Below the pieces are notes generated by a model. The model did no database searches. It worked only from the letters and a program-made list of their open reading frames with translations, and was not told the origin of the DNA. Of a stretch of 64,000 nucleotides of DNA, positions 1-64,000 are shown piece by piece. The DNA comes from Buttiauxella noackiae ATCC 51607 (lineage in GTDB: Bacteria > Pseudomonadota > Gammaproteobacteria > Enterobacterales > Enterobacteriaceae), in assembly GCF_001654865.1 (NCBI RefSeq), contig NZ_LXEO01000007.1, positions 1 through 64,000 of the forward strand, read 5' to 3'. Within the stretch, counting starts at the first letter, position 1. Each line of letters begins with the position of its first letter. A program made the translations under genes and the position numbers.

Positions 1-647
1 ATATCTCTTGTTTTTTTGGTTAATTTTTTTCCAGTATCTGTATAAATGACACCTAAAGGTTTTATCGTTAAGCGTTGGTCTCTTGAAAGCTTATTTACTA
101 TGGATAGTAAATTACTGGTTCCGAGTACTGAGTATTGATCTATCTTCATTGGCATTATGTAGTGCGTTGATGCCATGATGGATGCTTCTGTATACATTGA
201 AATAGTCGGCGGGCAATCAATGAAAATATAATCATATATATCTTTAAGTTTTTGATCCTCTATAAAGTTCCTAACTCTAATTAATCTAGTATTATCTACA
301 GTATTATGCTCAAACATGATATTTATATCGCCGGGTATAATATCCAAGTTTGGCTGAACATTATAAATAACATCTTCTTTTGTTAATACATGATCCTCCT
401 CATAAATAGATTCATTAACCTCAAATAATTTTTTTATTGTTTTTCTTTCTTTAACAAGAGATAGGTATTCATCAATTTTATCGAGTTTCCCCATAAAAGA
501 CTGAGTAGCATTGAACTGAGGATCAATATCTATGATGAGTACTTTTTTACCTTTGTAACTGGCTAAATAATCGCCAGTACTAATGCACAGAGTAGTCTTT
601 CCAACTCCCCCTTTCATATTTATAAAGCTTATAACAGGTGCTGTCAT
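1..647 (-). CDS. ParA-family partition ATPase, cut by window edge
   Basis: This is a ParA/Soj-type P-loop ATPase, the kind that segregates plasmids, phage-plasmids and some integrative elements. The frame opens at ATG 647 behind GGGGGT and stays open to base 1, so the C-terminus is outside the window. The deviant Walker A, KGGVGKTT, is at residues 12-19; a DIDPQ motif is at about 40-44; and a FIDCPP Walker B-like motif lies further on. No ParB partner is visible; it could be downstream, off the window. The stretch is much more AT-rich than the rest of the element, which suggests separate acquisition. Family assignment is firm; a role in partition is inferred. Confidence 0.88.
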   Translation of the reverse strand, partial: MTAPVISFINMKGGVGKTTLCISTGDYLASYKGKKVLIIDIDPQFNATQSFMGKLDKIDEYLSLVKERKTIKKLFEVNESIYEEDHVLTKEDVIYNVQPNLDIIPGDINIMFEHNTVDNTRLIRVRNFIEDQKLKDIYDYIFIDCPPTISMYTEASIMASTHYIMPMKIDQYSVLGTSNLLSIVNKLSRDQRLTIKPLGVIYTDTGKKLTKKTRD

Positions 648-1047
648 AGATACCCCCAAAAGACCGTGCGCTTATCTTACAGATACAAAATAAATTTACA
701 CTACTGTTTTTTCATACATAGCTCTATAGCGGGTTTACTTTATGGGGAATGGATATATATGAATTTATTGCGAGTGTCGGAAACTCTGGATTACGCTACG
801 GCTTGGCAATTCTATTTAGCTATCACCAGCATAGCCCTCTAACGCCATCGAATGCGCGGATATGGATTGATAAATCACTAACTCATTGATCTATTTAACC
901 ATCCTCACTTTCGATGAGTGATAACCGCTCGTTTAGACGCAATTCCTGCACTGGCTGGCTATTCAGCAACAGGGTAAATATCAGTTGCTCTGTTCGTAAC
1001 CCTCTGTTTAACCATAATTCTAGTGTTAGGTACGATTCACAGTGGAA
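648..1047. other. AT-rich intergenic stretch upstream of parA
   Basis: About 400 bases without a convincing gene. The parA promoter should lie at the left end. A 27-codon frame (759-842, plus strand) has no clear ribosome binding site, and I do not call it. No copy of the argU 3' end is visible here, so this is not the far attachment site. Confidence 0.4.
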
Positions 1048-1233
1048 CTATCTCAATCGCTGCGGCTTCTTCCACTGGTAATCCGGGCTGGTCATCATGC
1101 TGCGAAACCTGGCGCGATGCGCAATGCCGCTCTGTATTGAACGGCGTATCTCCCGCTGGTCTGCCAGGGTGAGTTGGCGGCCTTCATGCTCCAGCTTGGC
1201 AATGGTGAGTAATTCTATCTCGCTTTGCGTCAT
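1048..1233 (-). CDS. Small hypothetical protein
   Basis: A 61-residue, charged, probably helical protein starting MTQSEIELL. An upstream in-frame ATG at 1272 would add 13 residues but has no Shine-Dalgarno sequence. The ATG at 1233 follows a purine-rich GAGCGAGA. The composition (many E, R, Q and a helical pattern) looks like real coding sequence, unlike the overlapping frame on the other strand. I do not recognise the family. It lies alone between parA and small plus-strand genes. Confidence 0.45.
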   Translation of the reverse strand: MTQSEIELLTIAKLEHEGRQLTLADQREIRRSIQSGIAHRARFRSMMTSPDYQWKKPQRLR

Positions 1234-1371
1234 GGTTTCTCGCTCTATCTGTGCTGGCAGCATTGTATTCACAACCGAAGATCATCAACTGGTCAGATGT
1301 GAATTATTCTATTCATAACGTACAAAGGGGCATAATGTTATTATATAACAATAAGCCATCCGGGAGCATTT

Positions 1372-1626
1372 ATGAAAGTGCATAGCATTTTGGCTGTATC
1401 GCTGGCAGCAACATCGTTCAGCTGCCTGGCATTTAAATCACAACCCAGCATCCCCGAAACTTCGCCAACTTCAAGCATCAGCACCCTTGAGAGCAAAATT
1501 CTGGGTAGCTTCTACAGCAAGCACGGCATGAACCCACAGAGCACCGTCCTTGGCATGTGTAACGCATCACCTGTACCAGGTTGTTCTTGCCCATTCTGCA
1601 TGATGCTACGCAGTCATGTAAGCTAA
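1372..1626 (+). CDS. Small secreted Cys-containing protein, unknown
   Basis: An 84-residue protein with a GGGAG ribosome binding site before ATG 1372. Residues 1-20 form a signal peptide (lysine, hydrophobic core, then Ala/Ser/Cys residues). The mature part is rich in Ser, Thr and Pro and ends in a Cys cluster, MCNASPVPGCSCPFC, near the C-terminus. The C before LAF is not in a good lipobox, so a lipoprotein is unlikely. It is followed 36 bp later by a two-TM protein with its own strong site, so the two may form a pair. Family unknown; export is inferred from sequence. Confidence 0.6.
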   Translation: MKVHSILAVSLAATSFSCLAFKSQPSIPETSPTSSISTLESKILGSFYSKHGMNPQSTVLGMCNASPVPGCSCPFCMMLRSHVS

Positions 1627-1662
1627 CTTCATTACGCAACTATTTTGCAAGGGAGTGACTTC

Positions 1663-1860
1663 ATGAGATTACCTAAGCGCCGTATTATCTGGATTGTTGT
1701 TGCCATTGCTGGCGTGGTTTCACTTAGCGTGGCCGACTCAACCATTGATGCCAATAACATCGTTCACGACTCTGCTCTGATGCCGGTTGGTGCCATTCTG
1801 TTGCTGGTAGCATTTTTAATCTTCGTCTTTGACGCTATCAAAACGGCAATACGCGGTTAA
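1663..1860 (+). CDS. Small two-TM membrane protein, unknown
   Basis: A 65-residue protein starting MRLPKRR at ATG 1663, eight bases after GGGAG; an earlier in-frame start at 1645 has no ribosome site. The Lys/Arg-rich N-terminus is followed by two hydrophobic segments (about residues 9-25 and 40-58), so it should be an inner-membrane hairpin. It sits directly downstream of the secreted 84-residue protein in the same orientation. Small two-TM proteins beside secreted peptides are sometimes immunity or export partners, but nothing in the sequence proves that here. Confidence 0.6.
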   Translation: MRLPKRRIIWIVVAIAGVVSLSVADSTIDANNIVHDSALMPVGAILLLVAFLIFVFDAIKTAIRG

Positions 1861-1999
1861 CACTGCGCGGTTTTTATTTCTCGTTTTGTGAAATTTGAGC
1901 GTTAGGAATCGTGAGATGGTAAAAAGATTTGCAAAACTTATTTAACATGGAGCTAAATACGCGGATTCAGTGTTCAAACCTTCGTATGGAAATTAATAA

Positions 2000-2266
2000 A
2001 TGAAGCAACTTGATTTTACCGTTGAAGAATTAAAAACCGTCATCATGGAACTCCTCCGCGAACTCAAGAACGAAGATCCGCAGCACTTAACTCGCACTAT
2101 GTTCGCCAAGCACCTGCTTGGTGAACGAGTAACTGAAAAAGTTCTCCATGATGCTGTAAAAAGCCTACACCGCGAGGGATGTATTGTTCTTGCCGATAGC
2201 ATCATGACCGCTAAACCAGGATATCCATACCCGTTGATAGAATCGACATTTCATTTGCCTAGCTAA
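2000..2266 (+). CDS. Hypothetical protein, possible small winged helix
   Basis: An 88-residue protein, acidic and helical in its first half (FTVEELKTVIMELLRELKN) with a later segment (VTEKVLHDAVKSLHREG, then a short beta-like IVLADS) that resembles a winged-helix pattern. ATG 2000 follows GGAAATT. I do not recognise the family. It is the third gene of a plus-strand set opposite to most of the element. Confidence 0.5.
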   Translation: MKQLDFTVEELKTVIMELLRELKNEDPQHLTRTMFAKHLLGERVTEKVLHDAVKSLHREGCIVLADSIMTAKPGYPYPLIESTFHLPS

Positions 2267-2331
2267 TCCACTTCCATCTATTGGGGTGGCTAACCGCAAT
2301 CTAGCCAACTGATAAGTTCTTTTTCATTCAC

Positions 2332-2369
2332 CGGTACGCAGCCAAAATGCACAGTTTCGCTGCGTACCG
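2332..2369. repeat. 11-bp inverted repeat, CGGTACGCAGC
   Basis: CGGTACGCAGC (2332-2342) is repeated perfectly inverted at 2359-2369 around a 16-base spacer. A third, partial copy (CTGCGTACC) is at about 2493-2501. There is no U tract, so it is not a normal terminator. The gap 2267-2521 holds nothing else obvious. Confidence 0.6.
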
Positions 2370-2521
2370 ATCTGCGCACTAAGTACTATAAATTTTGACA
2401 GGGAATTTTCTGATTATGTACTCAGTCCGCTGCTGGCAAGGGTTGCGATGTAATCAGCTATCTCAAACCGTATCAAACAGTACAAAACCCACTGCGTACC
2501 ACGCGCCCGCTATAAACCCTC

Positions 2522-3109
2522 TCAGATAAGGCTTACCTTTCTCTTGAGAGCACCTGTTATGCGCTCTACAACCGGACTGAATGCCCGCCAGTAGGCAAGC
2601 TCATACTGCATAAGCCTGGCTAACCTCCTGTTAAAGGTTTCCCAGCGCATCCCCTTTGGCTTGGGGAATAAATTCGGGCGGTTAAACAGGTTATTGGTGA
2701 GATCGTTATTTCCCCATATGGCGTATCGCTGGCGACGTATGCTCATGCGCATTCGGTCTAGCTTGTCTCCGCTCTGGCTTTTGTAGTGGAGTTTCCAGCA
2801 CTCCCGGCATGCGATATCTTTTCGCCCGATATACAGCTTCGCTACCCGCTTCACACAGTGCGGGCAAGCATACCATTGCCGAATGCCATAGCCAGCTTGT
2901 GTGATGGTGGTTCTGATTACCCGCGTAACACCGTTGATTGTCATGGCATAACCATCTGCGTGGCGGGATGTGTACAGAACCCCACTCTCAGTTGTGCAGG
3001 AAATCTGCATACCGGGTGAGAGCTCAGTCAGGCGGCGACGCATATTAACCAGGAATGGCAGACCGATACGGGGCAAATCCGTTGTGTAGCTGCGCGTTCT
3101 GTCTCTCAT
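2522..3109 (-). CDS. Zinc-ribbon hypothetical protein of phage type
   Basis: A 195-residue basic protein. A CPHC...CREC pair (about residues 82-85 and 101-104) forms a likely zinc ribbon, followed by an Arg/Tyr-rich helical C-terminal half. Its closest analogues in my memory are uncharacterised proteins of enterobacterial prophages and islands. It lies downstream of the tape-measure gene on the same strand, 244 bp away, and so is probably transcribed separately. Nucleic-acid binding is likely from the zinc ribbon and basic charge but not shown. Confidence 0.65.
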   Translation of the reverse strand: MRDRTRSYTTDLPRIGLPFLVNMRRRLTELSPGMQISCTTESGVLYTSRHADGYAMTINGVTRVIRTTITQAGYGIRQWYACPHCVKRVAKLYIGRKDIACRECWKLHYKSQSGDKLDRMRMSIRRQRYAIWGNNDLTNNLFNRPNLFPKPKGMRWETFNRRLARLMQYELAYWRAFSPVVERITGALKRKVSLI

Positions 3110-3294
3110 TGATGACTCCAGGGCATATCGTCGATAGTTCGCACCGCCGCGAAAAATGAATACGAAATAATATGAGTTTATTGTCGATGGTTACTGCGTT
3201 CTTTTAGCGTTAATCCCGGAACTGGCGCGGGTTACAGGCTGGTTTTTACCATGTTTTTTTACTGCGTAAATCTTTCGCACAGTTACCTATTTAA

Positions 3295-3324
3295 AACGGG
3301 ACTGAATCTCAGCCCAATCCCGTT
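3295..3324 (-). terminator. Possible terminator after the tape-measure gene
   Basis: AACGGGA at 3295-3301 pairs with TCCCGTT at 3318-3324. On the minus strand the stem is followed by TTAAAT rather than a full U tract. It lies 30 bp past the tape-measure stop, so it is a plausible but weak terminator. Confidence 0.4.
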
Positions 3325-3353
3325 AATAACGCTTACTTGCTGGTGGTCTGGAA

Positions 3354-6329
3354 TTACTCCAGCGCCTTGCGGGGAGCCTGATGGTTGGTTGATATCGCCC
3401 GGCTAAGAGGGCCTCCACTGTTTATGTCAGCAATAGCAAATTCAAGCACATCTCTTCCATCCGGGCCTTTGGACATCTGATAATCCTGAACCTGAGCTGA
3501 TGAGGCGTAATTGTGAATGATAACTGTAGGGCTGCCGCCACCTTGTACTTGAGCGGGTCTCTCTGATGAAGAACCTGATGATTTAAGGTAATTGCTGCCG
3601 GTACTGGCTTTAGGTATGCCCTGCGACAAGTCTTTATTGCTGATTACTCGCCCATTGTTACCGGGCAGCATGTAGTTCTTGCCGCCAGACTGGAACACTT
3701 CTGGCAAGTTGCCCTCACCAAACTCATACATGCCACCAGCAGTTACTGGGCCACCATTCTTACGCTTGCCAGCCAAAGCAGCACCAATGGCAAAGGCGGC
3801 GACCATTCCGGCAATACCAGCTACAGCGGCGCCACCAAACGTTGCGATAGATGCGGCAGCGGCAGCAGGCGCCCATGCAGTTGCGGTGGCAGCGGCTGAT
3901 TGCTGTGATGAACTGGATGCCATCTTGTCAGCTAACATCGCCATTGCTGCGTTTTTAAGGTACTGAATGCCTACTTCGACAAGCGACTGTATGACGCTAT
4001 TGAGAATGGCATTACCGAGGTTCTCTGTTGCTTCCGCTGCTGTCTGGGTGCCATTGATATAGCCCGTGAGCGAACTGGCCGCCTGACTTGAGAAGCCATC
4101 AATAGCCGATGCCATCAACTCGTTTACAGTGCTCTGGTTGCGGTAAATCTCCCATTGCGCATCTGTACGCGCTTTCTCATATTGAGTGTTGGCCGCATTC
4201 CGAAGTGCCAGGGCTTGCTGTTCGGTCAGAGTTTTGTTGGTTTCAAACTGCTGGATTAGTGCAAGCTTCTGGGCATTTTCGTTAGCTAGTTGTTGAACCG
4301 GGTCAACGCTGCCCACAGCTTGTTGCTGCGGAGTGACAACCTGACCGGCTTTTATTTTGGCAAGGTTAGCCTGATGCTCCTGCTCGATGCGCTCAGATTC
4401 TCGGCTGTACTGCTCTTGAGAGAGAAGTAATTGCCCGTTGGCGTCAGTCTGTCCCTTCAGGCTTTCAAGCGCCGCTTTCTGTGAGTTGTAATCGGCATTC
4501 TCCTTCAGCTCAGGTACCGCATTTTGAGCTTTAAGGGCTGCTGCTTTATCCCAGGCTGCGGCTGCGTCACGCTCGACCTGAGCAACCATCTGAGGTGTTG
4601 GGTTTGCCAGCTTTTGAGTTGCTGCCAGTATCGCCTGTTCGCGTGAGAGGTCGCTGGTTGAATCAGCGGTGAGCTGTGCTTTCTGGCGGTATTCTTCCAG
4701 AACTCTGGCGTTACGTTCAGCCTGAGACGCTTCCTGGCTTGTAGCTTTGTTGTTTTCTTTTGTGGATTTGGCGTTCTGCTCGTTTTGTCGGTAAATCGCC
4801 AGTTTAACGTTGTAATAATCCCGGAAAGCCTGAGTGCCTTCTTTTAGCCCCTGCGTTTCAGCATCTCGCCACGCCTGAGCCTTATTCCTTGCATCACCAG
4901 TTTGTTTAGCGATAAACAATTCCTGCTGGGCAATTTTAATGGCTTTATCCTGGCTGGATGTAAGTTCATCGGTGATATTGCGAAGAGCCCTGAGACGATC
5001 CTCTGCCGAGGAGGCGGATTTAATTATTGTCCCAATTTTATCTGCATATTCTTGAGCTACAGCGGCTCCTTTTGAGTGCCCCTTGCTAACATCCACCAAA
5101 GTGGCAAGGAGATCGTTCAACTTATCCTTTGATGGCGTTTTGGCAATATCAGAAAGCTGTTTTGCGAATTCATATGCTTTCTGGTCTGATATATCAAACT
5201 TGCTTGCCAGCGCACCAACTGTGGCAATCATGGACTGCATGGTTGTTTGACCATCTCGCCCTGATGCGGCCGCCTGCTTCATTGCCTCGCCCCAGTCATT
5301 TGTGGTGATGCTAAGCGTAGACAGATAATCATTGAAAAGCTTAACGCTCGCATAGCTGCCACCAAGTGACGACACAAGCGAATCACCAAAGGTCACAAAG
5401 TCCTTTGATGCCTTTTGTACTTCAGTGGATACCTTCGCCATCGCAGACTGTAGTTCAGCCTCGGCTAGTTGAATCATCAATGAAGCAGCACGAATATTAT
5501 TTTTCGCAAGGGCCGCATATTCATTGGAGAGAGCACTTACGCCATTCTGAGAAATAGTGATTACTTTATCCGCTGTTTCTATGGAGTCTTTCAATGCGTC
5601 CATGGCGCTCTTGCCGCCGTTAAGCGATGTAATCAGCGTGCCAGCAACAACCGTACTTAATGCGATAATAGAGCCAATCACTGCGCCGCCTGGCCCGAAC
5701 GCACCGGCTAATTGCGACCCCTGCTGCGAGAAGGCTACAAGAGCGGATTGCCCACCTTGAACCTGAACAATGAAGTCCTGCACCTGGTAGCCAGCTTGTT
5801 GCATGCTGTTCTTCCAGTTAGTGTGGCCTTTTACCCCGGCGTCGGTGCTGTTCTTCATATCAAACAGTCGGCCTGTCAGCTCACCAATATGCTTTTTCTC
5901 TTCTTCAGAAGCAGTAGATCCGGCGCGGAGTTGGGCGGCAAGAATGGCAGCGCTACGGGCGGAGCCTTCTTGTGCTTCTTCAAGGATTGCCAGTTGATTA
6001 CCCAATCCCTCAATTATCGCCTCAGCACGACTGAATTCTGCACCTGCGCCGCCCGTGTTAGTCCTGGCTTCTAACATCGCTTTAGCAATAGCATTCACAC
6101 TTGTATTCAGGGTTCTAAGTGAGCCGTCCATCGACTTTGAGTAGCCAGCCATCGTATCAAATGATTTGCCAGTATCAGCCACAGTTTTCTCAAGACCACC
6201 AAGAGCCTTGTCGCTTGGTTTTACACTTGTGGCAATCGAATCAAGCGCGGCCTTGGCTTCCTTTGCTCCCGAGAGTAATGGCTCAACATCTGCGGAAATC
6301 TCAATGTAAATACCACCTAAACTTTCCAT
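3354..6329 (-). CDS. Phage tail tape-measure protein
   Basis: About 991 residues, a length-determining tail protein of siphophage (lambda gpH-like) type. The N-terminal half is Ala/Ser/Gln-rich with long helical, coiled-coil stretches; an AQAERNARVLEEYRQKAQLT-type region near the middle is typical. At about residues 800-870 there is an Ala/Gly-rich hydrophobic segment, and the tail is Ser/Gly-rich. A GTG at 6335 is possible, but ATG 6329 has better spacing from GAGG. It follows the 108-residue gene by a few bases. No other tail, capsid or terminase gene is visible in the window, so the gene is an orphan here. Confidence 0.85.
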   Translation of the reverse strand: MESLGGIYIEISADVEPLLSGAKEAKAALDSIATSVKPSDKALGGLEKTVADTGKSFDTMAGYSKSMDGSLRTLNTSVNAIAKAMLEARTNTGGAGAEFSRAEAIIEGLGNQLAILEEAQEGSARSAAILAAQLRAGSTASEEEKKHIGELTGRLFDMKNSTDAGVKGHTNWKNSMQQAGYQVQDFIVQVQGGQSALVAFSQQGSQLAGAFGPGGAVIGSIIALSTVVAGTLITSLNGGKSAMDALKDSIETADKVITISQNGVSALSNEYAALAKNNIRAASLMIQLAEAELQSAMAKVSTEVQKASKDFVTFGDSLVSSLGGSYASVKLFNDYLSTLSITTNDWGEAMKQAAASGRDGQTTMQSMIATVGALASKFDISDQKAYEFAKQLSDIAKTPSKDKLNDLLATLVDVSKGHSKGAAVAQEYADKIGTIIKSASSAEDRLRALRNITDELTSSQDKAIKIAQQELFIAKQTGDARNKAQAWRDAETQGLKEGTQAFRDYYNVKLAIYRQNEQNAKSTKENNKATSQEASQAERNARVLEEYRQKAQLTADSTSDLSREQAILAATQKLANPTPQMVAQVERDAAAAWDKAAALKAQNAVPELKENADYNSQKAALESLKGQTDANGQLLLSQEQYSRESERIEQEHQANLAKIKAGQVVTPQQQAVGSVDPVQQLANENAQKLALIQQFETNKTLTEQQALALRNAANTQYEKARTDAQWEIYRNQSTVNELMASAIDGFSSQAASSLTGYINGTQTAAEATENLGNAILNSVIQSLVEVGIQYLKNAAMAMLADKMASSSSQQSAAATATAWAPAAAAASIATFGGAAVAGIAGMVAAFAIGAALAGKRKNGGPVTAGGMYEFGEGNLPEVFQSGGKNYMLPGNNGRVISNKDLSQGIPKASTGSNYLKSSGSSSERPAQVQGGGSPTVIIHNYASSAQVQDYQMSKGPDGRDVLEFAIADINSGGPLSRAISTNHQAPRKALE

Positions 6330-6336
6330 GCTCACC

Positions 6337-6663
6337 TCAGTGGATTATCGGATTTGCTGTTTTGAGAAGAGACATTTCTGTCATTTTGGTTATCGCGCTG
6401 GTGGCATGGGCGGTAAGGCTATACTCAGGGCCATCCAGAATAATCAGGTTCGCCAGTATCCAGAACGCATCGCGCTCACATGTGCTTCCGGTCTTAACCT
6501 GAGATAACAGCAATGCGTTGCCCAGCAAGCCAGCAGCCAGTTGAGAAACCTCTACAACCCCGCTTTTATCTTCAACTGTAACAACATCACTCCCTGTCTT
6601 TCGACGCAGATCACGCACATACGTTTCAGCAATGGACTCAGCCAGACATTGCAATTGCTCCAT
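6337..6663 (-). CDS. Hypothetical phage protein upstream of tape measure
   Basis: A 108-residue, Leu/Ala-rich, mostly helical protein. Its ATG (6663) overlaps the stop of the 57-residue gene by one base (TAATG), and its stop is seven bases from the tape-measure start, so the three genes are translationally linked. In siphophages this slot usually holds tail-assembly chaperones (lambda G/GT), but I see no clear similarity or frameshift site, so this is only a positional idea. Confidence 0.6.
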   Translation of the reverse strand: MEQLQCLAESIAETYVRDLRRKTGSDVVTVEDKSGVVEVSQLAAGLLGNALLLSQVKTGSTCERDAFWILANLIILDGPEYSLTAHATSAITKMTEMSLLKTANPIIH

Positions 6664-6836
6664 TAAGCCACCTCAACTTGTTGCAAGGCTTTGTCCACCA
6701 GCCCACGCACAATGGCATTAAGTGTTGGCGCGACATTGAGCGGTGATTCAGCTCGATAACCATCCTGAATCCGGCGCACGGACTCCATTTGTTCTTTAGT
6801 TAAAAGGACTGGTTTAAAGTTTGGATTCTGGGCCAT
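6663..6836 (-). CDS. Small hypothetical protein, first gene of tape-measure operon
   Basis: A 57-residue protein starting MAQNPNFKPVLLT, with an excellent AGGAG site seven bases before ATG 6836. A short beta-like start (FKPVLL) followed by two predicted helices resembles a ribbon-helix-helix fold, which would fit a small DNA-binding regulator, but the match is by eye only. The TAA overlaps the ATG of the next gene. The clean ribosome site and coupling make it a likely real gene despite its size. Confidence 0.65.
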   Translation of the reverse strand: MAQNPNFKPVLLTKEQMESVRRIQDGYRAESPLNVAPTLNAIVRGLVDKALQQVEVA

Positions 6837-6962
6837 CTCGCATCTCCTGTGAATTTATACAGGTTAATTTTATTCCACAATTAGCAACAAATGAATCCAA
6901 TTATTGCTAAATAAGCAACAAATTCACTTATCAAAACGATCAGCTTTATTGATGGATAGGCC

Positions 6963-6987
6963 AAAAAAAACCTCACCGAAGTGAGGT
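6963..6987 (-). terminator. Rho-independent terminator
   Basis: ACCTCAC / GTGAGGT stem with a CGAA loop, followed on the minus strand by eight T. It ends the operon of the two exported proteins (7005-7709). Confidence 0.85.
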
Positions 6988-7004
6988 CTCATACAAAAGT
7001 AGCT

Positions 7005-7364
7005 TTATTTCATCCACGCTGATTGCACAGCGCAGTCAGCCTCAAGATATTTATTTGTCTTGTACATTAAGGCGTCCAGTCCTTCACCCTTAAATTTTTT
7101 CCCGACAGAAGCGTCGAAAAACTCCTTGATTTCCTTGCAATTCATGCCCTTTGATAGCTGTCCTTTGTTAATGTCTTTCATTGATGTGATTAATTGTAGG
7201 CTTAACGCATTAGCATCTTCAGCAGACATTTTTTCTATCCCGCTTGCCTCGTTCTTTAAAAGCATTTCAGCTCTAACTCGAGCATCATATTGATCTTTCG
7301 TCGGTTGGGCGTTGACGACGAAACTCATCATCAAAGGAAAAGCAATGGCCATATATCTTTTCAT
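7005..7364 (-). CDS. Small exported protein, unknown
   Basis: A 119-residue protein. Residues 1-19 form a signal peptide ending VNA|QP. The mature part is helical and charged, with two Cys (one after KGMN, one near the C-terminus in EADCAVQ) that could form a disulphide in the periplasm. It lies 12 bp downstream of the 110-residue exported protein and shares a terminator, so the two form an operon. I do not recognise the family. It looks like cargo of the element rather than phage structure. Confidence 0.65.
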   Translation of the reverse strand: MKRYMAIAFPLMMSFVVNAQPTKDQYDARVRAEMLLKNEASGIEKMSAEDANALSLQLITSMKDINKGQLSKGMNCKEIKEFFDASVGKKFKGEGLDALMYKTNKYLEADCAVQSAWMK

Positions 7365-7376
7365 ATCTTTTCTCTC

Positions 7377-7709
7377 TTATTTACAGGCTTCTTTGCCGAC
7401 ATAGTAAGCAATCGACTGCTCAATAATTGGAGAAAGGTTTGGGTCCGGCTTTGATGCTTTCATTTCAGCAAGACTATCACCAGTACCGAGGTACTTTACT
7501 TGTCCATTTGAACAATCGTAAGCTCGTTGAGAATAAGAAGTTCCAGATGAGCCGTCCCGCTTGGTAACGATTGTCCTGAGCCCGCCAAGATTACCCTTTT
7601 CAAGTACTGTGTAGCTTGCCTTTGAATCCGTTGGAATGTGAATACTCTGTTGCGAACTGGCCGCACAAAACGAAACCATAAGACCAATAATCAAAATAAA
7701 CTTATTCAT
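7377..7709 (-). CDS. Small exported protein, unknown
   Basis: A 110-residue protein with a GAGGGGAA site before ATG 7709 and a signal peptide (residues 1-19, core FILIIGLMVSF, cleavage near CAASS). The mature part has two Cys, one after QRAYD and one at the end (GKEACK), and reads as a small beta-rich periplasmic protein. There is no proper lipobox around the signal-peptide Cys. First gene of a two-gene operon with the 119-residue exported protein. Function unknown. Confidence 0.65.
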   Translation of the reverse strand: MNKFILIIGLMVSFCAASSQQSIHIPTDSKASYTVLEKGNLGGLRTIVTKRDGSSGTSYSQRAYDCSNGQVKYLGTGDSLAEMKASKPDPNLSPIIEQSIAYYVGKEACK

Positions 7710-7879
7710 ATCGTTCCCCTCTATAGATAAAACCCTATCTTATCAGTGGACTCATCATTCCCTATACACATAACCACCAAAACTCAGCACAACAATAGCT
7801 AAAACATATCGCTAGAAACACCAAACCTTAATGGCAAGCGCTCCCAGACCATCGGCAGAATATTTTGCCGGTGATAAGG

Positions 7880-8155
7880 CTAATTCTTTTTGCCGGATAG
7901 CCGGAATGCTTCGCCGCCTGGCTGCGCTATTCCCATGCGGTGCTGTGTCTCTTTTGCTGCTCTGCTTAGGCCGCCAAAGTTCTCTGCCTGCTGCGGTGGG
8001 AGCCTGGAGAGATCAATACATCTGGCCCGGCGTAAAGCCACCCACTCCCGGTCGTTCTCACTGACGCACTGCTCGAGCACTTCCAGCCAGCGTGATGCGG
8101 CACGGCGGTATAACCTTTTTGCTTCCAGTTCTTCGGCCTTGCTGTCTTTCACCAT
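7880..8155 (-). CDS. PerC-like protein
   Basis: A 91-residue protein starting MVKDSKAEELEAKRLYRRAASRW. The EAKRLYRRAASRWLEVL segment, with a following Asp/Arg-rich REWVALRRARCI helix, matches the PerC family, named after the enteropathogenic E. coli activator and common on phages and islands. I chose ATG 8155 because AAGGA lies nine bases before it; a longer frame to 8239 would run into ssb. It follows ssb by 16 bp in the same operon. Whether it activates transcription here is unknown. Confidence 0.75.
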   Translation of the reverse strand: MVKDSKAEELEAKRLYRRAASRWLEVLEQCVSENDREWVALRRARCIDLSRLPPQQAENFGGLSRAAKETQHRMGIAQPGGEAFRLSGKKN

Positions 8156-8171
8156 ATATCTGTTTCCTTTG

Positions 8172-8606
8172 TCAGAACGGCGCTTCATCGTCAAACGGTG
8201 GGCGCTGGTCAAATTCATCACTCTGCTGCTGGCTGGCATGGTTCAGGGCGCTGGCGGCCTGACCTTGTGAGCCTTTCTTACCACCGGGACGTGCTGTCCT
8301 GGCACTAATTACGCTGTCTGCTATAACCTGCGGTTGCTCCTTCTGTACGCCGTCCTGTCCTGCCCACTGGTTTAGCTGCATGTTGCCGGCAACGCTTATC
8401 AGGTCGCCTTTCTGGTGCTTTGCCAGCAGTTCGGCCTGCTTTCCAAATGCCACAACGCCCAGCCAGTAAGTAGCTTCCCCGTTCGGCCCCGTATGGCAGG
8501 GTAGAGATACCGCCAGCCGTGCCATAGTCATTTGCTTGTCGTTCGCTGTGGTGCGGGTCTGGGGATCTGCCACCAGCCGCCCGTATGCTGAAATTTGTGC
8601 TGTCAT
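8172..8606 (-). CDS. ssb: Single-stranded DNA-binding protein
   Basis: A 144-residue SSB of phage/plasmid type with an OB fold in residues 1-105 (MTAQISAYGRLVADPQTRTT, then WLGVVAFGKQAELL and GDLISVAGNMQLN) and a flexible Gly/Gln-rich tail ending in an acidic DDEAPF tip, the usual contact for partner proteins. The start overlaps the preceding gene by four bases (ATGA). Next to a primase-helicase and an iteron array, it probably serves replication of the element itself. Confidence 0.93.
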   Translation of the reverse strand: MTAQISAYGRLVADPQTRTTANDKQMTMARLAVSLPCHTGPNGEATYWLGVVAFGKQAELLAKHQKGDLISVAGNMQLNQWAGQDGVQKEQPQVIADSVISARTARPGGKKGSQGQAASALNHASQQQSDEFDQRPPFDDEAPF

Positions 8607-9031
8607 GCGTGGTTCACCTGTTGTGTGTCTGCGGCGTGTCTTGCCTCATATTCTGCGATGATCTCTAACGTCATATCGAACAGTTCACAAGCCGCTTTCT
8701 CTGCGTCGACAATCGTCAGTTCGTACAGCGTCATCATGCTGTACTGAACAGCACGGGCAGATTTTTTCCCAAGAGAGTAACGCTGAAAGATGGCTTCCCC
8801 CCTGGACTCAATATCCAGTCTGAAATCCTCCTGCGCCCATAGCCAGCCGTGTGAACGTTGGTACGGCTCATTTAGCCACGTCACATCTGCATACTTAGTT
8901 CGCTTCCAGACGACCAATATGGGGTATTTATGTTTATCACAGTATTCAAGCTGATCACCTGGAACGCATAACATCGGCCTGCCAGTAGTTGAGATAAATT
9001 TTCTTGGCACCACTGATTTCTTTTTCAACAC
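8603..9031 (-). CDS. Hypothetical protein upstream of ssb
   Basis: A 142-residue protein starting at GTG 9031, just after AGGAGGAAGC. It has a basic N-terminus, several Trp/Tyr residues and an amphipathic C-terminal helix (TIVDAEKAACELFDMTLEIIAEYEA). The end overlaps ssb by four bases, so it is coupled to SSB production. It begins right beside the iteron array. Family not recognised. Confidence 0.65.
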   Translation of the reverse strand: MLKKKSVVPRKFISTTGRPMLCVPGDQLEYCDKHKYPILVVWKRTKYADVTWLNEPYQRSHGWLWAQEDFRLDIESRGEAIFQRYSLGKKSARAVQYSMMTLYELTIVDAEKAACELFDMTLEIIAEYEARHAADTQQVNHA

Positions 9032-9104
9032 AAGGCTTCCTCCTTTCTGATTACTTTCCTGGTCATTTCTGCCCCCCTTGTAAATCTTTTAAGGCAATCA
9101 TTGC

Positions 9105-9345
9105 CCTACATCCCTACCAGCCACTAAAAATCATCACAAACCCAGTAACGACGCGGCCTTTGGATGGTAGGGATTCTGTCTTCACATCCCTACCAATTCC
9201 CTACTTATCCCTACCAATGCCCACTGGAACAAATAAATCTTGTAGGGATATGTAGGGTTAAGTAGACATAGAAATATATATCCCTACCAACCTCAAAGCC
9301 TTGTCACATCTGGCTTGTGGCGATTTTGGTAGGGCAGTAGGGATA
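9105..9345. repeat. Iteron array GGTAGGGAT, probable replication origin
   Basis: About ten copies in both orientations of a 9-mer close to GGTAGGGAT/ATCCCTACC, for example at 9110-9118, 9166-9174, 9186-9194, 9207-9215, 9241-9249, 9280-9288, 9328-9335 and 9336-9344, with degenerate copies at 9197 and 9251. The array fills the only gap between the primase-helicase gene and the ssb operon. P4-type primase-helicases recognise short iterons at their origin, so ori function is a strong inference. Confidence 0.8.
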
Positions 9346-9362
9346 AATCTACCGGTAAACAA

Positions 9363-11819
9363 TTACTCATCATCATCGCTGGAAATTGCGCATCCGAAAG
9401 CACGCGGTAAGAACTCCTCCGCAAGCTCGGTGAGGCTGACATTGGTTTGCGCTCGTCCGTTAATCTGTCTCGTCAGGTATGCGGCACGGTACTCCTTGGC
9501 GGCTGACTTAATAGCGCGTGAGAATTTATTGACCGACAGCGGTTTGCCCAGGCCGTGATACTCAATGAACGCAAGGTATAGGTGATAAAGATATGCCCTT
9601 GGCTCTGGCTGGCCTGACCATGTTCCACCGCCCATCATCAGACCATTCGGTTTATCCATGAAAAAAAGCGCTGCGCACATATCAATGACCGGATCAGTGC
9701 CGCGCTTCACGTCCAGTGCTTCCAGTGAGTCACGCTGCTCGATGAGTAATAATTTTGCTTTGTTCTGGTCGGCAAATGCGTCCAGCAGGTGACGAATAAT
9801 TACCGGAATTTCACGGCGGATCTTCGCTGTTAAATCTGGGTCTTTCCCTGCATCAGATACCGGGTTGTTGAACGGGAATATCACACGACGGCGGGCAATA
9901 CCTCCGTTACGCTCGGTAAATGTCATTGGTTCGTTGTTGGTTGCCAGCACAACAGCGTTAAGCACGGTCGTAAATTGTTTCTCATACTTACCGTCTATCT
10001 CTACCGGGTCGCCGCCTGTAATAGCCTTGATGCCTGCGCCTTCACCAACATAGCGGGTCTGATCTGGCATCAGTATCAGGCTTTTGCCAACGAACTGCGC
10101 ACGTCCACGGGCAAGATCCAGTGTGGACATACTTCCACTGGCTGTGTTGTGCTCTCCTGCAAGAGCAGTGGCAATGGCACTGAAGACTGATTTCCCGCTA
10201 CCGCCTTCACCTGTTACTTCAATGAATAACTGCCAGTCGTGACGCTTTGCCAGCACCATAAATAATGCTGCTTTAATGCGTTCGGCCTTCTGATCGCCGC
10301 CCTCGGTGGCATGTGTCAGCCAGCGGGTAAAGTTCGGGGCGTGAGTGCTGAGGTTCTCGCCGGGTGCGGGGGAGGTATAGGTTATCCCGTTGTGGTTCAT
10401 CAGCCAGTTTTCCGGGCTATGTTTGGTGAATGTCTGCGTAGACAGATCATAAACACCATTTTCAAAACCTATCAGGTCACAACGCTGCTCACCAAGAATC
10501 GGAAGCTGTAGCTTCATGGTTGCCACTACGGACTTAATCCCCTTCTCGGTGTAATGCGCTTCGTGCTCTTCAAAAATAGTTACCATGACGCGTTCAAGCT
10601 CGCTGTCATTCAGTTTTGACCATACGCCAGAATCGTAGCAGTACACCGATGCGCTATCTGGATTTACCGCCAACTTCCCCCAGCGACTGGAGAGCAGTTT
10701 TGCTTTCTGACTTGCAGCCATCTGAGCAATATCGGCGGAGCTGGTGACACGGGGCGCTTTACCACCCTCAATGGCCTGTAGCACTGGTTTCACATACTTC
10801 CCCTGCGGTTGGTACATTGATTCATTAAACGCCTGTGTAGCGGCTTCCAGCCCGTTTTGCTGGTGGTAGTCGTTCCAGTCGGCTTTATGGTCTGTCGGTG
10901 GTACTGATACCCAGCCAGCCACGGATAAAGCGGCTTTCTCTGCGGCTTCTTTCCCGAGGTTGGTGCCTCCAGTTTCGGAGTCACCTCCCTGCTGGTCGTT
11001 ATCGGCGATGAGGACAATTTTGTCCCCTGGGTATTTCTTTCGCATCAGCTCCGCAACCGGTAACAGGTTGCCCGCGTCGATTGCTGCTACTGCCAGCGCG
11101 TCAGGGAACATCAGGTGAACGGATAAGACTGTCGCCAGCCCTTCACCAATCACAATGGTCTGCGGCGTTTCTGGTGCGTTTACGGCATGGTATGCCCCAC
11201 GCTTTGCCGAACCCGCTAACAGGCGTTTAACCCCATCGGCGGTAATCGTCTGCGCGGCGGTGACTGTGCCGGACTCAGCTACCAGCCCCAGCAGCAATGA
11301 ACCATCAGGCAGGATCGGATAATGGAACCCGTTCAGCCCTTTTGATTTCAGGTATTCGCTTTCACCTGGTGCGGCCTGTGCCGCCAGTGTCTGGTATTTA
11401 TCGGCAAAGGTTTTGCGGCGTTGCTCCGTCTCCGTTGCTGTCTGCTGCTGTCGCACCTGTTCGCGTTGCTGGCGTTCAGTGTCCAGTTGGTTTCTTCTCT
11501 GGCTGGCTGCTTCTTTGTCGGGTTCGGCTGCCCGGTAATCAATACCCAGCACATCAGCCACCATCTTCGCGGCCTCTGTGGTGTCGCAGTTATTCACCTT
11601 CTTGATCAGGTCTAGTCCGTCACCTGCGCCGCATACGTTGCAGATGTGAGCGCCACGCCCGTTATCATCAAAGCGAAAGCGGTCATCACCCCCGCATGCC
11701 GGGCATGGGGCATGATGGCGAGGTGAGTCAGGAACATCGATATTCAGGCCAGCCAGGACAGAATCCCACTGATTAGCGGCGGCGCTGGTCACTTCGCGGA
11801 TGAGGTCGATATTACGCAT
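9363..11819 (-). CDS. P4 alpha-like primase-helicase
   Basis: An 818-residue replication protein. A zinc-binding primase domain has C39, C42, C60 and C63; a TOPRIM-like domain follows (GEG at 225-227, IADND at 271-275). The C-terminal superfamily 3 helicase has a Walker A GEGGSGKS at 537-544, a MPD Walker B-like site near 584, a sensor ATNNE near 626-630 and RRR near 643-645. An earlier in-frame start at 11909 lies inside the preceding gene; ATG 11819 follows AAGGGG. It overlaps that gene by eight bases. It should open and prime the nearby iteron origin, as in phage P4 and related satellites. Confidence 0.92.
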   Translation of the reverse strand: MRNIDLIREVTSAAANQWDSVLAGLNIDVPDSPRHHAPCPACGGDDRFRFDDNGRGAHICNVCGAGDGLDLIKKVNNCDTTEAAKMVADVLGIDYRAAEPDKEAASQRRNQLDTERQQREQVRQQQTATETEQRRKTFADKYQTLAAQAAPGESEYLKSKGLNGFHYPILPDGSLLLGLVAESGTVTAAQTITADGVKRLLAGSAKRGAYHAVNAPETPQTIVIGEGLATVLSVHLMFPDALAVAAIDAGNLLPVAELMRKKYPGDKIVLIADNDQQGGDSETGGTNLGKEAAEKAALSVAGWVSVPPTDHKADWNDYHQQNGLEAATQAFNESMYQPQGKYVKPVLQAIEGGKAPRVTSSADIAQMAASQKAKLLSSRWGKLAVNPDSASVYCYDSGVWSKLNDSELERVMVTIFEEHEAHYTEKGIKSVVATMKLQLPILGEQRCDLIGFENGVYDLSTQTFTKHSPENWLMNHNGITYTSPAPGENLSTHAPNFTRWLTHATEGGDQKAERIKAALFMVLAKRHDWQLFIEVTGEGGSGKSVFSAIATALAGEHNTASGSMSTLDLARGRAQFVGKSLILMPDQTRYVGEGAGIKAITGGDPVEIDGKYEKQFTTVLNAVVLATNNEPMTFTERNGGIARRRVIFPFNNPVSDAGKDPDLTAKIRREIPVIIRHLLDAFADQNKAKLLLIEQRDSLEALDVKRGTDPVIDMCAALFFMDKPNGLMMGGGTWSGQPEPRAYLYHLYLAFIEYHGLGKPLSVNKFSRAIKSAAKEYRAAYLTRQINGRAQTNVSLTELAEEFLPRAFGCAISSDDDE

Positions 11820-12162
11820 GGAATGCCCCTTCGTTATCCGCAAGACTCGCGCCCATATCACTGACCATGCTTTGCCAGATATCCCAGCCTTTTTCCGTAA
11901 CTTCGGCACCGTTCACGCATTTACTCAGCAAGGTAATGCATGAGTTTTCCCACAGAGGACCAATTCCTTTTAGTGGTTCAAGTAAGTAACTATCTACCAA
12001 TGGGCGTATGCCCTGAATGCCGTTAACAATTTCAACGCGTACCGGTTCACCGCCAGCATCCAGCATGAAATGCTCGCCATTGCTGGTGGTGGTAATGCGG
12101 TTATACAGCGCGGCGGCGTACTGGTTAGCCAGCGCATTAAGACGAAAGTTTTTAGTGATCAT
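11812..12162 (-). CDS. Hypothetical protein of replication operon
   Basis: A 116-residue protein starting MITKNFRLNALANQYAAAL. ATG 12162 follows GGGAACAA, and its end overlaps the primase-helicase start by eight bases. It has a helical N-terminal part, a beta-like middle (EPVRVEIVNGIQG) and no recognisable motif. Its tight coupling suggests it is made together with the replicase. Confidence 0.6.
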   Translation of the reverse strand: MITKNFRLNALANQYAAALYNRITTTSNGEHFMLDAGGEPVRVEIVNGIQGIRPLVDSYLLEPLKGIGPLWENSCITLLSKCVNGAEVTEKGWDIWQSMVSDMGASLADNEGAFHA

Positions 12163-12171
12163 GTTGTTCCC

Positions 12172-12786
12172 TTAGTGCGCTGCTGGTGCGGCTGGAATCC
12201 CTTCGGCATTCAGCATCTTGATAAAATCGTCATGGAGCATCGTGAGGCTTTCACGCCCCCACTGAGACAAACGCAGTGCGTCAGTGTCTGGATTAAGCTC
12301 AACCATGCCCTGATAAAGCTGAATAGCCCGCTCCATGCCTGTTACCGCCCCGTACTTCTCAAGAGCAATACCCTCGATATGGATCGCTAATGAACAGCGC
12401 TCTGTGATGGGATAAATCGACATGCCGCCATGTTCCCCAGCATAGATAACGCCATAATCTGTGCCGCCTTCTTCATTGGCCACAGGAACAACACCGTTCT
12501 TATCCTGCTGCTCATGGATAAACAGACAGGCCACCAGCCAGCGCCAGATAAGCGCCATTTGCTCAGCGGAAGGATTAAACCAGCCCATTAGTTCGCCTTC
12601 CTGAACCTCGGCAATGATGCGCATTCCATCAGGTAGCGCGTAATCGAAATACCCTTCATCAAGCTGGCGAATAGCGGACGTATACCCGATAAGTTTGCTA
12701 TCAAGCCGGATACCATCCGGCGTAGCTTCAATGTGATTTAAAACCTGAGCAGAGTTTGCTTTCGGAAACTTCAATAGATTGCTCAT
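12172..12786 (-). CDS. Hypothetical protein of replication operon
   Basis: A 204-residue acidic, soluble protein with no signal peptide or motif I recognise. The GAGG site lies before ATG 12786, and the start overlaps the preceding gene by four bases. A Trp-rich stretch (MGWFNPSAEQMALIWRWL) and a C-terminal helix are the main features. It lies in the chain of overlapping genes that ends in the primase-helicase. Confidence 0.6.
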   Translation of the reverse strand: MSNLLKFPKANSAQVLNHIEATPDGIRLDSKLIGYTSAIRQLDEGYFDYALPDGMRIIAEVQEGELMGWFNPSAEQMALIWRWLVACLFIHEQQDKNGVVPVANEEGGTDYGVIYAGEHGGMSIYPITERCSLAIHIEGIALEKYGAVTGMERAIQLYQGMVELNPDTDALRLSQWGRESLTMLHDDFIKMLNAEGIPAAPAAH

Positions 12787-13064
12787 GTCCGGACCTCGCT
12801 GCGGGCATAGAATTCTTCAATCCGCAAAATCGAATAAATACCATCCAGCCACACATAAACTTCCTGGCGGTCTTTCGGGTTTTCAATTCCCGGTACAACT
12901 TCAGTTAACAGATGGTGAATACCGGCTTTTACGCGCATTAATCTGTCGCGGGATGAATTCTCAGGTGAAACAGGGAGAATCATTTGTTGCCGTCCGATAA
13001 CGGACTGAATGCGCTCGTAATCATTGAAATGCTGCTCAACGGGATTTACTTTTGCTGCGCTCAT
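12783..13064 (-). CDS. Small hypothetical protein
   Basis: A 93-residue, mostly helical protein with GAGGTGAAGCC before ATG 13064. It overlaps both neighbours by four bases (ATGA), a sign of translational coupling. Family unknown. Confidence 0.6.
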   Translation of the reverse strand: MSAAKVNPVEQHFNDYERIQSVIGRQQMILPVSPENSSRDRLMRVKAGIHHLLTEVVPGIENPKDRQEVYVWLDGIYSILRIEEFYARSEVRT

Positions 13065-13291
13065 GGCTTCACCTCATCATGCACAGGCATGCTCGTTGCC
13101 TTTTCCAGTTCCTCACATGCCAGACATGCCAGCGTCAGCAGCGCGTCAAAGCGCCAGCGCTGTTCATCATTGTCTTTATCTCGAAGCTCAAGATCGGCGT
13201 GAACAATTCCGCGAATCTGCTGCGCATAGCAGAGAGCATTAGATGCAAGGTTATTCATTTCATACGCCAGTCTGTTTAGTTCACGGCTCAT
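13061..13291 (-). CDS. Small hypothetical protein
   Basis: A 76-residue helical protein starting MSRELNRLAYEMNNLASNAL. ATG 13291 has GGAGGTAGCC before it; an upstream in-frame start at 13330 would bury itself in the preceding gene. It has three Cys in the middle and overlaps its neighbours by four bases on each side. Family unknown; similar short helical proteins are common in P4-like elements. Confidence 0.55.
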   Translation of the reverse strand: MSRELNRLAYEMNNLASNALCYAQQIRGIVHADLELRDKDNDEQRWRFDALLTLACLACEELEKATSMPVHDEVKP

Positions 13292-13494
13292 ACGGCTACC
13301 TCCGGCAGTTGATTGCCTTCCAGCAGACAATGCAGATCACGAATGGAGATATCGAAAAGACCAACGAGGGCAACCAGGTATTTATCGCGGCTGTCTGAAT
13401 TGTTTTCGAGAACGTCACGCATTAATTCAGCCAGTGAGATGAGCTGCCCGGTGCGTTCCGTTGGGTTGACTGGCAAATCGTAGGTTCTACGCAT
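13288..13494 (-). CDS. Small hypothetical protein
   Basis: A 68-residue protein starting MRRTYDLPVNPTERTGQLIS at ATG 13494, preceded by GGAGGTGTGC. The frame is open to 13620, but upstream sequence belongs to the Icd-like gene. It overlaps that gene by eight bases and the next by four. A helical part, ISLAELMRDVLENN, then LVGLFDISIRDL. Family unknown. Confidence 0.55.
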   Translation of the reverse strand: MRRTYDLPVNPTERTGQLISLAELMRDVLENNSDSRDKYLVALVGLFDISIRDLHCLLEGNQLPEVAV

Positions 13495-13705
13495 TGCACA
13501 CCTCCAGCACAGGCAGACGCGCGGCCAGTGACAGAATGAAGTGCGGGGCAAGAGTGCGGCGAGCTTCTCGCTCGGTTTCGGCTTCAACTGAGAGACAGCA
13601 AGGTTTGGCTTTTTTGTCATGGCGATTGATAGCGAGAAAACGCCAGGTGAATTTGTTCGGGCTGAGTGATGCCCGCCCCATATGGGGTGTGGTACGATTT
13701 GACAT
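13487..13705 (-). CDS. Icd/Ash-like host-inhibitor family protein
   Basis: A 72-residue protein starting MSNRTTPHMG. The core FTWRFLAINRHDKKAKPC, then SVEAETEREARR and LAPHFILSLAARLPV, matches the short Icd-like/Ash proteins of P4-type and P1-type elements, described as inhibitors of host cell division. ATG 13705 follows AACGAGGTAGC. The frame stays open far upstream to 14500, but that part is antisense to another gene and I treat it as fortuitous. It heads the coupled operon leading to the primase-helicase. The inhibitory role is inferred from the family name only. Confidence 0.7.
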   Translation of the reverse strand: MSNRTTPHMGRASLSPNKFTWRFLAINRHDKKAKPCCLSVEAETEREARRTLAPHFILSLAARLPVLEVCNA

Positions 13706-13815
13706 AGCTACCTCGTTACTACTGATAACGGTGGTGGTCAGAAGCCCGGAAGGTGTTAGCGCACCTCTGGGCTTCGCCGTTTTATGTACTTCCTGTGCCT
13801 TACCTGTGGATAAGG

Positions 13816-13895
13816 TGAACACCACCAATGTATAACCTAGTGAACACCACTTCAAGTATTTTATTATCAATTTTGCTGTGTATACTGAACACCAC
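13816..13895. promoter_or_regulatory. Three TGAACACCAC repeats, operator-like
   Basis: TGAACACCAC occurs three times, at 13816-13825, 13841-13850 and 13886-13895, all in one orientation. The first is embedded in GGTGAACACC. The third touches a TATACT (13881-13886) that could be the -10 of the rightward gene at 13917. The site lies between two divergent genes, so it may control both. The P4 alpha iteron as I remember it also begins GGTGAACA, so replicase binding is a second possibility. Confidence 0.6.
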
Positions 13896-13916
13896 CTAAA
13901 GCAAGAGGTTTCAGCA

Positions 13917-14105
13917 ATGGCAACAGGTAGGAAGAACAATCGTTCTATACAGTTTTCTGTACGACTCCCTCTGGATGATTTGGAAGAAATAGAAAAACTG
14001 AAAGAAGAAGGTGAAAGCACTGCCGGCTTTCTGATTACAGCAGCAAAAAGCGAAATAAAACGCCGCCAGCGCAAACAAGCCAAAGCAGAAACGACAGAAG
14101 ATTGA
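13917..14105 (+). CDS. YlcI/YnfO-family small regulator-like protein
   Basis: A 62-residue protein starting MATGRKNNRSIQFSVRLP. The SIQFSVRLPLDDLEEIEKL strand-helix and the following helix FLITAAKSEIKRRQRK look like a ribbon-helix-helix protein and match the YlcI/YnfO family of cryptic prophages. ATG 13917 has AGAGG before it; a longer frame from 13878 would cross the promoter. It is divergent from the replication operon and followed by a good terminator. DNA binding is inferred from fold. Confidence 0.75.
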   Translation: MATGRKNNRSIQFSVRLPLDDLEEIEKLKEEGESTAGFLITAAKSEIKRRQRKQAKAETTED

Positions 14106-14124
14106 TCCACATAATCAACTGACC

Positions 14125-14156
14125 AAAGGGGGTGTGTTAAATAATCCCCCTTTTTT
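14125..14156 (+). terminator. Rho-independent terminator
   Basis: AAAGGGGG pairs with CCCCCTTT, followed by TTTTTT, directly after the YlcI/YnfO-type gene. Confidence 0.85.
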
Positions 14157-14500
14157 ATGGACTGACAAAATTCACCTTCGCTGCTTATCAACAAGCCCGA
14201 TAATTTCAGGTCTGCGCCTCGCGTAGTGACCCCAATAAAACCTTCAACGCCACCAGCAACAGCATTCTGCATGTCAGGTTTTGACAGGTAATCAGCCAAA
14301 CTTTCGGCTGATTTACCGTTAGGATTTGTTAGGAACTGAGCGAAATATTTCGCTGAGTCCTGGACCATAACATTTGATAACAGGCCAGCCAGGGAGAAGC
14401 CCTTATTCTGGACGGCGGCATTAAGCATGGTTAGCCCACCGCCAAACCCTGCGGTGATACCCTGAATTGGAGTTAGGTTATTCTCATCAGCATTAAGCAT
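14150..14500 (-). pseudogene. Coding-like fragment after the antirepressor gene
   Basis: The frame from ATG 14500 reads about 110 plausible residues (MLNADENNLTPIQGITAGFG and on through GKSAESLADYLSKPDM to LLISSEGEF), Gly/Ala-rich like a virion protein. It then runs into the terminator and the antisense of the YlcI/YnfO gene and continues open to 13487. No stop separates the halves, so the 337-residue frame looks like a chance fusion of a gene remnant with the Icd-like gene. ATG 14500 overlaps the antirepressor stop by eight bases. Identity of the fragment unknown. Confidence 0.35.
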
Positions 14501-15335
14501 GATTAACCCCTAGGCGCTTTGCCAACCAACGTTGTGAAAGGCGTATCAACTCCGCTTTGCGCGGGTGGTAGTCCATACCCATGTCTATCAGCGTGATGTT
14601 GGTGCTTTCCAGATAGGTCAGGTGCTCAAGCTGCTCGGCTGTCATGCTGTCGCGTGGCTCGTCTTCAATACCGTTAACCTGCGCCCACTGCTTAGCCGTC
14701 AGGCCACCCAGCACAATGCGGGCGATCATGTTGCTTTCAGTGGAGTAGTGGCGAGGCAATGTCTGTTTACCCAGTTCGGCGCGAGCAGCATCCAGTGCGG
14801 CACACATTGGCTTAAACAGGTTTGCGGCACCAATACGGGCTTTAAGCTGACGGCGGTACTGCGCGGCAATCTCCGGTACGCTGCGGCTTAACGCTTCCTC
14901 GCACTGGATGAAGTAACGACGAACGGCGCGGCCTTGTTCATTGCGTTCAACCATCGCCAGCTCTTTAGCCATACTCAGTGAAATACCATGATCTTTACTG
15001 CGGCGGTCACCACCACGCTTCGTTTTCCAGTTCTCGCTACACTGGTTAAATTCCGTACTTTGGTTCCCCGGATTTGGGGAATCAAAAATCACGTAATCAA
15101 CGCCTTGTTCAAATTCATACTCTTTAATGCGCTCGGAAAGCCACGTTGAATAATCACGCCCTACGCCCATTGCTTTATGTAACGCTTTCGCGCTCGCAAT
15201 ATTGGTTTCACGCCCGCCAATTTGACCGGAAATAACAGGAACAATGGCAGCAAAGTCATTATTGCTAATACCGCCCAGGCTGGTGGCGGGCTGAGGGGAG
15301 GCCTCAGAAGTTAATCTGCGTTTTTCGAGTTTCAT
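14493..15335 (-). CDS. AntA/AntB-type phage antirepressor
   Basis: A 280-residue protein. The N-terminal region about residues 40-100 (SAKALHKAMGVGRDYSTWLS, ERIKEYEFEQGVDY) is the AntA/AntB domain, and the middle carries SMAKELAMVERNEQGRAVR, the usual next segment. The C-terminal half contains basic helices. Antirepressors bind and inactivate phage repressors and so tie induction to another signal. ATG 15335 follows GGAGCCTGAAT. It lies 12 bp after a 154-residue gene in the AlpA operon. Assignment is by motif; the target repressor is unknown. Confidence 0.88.
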   Translation of the reverse strand: MKLEKRRLTSEASPQPATSLGGISNNDFAAIVPVISGQIGGRETNIASAKALHKAMGVGRDYSTWLSERIKEYEFEQGVDYVIFDSPNPGNQSTEFNQCSENWKTKRGGDRRSKDHGISLSMAKELAMVERNEQGRAVRRYFIQCEEALSRSVPEIAAQYRRQLKARIGAANLFKPMCAALDAARAELGKQTLPRHYSTESNMIARIVLGGLTAKQWAQVNGIEDEPRDSMTAEQLEHLTYLESTNITLIDMGMDYHPRKAELIRLSQRWLAKRLGVNHA

Positions 15336-15347
15336 ATTCAGGCTCCG

Positions 15348-15812
15348 TTATGCGGCGTTCAGGCTATCCGGGAACTGGTTAATTAGGTGTTGTATTTCAT
15401 CTTCTGAAATTGGTTGCGCTCCACGTTCAATACGCCAGCGGTTAATAAGCGTAACAATGCGACGTGCTGCTATACGATCCGGTAGGCGATATCGGGTGAA
15501 GTGGGACGAGTAGCCATGACGAGACTGATAGCGCTCACTCTCTCCGATAATTTCAACACCGTGCTGATTGCGGAATTTTGATACATCGCTATGTAGGCAG
15601 GTGGTATAAAACTTCGCACCAGAGCCAATCATGTCGAAGTCATCAACAGAGCGTGCGTTAGTGTCCAGCGCATTGACGCCATTGGGCTGCTTCAGCAGGA
15701 CGGTAGCGAAGGATTCGTTTTTACTGACTGGCTTGATAACCGTGACAGGCGTAATATCAGCAAGGCAAATATCTGACAATTCCGCCTGATTTTCTGGGCG
15801 GTCTTTTTTCAT
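15348..15812 (-). CDS. Hypothetical protein downstream of alpA
   Basis: A 154-residue protein whose ATG overlaps the AlpA stop by one base (TAATG). An acidic, extended N-terminus is followed by a basic region with YSSHFTRYRLPDRIAARRIV and a C-terminal helix. A helix-turn-helix is possible in the last third, but I see no certain motif. It forms a three-gene unit with alpA and the antirepressor, so a role in the element's regulation is likely. Confidence 0.6.
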   Translation of the reverse strand: MKKDRPENQAELSDICLADITPVTVIKPVSKNESFATVLLKQPNGVNALDTNARSVDDFDMIGSGAKFYTTCLHSDVSKFRNQHGVEIIGESERYQSRHGYSSHFTRYRLPDRIAARRIVTLINRWRIERGAQPISEDEIQHLINQFPDSLNAA

Positions 15813-16009
15813 TATGCCACCTCGCCGCGAGATTCAGCGATGCGCTGATTAATCCATTCATCCACTTCACTTTCAATGAATGCGATTGAGCGTGAGCCAA
15901 TTTTAATCGGCTTAGGGAAGCGACCCTGGGATATTAGACGGTAAATCCATGACTTACCGTTTCCAGTGCGGTGCATGACTTCCGGCATTTTCATAAGACG
16001 TTTAGACAT
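15812..16009 (-). CDS. AlpA-family transcriptional regulator
   Basis: A 65-residue protein with the AlpA pattern: MKMPEVMHRTGNGKSWIYRL is the helix-turn-helix and FPKPIKIGSRSIAFIESEVDEWI is the typical wing and C-terminal helix. AlpA-like proteins (P4 Vis and relatives) activate or repress the integrase/excision genes. ATG 16009 has AGGAG 12 bases before it. The upstream region carries three GGAAGT-type repeats. It starts the operon with the 154-residue protein and the antirepressor. Confidence 0.93.
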   Translation of the reverse strand: MSKRLMKMPEVMHRTGNGKSWIYRLISQGRFPKPIKIGSRSIAFIESEVDEWINQRIAESRGEVA

Positions 16010-16076
16010 TTTGACTGCTCCTGTAATTGATTGGCGTCTACAGGAGACATTTAAACATCGCTGCTCTTAACTTTAT

Positions 16077-16163
16077 GGAAGTGGAGACTTTTATTGGTAA
16101 AAATTAATGGAAGTAAGTGATGATTATTTGCAGTTAAAAATGACTACTTTGGAAGTGAAGTGA
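16077..16163. promoter_or_regulatory. Three helically spaced GGAAGTGAAGTGA-like repeats
   Basis: GGAAGTGGAG begins at 16077, GGAAGTAAGTGA at 16109 and GGAAGTGAAGTGA at 16151. The steps of 32 and 42 bp are close to three and four helical turns, so all copies face the same side of the DNA. They lie just upstream of alpA, as expected for an operator of AlpA or of the repressor it answers to. Confidence 0.6.
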
Positions 16164-16256
16164 CTTAATTGATCCGGTTTTGGAAATCTGGGCAATTTTC
16201 TTTATTTATTCTGGAAGGATGGGCCACAATAATCAAATCTTGCGGCCCAGGAAGCT

Positions 16257-17024
16257 TTAAAATTCAGAAGGGTTGCTCTGCTCAGCGCGCTCTGCTGCAA
16301 GGTTTACGATTTGCTCATTACCTACTAGCCTACTGGCTCGAAATGCTAACGCCTCGCTGATAAGATCGCGAACCCGCCTATCATCAACGGACATTCCTGT
16401 TCCGTAATCGCTTATAGCGGCGAATATATCCCTAACCAAAGCAGACTTATTTATTCCCGTAGCCCTACTGTGTTTACCACTGATTTTACCTATGGCAATG
16501 GCCTGCCCTGCGATGATGTCCAGCAACGCATCCTTTCCTCTAAGCGAAGAGTCAATATCAATGTACATCGTTGATTGAGCTGGCTTCAGTTCATTTTCGT
16601 TTATATTGACCTCAGCGAGAATCAGTGCTTTTAACTGAGGTTTGAAACAGTCTGCAATTTCCTCCCGCTCAAAGCCAAGCCGAACGAAGCTATCCGAAAC
16701 CCAATATTCGCCTTCCTCCCCTTCTGCTGGATGAGTATATGGCAGACAGTTGTTTTTCTTTAAATTGAGAAGAAGAGGCGTTAACTCTTGGAGATCAAAC
16801 TCCTTGCAATCCTCGGGATGGAACGGCTGAATCTCTGAAAAATGATTAAAAATCACAAGTGGCGGCAAGCGACCTGCGCCATTCATTTGGTTAAATTTCA
16901 TCAACAACCACTCGGCGACAGTTGAAAATGTCGCTCTTGAACCGCCTTGCACAAGACTGGCAAGCTCGGCAAGGCTAATGAACTTGCCATAAGCCTCTTC
17001 AAGTTCGGCTTCAATATCAAACAC
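16257..17024 (-). CDS. Hypothetical 255-residue protein next to integrase
   Basis: A soluble, mildly acidic 255-residue protein starting at GTG 17024 behind GGAGGGG. The first 60 residues are helical; the middle is Pro/Glu-rich (LPYTHPAEGEEGEYWVSDSF); the C-terminal half contains a segment around HSRATGINKSALVRDIFAAI that reads like a DNA-binding or oligomerisation helix. I recognise no domain. It stands alone between integrase and alpA with its own promoter gap. In P4-like elements this kind of slot often holds accessory cargo, including defence genes; nothing in the sequence proves that here. Confidence 0.6.
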   Translation of the reverse strand: MFDIEAELEEAYGKFISLAELASLVQGGSRATFSTVAEWLLMKFNQMNGAGRLPPLVIFNHFSEIQPFHPEDCKEFDLQELTPLLLNLKKNNCLPYTHPAEGEEGEYWVSDSFVRLGFEREEIADCFKPQLKALILAEVNINENELKPAQSTMYIDIDSSLRGKDALLDIIAGQAIAIGKISGKHSRATGINKSALVRDIFAAISDYGTGMSVDDRRVRDLISEALAFRASRLVGNEQIVNLAAERAEQSNPSEF

Positions 17025-17116
17025 GGTACCCCTCCGTGATTTCCCATATTGGAAGCTATGCCAGCCGTTGGGTACGGTTTTCGGGAGCTACCCTAGACAT
17101 AGCCTTATTCTTTATC

Positions 17117-17133
17117 TGTCTACTGAAGTCTAC
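17117..17133. repeat. Integrase arm-like site downstream of int
   Basis: On the minus strand this reads GTAGACTTCAGTAGACA and matches the doublet beside argU (18512 onward) at 15 of 17 positions. Two GTAGAC cores are spaced one helical turn apart. Confidence 0.5.
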
Positions 17134-17164
17134 CCCGGTATTTTTTTACTGTCTATCCATCCAG

Positions 17165-18379
17165 TCATGCTAATTTACCAAATGTGCCATGAACCACATT
17201 ACCGCCTCGTTCCAGGCTATCCATATAGTCGGCATACCACTGAAGCATCTCCCGGCGGCCATCCAGATACTGGGCATGGTTGTACGTGCCGCGAATGGAG
17301 TTCTTATCAACGTGAGCGAGCTGCGTTTCAATCCAAGCAGTGTTGTAACCCTGCTCATGAAGAATGGTACTCATTGTATGGCGGAAGCCGTGACCTGTTG
17401 CTCTACCGTGATAACCAATACGTTTTATTACTTGGTTAATACTGGCTTCACTCATTGGCTTAGTACTGTCATTTCGACCAGGGAATACAAATTTAAAGCG
17501 GCCTGTCATTTCCTGTAATTGCTGTAGTAACTCTAGGACTTGCTCAGAAAGAGGAACGAGGTGAGGGCGGCGCATTTTCATTCTTTCTTTTGGTACTTCC
17601 CAAAGTCCTTTGTCTAAATCAAATTCCGCCCACTCTGCTGCGCGTAGCTCGATGGTGCGCACACCTGTCAGCATGAGTAACCGTGTTGCTATTTGAGTTA
17701 TGCGGCTGCCAGAGTATTTATCGAGGGATTGCAGAAATTCAGGGAACTCAGAAGCAACCAAATGTGGGTAGTGTTTGTGCTTCTGGATGGCGAGTGCGCC
17801 GGCTAACTCACTGGCGGGGTTATTCTCTGCTCGACCCGTAACAATGGCGTATCGAAATGTCTGGCTACATGCCTGGCGAATCTTGCGCATTTTGTCTAAG
17901 ACCCCGCGCTTCTCGAGTTTGCGTAAGGCTTCCAGAACTTCGAGTGGCTTAATATCGGTTACAGGGCGCTTGCCTATGAAGGGGAATATGTCTTTCTCAA
18001 AGGATTCCATCAGATCCTCAGAGTAACCCTTTGACCAGTTCGGATGCTTATAGGCATGCCATTCTCTGGCGAGAGCCTCGAAAGTGTTATCGATGCTTAT
18101 TTTCTTTGCCTGTTTTTCGGATTTCTTTTCTTGCCCGGGATCGCTGCCACCAGCTAATAGCCGTTTTGCTTCATCGCGTTTTGCCCTGGCTTCGGCAAGA
18201 GTAATTTCTGGATATACCCCCACGGCAAGTAACTTCTCTTTTCCTGCAACGCGGTATTTTAAACGCCAGTATTTTGCGCCGTTAGGATTCACCAGCAGGT
18301 ATAGACCGCCGCCATCAGAGAGCTTGTAAGGCTTTTCTTTACCTTTGGATGTGTCCACCTGGCGGGCGTTTAGTTTCAT
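17165..18379 (-). CDS. int: P4-type tyrosine integrase
   Basis: A 404-residue site-specific recombinase that inserts the element into argU. The N-terminal DUF4102-like arm-binding part contains YKLSDGGGLYLLVNPNGAKY; the core-binding domain follows; the catalytic residues are R of TGVRTIEL (about 241), HxxR in GHGFRH (about 330-333), H of QLAHVDKN (about 356) and Tyr of GTYNHAQYL (about 366). ATG 18379 starts MKLNARQV; an earlier ATG at 18394 adds five residues. The gene begins about 165 bp from the 3' end of argU, with arm-like repeats between, as usual for this family. Confidence 0.96.
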   Translation of the reverse strand: MKLNARQVDTSKGKEKPYKLSDGGGLYLLVNPNGAKYWRLKYRVAGKEKLLAVGVYPEITLAEARAKRDEAKRLLAGGSDPGQEKKSEKQAKKISIDNTFEALAREWHAYKHPNWSKGYSEDLMESFEKDIFPFIGKRPVTDIKPLEVLEALRKLEKRGVLDKMRKIRQACSQTFRYAIVTGRAENNPASELAGALAIQKHKHYPHLVASEFPEFLQSLDKYSGSRITQIATRLLMLTGVRTIELRAAEWAEFDLDKGLWEVPKERMKMRRPHLVPLSEQVLELLQQLQEMTGRFKFVFPGRNDSTKPMSEASINQVIKRIGYHGRATGHGFRHTMSTILHEQGYNTAWIETQLAHVDKNSIRGTYNHAQYLDGRREMLQWYADYMDSLERGGNVVHGTFGKLA

Positions 18380-18438
18380 TTGGGGGTATCTCATTTCATT
18401 GAACGGGAAGCTACCCCCAAATGTACCCCCACATGGTA

Positions 18439-18529
18439 GTAGATTTCAATAGATGCCAGTAGACGTTGAGATACAGAGATATGGCTATGTAGGCTGATTT
18501 ATTGGGGTTTTGTAGACTTAAGTAGACGG
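18439..18529. repeat. GTAGAC/GTAGAT arm-type repeats in attachment region
   Basis: GTAGAT at 18439 and GTAGAC at 18459, 18512 and 18522 lie in direct orientation between int and the tRNA. The last pair is spaced 10 bp, one helical turn. This is the pattern of arm-type integrase sites next to an att core that overlaps the tRNA 3' end. Confidence 0.6.
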
Positions 18530-18544
18530 CAGGAGAAGTGAAAA

Positions 18545-18621
18545 TGGTACGCCCTACAGGGCTCGAACCTGTGACCTACGGCTTAGAAGGCCGTTGCTCT
18601 ATCCAACTGAGCTAAGGGCGC
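18545..18621 (-). tRNA. argU: tRNA-Arg (anticodon UCU)
   Basis: A 77-base gene with full cloverleaf: acceptor GCGCCCT/AGGGCGT, D arm GCTC...GAGC, anticodon stem ACGGC/GCCGT with loop CTTCTAA (anticodon TCT), T arm ACAGG TTCGAGC CCTGT and an encoded CCA. It reads the rare codon AGA. Its place next to folD agrees with E. coli argU, where prophage DLP12 is also inserted. The 1-72 pair is G-U, whereas E. coli argU as I remember it has G-C; the 3' half probably comes from the element's attachment site. Confidence 0.97.
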
Positions 18622-18654
18622 ACTGTATTCCTTTCGGAAGCATTGCGGATTCGG

Positions 18655-18682
18655 ATTATACGGTCAGTACCTTACGAGTCAA
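18655..18682 (-). promoter_or_regulatory. argU promoter
   Basis: On the minus strand TTGACT (18677-18682), 16 bases, TATAAT (18655-18660), followed by a short leader to the tRNA at 18621. Near-consensus. Confidence 0.8.
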
Positions 18683-18808
18683 TGGCTTTTGAACTGCCTG
18701 CGCGACAATTGAGCATAAAGGCTTAACAATGCCTGACAGCGGGCCGCGCTTCTGACAAAATAGAAACAATCCCCTCCCTTTTCGATTACAGACGGAATCA
18801 TCTGACTG

Positions 18809-19675
18809 ATGGCAGCAAAGATTATTGACGGTAAAACGATTGCGCAGCAGGTACGGCTTGAAGTTGCTGAAAAAGTGAAAGCCCGAATTGCCGCTGGAAA
18901 ACGTGCTCCAGGACTTGCGGTTGTTCTGGTTGGCGAGAATCCTGCTTCGCAAATTTATGTTGGTAGCAAACGTAAGGCATGTGAAGAAGTGGGCTTTATT
19001 TCCCGCTCGTACGATTTGCCTGACACCACTTCCGAAGCAGAGCTGCTGGAGCTGATTGATACGCTCAACGCAGATAAAGAAATTGACGGTATCCTGGTGC
19101 AGTTACCATTGCCTGCAGGTATCGATAACGTGAAAGTTCTGGAACGTATCGACCCGGATAAAGATGTTGATGGTTTCCACCCATACAACGTAGGTCGCTT
19201 GTGCCAACGTTCGCCACGTCTGCGCCCTTGTACGCCACGTGGCATCGTGACGTTGCTTGAACGTTACGGTATTGATACTTACGGCCTGAACGCTGTGGTG
19301 ATTGGCGCATCCAACATTGTTGGCCGTCCGATGAGCATGGAACTGCTGTTGGCGGGTTGCACTACTACCGTGACTCACCGCTTTACCAAAAACCTTCGTC
19401 ATCACGTTGAAAATGCTGATTTGGTGATCGTGGCTGTTGGTAAACCTGGCTTTATTCCTGGTGAGTGGATCAAGGAAGGGGCGATTGTGGTGGACGTGGG
19501 TATTAACCGTCTGGAGAGCGGTAAAGTGGTGGGCGACGTAAATTATGATGAAGCCGCTGCCAAAGCCTCGTATATTACGCCGGTTCCGGGTGGCGTTGGC
19601 CCAATGACCGTCGCCACTCTTATCCAGAATACCTTGCAGGCTTGCGAGGAATATCATGATGTCGATGGAGAGTAA
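18809..19675 (+). CDS. folD: Methylenetetrahydrofolate dehydrogenase/cyclohydrolase
   Basis: A 288-residue bifunctional cytosolic enzyme of one-carbon metabolism: it oxidises 5,10-methylene-THF to methenyl-THF with NADP, then hydrolyses it to 10-formyl-THF. Tyr50 and Lys54 in [11 protein letters not shown] are the usual catalytic residues, GILVQLPLP follows, and the Rossmann part has [13 protein letters not shown] and ends [12 protein letters not shown]. Length equals the E. coli enzyme. The next gene, ybcJ, begins one base after the stop. Confidence 0.98.
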
Positions 19676-19676
19676 T

Positions 19677-19889
19677 ATGGCGACCTTCTCATTAGGTAAA
19701 CACCCACACGTTGAATTGTGCGATCTGCTGAAGCTGGAAGGCTGGTGTGAAAGCGGTGCGCAGGCGAAAGCGGTGATTGCCGAAGGGCTGGTGAAAGTAG
19801 ACGGTGTTGTTGAAACCCGCAAACGCTGCAAAATTGTTGCTGGTCAGACTGTTGTGTTTGAAAGTCTGAGCATTACAGTTCAAGCGTAA
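19677..19889 (+). CDS. ybcJ: S4-domain RNA-binding protein YbcJ
   Basis: A 70-residue protein starting MATFSLGKHPHVELCDLLKL. The segment LCDLLKLEGWCESGAQAKA and the basic VKVDGVVETRKRCKI are an S4 RNA-binding fold, as in E. coli YbcJ, for which structural work supports RNA binding. ATG 19677 follows GGAG; upstream in-frame ATGs overlap folD. It is coupled to folD with a one-base gap and followed by a good terminator. Confidence 0.95.
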   Translation: MATFSLGKHPHVELCDLLKLEGWCESGAQAKAVIAEGLVKVDGVVETRKRCKIVAGQTVVFESLSITVQA

Positions 19890-19901
19890 CCACGCTCCGA
19901 T

Positions 19902-19931
19902 AACGGCCCTCTATGGGCCGTTTCTTTTTTC
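19902..19931 (+). terminator. Terminator after folD-ybcJ
   Basis: AACGGCCC / GGGCCGTT stem with a short CTCTA-type loop, followed by TCTTTTTT. Confidence 0.9.
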
Positions 19932-19978
19932 CCATTCTGATCTATTCTGCATTTCTCACCCATCCATCTTCATAACCT

Positions 19979-20506
19979 ATGCCAACGATCATTACTCATG
20001 CTGCCGTGCCAATTTGTTTAGGATTAGGGCTTGGCAAAAAAATCATTCCTCCACGTCTGTTATTAGGCGGGATCATTCTGGCGATGTTGCCGGATGCAGA
20101 TGTGCTGGCGTTTAAATTTGGTGTGGCGTATGGCAATGCTTTTGGCCACCGCGGGTTCACGCACTCTTTGTTGTTTGCATTTGTGGTGCCGCTACTTTGT
20201 CTGTTTGGCTATCGTTGGTTCCGCGCAGGCTTTGTTCGCGTCTGGTTATTCCTGACGGTGTCACTGCTTTCGCATAGCCTGTTGGACTCGGTGACTACTG
20301 GAGGCAAGGGGGTTGGCTGGCTATGGCCGTGGTCAGATGAACGATTTTTTGCACCATGGCAGGTGATTCGTGTCGCACCTTTTGAGCTCTCGCGTTACCT
20401 CGAACCTCGTGGCCAGGCGGTGATTTGGTCTGAGCTACAATGGGTTTGGTTACCGGGTTTGCTGATGGCGTTCTTGCTGTTTGTCATGCGCAAAAACCTT
20501 CGTTAA
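19979..20506 (+). CDS. ybcI: Inner-membrane protein YbcI (YdjM family)
   Basis: A 175-residue membrane protein. The start MPTIITHAAVPICLGLGLG and the motifs MLPDADVLAF, FGHRGFTHSL, SHSLLDSVTTGG and WPWSDERFFAPW match E. coli YbcI and the YdjM/LexA-regulated membrane-hydrolase family. The His and Asp in HRGFTHS, DAD and SHSLLD are the conserved putative metal ligands. About four to five TM segments are expected. Physiological role not established. Confidence 0.93.
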   Translation: MPTIITHAAVPICLGLGLGKKIIPPRLLLGGIILAMLPDADVLAFKFGVAYGNAFGHRGFTHSLLFAFVVPLLCLFGYRWFRAGFVRVWLFLTVSLLSHSLLDSVTTGGKGVGWLWPWSDERFFAPWQVIRVAPFELSRYLEPRGQAVIWSELQWVWLPGLLMAFLLFVMRKNLR

Positions 20507-20622
20507 TAAAGTGTAATCCCCTTCAAAAAAGCAGGTCAAAACCTGCTCAACTTCAAATATTCGATAACAGTATGGCTACAACGCATATTTTTGTTGCCGA
20601 GAAAAAAACGTTTCGTCAGTAT

Positions 20623-20653
20623 AGGTAGAACGTTCTACTAGAACGTTCTACCT
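20623..20653. promoter_or_regulatory. Twin palindromic LacI-type operator
   Basis: Two copies of the 12-bp palindrome TAGAACGTTCTA, at 20626-20637 and 20639-20650, lie 13 bp apart in a larger inverted repeat ending AGG/CCT. The central AACGTT is typical of LacI-family operators such as the MalI site. A half-like AAACGTTT sits at about 20606-20613. The PTS gene starts 60 bp downstream; the LacI-type gene at 22302 is the likely binder. Confidence 0.8.
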
Positions 20654-20712
20654 AGCATAAAAACGCGTAAAAACTAAAACGCGTAGGCGGCGTCAACACC
20701 GGGGGATTGTTT

Positions 20713-22212
20713 ATGAGTTTGCTATCCAGTATTACAAAATCGTTATCTAAATTGTCGATGATAGGCCGTGCATTAATGCTGCCTATCTCTTTGTTGCCGG
20801 CGGCAGGCTTGTTACTGGCCTTCGGCGATAAATTCCATTTACCGTTAATGATGAACGCGGGGGGGGTGATTTTCGATAACCTGCCGATGCTATTTGCGAT
20901 TGGTTCGGCAGTGGGTTTAGCGGCTGAATCGGGGATTGCTGCGCTATCGGCGGCGGTGTCAGTATTTATTATTAACGTCACGATTGGCACGGTGATGCAC
21001 ATCACTCCTGAAATGGCGGCAGCAGGCGGGAAATATGCCATGGTGGTTGGCATTCCGACGTTGCAAATGGGGGTGTTTGGTGGCTTGATTTCCGGCATTC
21101 TGGCCGCGTGGTGCTATAACAAATTCCACACCATGCAGCTCCCTGAGTTCCTCGGTTTCTTCTCGGGTAAACGCTTTGTTGCCATCGCTACCGCATTTTT
21201 ATCTTTCCTGCTCGGTATGGCACTGCCATGGATTTGGTCATATATCCAGTCGGGAATTGATTCGCTGTCGGTTATTGTGAATGGTGATAATCAGGCGCTT
21301 TCAACCTTTATCTTCGGCCTGGTTGAACGTGCGTTAATTCCTTTGGGGCTGCACCACATCTGGTATCCGTCATTCTGGTATTCATTTGGTGAGTACACGA
21401 CTACAGCAGGGCAGGTTATCCACGGTGACCAGACAATCTGGTTCAAGATGCTTGAAGAAGGCGTGAAATCCTTTAGTAGCGACAGCTACCATAACGCAGG
21501 CAAATTCATGCAGGGTGAATTCCCACTGATGCTATTTGCATTGCCCGCTGCGTGTCTGGCGATGTACCACGAAGCGAACACCAAAAATAAGAAAATTGCC
21601 TCCGGTATTCTGTTCTCTGCAGCATTGACCTGTTTCCTGACAGGCATTACTGAACCGGTTGAATTTACCTTTATCTTTGTTGCACCCATCCTGTATGTAT
21701 TCAACGCAATTATGGCTGGTCTGTCTTACATGTGTATGTACCTGCTGCATGCGCATATCGCTAAGTCGTTCTCGGCGGGGATGATTGACTATATTTCCTT
21801 CGGCATTTTGCCATCGTTCAATGGCTATCAAACCAACTTCCTGTCTGCGGTGATTGTTGGCGTGCCGATGGCGCTGATTTATTACTTCACTTTCCGCTAC
21901 GTGATTCGCCGTTTTGATGTGAAAACACCGGGTCGTGCAGATGTGACAGCCAACGCGAACGATAAAACCGACACCGAACTTGCTGGCGATATTATCGGCT
22001 TGCTGGGTGGTGCAGAGAACATTAACTCCGTGGGGTCGTGCATTACGCGTCTGCGTCTGGAAGTTGAAAAAAGTGAGCATGTGGATAAAGACGGCCTTAA
22101 CAGCCTTGGTGCTCGCGGCGTGGTGTTTGTCGGTGATTCGGGGATTCAGGTTATCTTTGGTGCCCGCGCACAATTTATTGCCCAGACGATGTCGACAATG
22201 ATTGGTAAGTAG
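20713..22212 (+). CDS. PTS permease, glucose-family IICB
   Basis: A 499-residue sugar permease of the phosphotransferase system. The IIC part has about ten TM segments and the family signature TGITEPVEFTFIFVAP; the C-terminal IIB part carries the phosphorylated Cys443 in VGSCITRLRLEV. There is no IIA domain, so it must take phosphate from another protein, probably Crr. It resembles PtsG most. ATG 20713 follows GGGGG; a TTG six bases upstream is less likely. A terminator follows, then a LacI-type regulator. Substrate not identifiable. Confidence 0.9.
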   Translation: MSLLSSITKSLSKLSMIGRALMLPISLLPAAGLLLAFGDKFHLPLMMNAGGVIFDNLPMLFAIGSAVGLAAESGIAALSAAVSVFIINVTIGTVMHITPEMAAAGGKYAMVVGIPTLQMGVFGGLISGILAAWCYNKFHTMQLPEFLGFFSGKRFVAIATAFLSFLLGMALPWIWSYIQSGIDSLSVIVNGDNQALSTFIFGLVERALIPLGLHHIWYPSFWYSFGEYTTTAGQVIHGDQTIWFKMLEEGVKSFSSDSYHNAGKFMQGEFPLMLFALPAACLAMYHEANTKNKKIASGILFSAALTCFLTGITEPVEFTFIFVAPILYVFNAIMAGLSYMCMYLLHAHIAKSFSAGMIDYISFGILPSFNGYQTNFLSAVIVGVPMALIYYFTFRYVIRRFDVKTPGRADVTANANDKTDTELAGDIIGLLGGAENINSVGSCITRLRLEVEKSEHVDKDGLNSLGARGVVFVGDSGIQVIFGARAQFIAQTMSTMIGK

Positions 22213-22232
22213 ATAAGTTATTCATATCTTTG

Positions 22233-22262
22233 AAGCCCTCTGTATGTTTACAGGGGGCTTTA
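22233..22262 (+). terminator. Terminator after PTS gene
   Basis: AAGCCCTCTGTA pairs with TACAGGGGGCTT (one G-U pair), followed by TTAT. It separates the PTS gene from its regulator, giving termination or partial read-through. Confidence 0.75.
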
Positions 22263-22301
22263 TGGTATTGATAACAAGGGTATTTAGTGCATAGGAACGG
22301 G

Positions 22302-23318
22302 ATGAAAAAGGTCAACATAATTGATGTGGCACAACTGGCTGGAGTTTCTGTCTCCACTGTCTCTTTAGTGCTGCGCCAAAAAGGAAAGATCTCTGAGGCA
22401 ACTATTGAAAAGGTTAACGCTGCGATTAAACAGCTTGGCTATGTCCATAACGTTGCGGCAGCTAATCTGCGTTCCAGCACCTCAAATCTTATTGGCCTGG
22501 TTATTCGTGATTTCAATGACTCCTTTTGTGTAAACGTTATGGCAAGCGTTGTCCATTATCTGGAAAAACAAGGCTATATGGTTTTTCTGGGCCATCCTCA
22601 GGACGATGATCAACAACTTCAACAGTGTTTAACATCGTTCACCCAGCAAGGTGTGGCCGGTGTTATTTATCTGGATGCTAACCATCGTTTAGCATCTATT
22701 CCGGCACTAATTGCACAATGCCCGTTGCCAACAGTCATCATCGCTGAATCGACTGTAAGCAGCCATCGGGATGTCATTGGTCGAGATAATCGCCAGGCAG
22801 GAAACCAGGCAACGCGTTATTTGATTGACCGTGGTCACCGAAATATCGCCTATTTGGGTGGAACAGCATCGAACTTGATGCGCGAAGAGCGTTTGCTGGG
22901 TTATCGCAATGCACTGGCGCAGTACAATTTGCCGTTTCGCGAAGAGTGGGCTCCAGTTTGTGAAAACGACACCGAGAATGCTGCGCGTTTAACACGTCAA
23001 TTGCTTGAGAAAAATAGCAAAATCACCGCGATGCTCTGTCATTCTCCATCAGCAATTATTGGCTGTCTCAATGGTATCCAGCAGGTTGGGCGAACGGTCG
23101 GTAAAGACGTGTTTTTGACTCAACAGGTTTCGTTGATTGGTTTCGAAGACATGATGCACATTAATCTCACCTCGCCACGTTTCACTTACGTTTCGTCATC
23201 CAGCGAGGAAGCAGGCCGACAAGCGGCAACATTGATTGTGAATAAAATTAAAGAGCCGACGATGCCTGCTCAGAAGATTATTATTTCAGGAGAGTTGGTG
23301 CTGAGAGAATCAGCCTGA
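22302..23318 (+). CDS. LacI-family regulator of the PTS gene
   Basis: A 338-residue repressor-type protein. The N-terminal helix-turn-helix is IIDVAQLAGVSVSTVSLVL, followed by a hinge and a periplasmic-binding-protein-like sensor domain (LIGLVIRDFNDSF, VAGVIYLDANH, GCLNGIQQ). ATG 22302 follows AGGAACGG; a GTG at 22287 is a less likely start. It lies directly after the PTS gene, whose upstream region has the twin AACGTT palindrome, so repression of that gene by this protein and relief by the sugar is the natural inference. Confidence 0.92.
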   Translation: MKKVNIIDVAQLAGVSVSTVSLVLRQKGKISEATIEKVNAAIKQLGYVHNVAAANLRSSTSNLIGLVIRDFNDSFCVNVMASVVHYLEKQGYMVFLGHPQDDDQQLQQCLTSFTQQGVAGVIYLDANHRLASIPALIAQCPLPTVIIAESTVSSHRDVIGRDNRQAGNQATRYLIDRGHRNIAYLGGTASNLMREERLLGYRNALAQYNLPFREEWAPVCENDTENAARLTRQLLEKNSKITAMLCHSPSAIIGCLNGIQQVGRTVGKDVFLTQQVSLIGFEDMMHINLTSPRFTYVSSSSEEAGRQAATLIVNKIKEPTMPAQKIIISGELVLRESA

Positions 23319-23327
23319 CAAATATTA

Positions 23328-23349
23328 TCCCCCTTTAAGAAAAGGGGGA
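23328..23349. terminator. Hairpin between convergent lacI-type gene and rnk
   Basis: TCCCCCTTT pairs with AAAGGGGGA around a four-base loop. No U tract on either side, so terminator strength is uncertain. Confidence 0.5.
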
Positions 23350-23357
23350 CACATCAT

Positions 23358-23768
23358 TTAACGGTGGTACTCGCCAGCGGCTTCCGGCTGGTATTGCAAC
23401 TCCAGCACTTCCAGATGCGTCTGGTTACCGTTCGGTAACGTCCAGTTAATTGTCGCACCAACACGCAAACCCAGCAGTGCAGCGCCAACCGGCGCCATGA
23501 CTGAGAGTTGATTGTCGCTGTCCGTCAGATTTACCGGGTAAACCAGCGTGCGAACATGCTCTTCTTTTGAGGATAGATCGCGGAATTTTACGCGGCTGTT
23601 CATCGTAACGACGTCGGCCGGAATATCTTCAGGCTTACGCATTTCTGCTCTGTCCAGTTCTGCGTTCAGCACTGTAGCTACCGGCTGGTTAGCAAATTGT
23701 GGTTGCTCCAGCAAACGGTCAATACGCTCGGCATCGAGTTCATTAATGATAATGGCTGGTCTGGACAT
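23358..23768 (-). CDS. rnk: Nucleoside diphosphate kinase regulator
   Basis: A 136-residue GreA/Gfh-like protein: an N-terminal helical hairpin ([15 protein letters not shown]) and a C-terminal FKBP-like domain ([33 protein letters not shown]). Same length and motifs as E. coli Rnk, which binds RNA polymerase and affects Ndk levels. ATG 23768 follows GGAGAG. In E. coli rnk lies beside rna; here they are separated by the 8-kb sugar-acid module. Confidence 0.96.
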
Positions 23769-23782
23769 ATTTCTCTCCGTGT

Positions 23783-23854
23783 AAAAAAACAGGCACTCTT
23801 GTGCCTGATGTGGACCTTACAAAAGAAAACCCTCACCGGTAAGAGTGAGGGTTT
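23783..23854 (-). terminator. Two tandem terminators upstream of rnk
   Basis: On the minus strand a perfect AAACCCTCAC/GTGAGGGTTT stem (23827-23854) with TTCTTTT comes first, then CAGGCAC/GTGCCTG (23790-23807) with seven T. Both lie between the gntP-type gene and rnk, insulating rnk from read-through. A CRP-like AGTGACCTGAGTCACA (23894-23909) lies before them; its role is unclear. Confidence 0.8.
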
Positions 23855-23917
23855 GGTCTGCAGTGATAATACTGAGCTTAACACATAGTTTAAAGTGACC
23901 TGAGTCACAAACTGCAG

Positions 23918-25294
23918 TTACAGAATAATGCTACCTACTAATGCGAACAGGAAAGCGATAGTACCAATCAGCGTTTCCATCACGGTCCAGGTTTTCAGTG
24001 TTGTTTTCTCGTCCATTTCCAGGAAACGGCCAACCAGCCAGAAACCGGAGTCGTTAACGTGAGACAGAACCGTCGCACCACCTGCAATTGCCACTACGAT
24101 GAAGCACAGGTCGAACTGACTAAGGCCTGGCGTTGCCGCAACCATTGGTGAGATAAGTGCCGCAGTGGTAGTCAGAGCCACAGTTGCAGAACCTTGCGCC
24201 ACACGCAGAGCGGTCGAGATAACAAACGCGGCAACAATCACCGGCATACCTGTATCAGACAGCACACCAGCAAGTGCATCACCAATGCCGCTGGCACGCA
24301 GAACGCCACCGAACATACCACCCGCACCGGTCACCAAAATGATGCCGCAGATTGGGCCAAGCGCGCCATCGCACACTTTTTCCAGGTGCTGACGGCTATG
24401 ACGACCACTAAACACAGCAAGAGCAAAGAACACTGTAATCAGCAATGCAATCGGGGTTTTACCCAACATGCGCAGGAACTGAACTACGATATTGTCAGCC
24501 GTTACCCAACCGAGCACGGTGGCTGTGTTCAGGCCGGTATCAAGGAAAATCAGCACCAGTGGCAGTAGCAGAATCGACAATACAGTGCCAAAAGAGGGTG
24601 GCTGGTGGTTTGGATCCGCTTCTACATTGCCGAGGAAAGAAGAAGGCAATGGAACGTCGAATTTCTTACCAGCATACAGGCCAAACAGATACGCACCGAG
24701 ATACCAGGTTGGAATCGCGATAACCAGGCCAACAATGACCAGCAGCCCAATGTTTGCGCCCAGCAATTCACTGGCAGCAACCGGACCCGGATGCGGTGGC
24801 AGAAGTGCGTGCATCACAGCGAATGCACCCGCAGCAGGCAGCGCATATTTCAGCGTAGAACCGCCGAATTGTTTTGCTACGCTGAAAATAATAGGCAGCA
24901 TGACTACCAGGCCCGCATCGAAGAAGATTGGGAAGCCAAACAGCAAAGATGCGACACCAAGCGCCAGTGGCGCGCGGTGTGAACCAAATTTTCCGACCAG
25001 TGTGTCAGCCAATACTTTGGCGCCGCCAGAAATTTCGAGCAGACGGCCAATCATGGCACCAAGGCCAACCAGCAGAGCAACGCCCGCCAGGGTACTGCCA
25101 AAACCGCCCAAAATCGTTGGGACAATTTTATCGAATGGCACACCGGTAACCAGTGCAACAACAACACTCACTAATGTTAATGCTAAGAATGCATGCACTT
25201 TGAAGCGCATGATGAGTATAAGTAGGAGTACGACTGCACAAGCAGCAATCCCAAGAAGGGTCCCTGCGCCGTAATGTGCTGTTATTTCGGTCAT
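23918..25294 (-). CDS. GntP-family gluconate/sugar-acid permease
   Basis: A 458-residue inner-membrane symporter with about 12-14 TM segments. It has the family hallmarks GFPIFFDAGLVVMLPIIFSV, LPPHPGPVAASELLGAN and the C-terminal SHVNDSGFWLVGRFL. Paralogues in E. coli carry gluconate, idonate, fructuronate or serine, so the substrate is not fixed by sequence alone. ATG 25294 follows AGAGGAC; an upstream in-frame ATG at 25342 lacks a site. Two GntR-type boxes stand about 65-95 bp upstream, linking it to the regulator at 28148. It is followed by two terminators. Confidence 0.93.
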   Translation of the reverse strand: MTEITAHYGAGTLLGIAACAVVLLLILIMRFKVHAFLALTLVSVVVALVTGVPFDKIVPTILGGFGSTLAGVALLVGLGAMIGRLLEISGGAKVLADTLVGKFGSHRAPLALGVASLLFGFPIFFDAGLVVMLPIIFSVAKQFGGSTLKYALPAAGAFAVMHALLPPHPGPVAASELLGANIGLLVIVGLVIAIPTWYLGAYLFGLYAGKKFDVPLPSSFLGNVEADPNHQPPSFGTVLSILLLPLVLIFLDTGLNTATVLGWVTADNIVVQFLRMLGKTPIALLITVFFALAVFSGRHSRQHLEKVCDGALGPICGIILVTGAGGMFGGVLRASGIGDALAGVLSDTGMPVIVAAFVISTALRVAQGSATVALTTTAALISPMVAATPGLSQFDLCFIVVAIAGGATVLSHVNDSGFWLVGRFLEMDEKTTLKTWTVMETLIGTIAFLFALVGSIIL

Positions 25295-25357
25295 ATTTTT
25301 GTCCTCTGCGCCGAATTTATAGATGAACGATACGTTAAGCATAATTCACCATATTTC

Positions 25358-25387
25358 TGATACCGGTAACATGATATCGGTAACATT
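25358..25387. promoter_or_regulatory. Two GntR/IdnR-type operator boxes
   Basis: TGATACCGGTAACATG (25358-25373) and TGATATCGGTAACATT (25372-25387) follow the known GntR box pattern, ATGTTACC-GTAACAT, as overlapping copies upstream of the gntP-type permease. The regulator encoded at 28148 is the likely binder. Confidence 0.75.
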
Positions 25388-25584
25388 GCGTGTTCGGGAA
25401 TGGAGTACACCATGTTTATTAACATTTTGAGAGCAACTTCAAACTATCGAAAGAAACAGTCCATAAGGCACATTGATTAATTGCTGACCGTAAATAAACC
25501 TGCCATGGGCAAATTTTGAATTAATCTGTATAAGCACGTTTCAATCTGGCGCCTTGTGCGGTCATCACCTGAACCGGAGATATC

Positions 25585-26415
25585 ATGAGCCATTACGACA
25601 AACTCACGTTAAAGGACGGCAGTTCTCTTTACTTTAAGGATTGGGGAGAAGGGCAACCGATAGTATTCAGCCACGGCTGGCCATTAACGGCAGATGCGTT
25701 TGAAGATCAGATGTTTTTCCTTGGGCAGAAGGGATTCCGGGTTATTGCTCATGACCGACGAGGGCATGGTCGTTCGTCACAGTCATGGGATGGAAATAAC
25801 ATGGATCAGTATGCCGATGATCTGGCCGAACTGACCGCGCATTTGAACCTCAAAGATGCCGTTCATGTCGGGCACTCAACAGGTGGTGGGGAAGTGGCGC
25901 GTTATATTGGTCGCCATGGCACCAGTCGAGTGGCAAAAGCAGTGCTGATAAGTGCCGTTCCACCGATCATGCTGAAAACAGATTTTAATCCTGATGGTGT
26001 GCCTATCGAGGTATTTGATGGTATCCGGGAAGGTGTGCGTGCTAATCGTGCCGACTTTTTCAAAGAGTTGACGATGGCATTTTACGGTTACAACCGTCCT
26101 GGTGCGAAAATTTCAGAAGGTGTGCGGGAGAGTTTTGTTGAGCAAGGCATGCAGGGCGGTATCAAAGCACTGTACGACTGTATTAAAGCTTTTTCTGAGA
26201 CAGATCAGCGTGAAGATCTGAAGAAAATGACTATCCCGACGCTGGTGATTCATGGTGATGACGATCAGATTGTGCCGTTTGAAACCTGCGGCAAGGTGAC
26301 AGCGGCGACACTGCCAGATGCGACGTTCAAAGTTTATGAAGGTGGCTCACACGGAATTTGCACGACGGAGAAAGACCGGGTTAATGCTGATTTACTGGCA
26401 TTTTTGAAAGGTTAG
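25585..26415 (+). CDS. Alpha/beta-hydrolase, non-haem chloroperoxidase type
   Basis: A 276-residue cytosolic alpha/beta-hydrolase. The nucleophile Ser98 sits in GHSTGG, the acid is an Asp in HGDDDQIVP and the base His is in GGSHGICTT near the C-terminus; [13 protein letters not shown] gives the oxyanion region. This set matches non-haem haloperoxidases/arylesterases, whose true substrates are usually unknown. ATG 25585 follows GGAGATATC. It is divergent from the permease and close to GntR-type boxes, but has no obvious metabolic link to the module. Confidence 0.9.
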
Positions 26416-26423
26416 CTGTTGTG

Positions 26424-26448
26424 GGCGGGTAAGTGACAATTACCCGCC
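26424..26448. terminator. Hairpin after hydrolase gene
   Basis: GGCGGGTAA/TTACCCGCC perfect stem with a seven-base loop between the hydrolase stop and the convergent 49-residue gene; no U tract. Confidence 0.55.
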
Positions 26449-26458
26449 ATTCAGGCAC

Positions 26459-26608
26459 TCATTTCATTGCTACCGGCAACATAATCTCTTTCAAAATTTC
26501 ATAGCGCTGTTGGGGTGAAAGCCAAATCAAACCCAACAGCTTATGCGCTTTTTCTTCACGTTCAAATTGAGCTTTTAACTGCATTAAAAAACGTTTCGTT
26601 GTGTTCAT
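26459..26608 (-). CDS. Small 49-residue protein, unknown
   Basis: A complete short gene starting MNTTKRFLMQLKAQFEREEK with a strong GGAGG seven bases before ATG 26608. The protein is a basic-to-amphipathic double helix with a KAHKLLGLIWL turn and ends LPVAMK. The ribosome site and codon pattern support expression. It lies between the hydrolase (convergent) and the yhcH-idnO operon (same strand, about 100 bp upstream). I do not recognise it. Confidence 0.6.
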   Translation of the reverse strand: MNTTKRFLMQLKAQFEREEKAHKLLGLIWLSPQQRYEILKEIMLPVAMK

Positions 26609-26706
26609 AATTACCTCCGCATTTGATAAACAAAGCATATGTCTACAAACCCGGAACTAACAGTGAACTGATTGTTTTTTGTCTTCCGTATTTAATCGAA
26701 CAGGTA

Positions 26707-27180
26707 CTATCTGTTGATCAAACTCACATCGATCTTCGCCACAATTTTCCTCAGCGCAGCCGGTTCATTTAGCGTTGCCATAGGGCGGTGAAGCTCGCCG
26801 GGAAAAAGAATTGTCAGATCGCCCGGCTGCAATTTTATTAACGTTTCACAGCCCATATTTTTATAGAAGCCAATATCATTTTGCTCATCGAACACGCCGT
26901 CTTGTTGCTGCTGCTGTTCCACCGGTGCGGCACCGATTATCTCTTCGCCTTCAAGCACGATATGCACGTCGATATAACGGGCATGTAGTTCAGGGCGCTG
27001 CTCTTCCAATGGTTTTGTTTTGCCATCAAATACCGAAAAATAGATAAGTTCGCCTTCGATCGGGTATTTACCGTTGGCTAATTGCTGCGGACGGTTTGCG
27101 ATAATTGCCTGTAACGCATGGCGAATCACCGTTGGATAAACCGGGTTTTGAGCGGCATTCTCAAGTTTATCAATAATCAT
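26707..27180 (-). CDS. YhcH/YjgK/YiaL-family protein
   Basis: A 157-residue cupin-like protein of the DUF386 family, linked to sugar metabolism (the family includes the beta subunit associated with Ebg and NanA-cluster YhcH, thought to act on sugar anomers). Typical parts are a central YIDVHIVLEGEEIIG, a Gln-rich run, LQPGDLTILFPGELHRP and the C-terminal KIVAKIDV. His71-like and the GELH histidine are probable metal ligands. ATG 27180 follows GGGGG. It lies nine bases after the idnO-like gene, so the two form an operon. Confidence 0.92.
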   Translation of the reverse strand: MIIDKLENAAQNPVYPTVIRHALQAIIANRPQQLANGKYPIEGELIYFSVFDGKTKPLEEQRPELHARYIDVHIVLEGEEIIGAAPVEQQQQQDGVFDEQNDIGFYKNMGCETLIKLQPGDLTILFPGELHRPMATLNEPAALRKIVAKIDVSLINR

Positions 27181-27189
27181 GTTTCCCCC

Positions 27190-27954
27190 TTACACCGCAA
27201 CCAGCATGCCGCCATCAACAAACAGCAGGTGGCCATTCACGAAGTTTGACGCTTTTGACGACAGGAACACCGCAGCACCAATCAGTTCTTCAGGGTCACC
27301 CCAACGTGCTGCTGGCGTGCGTTTGCACAACCACTGTGTGAAAGCTTCGTCGTCGACCAATGATTTAGTCATATCTGTTTTGAAGTAACCTGGTGCAATA
27401 CCGTTGACCTGAATGTTGTAGCGCGCCAGTTCCACGCACATACCGCGGGTCAACATTTTTACCGCTCCTTTTGCCGCGGCATACGGCGTAATGGTGTCGC
27501 GGCCCAGCTCACTTTGCATTGAGCAAATATTGATTATTTTTCCGGCCTGGCGTTTTACCATGCGTCGTGAAACAGACTGTGAAACTAAAAATACGGCGGT
27601 CTGATTTACAGCAATAATATCGTTCCATTCATTAACCGGAAATTCAGTAAATGGGTGGCGACGCTGAATGCCAGCATTATTAATTAATACATCAATTGGC
27701 CCGATCTCTTGCTCGATATTTTCAATGGCAGCTTCCACTGCTTCCGGGTCGGTAACATTAAATGCAGCAGTCCAGGCGGTGTAACCACAGTCACGTAATT
27801 TCATTGCCGCATGTTCGGCGCGTTCAGCAGTAATATCATTGATGATAATTTCAGCACCATGCTCAGCCAGGCCTTGTGCTAATAAAAAGCCTATCCCTTG
27901 TGCAGAGCCGGTAATTAATACGCGTTTGTTGTCGAGCGTAAATAAATTCGTCAT
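27190..27954 (-). CDS. idnO: Gluconate 5-dehydrogenase (SDR)
   Basis: A 254-residue short-chain dehydrogenase, very close to E. coli IdnO, which reduces 5-keto-D-gluconate to D-gluconate with NAD(P)H in L-idonate breakdown. The nucleotide motif TGSAQGIG, NNAG, the catalytic Ser in CSMQSELG, and the Tyr/Lys pair YAAAKGA are in order. The N-terminus MTNLFTLDNKRVLITGSAQG and the C-terminus FVDGGMLVAV are as in IdnO. It is the first gene of an operon with the YhcH-type gene, divergent from the regulator; a CRP site lies 69 bp upstream. idnD and idnK are not in this window. Confidence 0.93.
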   Translation of the reverse strand: MTNLFTLDNKRVLITGSAQGIGFLLAQGLAEHGAEIIINDITAERAEHAAMKLRDCGYTAWTAAFNVTDPEAVEAAIENIEQEIGPIDVLINNAGIQRRHPFTEFPVNEWNDIIAVNQTAVFLVSQSVSRRMVKRQAGKIINICSMQSELGRDTITPYAAAKGAVKMLTRGMCVELARYNIQVNGIAPGYFKTDMTKSLVDDEAFTQWLCKRTPAARWGDPEELIGAAVFLSSKASNFVNGHLLFVDGGMLVAV

Positions 27955-28022
27955 GGTGAATTCCTGTTATTTTTGCATCGTATTTAATATCCCTTATCAA
28001 AGCGGTTCAGAGCGGGTAAAAC

Positions 28023-28038
28023 TGTGAAGTAGATCACT
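28023..28038. promoter_or_regulatory. CRP-binding site
   Basis: TGTGAAGTAGATCACT matches the CRP consensus TGTGA-N6-TCACA at 9 of 10 fixed bases. It lies between the divergent idnO-type operon and the regulator, suggesting catabolite control of the module, as for the idn genes of E. coli. Confidence 0.75.
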
Positions 28039-28147
28039 GCGAATGGTGTTACGCCCGCATGATACCTGGAGTGTGAAGTGTGGTAGCTTTTCTTTTGTTG
28101 AGGATGCGAGGCATAATCCTTTTCCCGCGGGTTATCAGGAAAACCAG

Positions 28148-29140
28148 ATGAAGTACCAGCGCATTACATTGCAGGACATTGCCGCCCTTGCAGGGGTGAC
28201 AAAAATGACCGTCAGCCGTTATTTGCGCACACCGGATAAAGTAGCCCCGGAAACTGCCGCCCGAATTGCTGAAGTTATGGCTGAAGTCAATTATATGCCT
28301 GACCCTGAAAACAGGGCGCTGGCGAGCAATATGCAGCCGCGAATCGGCGTTATTATTCCCTCATTTAATAACCAGATTTTTGCCGATTTACTGGCAGGTA
28401 TCGAATCCGTAACAAAGCCGATGGGTTACCAGACGTTGGTGGTTAATTACGATTACGACCGCGAGCGTGAAGAAGAACAAATCGCCACAGTGCTGGGTTT
28501 TAACGTCGCGGGGCTGATTCTGACGGAAACCGTGCATACGTTGCGGACCGAGAAGTATCTAAGTGCTGCCGGAATTCCTGTGGCTGAAGTGATGGACCTG
28601 GTGCCTGGTAGCGGGCGCATTAATGTCGGCTTTGATAACTTCCGTGCCGGGTTTGATATGACCAATATGCTGATTGCCAGCGGCAAGAAGCGGATTATCT
28701 ATTTAGGTTCGATGGCCGATGTACGTGATATCAAGCGGTATGAAGGTTATTGTAAAGCCATGGCGGATGCGGGTTTGGCTGACGGTCGGCTGATGCCAAA
28801 TAAAGTTTCTTCCGTAAGTATGGGTACTGGAATGATGGCGATGGCGCGCCAGATGTACCCGGATATGGACGGTATTTTATGTACTAATGACGATCTCGCA
28901 GCAGGGGTGTTACAAGAATGCCAGGCTGCCAACATTCGTGTGCCGGAACAGATGGGAATTGCGGGTTTTCACGGCCTTGAAATCGGCCAGGTTACGGTTC
29001 CAAAACTTGCCAGTGTTGTCACGCCACGCTTTGAGATAGGGAAAGTCGCCACAGAAATTTTATTGAAGAAAATCAATAAACAACCAACGATTGAACAAGT
29101 CGATTTGCACTATCGCTTATCTCTTGGCGGCACACTTTAG
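28148..29140 (+). CDS. GntR/IdnR-type LacI-family regulator
   Basis: A 330-residue regulator. The helix-turn-helix ITLQDIAALAGVTKMTVSRYL is nearly that of GntR and IdnR, and the sensor domain has VIIPSFNNQIFADLLAGIES, NYDYDREREEEQ and IAGFHGLEIGQV, the GntR/IdnR signature for gluconate-type ligands. ATG 28148 follows AGGAAAACC; the frame is open to 28043 but without a site. It probably controls the permease at 23918, idnO and the dehydrogenase, whose upstream regions carry GntR-type boxes. Confidence 0.94.
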   Translation: MKYQRITLQDIAALAGVTKMTVSRYLRTPDKVAPETAARIAEVMAEVNYMPDPENRALASNMQPRIGVIIPSFNNQIFADLLAGIESVTKPMGYQTLVVNYDYDREREEEQIATVLGFNVAGLILTETVHTLRTEKYLSAAGIPVAEVMDLVPGSGRINVGFDNFRAGFDMTNMLIASGKKRIIYLGSMADVRDIKRYEGYCKAMADAGLADGRLMPNKVSSVSMGTGMMAMARQMYPDMDGILCTNDDLAAGVLQECQAANIRVPEQMGIAGFHGLEIGQVTVPKLASVVTPRFEIGKVATEILLKKINKQPTIEQVDLHYRLSLGGTL

Positions 29141-29162
29141 TCGCTTAAATGCTGAAGCGATC

Positions 29163-29178
29163 ACGCTAACGGTAACAC
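29163..29178 (+). promoter_or_regulatory. Single GntR-type box before dehydrogenase gene
   Basis: The stretch ACGCTAACGGTAACAC resembles the CGGTAACA half of the boxes upstream of the permease, about 110 bp before the dehydrogenase start. Confidence 0.45.
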
Positions 29179-29284
29179 GGTTTTCTAACATGAATTGGCG
29201 TGACCTATGTCGCAAAACCCTGCGCTTAAAAAGGCTTTGATGTTAAGCAGAAATATTGACTTAGCTGACTTAACCGGGGGAATC

Positions 29285-30232
29285 ATGTCGCAACCTACCC
29301 AACACGTATTACTTATTGCTCCAGTGATGGATGCACTTCAGCAGCAACTGGATACTCATTACACCGTTCATCGCCTTTACCAGCACTCTGACGCTGTGGC
29401 CTGGCTTGCTGATAACGGCGCGCAAATTGGTGCTGTTGTGACGCGGGGTGATATCGGCGTGACTACCGCCGTGCTGGAAAATCTGCCTCAGGTCGGCGTG
29501 ATTGCCATTTTTGGCGTCGGCACTGACGCGGTGGATCTGGAATATGCTCGCCGCAGGGATATTGCGGTGACCATTACTGCCGGGGCGCTCACTGATGATG
29601 TCGCTGACCTGGCTTTCGGTTTGTTGTTGAGTAGTGCTCGCCAACTGTGCCAGGGTGACCGCTTCGTACGAGAAGGGCGCTGGCTCAAGGAAAGCTCCGC
29701 ATTGGCAACTCAGGTGAGTTGTAAACGTATCGGTATTTTTGGGATGGGAAATATTGGCCGTGCCATCGCCCGTCGTGCCAGCGGATTTGATATGGAAATT
29801 TATTACACCGATCGCAAAGTGGATAGCTCACTGCCGTATCACTGGTGTGAAGATGTTTTAAGTCTGGCCAGCAATAGTGACTTTTTTATTGTTGCGGTAT
29901 CGGGTGGCAAGGCAAGCTATGGCATTGTGAATCGGCAAGTATTCGAGGCATTACCTAAACATGCGTTGGTCATTAATATCGCTCGCGGCAGCATTATCAA
30001 TGAGCAGGATTTAATTACCGCTTTGCAAAATGGTGATATTTCCGGTGCCGGTCTGGACGTTTTTGCTAATGAACCTAATGTTCCTTCTGCACTTATTGAG
30101 ATGGATAATGTGGTATTACAGCCCCACGTCGCCAGCGCAACCCATGAAACCCGTCAGCGTATGAGTAATATCGTATTTGAAAATGTTCAGGCTTATTTTA
30201 ATGGACAGATATTGCCACATCGCATGAATTAA
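29285..30232 (+). CDS. D-2-hydroxyacid dehydrogenase, ketogluconate-reductase type
   Basis: A 315-residue NAD(P)-dependent enzyme of the GhrB/2-ketogluconate reductase family. It has the nucleotide fold GIFGMGNIGR, the catalytic Arg in INIARGSIINEQ, Glu in ANEPNVP and His in LQPHVASAT. ATG 29285 has GGGGGAATC before it; an in-frame ATG at 29207 has no ribosome site. In this context it may reduce 2-ketogluconate to gluconate, as a partner of IdnO, but the specific substrate is not shown by the sequence. MFS transporter gene follows 56 bp later. Confidence 0.88.
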   Translation: MSQPTQHVLLIAPVMDALQQQLDTHYTVHRLYQHSDAVAWLADNGAQIGAVVTRGDIGVTTAVLENLPQVGVIAIFGVGTDAVDLEYARRRDIAVTITAGALTDDVADLAFGLLLSSARQLCQGDRFVREGRWLKESSALATQVSCKRIGIFGMGNIGRAIARRASGFDMEIYYTDRKVDSSLPYHWCEDVLSLASNSDFFIVAVSGGKASYGIVNRQVFEALPKHALVINIARGSIINEQDLITALQNGDISGAGLDVFANEPNVPSALIEMDNVVLQPHVASATHETRQRMSNIVFENVQAYFNGQILPHRMN

Positions 30233-30288
30233 AATTACCGGCGCCCTTTATAAAAGGGCAATGACTTTTATTGTCACGGAACAATACC

Positions 30289-31602
30289 ATGGAAAAGAAA
30301 ATACCCGGCACTCGTTGGTGGCGTGTGGTTGCGCCTATTTTAATCGCCTGCATTATTTCCTTTATGGATCGGGTGAATATTAGTTTTGCACTCCCCGGCG
30401 GAATGGAAGCCGATTTAGGTATTACCAGCCAAATGGCGGGCCTCACCAGCGGCATATTTTTCATCGGCTATCTTTTTTTGCAGATCCCCGGTGGGCGTGC
30501 GGCTGTAAACGGCAGCGGTAAACGCTTTATTGCCTGGTCGCTGGTGGCATGGGCTATCGTGTCCGTCGCCACAGGTTTTGTCACCAACCATTATCAGGTC
30601 TTAGTTCTGCGCTTTGTGCTCGGTGTTGCCGAAGGCGGGATGCTGCCAGTCGTGCTGACGATGATCAGTAACTGGTTCCCGGACCGTGAAATAGGGCGAG
30701 CTAATGCTTTTGTCATGATGTTCGCGCCCATCGGCGGCATGGTTACCGCCCCAATATCTGGTGCGATTATTCAGAGTCTGGACTGGCGCTGGCTGTTTAT
30801 CATCGAAGGTTTGCTGTCGATTGTGGTGTTGGCGGTGTGGTGGGTGCTGATCAGTGACCGCCCACAAGAAGCGCGTTGGTTGCCCGCTGCAGAACGGGAA
30901 TACCTGCTGGCAGAACTGGAAAGCGACCGTCAGGCGCGAAGCCTGAAACAGCCGGTAAGTAATGCACCGTTGCGCGACGTATTTCGTAATAGCAGTCTAA
31001 TGAAGCTGGTGGCGCTTAACTTTTTCTACCAAACCGGTGATTACGGCTACACGCTGTGGTTGCCGACAATCCTCAAAAATCTGACCGGCGCGAATATGGC
31101 GGGTGTTGGGCTACTGGCAATCGTGCCGTTTGTCGCAACGATTATCGGTATCTATGTCATTTCGATGCTCAGCGATAAAACAGGTAAACGCCGGCTGTGG
31201 GTGATGATTTCACTATTGTGTTTTGCAGCGGCATTGCTGGCATCGGTAGTTTTACGTCATAACATTATCGCAGCCTACATTGCTTTAGTGGTATGCGGGT
31301 TCTTCCTCAAGGCGGCAACGAGTCCGTTTTGGTCGATTCCGGGGCGAATTGCCTCTCCAGAGGTTGCCGGCGGGGCACGTGGTGTGATTAATGGTTTAGG
31401 CAATCTGGGGGGCTTCTGTGGGCCATGGCTGGTGGGGATGATGATTTATCTCTACGGGCAGAACATGGCAGTCTGCGCCCTGGCCGGTTCATTGGTGATC
31501 GCAGCACTGATAACCCTGACGCTACCAAAGAACTGCGATCTGACTCCTGATAAGGGTAAGCCAGTCGCAGATGAATCGGCTAAACAACCACACGTTGCTT
31601 AA
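30289..31602 (+). CDS. MFS transporter, anion:cation symporter family
   Basis: A 437-residue carrier with about 12 TM segments. It has the family features DRVNISFALPGG in TM1, the loop GGRAAVNGSGKRF, GVAEGGMLPVVLTMISNWFP and a long central loop after DRPQEARWLP. Relatives carry sugar acids such as galactarate, glucarate and galacturonate. ATG 30289 follows CACGGA; an upstream TTG is less likely. It is the last gene of the module, and its stop is only three bases from the convergent rna stop. Confidence 0.9.
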   Translation: MEKKIPGTRWWRVVAPILIACIISFMDRVNISFALPGGMEADLGITSQMAGLTSGIFFIGYLFLQIPGGRAAVNGSGKRFIAWSLVAWAIVSVATGFVTNHYQVLVLRFVLGVAEGGMLPVVLTMISNWFPDREIGRANAFVMMFAPIGGMVTAPISGAIIQSLDWRWLFIIEGLLSIVVLAVWWVLISDRPQEARWLPAAEREYLLAELESDRQARSLKQPVSNAPLRDVFRNSSLMKLVALNFFYQTGDYGYTLWLPTILKNLTGANMAGVGLLAIVPFVATIIGIYVISMLSDKTGKRRLWVMISLLCFAAALLASVVLRHNIIAAYIALVVCGFFLKAATSPFWSIPGRIASPEVAGGARGVINGLGNLGGFCGPWLVGMMIYLYGQNMAVCALAGSLVIAALITLTLPKNCDLTPDKGKPVADESAKQPHVA

Positions 31603-31605
31603 CGA

Positions 31606-32412
31606 TCAATAACCTACAGCATCCAGGCGAAACTGCTTCGCGCAGTTGCCTGGATTTCTTTGTGTGGCAAACGAGCTTTCATTAAGCGGGCCATTAATTT
31701 TTGTAGCATCCAGCGAGATTTGCATTTCCGTCAGGTATGCCGGGTTTCCGTTACAGGTCAGTTTTACCGCCTTTACCGCATCATTTCCCCAGCTCTTCTC
31801 CAGCGCTTTGTTGAACGCTTTGCGCGTGACGACTTTGCCGTAGTTTGTTGCCAAAAATTCACCAAAAGCACTTTCTTTAAATTCATGGTTCAGGCGAACC
31901 ATAGTTCCGAAATAGGCGTTGGGGTTAAAACCAAAACACGCGCCATGTTTTGCGAACTCATAGCGATCAAGGCACGACTGGCCTCCAGCCCCTGGCATAA
32001 CGCCCGCGAGTTTGCTGGCGATATCTGTTGATAACGCAGGTGCTGGCGCCTGGCATTTTTGCGAACCGCGAACTTCGGCCATGTTGGGCACCGGGCGGGT
32101 TGAACAGCCATAGCGCATCCACCGTTTTTCATCCACGCCTCGTGCCGCGACCGATTTTGGTAAACCTGGCCACAGGCCGTGCACGGTTAAGAAAGTGCGC
32201 TTGTCATTTTGCTCTTGCTGCGTTTTACATTCGACAGGTTCGTTGCGGTTACGCTCATGCATACTCTGGCAAAACCCTGTTTGCCAGGACAGAGCCAGCA
32301 CGTAACGGTCGAAATCGGCGTACTGTTTGGCGGCGAGTTCTTCCGCTTGTAACAGATGGCTTGTGGCCAGTAGGGAAGTCAGGATTAGCGTGTTTTGCCA
32401 CATCAATTTCAT
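31606..32412 (-). CDS. rna: Ribonuclease I, periplasmic
   Basis: A 268-residue RNase T2-family enzyme, secreted to the periplasm (signal peptide, residues 1-23, ending LQA|EE). It cleaves RNA without base preference via 2',3'-cyclic phosphates. The two catalytic motifs are LTVHGLWP (His78) and YEFAKHGAC (Glu152, Lys155, His156). Several Cys should form disulphides. Same length as E. coli RNase I. Backbone gene, convergent with the MFS gene. Confidence 0.97.
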   Translation of the reverse strand: MKLMWQNTLILTSLLATSHLLQAEELAAKQYADFDRYVLALSWQTGFCQSMHERNRNEPVECKTQQEQNDKRTFLTVHGLWPGLPKSVAARGVDEKRWMRYGCSTRPVPNMAEVRGSQKCQAPAPALSTDIASKLAGVMPGAGGQSCLDRYEFAKHGACFGFNPNAYFGTMVRLNHEFKESAFGEFLATNYGKVVTRKAFNKALEKSWGNDAVKAVKLTCNGNPAYLTEMQISLDATKINGPLNESSFATQRNPGNCAKQFRLDAVGY

Positions 32413-32455
32413 CGTTTTCTCGCTCGGGCTTCCAGAAGTCGCTTTATTTAAGCAT

Positions 32456-32481
32456 AAAAAAAGCGCCTCACTGAGGCGCTT
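32456..32481 (-). terminator. Terminator after dcuC
   Basis: AAGCGCCTCA/TGAGGCGCTT stem with a one- to five-base loop, followed on the minus strand by seven T. Confidence 0.9.
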
Positions 32482-32497
32482 ATTGCAAAGCTAAAGA

Positions 32498-33874
32498 TTA
32501 AGGCAGAATAGCTGCAGAAGGCACAAGAATTTCGGTGGCGATAATCACGACAATCAGACCAACAGCAACGGGAACTGAGGTGCGCTTTACCACTTCGAAT
32601 GGAGAGATTTTTGCCATACCTGCAACTGCAACCACCACTCCGGAAACTGGAGAAATTGTGCGACCAAGGTTGGAGGCTTGCAGCATAGGAATCGCCAGGT
32701 ATGCAGGGTTAATACCGGATGAGTGAGCCAGTTTTGGGATCATCTCAACAAAGGCATAGAACGGTGCGTTACCGGAACCTGTGGTCATTGCTGCCAGCAT
32801 GGTGAGAACGACCAGCACCAGCATCAGAATGATACTTGCTGAACCGAACGATGTGGCAATCGATATCAGGCTCTGGATAAAGCCAATGGTGCTAAGACCT
32901 TGTGCAAACACACCCGCAGCAACCAACAGCATAACGACGTTTGCGAAGGCATCAGCCATCCCGCGGTAGCAAACTTCCAGGCCGGAAAAGACGGTCTGCG
33001 CTTTGAAGCTGCGGAAGAATTCAATCACCGCGGCAATGAGAATACAGATCACCAAAATAGAGATGATATGCAGTTGTGGACCCCATTTTCCGTCGAAAAT
33101 CAGCACGCCGATAATTGGTGTAAATGGCAAAATGGCATAGAAAGAAGGTGCAGTAGTCTGGATTTCGCTGACATCGAGCATTTCGTGGCTGACGTTTTCT
33201 TTTTTATCCAGGTAGCGTTGCCAGAAGAAGTGGGCAATCGCCATGGCAATAATGGCAGCGATAGAAATTGGCACGGTGGTTTTAAAGGCAAAATCAACCA
33301 AAGACATTTCAGCAGCTTTTGCCGCCAGCACTACGTCGCCAGAAGTTGGAGACAGGATAATTGCTGCAGGAGAAGCACAAATTGCTGCCGCTGCCCCACG
33401 ACTAATCCCTACGTTCACCATGACCGGGAACAACGTTGCCATCAACAACACACCCAGGCCGGTTGCAGATGAAACCGCCAGTGACATCAGACAAGCCACG
33501 AAATAAGCGGCGATCATCAAAATGTATGGTGAGTTGATTAATTTCAGTGGCTTAGACGCAAGCTTAACCACCATGTCATTGGCGCCGATATGTGTCATGT
33601 AAGCTGCAAAACCGCACAGCATCATGATCATCATGCCCAGATCGCCACCACGGCTCATCAGCAGGATTTTGACATATTCAACGATATCGGTTGCGGTGTA
33701 CCCGGTGCTTTCAGCATTGCCAGGTAAAACCTTGTGGCCCATCAGAGCACTTATAATCAGTAACGTTAAACCACCGACGAATAATACGCCGGTGGCGGAG
33801 TAGCCCTTGATGATGTAGCGAGCTACACCGACAATAACCACAACCCCAATTAGTAGTTCAAGAGTAGTTAGCAT
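32498..33874 (-). CDS. dcuC: Anaerobic C4-dicarboxylate transporter DcuC
   Basis: A 458-residue inner-membrane carrier with about 12 TM segments, which exports succinate and exchanges fumarate in anaerobic growth. The sequence is almost that of E. coli DcuC: ILLMSRGGDLGMMIMMLCGF, ASPAAIILSPTSGDVVLAAK and MTTGSGNAPFYAFVEMIPKL. The start is ATG 33874 (MLTTLELLIGV). An FNR site lies about 150 bp upstream. In E. coli it follows the cit genes; here those are missing and the gene lies next to rna. Confidence 0.97.
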   Translation of the reverse strand: MLTTLELLIGVVVIVGVARYIIKGYSATGVLFVGGLTLLIISALMGHKVLPGNAESTGYTATDIVEYVKILLMSRGGDLGMMIMMLCGFAAYMTHIGANDMVVKLASKPLKLINSPYILMIAAYFVACLMSLAVSSATGLGVLLMATLFPVMVNVGISRGAAAAICASPAAIILSPTSGDVVLAAKAAEMSLVDFAFKTTVPISIAAIIAMAIAHFFWQRYLDKKENVSHEMLDVSEIQTTAPSFYAILPFTPIIGVLIFDGKWGPQLHIISILVICILIAAVIEFFRSFKAQTVFSGLEVCYRGMADAFANVVMLLVAAGVFAQGLSTIGFIQSLISIATSFGSASIILMLVLVVLTMLAAMTTGSGNAPFYAFVEMIPKLAHSSGINPAYLAIPMLQASNLGRTISPVSGVVVAVAGMAKISPFEVVKRTSVPVAVGLIVVIIATEILVPSAAILP

Positions 33875-34023
33875 TTGAGTCCCCTGTCGCGTTCGGCATC
33901 TTTACCCATTGAAGGGAGTGAGTAGTACCTGAGCGCAACGCCATGCCAGAAAATAAAAAATAAGACGCTTTGCAGTCGTCGGTGAAAACGGTGCCAATCT
34001 GCCCGAATCATTCGAGCAGATTT

Positions 34024-34037
34024 CTGATGAGCATCAA
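34024..34037. promoter_or_regulatory. FNR site upstream of dcuC
   Basis: CTGATGAGCATCAA matches the FNR consensus TTGAT-N4-ATCAA in nine of ten fixed bases, about 150 bp before the dcuC start. E. coli dcuC is activated by FNR. The rest of the 33875-34288 gap is AT-rich and carries the outward promoters of dcuC and the efflux operon; I see no gene. Confidence 0.75.
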
Positions 34038-34288
34038 ATTTACTAAGCTTCGTATCTCTGCCATGACACATTTGCAGGCAGCTTTGCAATTATGACATTT
34101 ACTTATTGAATAGCGTTATTTATTTGTACCACTAATTGTTTTATAAATAGCCATATGGGGGTAGTTAATTTGATTAATTATTATGAAATTGTTAATTAAA
34201 ATGGCAAATGTAAAACAACCAAAAATCGCTTTAAAATAAAAAGGTCTAATGCTTATACTGCCGCCTCGTATATTTTGGGGTAACCAAG

Positions 34289-34699
34289 TTGCAATCCACT
34301 TTCTGGTCGACAAGCCATTTACGCTTCCTCAGAAAGCATCTTTTGATGCTGCTGTTGGCGTTTGGCTGGCTGTTTATCAACAGTCAGGTCGCAGTGGCAT
34401 CGCATGACTGCCCGGTAGAAATTAGCGCGTCATCCCTTTCCGTTCAGCATAGCGAACATATGCTGATGAAAAACCATTGGGATATGGTGAAAGCGAAAGG
34501 AACACTGTGTGATAAACACTGTATTCCGGATGTGATGCAAAAAGATAACGGCTACATTTCTTTGGCCGCATTACCGGTGACCAATACTCTGGCCTTAGTG
34601 ATCCCCGAATGCACTGAAACGATTACCTCTGTTTCCCTGGTAACTCCGCCTGCAACTGGCCCTCCAGCCACAATACGGTTTTGTCGTTTTAGAGAATAA
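34289..34699 (+). CDS. Small exported protein leading the efflux operon
   Basis: A 136-residue protein with a long hydrophobic N-terminal segment (LLMLLLAFGWLFINSQVAVA) as signal peptide or anchor. The exported part has Cys and His residues (SHDCPVEI, DKHCIP, a Cys in VIPECTET) and ends PPATIRFCRFRE, an ending I associate with small proteins in copper-resistance loci. TTG 34289 follows GGGGTAACC; ATG 34346 is an alternative without a good site. It precedes cusF by about 130 bp. A metal-related periplasmic role is likely; family name not certain. Confidence 0.6.
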   Translation: MQSTFWSTSHLRFLRKHLLMLLLAFGWLFINSQVAVASHDCPVEISASSLSVQHSEHMLMKNHWDMVKAKGTLCDKHCIPDVMQKDNGYISLAALPVTNTLALVIPECTETITSVSLVTPPATGPPATIRFCRFRE

Positions 34700-34827
34700 C
34701 TCCAGCACTGTCCTGGTTCATGCCTATGAATTTCAAGATGCAGGAAGGCAGCTAACGCACCTGTAACTTGAAAGACAAAGGCAGATTGGCATTTCGCCGT
34801 CCTTTGACTTTAGTTCTGGAGATTTTT

Positions 34828-35175
34828 ATGTCTGCTATTTCTGCACGTTTCTTCACAGCCGTTGCGCTGTCTGTATCTGCTTTCTTTACCGTGGCTCACG
34901 CCGCATCTCACGATATGTCTCATGAGATGTCGATGTCTCAGCCGATGGCTGCCGAGGTTTACCACGGCCACGGTGTGGTCAAGAAAGTCACCGCCGATTC
35001 TATTTCCATCGCCCATAAACCTATCGCAGCGCTTAATTGGCCTGCAATGACCATGACCTTCAGCATGCCTGAAGCGGGAGCATTGCCGGTAGTCAAAGCG
35101 GGTGAAACGGTTGACTTCACGTTTAGCCAGCAATCTGAAGGCTACAAAATCGCTTCGGTTACCCCGACTAAGTAA
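34828..35175 (+). CDS. cusF: CusF periplasmic copper/silver chaperone
   Basis: A 115-residue protein with a signal peptide (residues 1-25, ending AHA|AS), then a Met/His-rich linker and an OB-fold domain. The metal site is visible in HKPIAALNWPAMTMTF: one His, the stacking Trp and two Met, as in E. coli CusF, which hands Cu(I)/Ag(I) to CusB. ATG 34828 follows CTGGAG. In E. coli the order is cusCFBA; here cusF comes first. Confidence 0.93.
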   Translation: MSAISARFFTAVALSVSAFFTVAHAASHDMSHEMSMSQPMAAEVYHGHGVVKKVTADSISIAHKPIAALNWPAMTMTFSMPEAGALPVVKAGETVDFTFSQQSEGYKIASVTPTK

Positions 35176-35186
35176 CTGAGGCCATC

Positions 35187-36443
35187 ATGAGACAACATTC
35201 CCTGAGCTTGTGGCTCGGCGGGGTGCTGTTTGCTGTGTCTGTCTCTGCCGCAAATGCGGCAGAGTTCAGCCTGCAACAGACCCTGAACGCTGCTGAAAAC
35301 TATTCCGCGGAACTTTCTGCCAACCGTAATCAGAGCGATGCGCTGAATGCGATGGCGGATTCTGCCCGTGAATTACCCGACCCTAAATTGAAATTTGGTA
35401 TTGAAAATGTCCCGGTGCAGGGCAGTAACAGCCATCGCTTTACGCGCGAAGGCATGACCATGCAGCGTATTGGCATCATGCAGGAGTACGTCAGCGAAGA
35501 TAAGCGCGACCGTAAAGCCGAAACTATTCTCGCTCAATCCGCCAGCAGTGCAGCCAAAGCAGAGGTGATTCGGACGACATTACAAAGAACGACGGCTCAG
35601 GCCTGGCTTGATTTGGCGTTATCGCAAAAAGTGTTGGCGACTGCGCAAAAACTGGTGGACGAAACTGAGCGTCAAGTCGATGTGCAGAAAGCGACGGTTG
35701 CCAGTGGAAGTTCACCGGCATCCAGTGTTGTAGATATTCGCATGACCCTCTTAGGGATGCAGGACAAAGTAACGCTTGCACAGCGTGATGTGGTCCTGGC
35801 CCAGACGCGTTTGCTGCAATTGACGGGCGAACAGATTGATAACACTAGCGGTACGTTGCCGCGTTATCAGCGTTTGCCTGCGGACCCGGCAGTACTGGAA
35901 CAAAATGTCGGGCAGCATCCGGAAGTGATTGAAGCGGCACGCGAGGCCGATGTTGCCAAAGCGCGTTCAGCGCAATCCGCTGTGGCGGCGAAGCCGAATG
36001 TCGGTGTTGAGGTTTTCTATGCTCATCGCGCGGATGATTACGATGATATGGCTGGTGTGATGTTTACCGTCGATTTACCCATGTTTAAATCGCAACGTCA
36101 GGATAAAGACCTGGCGGCAGATATGTCCCGAACCATGGAAGCCAACGACCAGTTGGCATTGTCAAATCGCGAACGCATAGCCCTGGTGCGCACACTGGTA
36201 GCACAGTATCAGGCTGCCCAAACACTCTGGCTGCGCCAGCAAGATGAAATATTACCTCTGCAACGCCAGCGCCTCTCACTGGTTGAAGCACAATACCGTT
36301 CCGGGCAATCGACCCTCTCCGACTTACTCAATGCTCGCCGTACTCTGCTTGATACAGAACTGGCCGCGCATAGTGCAGAAAAAAATGTGGCTGAAACCTG
36401 GGCCGCCATTCGCTACCTGACGCCACAGGAAAACAACCAATAA
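35187..36443 (+). CDS. TolC-family outer-membrane channel, CusC/CzcC-like
   Basis: A 418-residue outer-membrane efflux protein with a signal peptide ending ANA|AE, two long coiled-coil halves and no lipobox Cys, so unlike E. coli CusC (a lipoprotein of about 457 residues) and more like CzcC. The C-terminal helix carries VEAQYRSGQSTLSDLLNARR, the typical second hairpin. The stop is at 36443, overlapping the ATG of cusB by one base, so it is coupled to the adaptor. It is the exit duct of the tripartite pump. Confidence 0.9.
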   Translation: MRQHSLSLWLGGVLFAVSVSAANAAEFSLQQTLNAAENYSAELSANRNQSDALNAMADSARELPDPKLKFGIENVPVQGSNSHRFTREGMTMQRIGIMQEYVSEDKRDRKAETILAQSASSAAKAEVIRTTLQRTTAQAWLDLALSQKVLATAQKLVDETERQVDVQKATVASGSSPASSVVDIRMTLLGMQDKVTLAQRDVVLAQTRLLQLTGEQIDNTSGTLPRYQRLPADPAVLEQNVGQHPEVIEAAREADVAKARSAQSAVAAKPNVGVEVFYAHRADDYDDMAGVMFTVDLPMFKSQRQDKDLAADMSRTMEANDQLALSNRERIALVRTLVAQYQAAQTLWLRQQDEILPLQRQRLSLVEAQYRSGQSTLSDLLNARRTLLDTELAAHSAEKNVAETWAAIRYLTPQENNQ

Positions 36444-37900
36444 TGAACACCATAACGAGAATTTCATTGTTAGCGCTCACTATCGCGGCGTCACTTGGCG
36501 CCGGGTATTACGTGGGTAAACAAAGCGACTCCACCACAACGACACAATCTGTTCAGCCTGAACGAAAAGTTCTTTATTGGTATGACCCGATGACACCGGG
36601 GCAGCGCTTTGATAAGCCGGGTAAATCGCCGTTTATGGATATGGATTTAGTCCCACGTTATGCCGATGAAACTACCGAAGATGGTGGAGTGACGGTGAGT
36701 GCTCGCCAACAACAAAATCTGGGAATCAAAACTGCGTTGGTTGAGAAGAAAGTGCTGGAATATCAATTTGATGCTTTTGCTACAGTGTCTACGGACGAAC
36801 GCAGCGTGCAGATTATTCCGGCCAGTGCTAATGGCATCGTTGAGAAGTTGTTTGTTAATGCGCCGCAGCAATTTGTGAAAGCGGGTGAACCACTTGCACA
36901 GCTGTGGATACCTGAATGGACGGCGGCACAGCAAGAGTATCTGGCGGTGCGTCGTTTGGGAGACAGCGCATTAAGTGCCGCCGCACGAGAACGTCTACAA
37001 CTCCAGTTTATGCCAGCGGAAATTATTCGCCAGGTGGAGAAAACCGGGAAACCGCAAACGCGTGTGACGGTACGTGCTAAACAAGCAGGCTACATTAACA
37101 AGCTCGATACTCGCGAGGGCGCGCAGGTTGCGGCAACAGCGCCTTTGTTTGAAATTGCCAGCCTCGAATCTGTGTGGATTGTGATTGATTACCCGCAAAC
37201 TCAGGCCCAGGTACTGCAAGTGGGGAGTGAGATTCAGGCAGCAAGTGATAGCTGGCCTGGTGAGGTTTTCCATGGGCGTGTGAGTGAGTTGTTACCCAAT
37301 ATGGAAACGACTACCCGAACGCTGAAAGCGCGCATCGTGTTGGATAACCCGCAAATGAAGCTCAAGCCTGGGATGTACCTTAATGTGAAACTGGCGAAGC
37401 AGCCTAATCTCCCGCCAGTGCTGGCTATTCCTGAAGAAGCGATGATTGAAACGGGGAGCAATAGCCGGGTATTAGTCGCGCAGGACAATGGCCATTTCAA
37501 CCCGGTGAACGTAGTGGTTGGGACGGCGCAAAATGGCTGGGTTGAGATTAAACAAGGATTGAAAGAGGGCGATAAAGTTGTGACCTCCGGGCAGTTCCTG
37601 ATTGATTCCGAAGCAAGCCTTCGTAGCGCATTGCCACAGGAGAACGCAGCCATTACTGCAACCCCTGAATATCAGGGCGAGGCGGTGGTGAAAGAGATTA
37701 CTGATGATGCTGTTACCCTTTCGCACAAACCCATTGCTGCATTGAAATGGGGAGCGATGACTATGGATTTTGCACTGAAATCGGCCGCTGACGCGCAGGG
37801 TGTGAAGGTTGGGGATAGTGTGATGTTCAGTTTCACAATGGATGACGAACATGGCGCGGTGATCACTCATCTGATGCCGATGGCGGGGGTAATGAAATGA
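36443..37900 (+). CDS. cusB: CusB-type adaptor with fused CusF domain
   Basis: A 485-residue periplasmic membrane-fusion protein. A short TM/signal stretch (residues 8-24) is followed by a heavy-metal-binding segment [20 protein letters not shown] with DMDLVPRY, the membrane-fusion core (helical hairpin, lipoyl and beta-barrel), and a C-terminal CusF-like domain (about residues 408-485) with [17 protein letters not shown]. coli CusB is about 407 residues and lacks this domain. It links CusA to the outer channel and passes metal. Overlap with cusA is four bases (ATGA). Confidence 0.95.
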
Positions 37901-40900
37901 TTGCCGCCGTTATTCGCTGGTCACTTAAAAATCGGCTGCTGGTGTTGCTTGCGGCGATCATGATGGCGGTGTGGGGAATTTGGTCGCTGCAACGCGCACC
38001 GTTGGATGCGCTGCCAGATCTCTCCGACGTACAGGTGATCATTCGTATCAATTACCCAGGCAAAGCGCCTCAAGTGGTTGAAGATCAGGTCACTTATCCA
38101 CTGACCACTACCATGCTTTCGGTACCAGGCGCGAAAACTGTGCGCGGTTTTTCGATGTTTGGTGACTCATATGTCTACATTTTGTTTGAAGATGGCACCG
38201 ATCCGTACTGGGCGCGCTCGCGGGTTCTGGAGTATTTAAGCCAGGTTCAGTCACAATTACCTCCTGAAGCCAAAGCCTCGTTAGGGCCGGATGCGACGGG
38301 AGTGGGTTGGGTTTATGAATATGCGCTGGTGGATAGAACTGGCAAACACAGCCTCGCAGATTTACGCGCCCTTCAAGACTGGACGCTTAAATTTGAGCTC
38401 AAAACTGTGCCGAATGTTTCTGAAGTTGCAAGCGTAGGCGGCATGGTTCGACAATACCAAATTGTTCTCGATCCGCAGCGTATGCGGGCGCTGAACATTA
38501 CACACGAACAAGTTATTAGTGCGGTGCAAAGCGCTAACCAGGAAGGTGGCGGTTCGGTTATCGAAATGGGTGAAGCCGAATACATGGTGCGCACCGCAGG
38601 TTACCTGAAGAATCTGAATGATTTTAAACAGGTAGTGATCACCACGCGCGAAGGCGTGCCAGTGCTGTTGAGCGATGTAGCAACGTTGCGTATGGGGCCT
38701 GAAATTCGTCGTGGCGTGGCGGAATTTAATGGTGAAGGTGAGGTTGCGGGCGGCATTATTGTCATGCGCTATGGCAAGAATGCGCTGGATACGATTAATG
38801 GGGTAAAAGCGAAGCTACAGCAAATTCAGAAGAGTTTGCCTGTGGGTGTCGAAATCATTCCGGTGTATGACCGTTCTCATCTGATTGAAAATGCTATTGA
38901 AACGCTCTCTCATAAGTTGCTGGAAGAGTTTATCGTCGTGGCGATTATCTGTGCACTCTTCTTGTTCCATTTCCGTTCCGCACTTGTGGCGATGATAACC
39001 TTGCCGTTGGGGATTCTGGGCGCGTTTATTGTCATGCACTACCAGGGAGTGAACGCCAACATTATGTCGTTGGGTGGAATAGCGATTGCGATTGGGGCAA
39101 TGGTTGATGCTGCGATCGTAATGATTGAAAACATGCACAAAGTGCTGGAGCAGTGGCGGCACGACAATCCTGATAAACAGCCTTCTGGTGCTGATTATTG
39201 GCGGATCTCTGAGCAAGCAGCGGTAGAAGTTGGGCCAGCATTATTCTGCAGTTTACTGATTATCACACTCTCCTTTATTCCGGTGTTTTCCCTTGAAGCA
39301 CAAGAAGGGCGCATGTTCTCGCCACTGGCGTTTACCAAAACCTACGCGATGGCTGTAGCTGCGGGGCTGGGCATCACGCTGGTACCCGTGCTTATGGGCT
39401 ATTTCATTCGTGGAAAAATTCCTGATGAGAAGGCTAACCCAATCAACCGTTGGCTGATTGCCGCCTATGAACCACTATTGGATAAAGTGCTGGCGCGCCC
39501 GAAAACTACGCTGCTGGTGGCAGGGTTAGTATTACTGGCGACGTTATGGCCGTTGAGCCGACTTGGAAGTGAGTTTATGCCGCCGCTTGATGAAGGTGAT
39601 TTGCTGTACATGCCATCAACGCTACCGGGTATTTCCGCACGTGAAGCAGGACGTTTACTGCAACAAACAGACCGCTTAATCAAAACCGTGCCTGAAGTGG
39701 CGACGGTATTTGGTAAAGCCGGGCGCGCAGATACTGCAACCGATCCTGCACCGCTGACCATGATCGAGACCACTATTCGTTTTAAACCGCGCGATCAATG
39801 GCGGCCAGGAATGACGATGGATAAGCTGGTTAGCGAACTCGATAGCGTGGTGAAAGTTCCGGGTATTGCTAACGTTTGGGTGCCACCTATCCGTAACCGC
39901 CTGGATATGCTGGCGACAGGTATCAAAAGCCCGGTAGGCATTAAAGTAAATGGCAATAATATTGCCGCCATTGAGCAGGTGGCTGAGCAAATCGAACGAG
40001 TGGTGAAGCAAGTTCCCGGTGTCACATCAGCTCTTGCGGAACGACTCGGTGGCGGGCGCTATGTTGATATTAATATCGACAGGCTGAAAGCGGCGCGCTA
40101 CGGGGTATCTGTCAAAGAGCTACAGTCATTGGTTGCAACGGTGATTGGTGGACAGAATATCGGTGAAACGATTGAAGGACGTGAACGCTATCCCATCAAT
40201 ATTCGCTACCCACGCGAAATACGTGACAACGTCCAGAAATTACAAAGTTTGCCGGTAATTACCGCAAATGGTAGCCAGATTGCACTTTCTGAATTGGCTG
40301 ACATCAGTATTACTGATGGCCCACCAATGTTGAAGAGTGAAAATGCCCGTTTATCTAATTGGGTTTATGTAGACTTACGCGGGCGTGATTTAAAATCAGC
40401 AGTGGAAGATATGCAACGTGCTGTTTCCCAACAGGTGAAATTACCTGATGGAGTTTCATTATCCTGGTCTGGTCAATTTGAATATTTAGAACGCGCAAGC
40501 GCCAAATTAAGAATAGTCTTACCTTTCACCCTGATTATTATTTTTGTCTTACTTTATGTAACATTTTCGCGTGTAAGTGATGCACTGTTAATAATGGGGA
40601 CTTTACCATTCTCACTCATTGGCGGTGTCTGGTTACTCTATTTGCTGGGATATAATTTATCCGTTGCGGGGGCAGTGGGCTTTATTGCATTGGCAGGAGT
40701 AGCAGCTGAATTTGGCGTAATAATGGTGCTTTATTTAAATCAAGCGATTGCAAGGCACAAAATGCTAGATCCACAGGGTGGAAAACCCATGCTAATGCGT
40801 GCCCTTCATGAGGGGGCTGTGTTGCGTGTCAGGCCAAAAGTGATGACGGTAGCGACGATAATGGCGGGTTTGTTGCCGATTATGTGGGGTGATGGCACTG

Positions 40901-41016
40901 GATCAGAAGTGATGCGTCGTATAGCGGCCCCGATGATTGGCGGCATGATTACTGCCCCATTGCTATCGATGTTGGTCATCCCTGCAATGTATGTATTACT
41001 AAAAAAGCATAAATAA
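37897..41016 (+). CDS. cusA: CusA-type copper/silver RND efflux pump
   Basis: A 1039-residue proton-driven heavy-metal exporter with 12 TM segments and two large periplasmic loops. TM4 contains the essential Asp in [16 protein letters not shown]. The three Met of the Cu/Ag site are visible: in [12 protein letters not shown], in [13 protein letters not shown] and in [13 protein letters not shown], which point to monovalent copper/silver rather than zinc. The gene ends the operon; a long hairpin follows. No cusRS-type two-component genes are adjacent. Confidence 0.97.
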
Positions 41017-41025
41017 TAGTTGGTT

Positions 41026-41061
41026 ACCCCTATTGTTTTAGATTAAGGAAACAATAGGGGT
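41026..41061 (+). terminator. Long hairpin after cusA
   Basis: ACCCCTATTGTTT pairs with AAACAATAGGGGT, 13 bp with a 10-base loop, directly after cusA. No U tract, but the position fits an operon end. Confidence 0.6.
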
Positions 41062-41175
41062 TGATGGTTAAATAGGCGTTAATGGCTGTTTTTAGGAATT
41101 AGCCACAGACTTATTTAGCTTTTGTTAATATATAATTTGTTAGGCTGTATATTGAATTTTGATGTGGAAATCAAT

Positions 41176-41751
41176 GTGACTCTAACAAATAAAATCATCT
41201 TTTCTTTTATTATTTTTGTATCACCATTAATGGTGTTGCCTGCTGCAATGGCGAGCCAAAATAGTGTATTAGGTGACGCCTGGAATACTTTGTCTGATAA
41301 TGTTTCACAAACCTGGAATGAACCGCAACATTATGATTTGTATGTGCCTGCAATAACCTGGCATGCACGTTTTGCATACGATAAAGAAAAAACAGATCGC
41401 TATAACGAACGTCCCTGGGGTATTGGGTTCGGGCAAACACGTTGGGATGAAAGCGGCAACTGGCATGGTTTGTATCTGATGGCGTTCAAAGACTCCTATA
41501 ACAAATGGGAACCAATTGGTGGCTATGGGTGGGAGAAGATCTGGCGTCCGTTGAGGGATGATAACTTCCGTCTTGGTTTAGGCTATACGCTGGGGGCAAC
41601 AGCGCGTGATAACTGGAAATACATCCCCATTCCTGTGATTTTGCCTTTGGCATCCGTAGGTTATGGACCGGCAACGTTCCAGATGACTTATATTCCCGGA
41701 ACGTACAACAACGGTAACGTTTACTTTGCCTGGTTACGCTTCCAATTCTGA
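41176..41751 (+). CDS. pagP: Lipid A palmitoyltransferase PagP
   Basis: A 191-residue outer-membrane enzyme: an N-terminal amphipathic helix and an eight-stranded barrel that moves palmitate from phospholipid to lipid A. The barrel is nearly that of E. coli ([20 protein letters not shown], then [11 protein letters not shown], and the catalytic His, Asp, Ser near HYDLY and in the loops). GTG 41176 follows GGA and gives a clean signal peptide ending AMA|SQ; a frame from 41122 would add an unlikely N-terminus. Regulation by PhoP is known in relatives but not visible here. Confidence 0.95.
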
Positions 41752-41762
41752 AGGGCGATAGC

Positions 41763-41806
41763 AGTCTGAAATGATACAAATGGGTAGTCTGGAATCATAC
41801 AAATGG
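41763..41806. repeat. Tandem 21-bp repeat before cspE
   Basis: AGTCTGAAATGATACAAATG (41763-41782) is repeated almost exactly at 41786-41805 as AGTCTGGAATCATACAAATG, with a period of 23 bp. It lies between pagP and cspE. Confidence 0.6.
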
Positions 41807-41933
41807 CGTATTTGGGCTGACTGGTATTCAAAAATACGGACTGCCGCACAGTTTTTAAAAGAGGTAGTAATTTTTATCACTTTTTAGCAATTCTGGGCTG
41901 GACAAAATCCATCACAATTGGTGTACTGATGTC

Positions 41934-41957
41934 CGACACAGCATTTGTGTCGTTTTT
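41934..41957 (+). promoter_or_regulatory. Terminator-like hairpin in cspE leader
   Basis: CGACACA/TGTGTCG stem, five-base loop, then TTTTT, only 18 bases before the cspE ATG. It may terminate pagP read-through, or act as an attenuator of cspE itself. Confidence 0.65.
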
Positions 41958-41975
41958 CATGTAAAGGTAATTTAG

Positions 41976-42185
41976 ATGTCTAAGATTAAAGGTAACGTTA
42001 AGTGGTTTAACGAGTCAAAAGGCTTTGGCTTCATTACTCCGGAAGATGGTAGCAAAGATGTGTTCGTACACTTCTCTGCAATCCAGAGCAATGGTTTCAA
42101 AACCCTGGCTGAAGGTCAGCGCGTTGAGTTTGAAATCACTAACGGTGCCAAAGGCCCATCTGCTGCAAATGTAATGCCTATCTAA
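41976..42185 (+). CDS. cspE: Cold-shock-like RNA chaperone CspE
   Basis: A 69-residue protein with the two RNA-binding motifs [11 protein letters not shown] and DVFVHFSAI. It melts RNA hairpins and acts as an antiterminator. The sequence agrees with E. coli CspE, and gene order pagP-cspE-crcB is conserved. AAAGG lies before ATG 41976. The leader contains a terminator-like hairpin, so regulation by antitermination is possible. A strong terminator follows. Confidence 0.97.
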
Positions 42186-42206
42186 GGCTTTACCAGCAGA
42201 ATATAA

Positions 42207-42231
42207 AAACCCGCCAAGGCGGGTTTTTTTT
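42207..42231 (+). terminator. cspE terminator
   Basis: AACCCGCC/GGCGGGTT stem followed by eight T. Confidence 0.93.
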
Positions 42232-42240
42232 GCTTTAAAT

Positions 42241-42327
42241 TCAGGAAAAAAGATAAATTTTCACAAAGCACACCACAATCAGCGTGCTCATCAGCACCGC
42301 TGTCCATCCAGCAACACGTTCTTTCAT
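42241..42327 (-). CDS. Putative 28-residue membrane peptide
   Basis: A complete short frame, starting MKERVAGWTAVLMS and ending in a Phe-Ser, with GAGG seven bases before ATG 42327. After four charged residues it is one continuous hydrophobic segment, so a single-TM peptide. It lies between the cspE terminator and crcB. Length and form recall small membrane stress peptides or type I toxins, but I cannot match it to a known family. Confidence 0.45.
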   Translation of the reverse strand: MKERVAGWTAVLMSTLIVVCFVKIYLFS

Positions 42328-42397
42328 CAGTTTGCCTCACCCTCATTTTCATCCAGAGTGGCAGACAAAAATTAAGCTAACCTTAACGTGGCTTGAA

Positions 42398-42781
42398 TCA
42401 ATGACTGTAGGCTAAAGAAACTAACCAAAATGCGATGGCCGTCATGAAGAGCGAACCTGCGAGATTAAGCAGCATATTCAATCCAGCCCAGGCCAGACGC
42501 CCATCCTGTAGTAAGAAAACAACTTCTGCCGAGAAAGTCGAAAACGTGGTAAGGCCTCCGCAAAAACCTGTGGTGATTAAAAGTTTCCAGACAGGGTCAA
42601 GGTGAGTCATTCTGGTAAACACAGCCAGCCCCAGTCCGATGATAAACGCGCCGACAAGGTTTGCTGTCAACGTCCCGACGGGAATCGCCGCATGTGCCGG
42701 GTTGAGCTTCATACTCAATAACCAGCGCACAACACTTCCCGTTCCTCCGCCAATAAACACGGCTAAAAGCATCTGCAACAC
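42398..42781 (-). CDS. crcB: Fluoride ion channel CrcB (Fluc)
   Basis: A 127-residue inner-membrane protein with four TM segments that releases fluoride from the cell as an antiparallel dimer. The [10 protein letters not shown] start, [13 protein letters not shown] and [13 protein letters not shown] signature (with the Phe and Ser/Thr pore residues) are all present. Gene order cspE-crcB-ybeM is conserved in E. coli. ATG 42781. I see no fluoride riboswitch upstream. Confidence 0.96.
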
Positions 42782-42889
42782 GATAGTTTCCTGTTCGTTC
42801 TTATTTTTAAAGTGTTTGAGTGTAACTTCAGCACGGGAAGTTTCACACCCGGTATACTGAAATTATTCGCAGCCTTTTGAGAGATGACA

Positions 42890-43678
42890 ATGAAAGTTGC
42901 AGTAGGGCAATTTGCGGTGAATAAAGTGTGGCAGGAAAACGTACAAACCTGTCTGGCGTTGATGGCGCAAGCGCGAGCTACAGGGGCTCAATTGCTGGTA
43001 TTACCCGAAGCAGTCCTGGCACGAGATGATAGCGACCCCGATTTATCAGTGAAATCAGCGCAAACCATGGACGATGAGTTTATCGATAGGCTTTGCGAGC
43101 AGAGTCGTAATGATAATCTGACAACCATACTGACATTGCATATCAAAACCACGGTGGGTCGTGCGGCAAATACTTTGCTGGCAATTCGTGGCGGCGAGGT
43201 GATTGCTCGTTATCAGAAACTTCATCTCTATGATGCGTTTAATGTACAAGAATCGCGCCTGGTTGATGCAGGTAATGTATTACCACCATTAATTGAGGTC
43301 GCGGGTTTTAAAGTGGGATTAATGACATGCTACGATCTGCGTTTTCCAGAGATGGCTTTGAGTCTGGCTTTAGCGGGCGCTGATGTTTTAGTCTTACCTG
43401 CAGCGTGGTTACGTGGTCCAAATAAAGAGATGCATTGGTCAACGCTACTGGCTGCTCGTGCGCTTGATACCACATGTTATGTTGTGGCATCAGGTGAATG
43501 TGGTAATAAAAATATTGGTCATAGTCGAGTGGTGGATCCACTCGGTGTTGTCATTGCGGCGGCAAATCAGCGACCGGCTTTGATTTATGCTGAGTTGGAG
43601 GGCGAATACTTAACTGAAGTAAGAGCGATGCTACCCGTCTTGAAAAACCGCCGGTTTGGCGTACCCAGGTTGTTATGA
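42890..43678 (+). CDS. ybeM: Deaminated glutathione amidase (nitrilase family)
   Basis: A 262-residue nitrilase-superfamily enzyme that repairs deaminated glutathione to a dicarboxylate and cysteinylglycine. The Glu-Lys-Cys triad is Glu40 (LLVLPEAV), Lys110 (YQKLHLYD) and Cys147 ([10 protein letters not shown]). ATG 42890 lies after GAGAG; ATG 42884, two codons upstream, is too close to that site. In E. coli K-12 ybeM is a pseudogene in some strains; here it is intact. Confidence 0.93.
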
Positions 43679-43805
43679 TGGTTTTTAACTCGATCTTGAT
43701 TCAACTTGTTACAGGTTTCTATTGTATCGCACGCGAAAATGACCGTTAATTGTCTCAGTGTATTGTTCGCCGTATCCACGGCACGCATGATTAAAGAAGG
43801 TTGTT

Positions 43806-44009
43806 ATGGGTGAGATTAGTATTACAAAGTTGTTGGTGGTCGGTGCGCTGATTGTTTTGTTATTTGGCACCAAGAAGTTGCGCACCCTGGGTGGCGATCT
43901 GGGCGCGGCAATCAAGGGCTTCAAGAAAGCCATGAATGAAGATGAGACCAGCGCTAAGTCTGCCAGCAATACGGATACAACAGCTGACCGTATTACTCAC
44001 AAAGACTGA
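43806..44009 (+). CDS. tatE: Sec-independent translocase subunit TatE
   Basis: A 67-residue TatA-type protein: one TM segment ([13 protein letters not shown]), hinge [13 protein letters not shown], then an amphipathic helix and a charged tail. It is a minor, TatA-like component of the twin-arginine export pore. The place between ybeM and lipA is the usual one. ATG 43806 is preceded by AAGGTTGTT. A bidirectional terminator follows. Confidence 0.96.
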
Positions 44010-44035
44010 TCATAAAGCAGCTTTCGACCCGATAT

Positions 44036-44070
44036 AAAAAAAACCGGCATTGTTTTGGCCGGTTTTTTTT
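44036..44070. terminator. Terminator between tatE and lipA
   Basis: AAACCGGC/GCCGGTTT stem flanked by A and T tracts on both sides, so it can serve both converging genes. Confidence 0.9.
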
Positions 44071-44109
44071 ATGCACGTAGCAAATTAAAGGTAACGATTT
44101 GTTACATCG

Positions 44110-45075
44110 TTATTTAACTTCCATACCTTTAGCTTGTAAGTCTGCATGGTATGAAGAGCGAACAAATGGGCCGCAAGCTGCATGGGTAAAGCCCATAGCC
44201 AGCGCTTCTGCTTTCATCTCTTCAAACTCGTCAGGGCTCACATAACGTTGCACTGGTAAGTGATGGCGGCTTGGCTGTAAATATTGGCCCAGCGTTAACA
44301 TTGTGACACCGTGGCGGCGTAGATCGCGCATTACTTCCACAATCTCTGCATTCGTTTCGCCTAAACCTACCATCAAACCTGATTTGGTTGGGATATCAGG
44401 ATGCGCTTCTTTAAAACGCTCCAGCAGTTTCAGCGACCAGTTGTAGTCCGCACCAGGACGTACTTTACGATAAATACGCGGCACGTTTTCCAGGTTATGG
44501 TTGAACACATCTGGCGGCGTTGCGGTGAGGATTTCTAGCGCTTTGTCCATTCGGCCACGGAAATCTGGCACTAATGTTTCGATTTTGATGGTCGGATTTT
44601 TTTCGCGAATTGCGCTTATGCAATCAGCAAAATGTTGAGCTCCACCGTCGCGCAGGTCATCACGGTCAACAGACGTGATAACGACATAACGTAATGCCAT
44701 GTCAGCGATAGTTTGCGCTAGTTTGCCTGGCTCATTGGCGTCAGGTGCAACCGGGCGACCATGAGCCACATCGCAGAATGGGCAGCGGCGAGTGCAAATC
44801 GCACCCAGGATCATAAAGGTTGCCGTTCCATGGTTGAAACATTCCGCCAGGTTAGGGCAGGAAGCTTCCTCACACACAGAGTGCAGACCATTTTTACGCA
44901 TTGCCGCTTTGATACCCTGAATGCGGGTCGAATCAGATGGAAGTTTGATCTTCATCCATTCTGGTTTTCTTAACAGCTCCTGGCGCTCCGTCACCACGTT
45001 TTTAACCGGGATCAGAGCCATTTTATCGGCGTCGCGGTACTTGACGCCGCGTTCCATTACAATAGGTTTACTCAT
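44110..45075 (-). CDS. lipA: Lipoyl synthase
   Basis: A 321-residue radical-SAM enzyme that inserts two sulphurs into protein-bound octanoate to make lipoate. Auxiliary cluster Cys68, Cys73 and Cys79, and the radical-SAM cluster Cys94, Cys98 and Cys101 (CTRRCPFC), are all present. ATG 45075. The partner octanoyltransferase lipB lies 270 bp upstream in the same orientation. Confidence 0.98.
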
Positions 45076-45262
45076 ATCGTACGTGTTCCAGTTGCTGAAA
45101 AAAATCAGGCTAATCGAATGTTTTATTTATCAACTATTTTTTAATAGCGACCGAAGTATATCATCACTGAAAGGAATAAATTAGCCTGACAGAGCAGTAA
45201 ATGGGGAAAGAATTGTAAATGAGTTGTTGGATTGTGCGCTTTGCAAGGTTAACAATTAGCAA

Positions 45263-45294
45263 ATCGACCTCATAGTAACCGCCGGGAGGTCGAT
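45263..45294. other. Inverted repeat in the lipB-lipA gap
   Basis: ATCGACCTC/GAGGTCGAT stem with a 14-base loop in the 272-bp gap 45076-45347. E. coli carries ybeF, a LysR-type gene, here; it is absent. No further gene is visible in the gap. Confidence 0.5.
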
Positions 45295-45347
45295 GTGACT
45301 ACGCACCCAGGAATTCGTAAAGGATGCAGTTATCAGAACAATAAATA

Positions 45348-45989
45348 TTAAGCAGGTATGTATTTAACTGGCGGATTATTCAGTAGCTCGATGAATTTAT
45401 TGATGAGCAATGGTTGAACATCTTCAAGTGCCGTACCAGCGCGTAATGAACTGACCTGCGTCATCTCAAGACCTGCATATCCGCAAGGGTTGATTCGCAG
45501 AAAAGGGCTGAGATCCATATCAATATTCAATGCCAGCCCGTGGAATGAACAGCCCTTACGTATACGTAAACCCAGTGAGCAAATCTTACGTCCATCAACA
45601 TAGACACCAGGAGCATCCGCGCGTGGATAAGCTTCTATTTGTAATTCTGCAAGTGTATTGACCACGGTTTGCTCAAGAATGGTGACCAGTTCCCGAACGC
45701 CGAGCTTACGACGCTTAAGATTAAGCAACACGTACATCACTTGCTGGCCTGGTCCATGATAAGTGACCTGGCCGCCGCGGTCGCTTTGAATCACGGGAAT
45801 ATCACCAGGAACGAGCACGTGTTCCGCTTTACCTGCCTGGCCTTGCGTAAAGACACGCTCGTGTTCTACCAGCCAAATTTCATCGGCAGTCGTTTCATCA
45901 CGGGTATCGGTAAAATCATGCATCGCCTGAGAAATGGGTTCGTAGGGTTGCAGGCCTAGTTGGCGAATTTGAATAGTATTTTGAGACAA
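45348..45989 (-). CDS. lipB: Octanoyl-ACP:protein transferase LipB
   Basis: A 213-residue enzyme that moves octanoate from ACP to lipoyl domains. The catalytic Cys169 (INPCGYAG) and Lys135 ([11 protein letters not shown]) and the [11 protein letters not shown] loop are present. Translation starts at TTG 45989, eight bases after GGAG; E. coli lipB also has a non-ATG start. The C-terminus ends PVKYIPA. Confidence 0.97.
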
Positions 45990-46039
45990 AACATCGTCTC
46001 CGGCAGGTTAGAAAGATGAGGGAGTATATATCACTGGGA

Positions 46040-46069
46040 CAAAAAGCAGTACCCGGCCTGTTGGCCGGG
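46040..46069 (-). terminator. Terminator after ybeD
   Basis: CCCGGCC/GGCCGGG stem with loop TGTT (46052-46069), followed on the minus strand by TACTGCTTTTT. Confidence 0.8.
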
Positions 46070-46080
46070 CAGGTTACAAA

Positions 46081-46344
46081 TTACAGCACCATACGAACGA
46101 TTTCGATCTTGCCAAGTTCTTCGTACAGGGTCTCAACTTGCTCAATGTGAGTCGCTTTGATAGTGACCGATACAGAGTGGTAATTACCTTTGCTGCTCGG
46201 TTTAACCTGTGGGGTGTAGTCACCAGGTGCGTGGCGCTGCACCACCTCAATGACCAAATCAACCAGCTCGGGTTTCGCCAAACCCATCACTTTGTAAGTA
46301 AAGGGCGTCGGAAATTCGAGCAATTCTTTCAGATTGGTTTTCAT
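46081..46344 (-). CDS. ybeD: DUF493 protein YbeD
   Basis: An 87-residue small alpha/beta protein (ACT-like fold) highly like E. coli Ybe[21 protein letters not shown], then [19 protein letters not shown] and EIVRMVL. The function is unknown; it is always near lipB and dacA. ATG 46344 follows GGAGCTACC. Its own terminator lies on each side. Confidence 0.97.
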
Positions 46345-46363
46345 GGTAGCTCCAGCGTTACGG

Positions 46364-46402
46364 CATTAAAAATGATAACTCCCGCCAACAGGGGCAGGAG
46401 TT
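46364..46402 (-). terminator. Terminator after dacA
   Basis: On the minus strand AACTCCTGCC/GGCGGGAGTT stem, loop CCTGTT, then ATCATTTTT. Confidence 0.8.
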
Positions 46403-46455
46403 GCTTTGATTCATAGTATATGGGGACGACTTCTATTCTTTCAAGTGTTCAATAA

Positions 46456-47667
46456 TTAACCAAACCAATGGTGGAATGTCAGTTTGATGTAATCAATGAT
46501 ACGACTGAAGAAATTACCTTCTGGCATTTCCTGAAGAACAACCAGCGGGCGTTGCTCGATAGTTTTTCCATCGAGTTGGAAATTGATGGTACCAACAACC
46601 TGGTTTTTCTGCAGCGGTGCATGCAGTTCCGTGGTGTTAAGTACATAGCTCGCTTTCAGATCTTTCATGCGCCCACGAGGGATTGTCAGATAAACGTCTT
46701 TATCAACCCCGAGTGATGCACGATCGTTATCACCAAACCAGGCTGGTTCTGAGGCAAATTCTTTACCGGCTTTCAGTGGCGAGACAGTTTCAAAGAAACG
46801 GAAGCCCCAGGTCAGCAGTTTTTTGCTTTCGGTTTCACGGCCTTTGTACGTACGTCCACCAAGCACTGCAGAAATCAGACGCATCTGACCTTCAGTTGCA
46901 GAGGCCACCAGGTTGTAACCTGCAGCATCGGTATGACCTGTTTTGATGCCATCAACTTGCAGGCTGGTATCCCACAGCAAGCCGTTACGGTTTGTCTGGC
47001 GGATATTGTTGAAGGTGAACTCTTTTTCTTTGTAGATAGCGTATTCGTTCGGCACATCGCGAATCAACGCCTGGCCAATCAACGCCATATCACGCGCTGA
47101 GCTGAATTGGCCTTCGGCATCGAGACCGTGTACGGTCCCGAAATGGGTATTTTTCAGGCCCAGAGCGGAAACATAGCTATTCATCAGGCCAACAAATGCA
47201 TCCTGGCTTCCGGCCACGAAATCGGCCATTGCAACACATGCATCGTTACCTGATTGCAGGTTAATACCGCGAATCAGTTGTGATACCGGCACCTGCATGC
47301 CTGGTTTCAGGAACATCAAAGATGAACCTTTAAATACCGGGTTGCCGGTCGCCCATGCATCCTGGCCTACAGTCACAATCGAGCTTTCGTTAAATTTACC
47401 GGCTTTCATCGCTTGACCGATGACGTAGCTGGTCATCATTTTGGTCAGGCTCGCAGGATCACGACGAGTATCGGCATTAGACTCAGCCAGTACTTTACCG
47501 GAGTTGTAATCGATCAGGATGTACGCTTCCGCATCAATCTGCGGGACGCCTGGGATCATGGTTTTAATGTTCAGGTCGTCAGCGTGTGCGACAGCCATCC
47601 CCGAAAGAGTGAGGGCCGTAGTGAGCGCCAGGCGTTTAACAAAACGAAAAGAAGGGGCTGTATTCAT
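46456..47667 (-). CDS. dacA: D-alanyl-D-alanine carboxypeptidase (PBP5)
   Basis: A 403-residue penicillin-binding protein 5 that trims pentapeptide in the periplasm. Signal peptide residues 1-29 ends AHA|DD; the catalytic triplets are SLTK (Ser73-Lys76), SGN (139-141) and KTG; the C-terminal amphipathic helix ([18 protein letters not shown]) anchors it to the inner membrane. ATG 47667 gives the E. coli length; an upstream start at 47688 would spoil the signal peptide. Confidence 0.98.
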
Positions 47668-47810
47668 GATTAGAACAACGACATCCATGATGGGAATAAA
47701 AAAAGTGCCTTACTATAGCAAAAGCGATTTTTGCTGGCATCCGTCTTTGCGCATCATTTGTTAATGGAATTTACATTAATTGACGCACGACGGATGCCAG
47801 ACACAACCAC

Positions 47811-48959
47811 TTACATAGCGGGTGCGTTAGTGATGAAAGATTGCTGCTGGGCTTCGCTTATTAAACGTTGCTGCATAGCGGCCGCTTCGTTCCGACTGCT
47901 AAATGGCCCAAGCTGTACTCGGAACATAGCACCATTACTGGAAACCTTGCCCGGCACGCCAAATTGCTGGCTAAGTTTTTGCTGCCACTGAGTTGCACGA
48001 GTCTGATCGCTGACTGCTCCCACCTGAACGACATAACGCCCGGAAGCTGTAGCAACTGGAGCTGCTGTCTGCACACTACCCTGAACCGAACCAGGTGCTG
48101 TAACTGGAGCATTTTGTTGCACTGGTGCTGCAGTTTGAACAGGCGTTGCTGCTACTGCAGGAGCCGCGGCAACTTCTGGCTGGTCATTTTCAATCACGCC
48201 GGGGGCCAGGGGAGTTGCAGCACCTAAGAAACCACTGCTATTAACCGGAGCTCCGGTAGTGTCTTCACTTTTCAGCGAGGAGTTGCTAATAGCACGTACC
48301 TCACCTTGCGGAGCTTCCACTGGCATTCCAGAAGAGGCACTGCCCATTCCACCGCTTAAATCAGGACGAGGGGGGAGGATGTAGGTCTGTTTGGCAACAG
48401 TCGTACACACAGTACCAGGCCCGGACATGGAACCATCCTGGGCAACAATAATTGGATCGATACGTACTTTGGTGTTGTTTGAGTTGTTCAAACGGTCAGC
48501 TGCGGCGCGTGATAACGAAATGACACGATCATTACCGTAAGGACCACGATCGTTAATACGCACGACAATCATGCGCCCATTTGCGAGGTTCGTGATACGT
48601 GCATAGCTTGGAATAGGAAGTGTTGGATGGGCAGCAGTCAGAGCTGTCGCATCAAATGGCTCACCCGATGCTGTCAGGTTGCTACCGGGTTCCGCATCAT
48701 AAATAGCGGCAAAACCTGCCTGGCTAAAGTTTGCCGGATTCTGCACGATTTTGTAGCGTTTACCGTTATTTTCGTAATCCTGATTAGCCGAAGGACTCAA
48801 CGGTTCAAAGCGCGGTTCCGCGCCGCTTATCTCAACCGTCGGGCCATTACACACCGCCGGTTGCGGTTGCTGGTTTACCTGTTGTTGATCACCATCATCA
48901 GACGAGCAGCCAGCCAGTATTGCAGCAACGACACAGATCCCAAGCCAACGCTTAACCAT
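47811..48959 (-). CDS. rlpA: Septal-ring lytic transglycosylase-like lipoprotein RlpA
   Basis: A 382-residue outer-membrane lipoprotein. Lipobox ILAGC has Cys18; a double-psi beta-barrel follows (about residues 70-165, RITNLANGRMIVVRINDRGP); a long Ala/Pro/Val-rich linker; then a C-terminal SPOR domain (about residues 305-380, YVVQVGAVSDQTRATQWQQ) that binds denuded septal glycan. ATG 48959 follows GAGGTGCGTA. It is 16 bp after mrdB in the rod-shape operon. Confidence 0.96.
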   Translation of the reverse strand: MVKRWLGICVVAAILAGCSSDDGDQQQVNQQPQPAVCNGPTVEISGAEPRFEPLSPSANQDYENNGKRYKIVQNPANFSQAGFAAIYDAEPGSNLTASGEPFDATALTAAHPTLPIPSYARITNLANGRMIVVRINDRGPYGNDRVISLSRAAADRLNNSNNTKVRIDPIIVAQDGSMSGPGTVCTTVAKQTYILPPRPDLSGGMGSASSGMPVEAPQGEVRAISNSSLKSEDTTGAPVNSSGFLGAATPLAPGVIENDQPEVAAAPAVAATPVQTAAPVQQNAPVTAPGSVQGSVQTAAPVATASGRYVVQVGAVSDQTRATQWQQKLSQQFGVPGKVSSNGAMFRVQLGPFSSRNEAAAMQQRLISEAQQQSFITNAPAM

Positions 48960-48975
48960 TACGCACCTCATCCAC

Positions 48976-50088
48976 TTACACGCTTTTTGATAACATTTTT
49001 CTGTGGGTATGTATCGACATCACGATACCAAACCCGGCCATCAGAACGATCAGGGCCGAGCCCCCGTAGCTCACCAGCGGCAAAGGTACGCCGACCACCG
49101 GTAAGATACCACTAACCATACCAATGTTAACAAACACATATACGAATAAAATCAACATTAGCCCACCAGCCATTACTCGACCAAATGTGGTCTGAGCACG
49201 AGCGGCAATGATAAGACCGCGCATGATAAGCAATAGATAGAGCGCCAGTAATACCAGAACACCTACCAAGCCTAGCTCCTCGGCAAGTACTGCAAAGATA
49301 AAGTCAGTGTGGCGTTCGGGTAAAAATTCAAGTTGCGACTGTGTTCCGTGTAGCCAACCCTTGCCACGTAATCCGCCAGAACCAATAGCAATTTTAGACT
49401 GAATAATATGATAGCCCGCACCGAGAGGGTCACTTTCCGGATCAAGCAGCATCATTACGCGTGCACGTTGGTAATCGTGCATCAGGAAGAACCATAAAAT
49501 CGGAATGAAGGCGGCGACCAATAACACGGCAACACCGATAAGTTTCCAGCTCATACCGGATAAGAACAGCACGAACAGTCCTGATGCGGCAATGAGAATA
49601 GACGTTCCCAGATCGGGTTGAGCGGCAACCAGCAGCGTCGGCATGAAAATGAGTATCAGCGCGATGCCGGTGTTCTTCAGTGTAGGTGGGCAGACATCGC
49701 GGTTAATAAAGCGCGCCACCATCAGTGGCACGGCAATTTTTGCGATTTCAGACGGCTGGAAACGCACAATACCGAGGTCAAGCCAGCGTTGTGCACCTTT
49801 GGATATCGCTCCAAATGCATCCACTGCAACCAATAATATTATGCAGACAATATACAGATAAGGAGCCCAGCCTTCGTACACGCGAGGCGGGATTTGCGCC
49901 ATCACGATCATCACAACCAGTCCCATCAGGATCTGGCCAATTTTGCGCTCCATCATGTCCATGTCCTGGCCACTGGCGCTCCAGATTACCAGCGCACTAA
50001 AGATAAGCAGCGCCAGAATGGTCACAAGGAAGAGCGGGTCGATGTGGATTTTATCCCAGAACGACTTTTTATTTGGATTATCAGTCAT
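48976..50088 (-). CDS. mrdB: Peptidoglycan glycosyltransferase RodA
   Basis: A 370-residue SEDS-family membrane enzyme with ten TM segments that polymerises glycan for the lateral wall, working with PBP2. Signature stretches include [24 protein letters not shown] and [12 protein letters not shown]. Start [14 protein letters not shown] at ATG 50088 agrees with E. coli RodA; another ATG six bases upstream overlaps the mrdA stop. Coupled to mrdA. Confidence 0.97.
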
Positions 50089-50090
50089 GG

Positions 50091-51992
50091 TCATTGGTCC
50101 TCAGCCCCCGGTGGTGCGGGTACTTCAGTAGGCAGTACCGTATTGTTATCCCCAAGCATAATGTGGTCGAGGATCTGGCGCATGATGGTGCCTACAGCGG
50201 GGCCTGCGCCGCCGTTTTCCAGAATCATGGTGACGGAAACCTGTGGATTATCGTAAGGGGCGAACGCAGTCATCAATTTATGATCGCGTAAGCGTTCAGC
50301 GATTTTATGGGCGTTATAAGTTTCATTAGCTTTCAGGCCAAAGACCTGGGCCGTCCCTGATTTTGCCGCAATTTTATAAGGCGCATTGGCAAAATATTTA
50401 TGAGCTGTACCGTTAGGGCGGTTAGCTACGCCATACATCCCGTCTTTAGCAATTTCCCAAAAACCAGAGTGGATATCGCCTACAGGAGGCTGTACCGGCT
50501 GCTGCCACGGAACTTGCTTACCATTCTCAACCGTGCTCATCAGGAAATGAGGAACGCGCACGATGCCATCGTTAATCAGGATCATCATTGCTTTGCTCAT
50601 TTGAATCGGTGTCGCGGTCCAGTAGCCCTGGCCGATTCCGACTGGAATAGTGTCGCCCTGATACCACGGCTTTTTAAAGCGCTTCAATTTCCACTCACGG
50701 GTTGGCATGTTACCTGACCTCTCTTCCGAAAGATCGATACCGGTATAGTGCCCGTAGCCAAACTTACGCATCCACTCGCCCATACGGTCGATGCCCATGT
50801 CGTAAGCGACCTGATAGAAATAGGTATCTGCGGATTCTTCAAGCGCTTTGGTCACGTTCAGGCGGCCGTGGCCCCATTTTTTCCAGTCACGATAGCGCTT
50901 TTCAGAACCAGGTAACTGCCACCAGCCTGGGTCAAAGAGAGATGTATTGCGGGTGATAACTCCGGCACTTAACGCGGACACTGCCATGTAAGGTTTCACC
51001 GTGGACGCCGGAGGGTAAACCCCTTGCGTTGCACGGTTGATAAGCGGCGTGTTCGGGTCATTGAGCAAACCGGAATAGTCTTTGCTTGAGATGCCATCAA
51101 CGAACAAGTTCGGGTTGTAACTTGGCATCGAAACAAGCGCCAGAATGCCGCCGGTGCGTGGGTCGGTGACCACAACTGCTGCGCGGCTTCCTGCTAATAA
51201 GGTTTCAATGTAATTCTGAAGCTTAAGGTCGATAGTCAGATAGATATCGTGCCCGGCTTGTGGCGGTACTTCCTTGAGCTGGCGAATCACACGGCCACGG
51301 TTGTTTACTTCAACTTCTTCATAACCGGTCTGGCCATGCAAGACATCTTCGTAATAACGTTCAATACCAAGCTTACCGATATCATGTGTTGAGGCGTAGT
51401 TTGCCAGCTTGCCGTCTTTATCAAGGCGTTCAACGTCTTTATCGTTAATTTTGGAAACGTAACCAATGACATGTGTTAGTGCTGAACCATACGGATAGTA
51501 ACGGCGTTTATAGCCCTTAACCTCAACCCCCGGGAAACGGTACTGATTGACGGCAAAACGTGCGACCTGAACTTCGGTGAGGTTGGTTTTGACCGGAATA
51601 GAGGTGAAGCGATGAGAGCGTGCTCGCTCTTTCTTAAAGTTGGCAATATCGTCATCAGTTAAATCTACGACTGAGCGTAACGCTTCAAGCGTTGCCTGCA
51701 CGTCGTCCACTTTTTCCGGCATCATTTCCACTTGGTAAATGGTGCGGTTGAGTGCGAGTGGTGTGCCGTTGCGATCGTAGATAATGCCGCGGCTAGGCGG
51801 AATAGGGACCAGCTTTATGCGGTTTTCATTCGAGCGAGTCTGGTAGTCAGTGAAACGGACGATTTGTAAATTATAAAGGTTGGCAACAAGCACACCGCTT
51901 AGTGCCAAAATACCAAGAAACGCGACCAGCGCCCGGCGCACAAAAAGCGCAGACTCAGCTGTATAGTCACGAAAAGAATTCTGTAATTTCAT
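50091..51992 (-). CDS. mrdA: Penicillin-binding protein 2 (elongation transpeptidase)
   Basis: A 633-residue class B PBP of the elongasome. A short cytoplasmic tail, one TM segment (about 21-41), an allosteric N-terminal domain, and a transpeptidase domain with the SxxK motif in [11 protein letters not shown] (Ser near 330), SADTYF and KSGTAQVF. Same length as E. coli PBP2. It lies between rlmH and mrdB; cotranscription is expected. Confidence 0.98.
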
Positions 51993-52019
51993 CCGCAGCT
52001 TTGTTCTACCTGACGATAT

Positions 52020-52490
52020 CTACTCACGGTGATAAGGGTGGTTGGTCGTAATGCTCCACGCACGGTAGAGACTTTCCGCTACCAGCACCCGAACTAAAGG
52101 ATGCGGCATTGTCAGATTGGACAGTGACCAGCTTTGCTCTGCAGCAGCTTTGCATGCTGGAGCAAGTCCTTCCGGGCCGCCAATCAGCAAGCTGACATCT
52201 CTACCATCCTGTTTCCAGCGTTCAAGCTGCACGGCAAGGTGTGGCGTATCCCAAGGTTGCCCCGGGATATCCAGCGTGACAATTCGGTTGCCCTTGCCGG
52301 CCGCTGCCAACATCATTTCGCCTTCTTTTTCGAGAATGCGCTTGATATCGGCATTTTTGCTGCGTTTTCCCGCAGGAATTTCTACCAGTTCGAATGGCAT
52401 ATCCTTGGGAAAACGACGCAGGTACTCGGTAAAGCCGGTTTGCACCCAGTCAGGCATTTTGGTGCCAACTGCTACTAATTGCAGCTTCAC
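52020..52490 (-). CDS. rlmH: 23S rRNA pseudouridine-1915 N3-methyltransferase
   Basis: A 156-residue SPOUT-family methyltransferase acting on helix 69 of 23S rRNA. It has the knotted SAM site [11 protein letters not shown] and the C-terminal [18 protein letters not shown] 52490. Gene order rsfS-rlmH-mrdA is conserved. Confidence 0.97.
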
Positions 52491-52493
52491 TCA

Positions 52494-52811
52494 TTAACCC
52501 CAGAGTTTTTCCAATTCGTATAGCTGGCGGCTTTCTTCTTGCATCACATGGACGATAACTTCGCCAAGGTCAACAACAACCCAGTCGGTTGCGTTCACGC
52601 CTTTCACGCCTAATGCATCAAAACCGGCTTTGCGGGATTCTTCTACAACGTGTTCAGCGATAGACATAACGTGGCGGTTAGAAGTACCGGTACAGATAAC
52701 CATGCAATCAGTGATGCTTGATTTACCCTGAACATCTATAGCAACGATATCCTGGCCTTTGAGGTCGTCAATTTTATCGACGATGAAATCTTGAAATTCT
52801 TTACCCTGCAA
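52494..52811 (-). CDS. rsfS: Ribosomal silencing factor RsfS
   Basis: A 105-residue protein that binds L14 and blocks subunit joining in stationary phase. It starts [20 protein letters not shown] at TTG 52811, eight or so bases after GGGGG; the frame remains open to 52865, but that start has no support. The core [20 protein letters not shown] and [19 protein letters not shown] is as in E. coli RsfS. Three bases separate its stop from rlmH. Confidence 0.95.
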
Positions 52812-53062
52812 GTGTTCCCCCTGGGAAAAGTAGAGTGTGTTCGATTTAGCCCGCATGATACCCATAATGGGGCAGCTTTACTGACAATTCGGCAATGCGG
52901 CGCTCAAAGCGGGGTATCATCCCACCGAGTGACCTGGTTTGCATCGCCATTTTTGTAAAACTATTTTGGAAAGTCATGCTTGCGGGCAGGAAATTATGGC
53001 AGCGGAGCATAACAGTCTGAGGTGTAGTGTCAATGGTTGACGATACCACAGACGCTGGCAAC

Positions 53063-53674
53063 TTATTGCACCGGTGGACAAATAGCGCGGTTATTGAGAG
53101 TTCCCAGAGTGGCAAACCCCTCACGAATCTCAATTAAACTCCATGCCCCTTGTTCAATCACAAAGTGCCACAATGACGAGGGTGGCATGTTGAGCAGGGT
53201 GGCGATAAGCAAACTCAATACTCCCTGATGGCTCACAATCAGAACATTATCTTCTTTTGGCAATGCGGATAGAGATGTGGAGAACTCGTTGACACGTTGG
53301 GAAAAAAGCTGGAAACCTTCACCATTGCGGGGAATAACGTTCTGCCAGTCATTGCACCATGCGGCGTAGTTCTCGCTATCCAGGCGTTGTAAATCACGGT
53401 GGTGGCGCATCTCCCAGTCCCCAAAATTCATCTCATTGAGACGTGGTTCGGTAACTACAGGGGTTTTACGTTGCTGGAGAATTAATTGAGTGGTGTGTTG
53501 TGCTCGGCCCAACTCACTGCAAAGTACCTTCTCAAAATCAATATGGCATAGCATATCACCTACCGCTTTGGCCTGATTAATGCCTTCGGCAGTCAGTGGA
53601 GTTTCAGAAATGCCACTGTAAAGACCGTCTAAATTTGCCTGGGTTTGTCCATGGCGCACTAACCATAACTTCAT
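53063..53674 (-). CDS. cobC: Adenosylcobalamin/alpha-ribazole phosphatase CobC
   Basis: A 203-residue histidine-phosphatase-family enzyme that dephosphorylates alpha-ribazole 5'-phosphate or cobalamin phosphate late in B12 synthesis. It has the phospho-His motif LVRHGQTQAN and NEMNFGDWEMRHHRD. ATG 53674 starts MKLWLVRHG after GAGGATGAG. It is divergent from cobD, as in Salmonella. The 250-bp gap to rsfS holds nothing obvious. Confidence 0.95.
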   Translation of the reverse strand: MKLWLVRHGQTQANLDGLYSGISETPLTAEGINQAKAVGDMLCHIDFEKVLCSELGRAQHTTQLILQQRKTPVVTEPRLNEMNFGDWEMRHHRDLQRLDSENYAAWCNDWQNVIPRNGEGFQLFSQRVNEFSTSLSALPKEDNVLIVSHQGVLSLLIATLLNMPPSSLWHFVIEQGAWSLIEIREGFATLGTLNNRAICPPVQ

Positions 53675-53758
53675 CTCATCCTCGCGCAAACATTGGCTGG
53701 CACTGGCATAAGTGTATCATTGCGTCTCAAGTTCGAAGTCTGTTTTATTGGGGGATGT

Positions 53759-54853
53759 ATGGCGTTCAGTAGCCAGCACGGCGGCAATATCATTGAAGCT
53801 GCAACTGTTATGGGGGTGGATGCAGGTTCACTTATCGATTTTAGTGCCAATATAAATCCATTGGGTATGCCCGATTCATTGAAGCGCGCCATTACTGAAA
53901 ACCTGGTTCTTGCTGAACGTTATCCTGACGTTGAGTATCGCGCGCTGCACCAGGCTTTGGCAGAACATCATCAAGTCCCCCTGGAGTGGGTATTGGCAGG
54001 TAATGGCGAAACGGAGCTGATATTTAATCTAGTGCAGCAACTCTTGCCACGTAAGGCGTTGTTATTGACGCCGGGTTTTGCCGAATATCGTCGCGCGCTA
54101 ACGCGCATTAATTGCGAAATAATTGATTTCCATCTTAGTGAAGAACAAAGCTGGCAACCTGATGAATCACTACTGCAGGTATTAACGCCTGATTTGGATT
54201 GCTTGTTTTTATGTACACCAAATAACCCGACCGGTTTGATGCCGGATAAATCTTTGCTGTTGGCCATTGCGCAGCGTTGTCAGGAAAACCATATCGATTT
54301 AATTATTGATGAAGCCTTCCTCGATTTTTTACCCGATGAGCCAGGCCTGATTCCGCACTTAGCAAAGTTCTCTCGACTTTATGTTCTGCGCTCACTCACC
54401 AAATTTTTTGCTATTGCCGGTCTACGACTTGGCTATATGGTGAGTGCCAATACAGATGTGGTTGGACGTATTCGAGCACAAAGAGAACCCTGGACTATTA
54501 ATGCGTTTGCGGCCCTGGCAGGAGAGGTGATTCTCAATGACAGGGAATATATTGAGGCGAGTTATCGTTGGCTAAGCACCGAGCAACCTCGCTTGTTTAA
54601 AGGTCTTAGTAAACAGTCGGGAATTACAGTATGGCCCCCACGGGCGAACTATATTTTTCTACGTTGTGAAATTGAAGGTTTAGATCTGCAACGACGGTTG
54701 CTGGAAAAGAATATTTTAATTCGTCACTGTGCAAATTATCCGGGACTAGATTCGCGCTATTACCGTGTGGCGATTAAAAGCCCTGTCGACAACGACAAAC
54801 TACTGGCTGCTATGCAGTGCATTCTTAGCAATACAGATGGTGCTGGCGAATAA
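53759..54853 (+). CDS. cobD: L-threonine-O-3-phosphate decarboxylase CobD
   Basis: A 364-residue PLP enzyme making (R)-1-aminopropan-2-ol phosphate, the linker between corrin ring and nucleotide in adenosylcobalamin. It shows [25 protein letters not shown] and the PLP-Lys in [18 protein letters not shown] 53759 follows GGGGG and gives [11 protein letters not shown], as in Salmonella CobD. Its 3' end overlaps the convergent nadD by 29 bp. E. coli K-12 lacks this gene; its presence indicates cobamide synthesis or salvage. Confidence 0.96.
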
Positions 54854-55478
54854 ACTCAGCTACTGCTGCGGGGAGCAGATCATCGCAAGGCAGATGTTGT
54901 TCTAACCGCCGGCGGATAGCCGTTGCCGAAATGTCGTACATTGGTGTTTGTGCGAGGTAAATTTTACCGGCTGGCTGGTTATGAAGCTCTTCTACCGAAG
55001 TGGTTTGATGCGCATCAAGCCATTGTTGCTCTTCTGGTGTATTCATCGATAGAGAATATCCGGGACGTTGGCAAACCAGCAGGTGGCACAACGTCAGCAA
55101 TGTTTCCCAACGGTACCAGCGTTGCAGGCTAAGCAATGAGTCCTGCCCCACAATAAACGCCAATGGTTGTTCAGCTCCAATCTCCGAGCGTAATTGTTCG
55201 AGAGTTTCAACGGTGTACGAGGGTGTTTCACGTTGCAGTTCGCGGTCATCCAGCTTAAATAGCGCATTTCCGGTAATGGCAAGTTCGACCATGGTTTTGC
55301 GTTGCTCGCTGTTCGCAAGGGGCTGCGCACGGTGTGGCGGAACGTTATTCGGCATGATAGTGACTTGGTGCAGCGCTACCTGTTTTGCCAGCGCTTCGAC
55401 CGGTTTTAAATGCCCGTAATGGATGGGATCGAATGTCCCACCATACAGAGCAGTTAACCTCGACGCAGTCTTAGCCAT
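54825..55478 (-). CDS. nadD: Nicotinate-mononucleotide adenylyltransferase
   Basis: A 217-residue nucleotidyltransferase that joins ATP and nicotinate mononucleotide in NAD synthesis. It has the [12 protein letters not shown] phosphate loop and the C-terminal [10 protein letters not shown] motif. ATG 55478 starts [14 protein letters not shown]; the frame is open to 55532 inside holA, which is less likely. It overlaps holA by eight bases and cobD by 29. Confidence 0.97.
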
Positions 55479-56502
55479 CGATGAAAATTTCCGGCAGGGC
55501 TTTATGGCACAGCAACAGAGAAAGCCCTTCAAGCTCGGCCCAGACCGACTGGCCGTAATCTTTTTTCAGCGTCATTTCTATTTGGCTAAGCAAACGCACT
55601 GCCTGATAAAGCTGTTCGGCAGATAGGCGATTGAGTGCTTCAGTCACCAGAGCGCGACGATTTTGCCATACGCGTTGTTGATCAAATAACGTGCGCAGTG
55701 GGGTGTTAGCCGACTGGCGTTTGAGATTAACCAGTTGTAGCAGTTCGCGTTGGATGGTGCGCAGCAAAATCACCGGTTCACTGGCTTCCAACCGGAGCTG
55801 TTGCAGAATATGCAATGCGCGCTTACTTTTCCCTGCCAGAATCGCATCGACCCAATGGAATGGAGTGAAGTGTGCTGCATCGTTTACCGCTTGCTCAACC
55901 CGAGGCAAGGTCAACGTACCATCAGGCCAAATGAGCGAAAGACGTTCCAGCGCTTGCGACAGTGCCAGCAGATTTCCTTCGTAGCAATAACACAGCAGTT
56001 GGTTGGCAGCATCATCAAGCGTGAGATTCATCTGTTTAGCGCGTTGTGCAACCCAGCGAGGCAATTGAGCCTGTTCCGGGGTTTGACACGTCACCATAAC
56101 GCAACGTTCGGCCAGTTTACTCAGCCACGCTGCATTTTCTTGAGCTTTGGTGAATTTGTTACCGCGTACCAGCAGAAGAATGTCGTCATGCAGCAGAGAC
56201 ACCAGAGTTTCTAGTTGTGCATTGATTGCAGCGTTTGCACCATTTTCTGGTAACAACAACAGAAGTGTCTGGCGACTGGCGAACAGGCTTAAAGCCTGGC
56301 AAATCGAGAACAGATCTTGCCAGTCGGTACTGACATCAATCTGAACGGTATGGTGTTCTTCGAAACCCTGGGTGCCAGCCATCTGGCGAATGGCATCCTG
56401 GCTTTCCTGGAGTAATAGCGGATCGTTACCAAGTAGCAGATACGCCGCGCGCAGCCCTTCATTGAGCTGCGCGCGAAGTTGTTCAGGGTACAACCGAATC
56501 AT
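55471..56502 (-). CDS. holA: DNA polymerase III delta subunit
   Basis: A 343-residue clamp-loader subunit that opens the beta clamp. The N-terminal [17 protein letters not shown] and [17 protein letters not shown] and the C-terminal collar domain agree with E. coli HolA. Overlaps nadD by eight bases and lptE by four, the usual lptE-holA-nadD unit. Confidence 0.97.
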
Positions 56503-57122
56503 TGGCTACCAGATGTGGCCGAAAGCGTGGTCGACGTGCGGCCTGCTGGTGTTGCTGGCGTAGAAGTTGAGCTAGTGCCTGTAACAGGCGTCTGCGCTGC
56601 TTCGGTTTCAGCGACATCAGCAACATGCACGGTCATCAGCTTACGAATAAGCTGTTGAGCTGCAGTGGTATACATCTCTTTGATCAATAAATCTTGCTCG
56701 GCATCTTTTTGCAGTGCAGCGAGTGGGTTATCAAAGAATGACTTATACACTCTGGCGTTAATCGGATAAATGTCATGACCCGGAATCAGCACTTGCGCTG
56801 AAACTGTCATAACCATTTGATACTCCGCTGTGCGACCATCCTGGAAGACAGATGCAGTATCTTTTCCGAGTGAGCTGCCTAGCAAGCGCAGAGACGGAAT
56901 ATCCTTGCGAACACCTGTTCCGGTATCGCTGACAATCGTAACGCCGTTTAGGCGCAACTGAGAGCGTACTTCACGCGCTAGTGGGCCGTTGGGATCACCA
57001 GAGTTGAAGATCAAGGTTTTCATTTGATCCGGAACCTGCGTGTTGCCACGCAGGTGAAAACCACACCCGGCGGTGACAAGCACCGCCAAAGTAACTAACA
57101 AGCTGATAAAGGGATGTCGCAC
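56499..57122 (-). CDS. lptE: LPS-assembly lipoprotein LptE
   Basis: A 207-residue outer-membrane lipoprotein that plugs LptD and helps to place LPS at the surface. Lipobox VTAGC has Cys20, followed by GFHLRG. A Thr/Ala/Ser-rich C-terminal tail ([17 protein letters not shown]) makes it longer than the E. coli protein (193 residues). It follows leuS by 14 bp and overlaps holA. Confidence 0.96.
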
Positions 57123-57136
57123 GGTTCCTCCTGCGC

Positions 57137-59719
57137 TTAGCCCACAACCAAATTGAGCAGTTTGCCCGGCACGTAAATCACTTTACGTACGGTCACACCC
57201 TCAAGATATTTCGCAACCAGATGTTCCTGACCTGCGCGTTCCTGCACCTGTTCTTGCGTTGCATCCGCTGGAACAGTGATTTTACCGCGAACTTTACCGT
57301 TAACCTGCACAACAACCAGCAGCGAGTCTTCGATCATCGCTTTTTCATCTGCCTGTGGCCATGGTGCGTTATCGATATCGCCTTCACCACCCAGAGACTG
57401 CCACATATCGAAGCAAACATGCGGGGTGAAAGGATAAAGCATACGAACTACAGCAATCAGCGCTTCGTTCAGCAGAGCGCGGTCTTGCTCGCCGTCCTGC
57501 GGTGCTTTCGCCAGTTTGTTCATCAATTCCATGATGGCAGCGATTGCGGTGTTAAAGGTCTGACGACGACCAATATCATCGGTCACTTTCGCGATAGTTT
57601 TATGAACATCACGGCGCAATGCTTTTTGATCTTCACTCAGTGCTGCAACATCTAATGCAGGTGCTGCGCCACGGCTGGTGTGCTCGTAAGCCAGTCTCCA
57701 GACACGTTTCAGGAAGCGGTTAGCCCCTTCAACGCCAGATTCCTGCCATTCCAGCGTCATATCCGCAGGAGATGCAAACATCATAAACAGGCGAACAGTA
57801 TCTGCGCCGTAACGTTCAACCATCACTTGTGGGTCGATGCCGTTGTTTTTCGACTTCGACATTTTGCTCATGCCAGCATAGACCAGTTCATGGCCTTGTG
57901 CGTCAGAGGCTTTGATAATACGGCCTTTCTCATCGCGCTCAACAATCGCATCTACCGGAGAAACCCAGTTACGCTCACCGTTAACGCCGGTGTAATAGAA
58001 CGCGTCAGCCAGAACCATACCCTGACACAGCAGCTGTTTGGCAGGCTCGTTAGAGGTCACCATGCCTGCATCACGCATCAGTTTGTGGAAGAAGCGGAAG
58101 TAGAGCAGGTGCATGATGGCGTGTTCAATACCACCGATGTAGATATCAACCGGCAGCCAGTAGTTAGCCGCTTTGGAATCCAGCATGCCTTTATCGTACT
58201 GCGGGCAGGTATAACGCGCGTAGTACCAGGATGACTCCATAAAGGTATCAAAGGTATCGGTTTCACGCAGCGCAGGTTTGCCATCAATAGTGGTTTTTGC
58301 CCACTCAGGATCGGCTTTGATTGGGCTGGTGATACCGTCCATTACCACATCTTCTGGCAGGATAACCGGCAGCTGATCGGCAGGCGTTGGCATAACGGTG
58401 CCGTCTTCCAGAGTCACCATTGGAATAGGTGCGCCCCAGTAACGCTGACGGGAAACACCCCAGTCGCGCAGACGATAGTTAACTTTACGTTCACCAACAC
58501 CTTTGGCAGCCAGTTTGTCGGCAATAGCGTTAAAGCCGTTCTGGAAGTCCAGACCGTCGAATTCACCTGAATTGAACAGCACGCCTTTTTCGGTCATTGC
58601 TGAAGCCGTCAGGTCTGGTTCACTACCATCGGCATTCAGAATGACCGGTTTGATTTGCAGACCATATTTGGTCGCAAACTCCCAGTCGCGTTGGTCGTGG
58701 CCTGGAACGGCCATTACTGCACCGGTGCCGTATTCCATCAGTACGAAGTTTGCCACCCATACTGGAACAGATTCGCCTGTCAGTGGGTGAATAGCGTTAA
58801 CGCCAGTCGCAACACCTTTCTTCTCCATCGTTGCCATTTCTGCTTCAGCAACTTTGGTGTTACGGCACTCTTCGACGAATTCAGCCAGCGCAGGGTTGTT
58901 CAACGCTGCTTGTTGCGCGATTGGGTGACCCGCTGCAACGGCCAGATAGGTCACACCCATAAAGGTGTCCGGTCGCGTGGTGTAAACAGTCAGCTTTTCA
59001 GCACTGTTTTCCACATCGAAAGTGATCTCAACACCCTCAGAGCGGCCAATCCAGTTACGCTGCATGGTTTTGACCTGCTCAGGCCAATGGTCCAGCGTAT
59101 CCAGATCGTTTAATAACTCGTCAGCATAAGCGGTGATTTTGATAAACCACTGTGGAATTTCTTTACGCTCAACTTTGGAGTCACAACGCCAGCAGCAACC
59201 GTCGATAACCTGTTCGTTCGCAAGAACTGTCTGGTCATTTGGGCACCAGTTAACAGCGGAGGTTTTTTTATAAACCAGCCCTTTGTTATACAGCTGGGTA
59301 AAGAACTGCTGTTCCCAACGGTAGTATTCAGGGGTACAGGTCGCCAGCTCGCGGCTCCAGTCATAACCAAAGCCCAGCGTTTTGAGCTGGTTCTTCATAT
59401 AGTTGATGTTGTCGTAAGTCCATGGCGCTGGGGCGGTGTTATTTTTTACCGCAGCCCCTTCTGCTGGCAGACCGAACGCATCCCAGCCGATTGGCTGCAG
59501 AACGTTTTTGCCAAGCATGCGCTGATAACGTGCGATAACGTCACCGATGGTGTAGTTACGAACGTGGCCCATGTGTAGTCGGCCAGAAGGATAGGGGAGC
59601 ATCGAGAGGCAGTAATACTTCTCTTTGCCTTCGTCTTCGGTAACTTCAAAAGTACGCTTCTCTTGCCAGTGAAGCTGTACGTTGGATTCTATCTCTTCCG
59701 GGCGATATTGCTCTTGCAT
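57137..59719 (-). CDS. leuS: Leucyl-tRNA synthetase
   Basis: An 860-residue class I aminoacyl-tRNA synthetase. It has the HIGH-type motif HMGH (49-52 in [13 protein letters not shown]), an editing domain (about 225-420, TTRPDTFMG) and the KMSKS loop ([11 protein letters not shown], about 620). Same length as E. coli LeuRS. ATG 59719. The upstream gap carries tandem repeats. Confidence 0.98.
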
Positions 59720-59792
59720 GGTAGCCTGTGGTCCTGTGATGAAAGACAGCTAAATGTCGGTAAATTCTAACGAGTTTTTTAGAGCCGCATAT

Positions 59793-59958
59793 ATAGCTGA
59801 TAAGTCTGCGGTAAAACGTAAGTTCCCAATCCTAAGAAGGCGTTTAAATCCGCACACATAGCTGATAAGTCTGCGGTAAAACGTAAGTTCCCAATCCTAA
59901 GAGAGTATTTATATTTGCATAGCATAGCTGATTAGGATGCGGCAAAACAGCCTTTCGA
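59793..59958. repeat. Tandem 45-bp repeats upstream of leuS
   Basis: A 45-bp unit beginning ATAGCTGATAAGTCTGCGGT is identical at 59793-59837 and 59858-59902 (period 65 bp). A third, diverged copy of the first half begins at 59934. Each copy is preceded by CCGCA, which can pair with its TGCGG. The repeats fill most of the 380-bp gap between leuS and ybeL. Confidence 0.85.
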
Positions 59959-60100
59959 AAGCGCGCGGCATCATTTCTCGTTTGCAGTTATTTACCTTGC
60001 TTGTGGGCAATCTAACAAAGTGAAGGCAGATTAACGTCTACTATTAGAGCAGGTTACATGACACTGAACGCATGAAACTCTTCAAGGAGGCAGGTAGACG

Positions 60101-60583
60101 ATGAACAAGGTTGCTCAATTTTACCGTGAACTGGTGGCCTCACTCACCGAACGGTTACGTAATGGAGAGCGCGATATTGACGAACTGGTCGCCAGCGCGC
60201 GTAAACGCATGAACGAAACCGGGGAGCTGACTCGTACCGAAGTCGATGAAGTGACACGTGCAGTCCGTCGTGATTTAGAAGAGTTTGCACGTAGTTACAA
60301 TGAAAGCCAGGGGGAGTTTACCGACAGCGTTTTCATGCGCGTGATTAAAGAGAGTCTTTGGCAGGAACTGGCTGATATTACCGACAAAACGCAACTCGAG
60401 TGGCGTGAAGTTTTCCAGGATCTCAATCATCACGGCGTTTATCATAGTGGTGAAGTGGTGGGGCTTGGGAATCTTGTCTGTGAGAATTGTCATTTCCACC
60501 TGGCGATTTACACCCCAGATGTGCTGCCAGTTTGCCCAAAATGTGGGCATAACCAGTTTAGCCGTCGGCCGTTTGAACCTTAA
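60101..60583 (+). CDS. ybeL: Zinc-ribbon protein YbeL (DUF1451)
   Basis: A 160-residue acidic protein, nearly that of E. coli YbeL: a helical N-terminal part (YRELVASLTERLRNGERDID) and a C-terminal zinc ribbon, CENC about residues 127-130 and CPKC about 148-151. ATG 60101 lies after AAGGAGG with good spacing. Function unknown. Divergent from leuS and followed by a two-way terminator. Confidence 0.96.
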   Translation: MNKVAQFYRELVASLTERLRNGERDIDELVASARKRMNETGELTRTEVDEVTRAVRRDLEEFARSYNESQGEFTDSVFMRVIKESLWQELADITDKTQLEWREVFQDLNHHGVYHSGEVVGLGNLVCENCHFHLAIYTPDVLPVCPKCGHNQFSRRPFEP

Positions 60584-60623
60584 AAAAATTGAGCCTTCAT
60601 TTCTGAAGGCTCTTTAGATTTTT
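60582..60623. terminator. Terminator between ybeL and gltL
   Basis: GAGCCTTCA/TGAAGGCTC stem with loop TTTC, U-rich on the plus side and seven T on the minus side. Confidence 0.9.
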
Positions 60624-60640
60624 AGTGCTGGCAGTGTCGA

Positions 60641-61366
60641 TTAGTGCAGGATTTTCGCCAGGAAGTCTTTTGCGCGCTCGGACTGCGGGTTGTTGAAGAA
60701 ATCCTCTTTATTCGAGTCTTCGACTATTTTCCCTTCATCCATAAAGATCACGCGGTTTGCCACTTTGCGGGCAAAGCCCATCTCGTGCGTTACCACCATC
60801 ATGGTCATCCCTTCGTGTGCCAGCTCAACCATAACGTCCAGTACTTCGTTGATCATTTCCGGATCCAGAGCTGATGTCGGTTCATCGAACAGCATTGCCA
60901 CAGGGTCCATACATAGCGCACGGGCAATCGCTACACGCTGCTGCTGGCCGCCCGAAAGCTGAGCGGGGAACTTATCCGCATGCGCCGTTAACCCTACGCG
61001 CTCAAGCAGTTTCAGCCCCTTTTTACGCGACTCTTCTTTGTTGCGTTTGAGCACTTTTACTTGCGCAAGCGTCAGGTTTTCGATGATCGACAGGTGCGGG
61101 AAAAGCTCAAAGTGCTGGAAGACCATTCCGACATGCGAGCGCAATTCTGCAAGGTTAGTTTTCTTGCTGTTGACCTGGGTGCCGTTAACAACGATTTCGC
61201 CTTTTTGCACCGGCTCCAGGCCGTTTACAGTTTTGATAAGCGTTGATTTACCCGAACCAGACGGTCCGCAAACCACCACCACTTCGCCTTTTTTCACTTC
61301 GGTTGAGCAGTCGGTTAGCACCTGAAAGTGGCCATACCATTTAGAAACATTTTTCAGGGAGATCAT
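60641..61366 (-). CDS. gltL: Glutamate/aspartate ABC transporter ATPase
   Basis: A 241-residue ATPase of the polar amino-acid ABC family. Walker [10 protein letters not shown] (34-42), signature LSGGQQQR, Walker [11 protein letters not shown] and the switch His in VVTHEMGF. It powers GltJK. Its start overlaps the gltK stop by one base (TAATG). Confidence 0.98.
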
Positions 61367-62040
61367 TACACTGTCCTTTTCTTCAAATAGCTGACCAAAA
61401 GCGAAGCGCTCAAACTGATTGCGAAATAAACTGCACCGGCAAACAGGATCATCTCAACCTGGGTTCCATCTCGCTCGCCAATCGTGGAAGCGGTGCGGAA
61501 GAAGTCAGCCAGGCTCAAGACATATACCAGGGATGTATCCTGGAACAATACGATGCCTTGCGTTAATAGCAACGGCACCATGGCTCGGAAAGCCTGCGGC
61601 AGAATAATTAACTTCATTGACTGCCAGTGCGTCATCCCCAGCGCAAGGGCTGCATTTGACTGCCCGCGGGAGATACTCTGGATACCGGCGCGAATAATCT
61701 CGGAATAGTAGGCTGCTTCAAACATGGAAAACGCCACCATGGCAGAGATGAGGCGAATGTCTGTTTGCGGAGAAAGCCCCAGCACTTTTTGCAGAATTCC
61801 TGGCACAACCAGATAAAACCACAGCAGCACCATAACCAGCGGGATAGAGCGGAATACGTTGACGTAGGCGCTGGCAAACCAGGCAATAGGTTTAATCGGT
61901 GACAGACGCATCACCGCCAATAATGTCCCCCACACAATACCGAAGATAACCGCCGTAACGGTGATTTTCAGGGTGATGATCAACCCCTGCATCAGGTAAG
62001 GCATAGCGGGGAGAATAGAACTCCAGTCAAACTCGTACAT
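61366..62040 (-). CDS. gltK: Glutamate/aspartate ABC permease GltK
   Basis: A 224-residue inner-membrane permease with about five TM segments and the EAA-type loop ([20 protein letters not shown]). Paired with GltJ. ATG 62040 overlaps the gltJ stop by one base. Confidence 0.98.
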
Positions 62041-62780
62041 TATTTGCCTCCCATATTGCCAGGCAGGCGAATTTTACGTTCAACGACATACATCACCAGC
62101 ATAATCACAGCGTTAATCAGGACATATGCGAGAGTGATCGCTGTAAAGGATTCATAAGCATGTGCGGAGTAATCCAGCAATTTACCTGCTTGGGCGGCCA
62201 TATCGACCAGGCCGATGGTTGATGCAATAGCCGAGTTTTTCACCAGGTTCATCATTTCTGATGTCATTGGCGGCACGATAACGCGATAGGCGTTTGGCAG
62301 TAGCACATAGCGGTAGGCTTGCGGAAGTGTTAAACCCATCGCCAGGGCGGCATTTTTCTGCCCGCGTGGCAGGGACTGAATCGCGGCACGAACCTGCTCA
62401 CACACACGAGCGGCGGTAAACAGGCCAAGGCAAATCATTGATGACAAGAAGAATTGTACATTCGGGTCAAGCTCAGATTTAAACCACATACCGAGATTTT
62501 CGGGTAGTAATTCCGGCACCACTAAATACCAGGTAAAGAACTGCACGATAAGCGGGACGTTACGGAACAATTCGACATACAGCGTGCCAAGGCTCGACAG
62601 CCATTTATTGGGAACGGTACGCAAGATGCCGAATAGAGAGCCGACGAGAAAAGCGATTATCCATGCACAGATGGATAGGGCGACGGTGACCTGGAAGCCA
62701 TTCCAAATCCAGCCCAAATAGGTGGTGTTGCCGAACGGGGCGGGCTGTAGAAATATTCCCCAGTTCCAGTCTATAGACAT
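62040..62780 (-). CDS. gltJ: Glutamate/aspartate ABC permease GltJ
   Basis: A 246-residue inner-membrane permease, partner of GltK, with the EAA loop [23 protein letters not shown] 62780 has CGGAG before it, directly downstream of the terminator-like hairpin of the gltI-gltJ gap. Confidence 0.98.
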
Positions 62781-62793
62781 AACATACTCCGAG

Positions 62794-62985
62794 AAAAAAG
62801 TGAGGGTAGCGAGCTGCGCTACCCTCGAAGATTGATGAGAAGCTTGTACCCCGGTTTCAGATCTATGCCTGAGATTTTCGGGGTACTTTCACGCCGGATG
62901 GGGAACGGCCATCCGACGCATAGTCTGTCCGAGCTTCAGTTCGTCAATCGAGAGGACTGGGTCATCCCGGCCCCTGTGGTTCTAA
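62794..62985 (-). ncRNA. sroC: Probable SroC small RNA
   Basis: In E. coli and Salmonella the gltI-gltJ gap gives the processed RNA SroC, a sponge for GcvB. Here the 205-bp gap has no gene, and ends on the minus strand in a strong hairpin GAGGGTAGCG/CGCTACCCTC (62802-62826) followed by six T (62794-62799). The location and the terminator support a homologue; the exact 5' end, from RNase E processing, is not visible, so I give the gap as the range. Confidence 0.65.
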
Positions 62986-63897
62986 TTAGTTCAGTGCTTT
63001 ATCGTTTGGCGTTTTGAACAATGCTTTCATGTCGTCAGACAGGGCAAAGTTCATATTGATGTTTTTCGGTGGAATTGGATTCATAAACCATTTGTCGAAC
63101 CATTTAGCTGCTTCACCAGAGGTTTGAGCCTGAGCGATAGTGTCATCCATCAGCTTTTTAAACTCGGTGTCGTCTTTACGCAGCATACAGCCATATGCTT
63201 CGTGGGATTGCGGTGTGCCGACGATTTCCCAGTTATCTTGTTTCTTGGCTTTGGCTCGTTCACCTGCAAGCAACGCATCATCCATCATAAAGGCAACGGC
63301 ACGACCACTTTCCAGCGTACGGAAGGAGTCACCATGGTCTTTGGCGCTGATAATGCGCATATCCATTTTCTTCTCTTCATTGAGCTTGTTGAGCAGAACT
63401 TCAGAAGTGGTCCCTGAAGTGACAACAACAGCTTTGCCTTTCAGGTCTGCGAAGTCTTTAATCTCGCCACCTTTTTTCACCAGCAAACGGGTACCGACTA
63501 CGAAGATGGTGTCGGAGAACGATGCTTGTTTCTGGCGTTCCAGGTTGTTGGTGGTTGAGCCACACTCAAAATCGAAGGTGCCGTTTTGCAGCAATGGAAT
63601 ACGGTTTTGTGAAGTAATCGGGATCAACTTAACGTGCAAGTCAGGTTTGTTGAGTTTTTTCTTCACGGCTTCAACGATAGCGTTGGAGTAATCCTGAGAA
63701 TAACCCACGACTTTTTGCTGGTTATCATAGTAAGAGAAAGGAACAGAAGACTCACGGTGACCGACCACAATGACGCCGTTTGCGGCGATCTTATCAAGAG
63801 TACTTTGTTGAGCTGCAGGTTTAGCATCTTCGGCGTGTGCTATTCCAGCGCCTAAACCCATAACCAGCAAAGCTGAGGCTAGTTTACGTAATTGCAT
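62986..63897 (-). CDS. gltI: Periplasmic glutamate/aspartate-binding protein
   Basis: A 303-residue substrate-binding protein of the GltIJKL transporter. The signal peptide ends AHA|ED (about residue 22). The mature part is nearly that of E. coli GltI (STLDKIAANGVIVVGHRESS, and the conserved DFECGSTTNN). ATG 63897 starts MQLRKLASALLV; an in-frame start at 63930 lies further upstream without support. Confidence 0.97.
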   Translation of the reverse strand: MQLRKLASALLVMGLGAGIAHAEDAKPAAQQSTLDKIAANGVIVVGHRESSVPFSYYDNQQKVVGYSQDYSNAIVEAVKKKLNKPDLHVKLIPITSQNRIPLLQNGTFDFECGSTTNNLERQKQASFSDTIFVVGTRLLVKKGGEIKDFADLKGKAVVVTSGTTSEVLLNKLNEEKKMDMRIISAKDHGDSFRTLESGRAVAFMMDDALLAGERAKAKKQDNWEIVGTPQSHEAYGCMLRKDDTEFKKLMDDTIAQAQTSGEAAKWFDKWFMNPIPPKNINMNFALSDDMKALFKTPNDKALN

Positions 63898-64000
63898 TAC
63901 CAACTCCTTTATCTTAATGCCATGAGGCATTGATACCCGTTGTGAGTGTTTTACCTGTCATCCTTCGAGCTGCAGGGGCTGAATGCTGGCAGGTATATTT

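Follow-up and report, generated by a model that had tools for sequence, protein, structure and literature searches.

A PICI-type satellite of Buttiauxella noackiae carries its own conserved tail tape-measure gene, a candidate component of helper siphovirus tails

The window analysed here is the stretch of 64,000 nucleotides formed by bases 1-64,000 of contig NZ_LXEO01000007.1, in the draft assembly (104 contigs) of Buttiauxella noackiae ATCC 51607. Its first part (1-18,540) is a satellite, located beside a tRNA-Arg(TCT) gene. This argU-type tRNA, detected with ARAGORN (18545..18621, minus strand, as are all the genes described below), is on the attachment-site side of the element, and the integrase is situated at its 3' end. 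The original prediction placed the element at argU; the argU-type tRNA does adjoin it, lying just outside the interval 1..18540. Because the draft contig itself begins at position 1, the left end of the element is unread, and its far end, predicted to be off the window, is also off the contig. Searches of the genome for another copy of the tRNA 3' end, as a 29-mer (up to three mismatches) or as a 17-mer (up to one mismatch), find none. Among the related elements (denoted by L numbers), L053 has 14-bp repeats at 2681 and 23740, the Escherichia coli element L007 has 10-bp repeats at 12177 and 24342, L028 closes as a circle of 17,779 bp, and L050 shows an exact repeat after 18,204 bp within a circular record.

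Going leftward from the tRNA, the backbone begins with a tyrosine integrase of 409 aa (17165..18394; PF00589, PF13356, PF22022), which shares 89.6% identity with its counterpart beside tRNA-Arg(TCT) in the relative L065. It is followed by a 255-aa protein (16257..17024), having no Pfam or PADLOC match and no relative among the compared satellite loci, by the AlpA regulator (15812..16009; PF05930, E 2e-19), by a conserved satellite protein adjoining AlpA (15348..15812), for which same-place relatives exist in several satellites and no Pfam match is found, and by an AntA/AntB antirepressor (14493..15335; PF08346, E 2.6e-22). The next gene (13487..14500) encodes an Icd-like (Ash-type) protein, where the Icd-like domain spans residues 284-331 of the 337-aa ORF (NF033153, above cut-off). 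Two further conserved satellite proteins, one at 12172..12786 (relatives in E. coli, Klebsiella and other satellites) and a small one upstream of the primase at 11812..12162 (relatives in other satellites), are followed by the P4-family primase-helicase of 848 aa (9363..11909; Toprim_3, Zn_Ribbon_Prim, D5_N and Pox_D5). This primase matches phrog_2249 (PHROG 'DNA primase', E 1.5e-141), scores just under the cut-off of TIGR01613 ('P4 family') and is 78-79% identical to primases of E. coli satellites. The single-stranded DNA-binding protein SSB (8172..8606; PF00436, E 4e-17) and a PerC-family regulator (7880..8182; PF06069, E 2.7e-25) come next, and a ParA-type ATPase (3..659; PF13614, E 7e-37; phrog_164) is left-end cargo, cut by the contig end. 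The profile searches are in agreement with the original prediction of a tail gene and a satellite gene set at 1..18540, comprising int, AlpA, an antirepressor, an Icd-like gene, an alpha-like primase-helicase, ssb and ParA.

Integrase, AlpA and a primase-replication gene are present in the order expected of EcCIMP1-type PICIs, and the alpha-type primase-helicase, AlpA and integrase by which P4-type satellites are recognised are present as well. The earlier description as P4-like fits the primase, but psu and delta, which with sid are components of P4-like satellites (PMC8628076), are not seen, and the backbone resembles EcCIMP1-type PICIs. No Psu or Ogr/Delta Pfam match is found among 21 of the 23 window genes (all except those at 1645-1860 and 12783-13064), with the left end unread, and the integrase-AlpA gap, which is the place of psu and delta in P4, holds a single ORF, that of the 255-aa protein. 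EcCIMP1 is a PICI of E. coli MP1, described as mobilised and transduced by the helper phage Kapi1 (PMC11773190). When the window element is compared with this description, as far as it goes, the shared features are the integrase, AlpA, the antirepressor, the Ash family protein, the primase and PerC. EcCIMP1 also has the same tRNA-Thr site and the same 10-bp att core as L007, whose genes match those described, whereas the window element is at tRNA-Arg. A further difference is that the consulted parts of PMC11773190 report no phage-like structural genes for EcCIMP1. Kapi1 is classed as a Lederbergvirus, without an annotated tape measure.

The window element, in contrast, has a unit of three genes: g6664 (6664..6836; 57 aa, ribbon-helix-helix-like by eye), c6337 (6337..6663; 108 aa, a satellite protein matching phrog_19131, of unannotated function) and the gene of an intact tail tape-measure protein (TMP) of 993 aa (3354..6335). 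The genes are coupled, g6664 ending at the start of c6337 and c6337 ending at the start of the TMP gene, which is the complete TMP gene with two coupled small genes that had been proposed. Residues 4-957 of the TMP match phrog_1538 ('tail length tape measure protein', E 1e-156), and 522 phage records match this TMP, 107 of them over at least 80% of its length. For c6337 there is no match among 50,697 phage records. Its structure is predicted with a mean AlphaFold2 pLDDT of 90, a fold search with this model gives no clear match, and a comparison with four phage tail-assembly chaperones shows no sequence relation (hhalign probability 0.6%). The first gene, g6664, is also matched in the TMP-less satellite L063. 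In many relatives the Cys-rich protein g2522 (2522..3109; 195 aa, no Pfam match) comes after the TMP unit; it is also represented in L008 and L063, two E. coli satellites without TMP. At the position where relatives have a tail-completion gene the window element has none, and no relative of this gene is found in the genome. Nor is any other related TMP found there, so a resident helper of this type is not apparent.

The unit recurs in the same arrangement. In the 39 viral-contig loci, which are those retrieved with c6337, g6664, c6337 and the TMP gene are contiguous in every case, and in all seven other genomes with c6337, representing seven other genera, c6337 is followed by the TMP gene, truncated in one of them (L065). 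In five of these seven genomes g6664 is recognised, and in the remaining two a 57-aa ORF, 17-19% identical, occupies its position. The gene order is kept across eight genera, and where the contig reaches, the surroundings are AlpA, AntA/B, Icd, the P4 primase, SSB and PerC. The satellite TMPs are 857-1202 aa long (48 rows, one of them incomplete at a contig end) and are under purifying selection, the dN/dS values having a median of 0.168 and a maximum of 0.397 in 267 non-independent pairs. A tail-completion (HK97 gp10) gene, identified by phrog_5 with E 4.6e-12 to 1e-18 in three members, occurs in 36 of the 39 viral-contig loci; in most of these relatives it follows the TMP gene, whereas in the phage stretches compared it is upstream of the tail tube. 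The paper on phage 80-alpha describes a tail completion protein resolved together with the TMP inside the neck, and calls the corresponding location unclear for HK97-type neck proteins (PMC11661146, in the portion consulted).

Few other virion genes are recognised. The 21 window genes scanned against Pfam give no match to capsid, portal, terminase or lysis families, as had been noted from the sequence, and no tail-tube or tail-tip gene is found around the window TMP, both sides read, with structural queries from phages Pocitis76 and ST11-VIM1phi8.1. Head, tail-tube and tail-tip matches are likewise absent from the closed or bounded relatives (circular L028 and L050; chromosomal L053). In the relatives the tests, within their limits, recognise neither a capsid gene nor a complete portal or large-terminase gene: the PF05065 capsid is found in none of the 39 related records, nor in two phage controls, so that only this capsid type is excluded; PF04860 gives nothing above cut-off in the 39 records; and a portal is seen only as 115-aa fragments, in two of them. 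The virion-type genes that are recognised are limited to the TMP, tail completion, small-terminase-like genes and short fragments. The latter include short N-terminal pieces of other tail or packaging genes in L064, L066, L086, L087 and L091, which look like capture scars; in L064 there is a 61-aa match to the chaperone N-terminus. By comparison, tail-tube and chaperone genes lie upstream of the TMP gene in 22 of 23 phage stretches (of which L009 and L033 look like one contig), and 15 of those 22 also have tail-tip matches downstream.

The TMPs themselves show exchange with phages. On a 76-row quick tree of the TMP C-termini there are seven satellite/phage changes, at least six of which are forced by supported branches. 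The closest C-terminal relative of the window TMP is that of a prophage (71% over 358 columns) having capsid, tail-tube and tail-tip genes. The first-listed phage match of the window TMP is Hafnia phage Pocitis76 (49%, 94% covered), and that of a Klebsiella satellite TMP is Klebsiella phage Kp4856-1, an unannotated record (37%, 100% covered). Unlike the satellite, both siphoviruses have capsid, tail-tube and tail-tip matches around the TMP gene in phage order. The tail-completion protein is matched by Kp4856-1 at 55% and by other phages at up to 59%. The repeated exchange of C-termini, in TMPs that stay long and under purifying selection, fits a part that must match its tail partners.

Immediately upstream of the unit are two genes for proteins whose N-termini are signal-peptide-like by eye. 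One is g7377 (7377..7709; 110 aa), an exclusion candidate matching phrog_13843 (E 1.9e-44), a family of unannotated function; its relatives lie just upstream of the TMP gene in phage Kp4856-1 (54%) and in prophage L038 (60%). The other, g7005 (7005..7364; 119 aa), has no family match and no relative among the compared satellite loci. In 45 of 48 loci the unit is preceded, at a distance of at most 900 bp, by a lipoprotein, signal-peptide/TM or Imm (PF14373) gene; the same simple rules select 2 of 317 single backbone ORFs, a frequency per ORF where the former is per locus. PF14373 Imm (superinfection immunity) itself occurs in 25 of the 39 viral-contig loci. In the sources consulted in part, changes in tail or tape-measure genes allow escape from exclusion by HK97 gp15 and TP-J34 Ltp (PMC10883804), and SNIPE, a defence nuclease, associates with TMPs at the time of entry (PMC13190303).

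As judged from these sequence comparisons, it is fairly probable that the element is a PICI-type satellite whose own TMP, a conserved and selected module, is put into the tails of helper siphoviruses. Most particle genes are seemingly absent and the TMP is complete, which suggests that the satellite may rebuild borrowed tails. On induction of a long-tailed (siphovirus) helper the satellite would excise, replicate with its own primase and be packaged in helper proteins. The satellite TMP would then replace the helper TMP as the core on which the helper tail tube and tip assemble, generating a chimeric tail, in which it would set the tail length and form the conduit for DNA entry into the next cell. 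The g6664 and c6337 proteins probably control the production or use of the TMP, or help in it, and the secreted or membrane proteins encoded just upstream probably exclude particles with a related TMP. The chimeric tails, the identity of the helper and the exclusion function are what we infer. If made without a chaperone of its own, the TMP could just as well jam the tails of the helper.

In a different explanation the TMP would serve as a weapon: acting as a decoy or dominant-negative ruler, it would disrupt tail assembly of helper or rival siphoviruses and thereby protect hosts or favour the satellite. Tail-assembly interference is known in satellites and prophages, as reported for Tai (PMC11364771) and Rta (PMC12987554) in the parts consulted, and the short N-terminal tail and packaging gene pieces in some relatives, as well as the existence of satellites of the same backbone without TMP (E. 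coli L007, L008 and L063), can be read in the same way. We consider it unlikely, in view of the length of the satellite TMPs, the purifying selection and the C-termini repeatedly exchanged with phages; also, the TMPs of the Vibrio PLE satellites are described as required for satellite transfer (PMC12987554, consulted in part). Compatible with chimeric tails, and differing in what is selected, is the idea that the main benefit is the DNA-injection conduit and not the tail length: the TMP would give another inner-membrane route or escape from host systems that recognise helper TMPs, and the neighbouring lipoprotein or Imm gene would bar particles with related TMPs. The upstream membrane or secreted genes and the frequent Imm gene, the g7377 relatives that adjoin a TMP gene in one phage and one prophage, and the association of SNIPE with TMPs at entry agree with this; the upstream genes are diverse, several being without known family, and as the principal explanation it seems rather improbable.

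The original prediction had left a choice between a prophage remnant and a change of the helper tail. The latter is better supported, since the module recurs in place and is under purifying selection, and the former is unsupported. The unread left end, the truncated TMP of L065 and the scar-like phage-gene pieces in five relatives could be expected of a siphovirus prophage remnant, or of a TMP gained by chance and drifting. This is nevertheless highly improbable when the gene order is kept across the eight genera and the 39 viral-contig loci, the TMP is under selection, L028, L050 and L053 are closed or bounded without head, tail-tube or tail-tip matches, and the phage-type order, with tail tube and chaperone upstream of the TMP gene, is not seen here.

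Insertion of a satellite TMP into helper tails has a precedent. The view that tail genes are not usual satellite cargo needs correction, because a functional TMP gene is present in PLEs and putative ones are known in cf-PICIs (PMC12987554, including Extended Data Fig. 10; consulted in part). According to this 2026 report, Vibrio PLEs insert a TMP of their own into the tails of ICP1, and deletion of tmp reduces transduction by 96-99.9%. The PLE genes (TMP, TAC, BhuB) resemble the present case in that the satellite encodes a full-length TMP of its own, adjoined by small genes, while the remaining tail genes are absent. PLEs differ, as described, in having a contractile tail and a lytic helper, whereas the window TMP is of siphovirus type; in having a hub as second tail gene, where relatives of the window element have tail completion; and in encoding a tail-assembly chaperone next to the TMP, where no complete chaperone is recognised here. 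The cf-PICIs are alike in being PICI-type satellites with a predicted TMP; they form their own capsids, whereas the window part of the present element, its left end unread, has no capsid, portal or packaging match.

It is possible, although we put this forward only tentatively and doubt that it holds in full, that in an Enterobacterales PICI lineage not known to form capsids the siphovirus DNA-injection tube is a swappable module, its TMP re-acquired repeatedly from phages, run by c6337, mostly paired with tail completion and accompanied by rotating surface-exclusion guards. The satellite would thereby specify its own entry and shut the door behind it, and sisters lacking a TMP could rely on helpers with short tails, for which a ruler is unnecessary. 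In the literature searched there is no precedent for the carrier lineage or for the link with tail-completion and exclusion-type genes, both of which appear to be new. Satellites that reshape phage heads are already known; for tails, the demonstration came in 2026 from a single Vibrio family, where the benefit of the remodelling is called open (PMC12987554, as far as consulted). If the chimeric-tail interpretation is true, a satellite lineage of Klebsiella and relatives is a further case of tail remodelling, with repeated TMP exchange with phages and exclusion-type genes alongside, and DNA entry, rather than tail length alone, would be under selection. The TMP-bearing and TMP-less elements on one backbone form a natural comparison.

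The stretch 1-18540 is a single satellite that reads right to left from the tRNA-Arg(TCT) gene at 18545-18621. From the tRNA side, the genes are an integrase, a 255-aa protein, AlpA, a conserved small protein, AntA/B, an Icd-like gene and small conserved genes, followed by a P4-family primase, SSB, PerC, g7377 and g7005 (small products, with N-termini that resemble signal peptides by eye), the coupled small genes g6664 (6664-6836) and c6337 (6337-6663), the tail tape-measure protein (TMP) gene (3354-6335, reverse strand), g2522 (a 195-aa Cys-rich protein), cargo and ParA, which is cut at position 1, the first base of contig C7 of a 104-contig draft. Two small opposite-strand ORFs between ParA and g2522 (1372-1860) are classed as cargo, and neither Pfam nor PADLOC gave a match for the one at 1372-1626. 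Considering this anatomy, the element is best read as a putative case, in another satellite lineage, of the strategy of the Vibrio PLE satellites. PLEs are described as encoding their own TMP and chaperone, and in some a hub, and as building chimeric tails; loss of tmp is reported to cut transfer by 96-99.9% (PMC12987554). Among the matches listed, the titles and abstract openings of the open-licence literature do not describe a TMP in satellites of the type of the E. coli PICI EcCIMP1.

The TMP-bearing satellite is a member of a family and not an accident. A circular Raoultella record of 17,779 bp, found through g2522, carries AlpA, AntA/B, primase, SSB, g6664, c6337, TMP and g2522 in the same order as here, with reading-frame breaks and with an integrase that spans the record start (last bases read by eye). 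Searching plasmids with c6337 yielded five records: this circle, three small circles from Klebsiella and a fifth record, also from Klebsiella, that includes chromosomal genes. In the fifth the element sits between der and xseA, flanked by a 14-bp direct repeat with copies about 21 kb apart. The sequence of the circular record L050 recurs exactly after 18,204 bp, as would that of a circle read past its own start. Within the host's family, c6337 is present in 8 of 392 genomes, one in each of eight genera. In the seven besides that of the window, c6337 is followed by TMP (truncated in L065) and primase genes are nearby, as is AlpA where the fetched stretch extends far enough; g6664 is recognised in five, and the other two (L069 and L070) carry a 57-aa ORF there, with 17-19% identity. 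Among 39 viral-contig loci, retrieved with a c6337 profile, g6664, c6337 and TMP are contiguous in all, accompanied by a tail-completion gene (36 loci; only fragments in L107), an HGGxSTG gene (33), an Imm gene (25) and a recognised primase (26; some contigs are cut and some have another replication gene). In L065, which shares the tRNA-Arg neighbour and an integrase 89.6% identical to the present one, the TMP ORF (11943-12575) encodes only 210 aa, and this element seems to be decaying in its own host.

The structural proteins of the siphovirus Pocitis76 and of ST11-VIM1phi8.1 were searched against 54 satellite stretches, including the window and excluding L065. Tail completion was matched in 41, and beyond it only short fragments were found, being N-terminal pieces of the tail chaperone (L064, 2212-2394), the large terminase (L066, 16635-16730) and the tail-tip protein M (L086, L087 and L091, about 13835-14018); the tip protein and large terminase genes are ones that come after in phages. 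These fragments are likely capture scars or truncated inhibitors. The PF05065 capsid profile matched none of 39 related records, nor either of two phage controls, and the PF04860 portal profile gave 115-aa fragments, below cut-off, in two of the 39. Both fragments correspond to the C-terminal part of a P2-like portal protein (L077, 6240-6587, phrog_68, E 3e-51; and the record of L100) and occur in satellites where no other head genes were recognised; perhaps they act as a decoy or a sensor. When unannotated ORFs were scanned against PHROG through 81 representatives, 122 families were matched, and the 25 listed include a portal match and no capsid or large terminase. Small-terminase-like genes occur in some relatives: L066 (phrog_1206), L067 (a DUF5681-like start, just under cut-off) and L068 (by eye).

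The 123-aa protein after TMP in most viral-contig relatives belongs to the 'tail completion or Neck1' family, and its phage relatives, one annotated as HK97 gp10 family, are encoded immediately upstream of the tail terminator; the window element has no tail-completion gene at that place. As described in PMC11661146, the neck of phage 80-alpha, whose tail is borrowed by SaPI1, has both the tail-completion protein and TMP resolved within it, and the authors call the position of the tail-completion protein in HK97 and JBD30 unclear. The gene c6337 has no match among 50,697 phage records and is absent from the 23 phage and prophage stretches examined with TMP (L039, being the satellite of G222, was excluded). 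It matches a PHROG family of unknown function, and its confidently predicted structure (pLDDT 90) found no clear relative in a fold search.

The satellite TMP is under selection and tuned to phages. The window TMP is intact (993 aa), is matched over nearly its full length by phage tape-measure families, and has 522 matching phage records, of which 107 cover 80% or more of it. It looks like a mosaic, since its C-terminal part is nearest in the tree to prophage L035, in which capsid, tail-terminator, tail-tube, chaperone and tip proteins were matched, and its first 410 residues are best matched, among the genomes searched, by a different prophage, L036 (62%). Among 41 satellite TMPs, dN/dS has a median of 0.168 and reaches at most 0.397 over 267 non-independent pairs of near-equal length and 75-98.5% identity. 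On the C-terminal tree (48 satellite and 28 phage rows, L048 giving none; a quick method, with long branches flagged), the satellite/phage label switches seven times, and supported branches require at least six of these switches; in 500 label shuffles the count never fell that low, which shows label clustering only. The least likely of three rival explanations is that the TMP is a remnant: these dN/dS values and the recurrence of the unit speak against it, the truncated L065 ORF and the N-terminal fragments for it.

The two other rivals, also less likely than the main reading, are that the TMP interferes with tail assembly, which the possible truncated inhibitors favour and the PLE precedent of tails that are built disfavours, and that it is part of an entry or exclusion module. 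A lipoprotein, signal-peptide/membrane or Imm (PF14373) gene stands immediately upstream of the g6664-c6337-TMP unit in 45 of 48 loci, the same simple rules being met by 2 of 317 single backbone ORFs (counted per ORF, the former per locus). Two of the three remaining loci start at the unit, and a lipoprotein-like ORF of L068 narrowly misses the rule. The window is not counted in the 48; its genes at this place are g7377 and g7005, and relatives of g7377 are found upstream of TMP in the Klebsiella siphovirus Kp4856-1 and prophage L038. Exclusion by HK97 gp15 and the lipoprotein Ltp is reported to be overcome through changes in tail or tape-measure genes (PMC10883804), and the nuclease SNIPE is described as associating with TMPs during entry (PMC13190303). 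From these upstream genes, the g7377 relatives and the two precedents, our guess is that the unit may also bring its own exclusion function.

The backbone of the window element resembles a PICI backbone. The E. coli satellites L007, L008 and L063 share its AlpA, AntA/B, Icd, primase and SSB but have neither c6337 nor TMP; L063 has a g6664-like ORF. L007 is at tRNA-Thr, between proA and yagU, and its repeats have exactly the sequence given as the EcCIMP1 att core (PMC11773190), the comparison being with that core and the published description. EcCIMP1 is reported there to excise and to be transduced by phage Kapi1. Kapi1 is a Lederbergvirus by classification, and its 71 annotated features include nothing under the name of tape measure; this one case of a TMP-less sister served by a short-tailed helper is suggestive. 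A second, opposite-strand AlpA-like gene, also reported for EcCIMP1 (PMC11773190), is found in 10 of the 39 viral-contig loci. The replication module may also be swappable. At the usual primase position, L083 has a 704-aa protein (1822-3936), common to eight loci, which is presumably the one primase match (phrog_1139) among the scanned representatives. Upstream of the TMP unit of L106, several large ORFs (1244-9133) resemble a type I restriction system, as judged from size and by eye.
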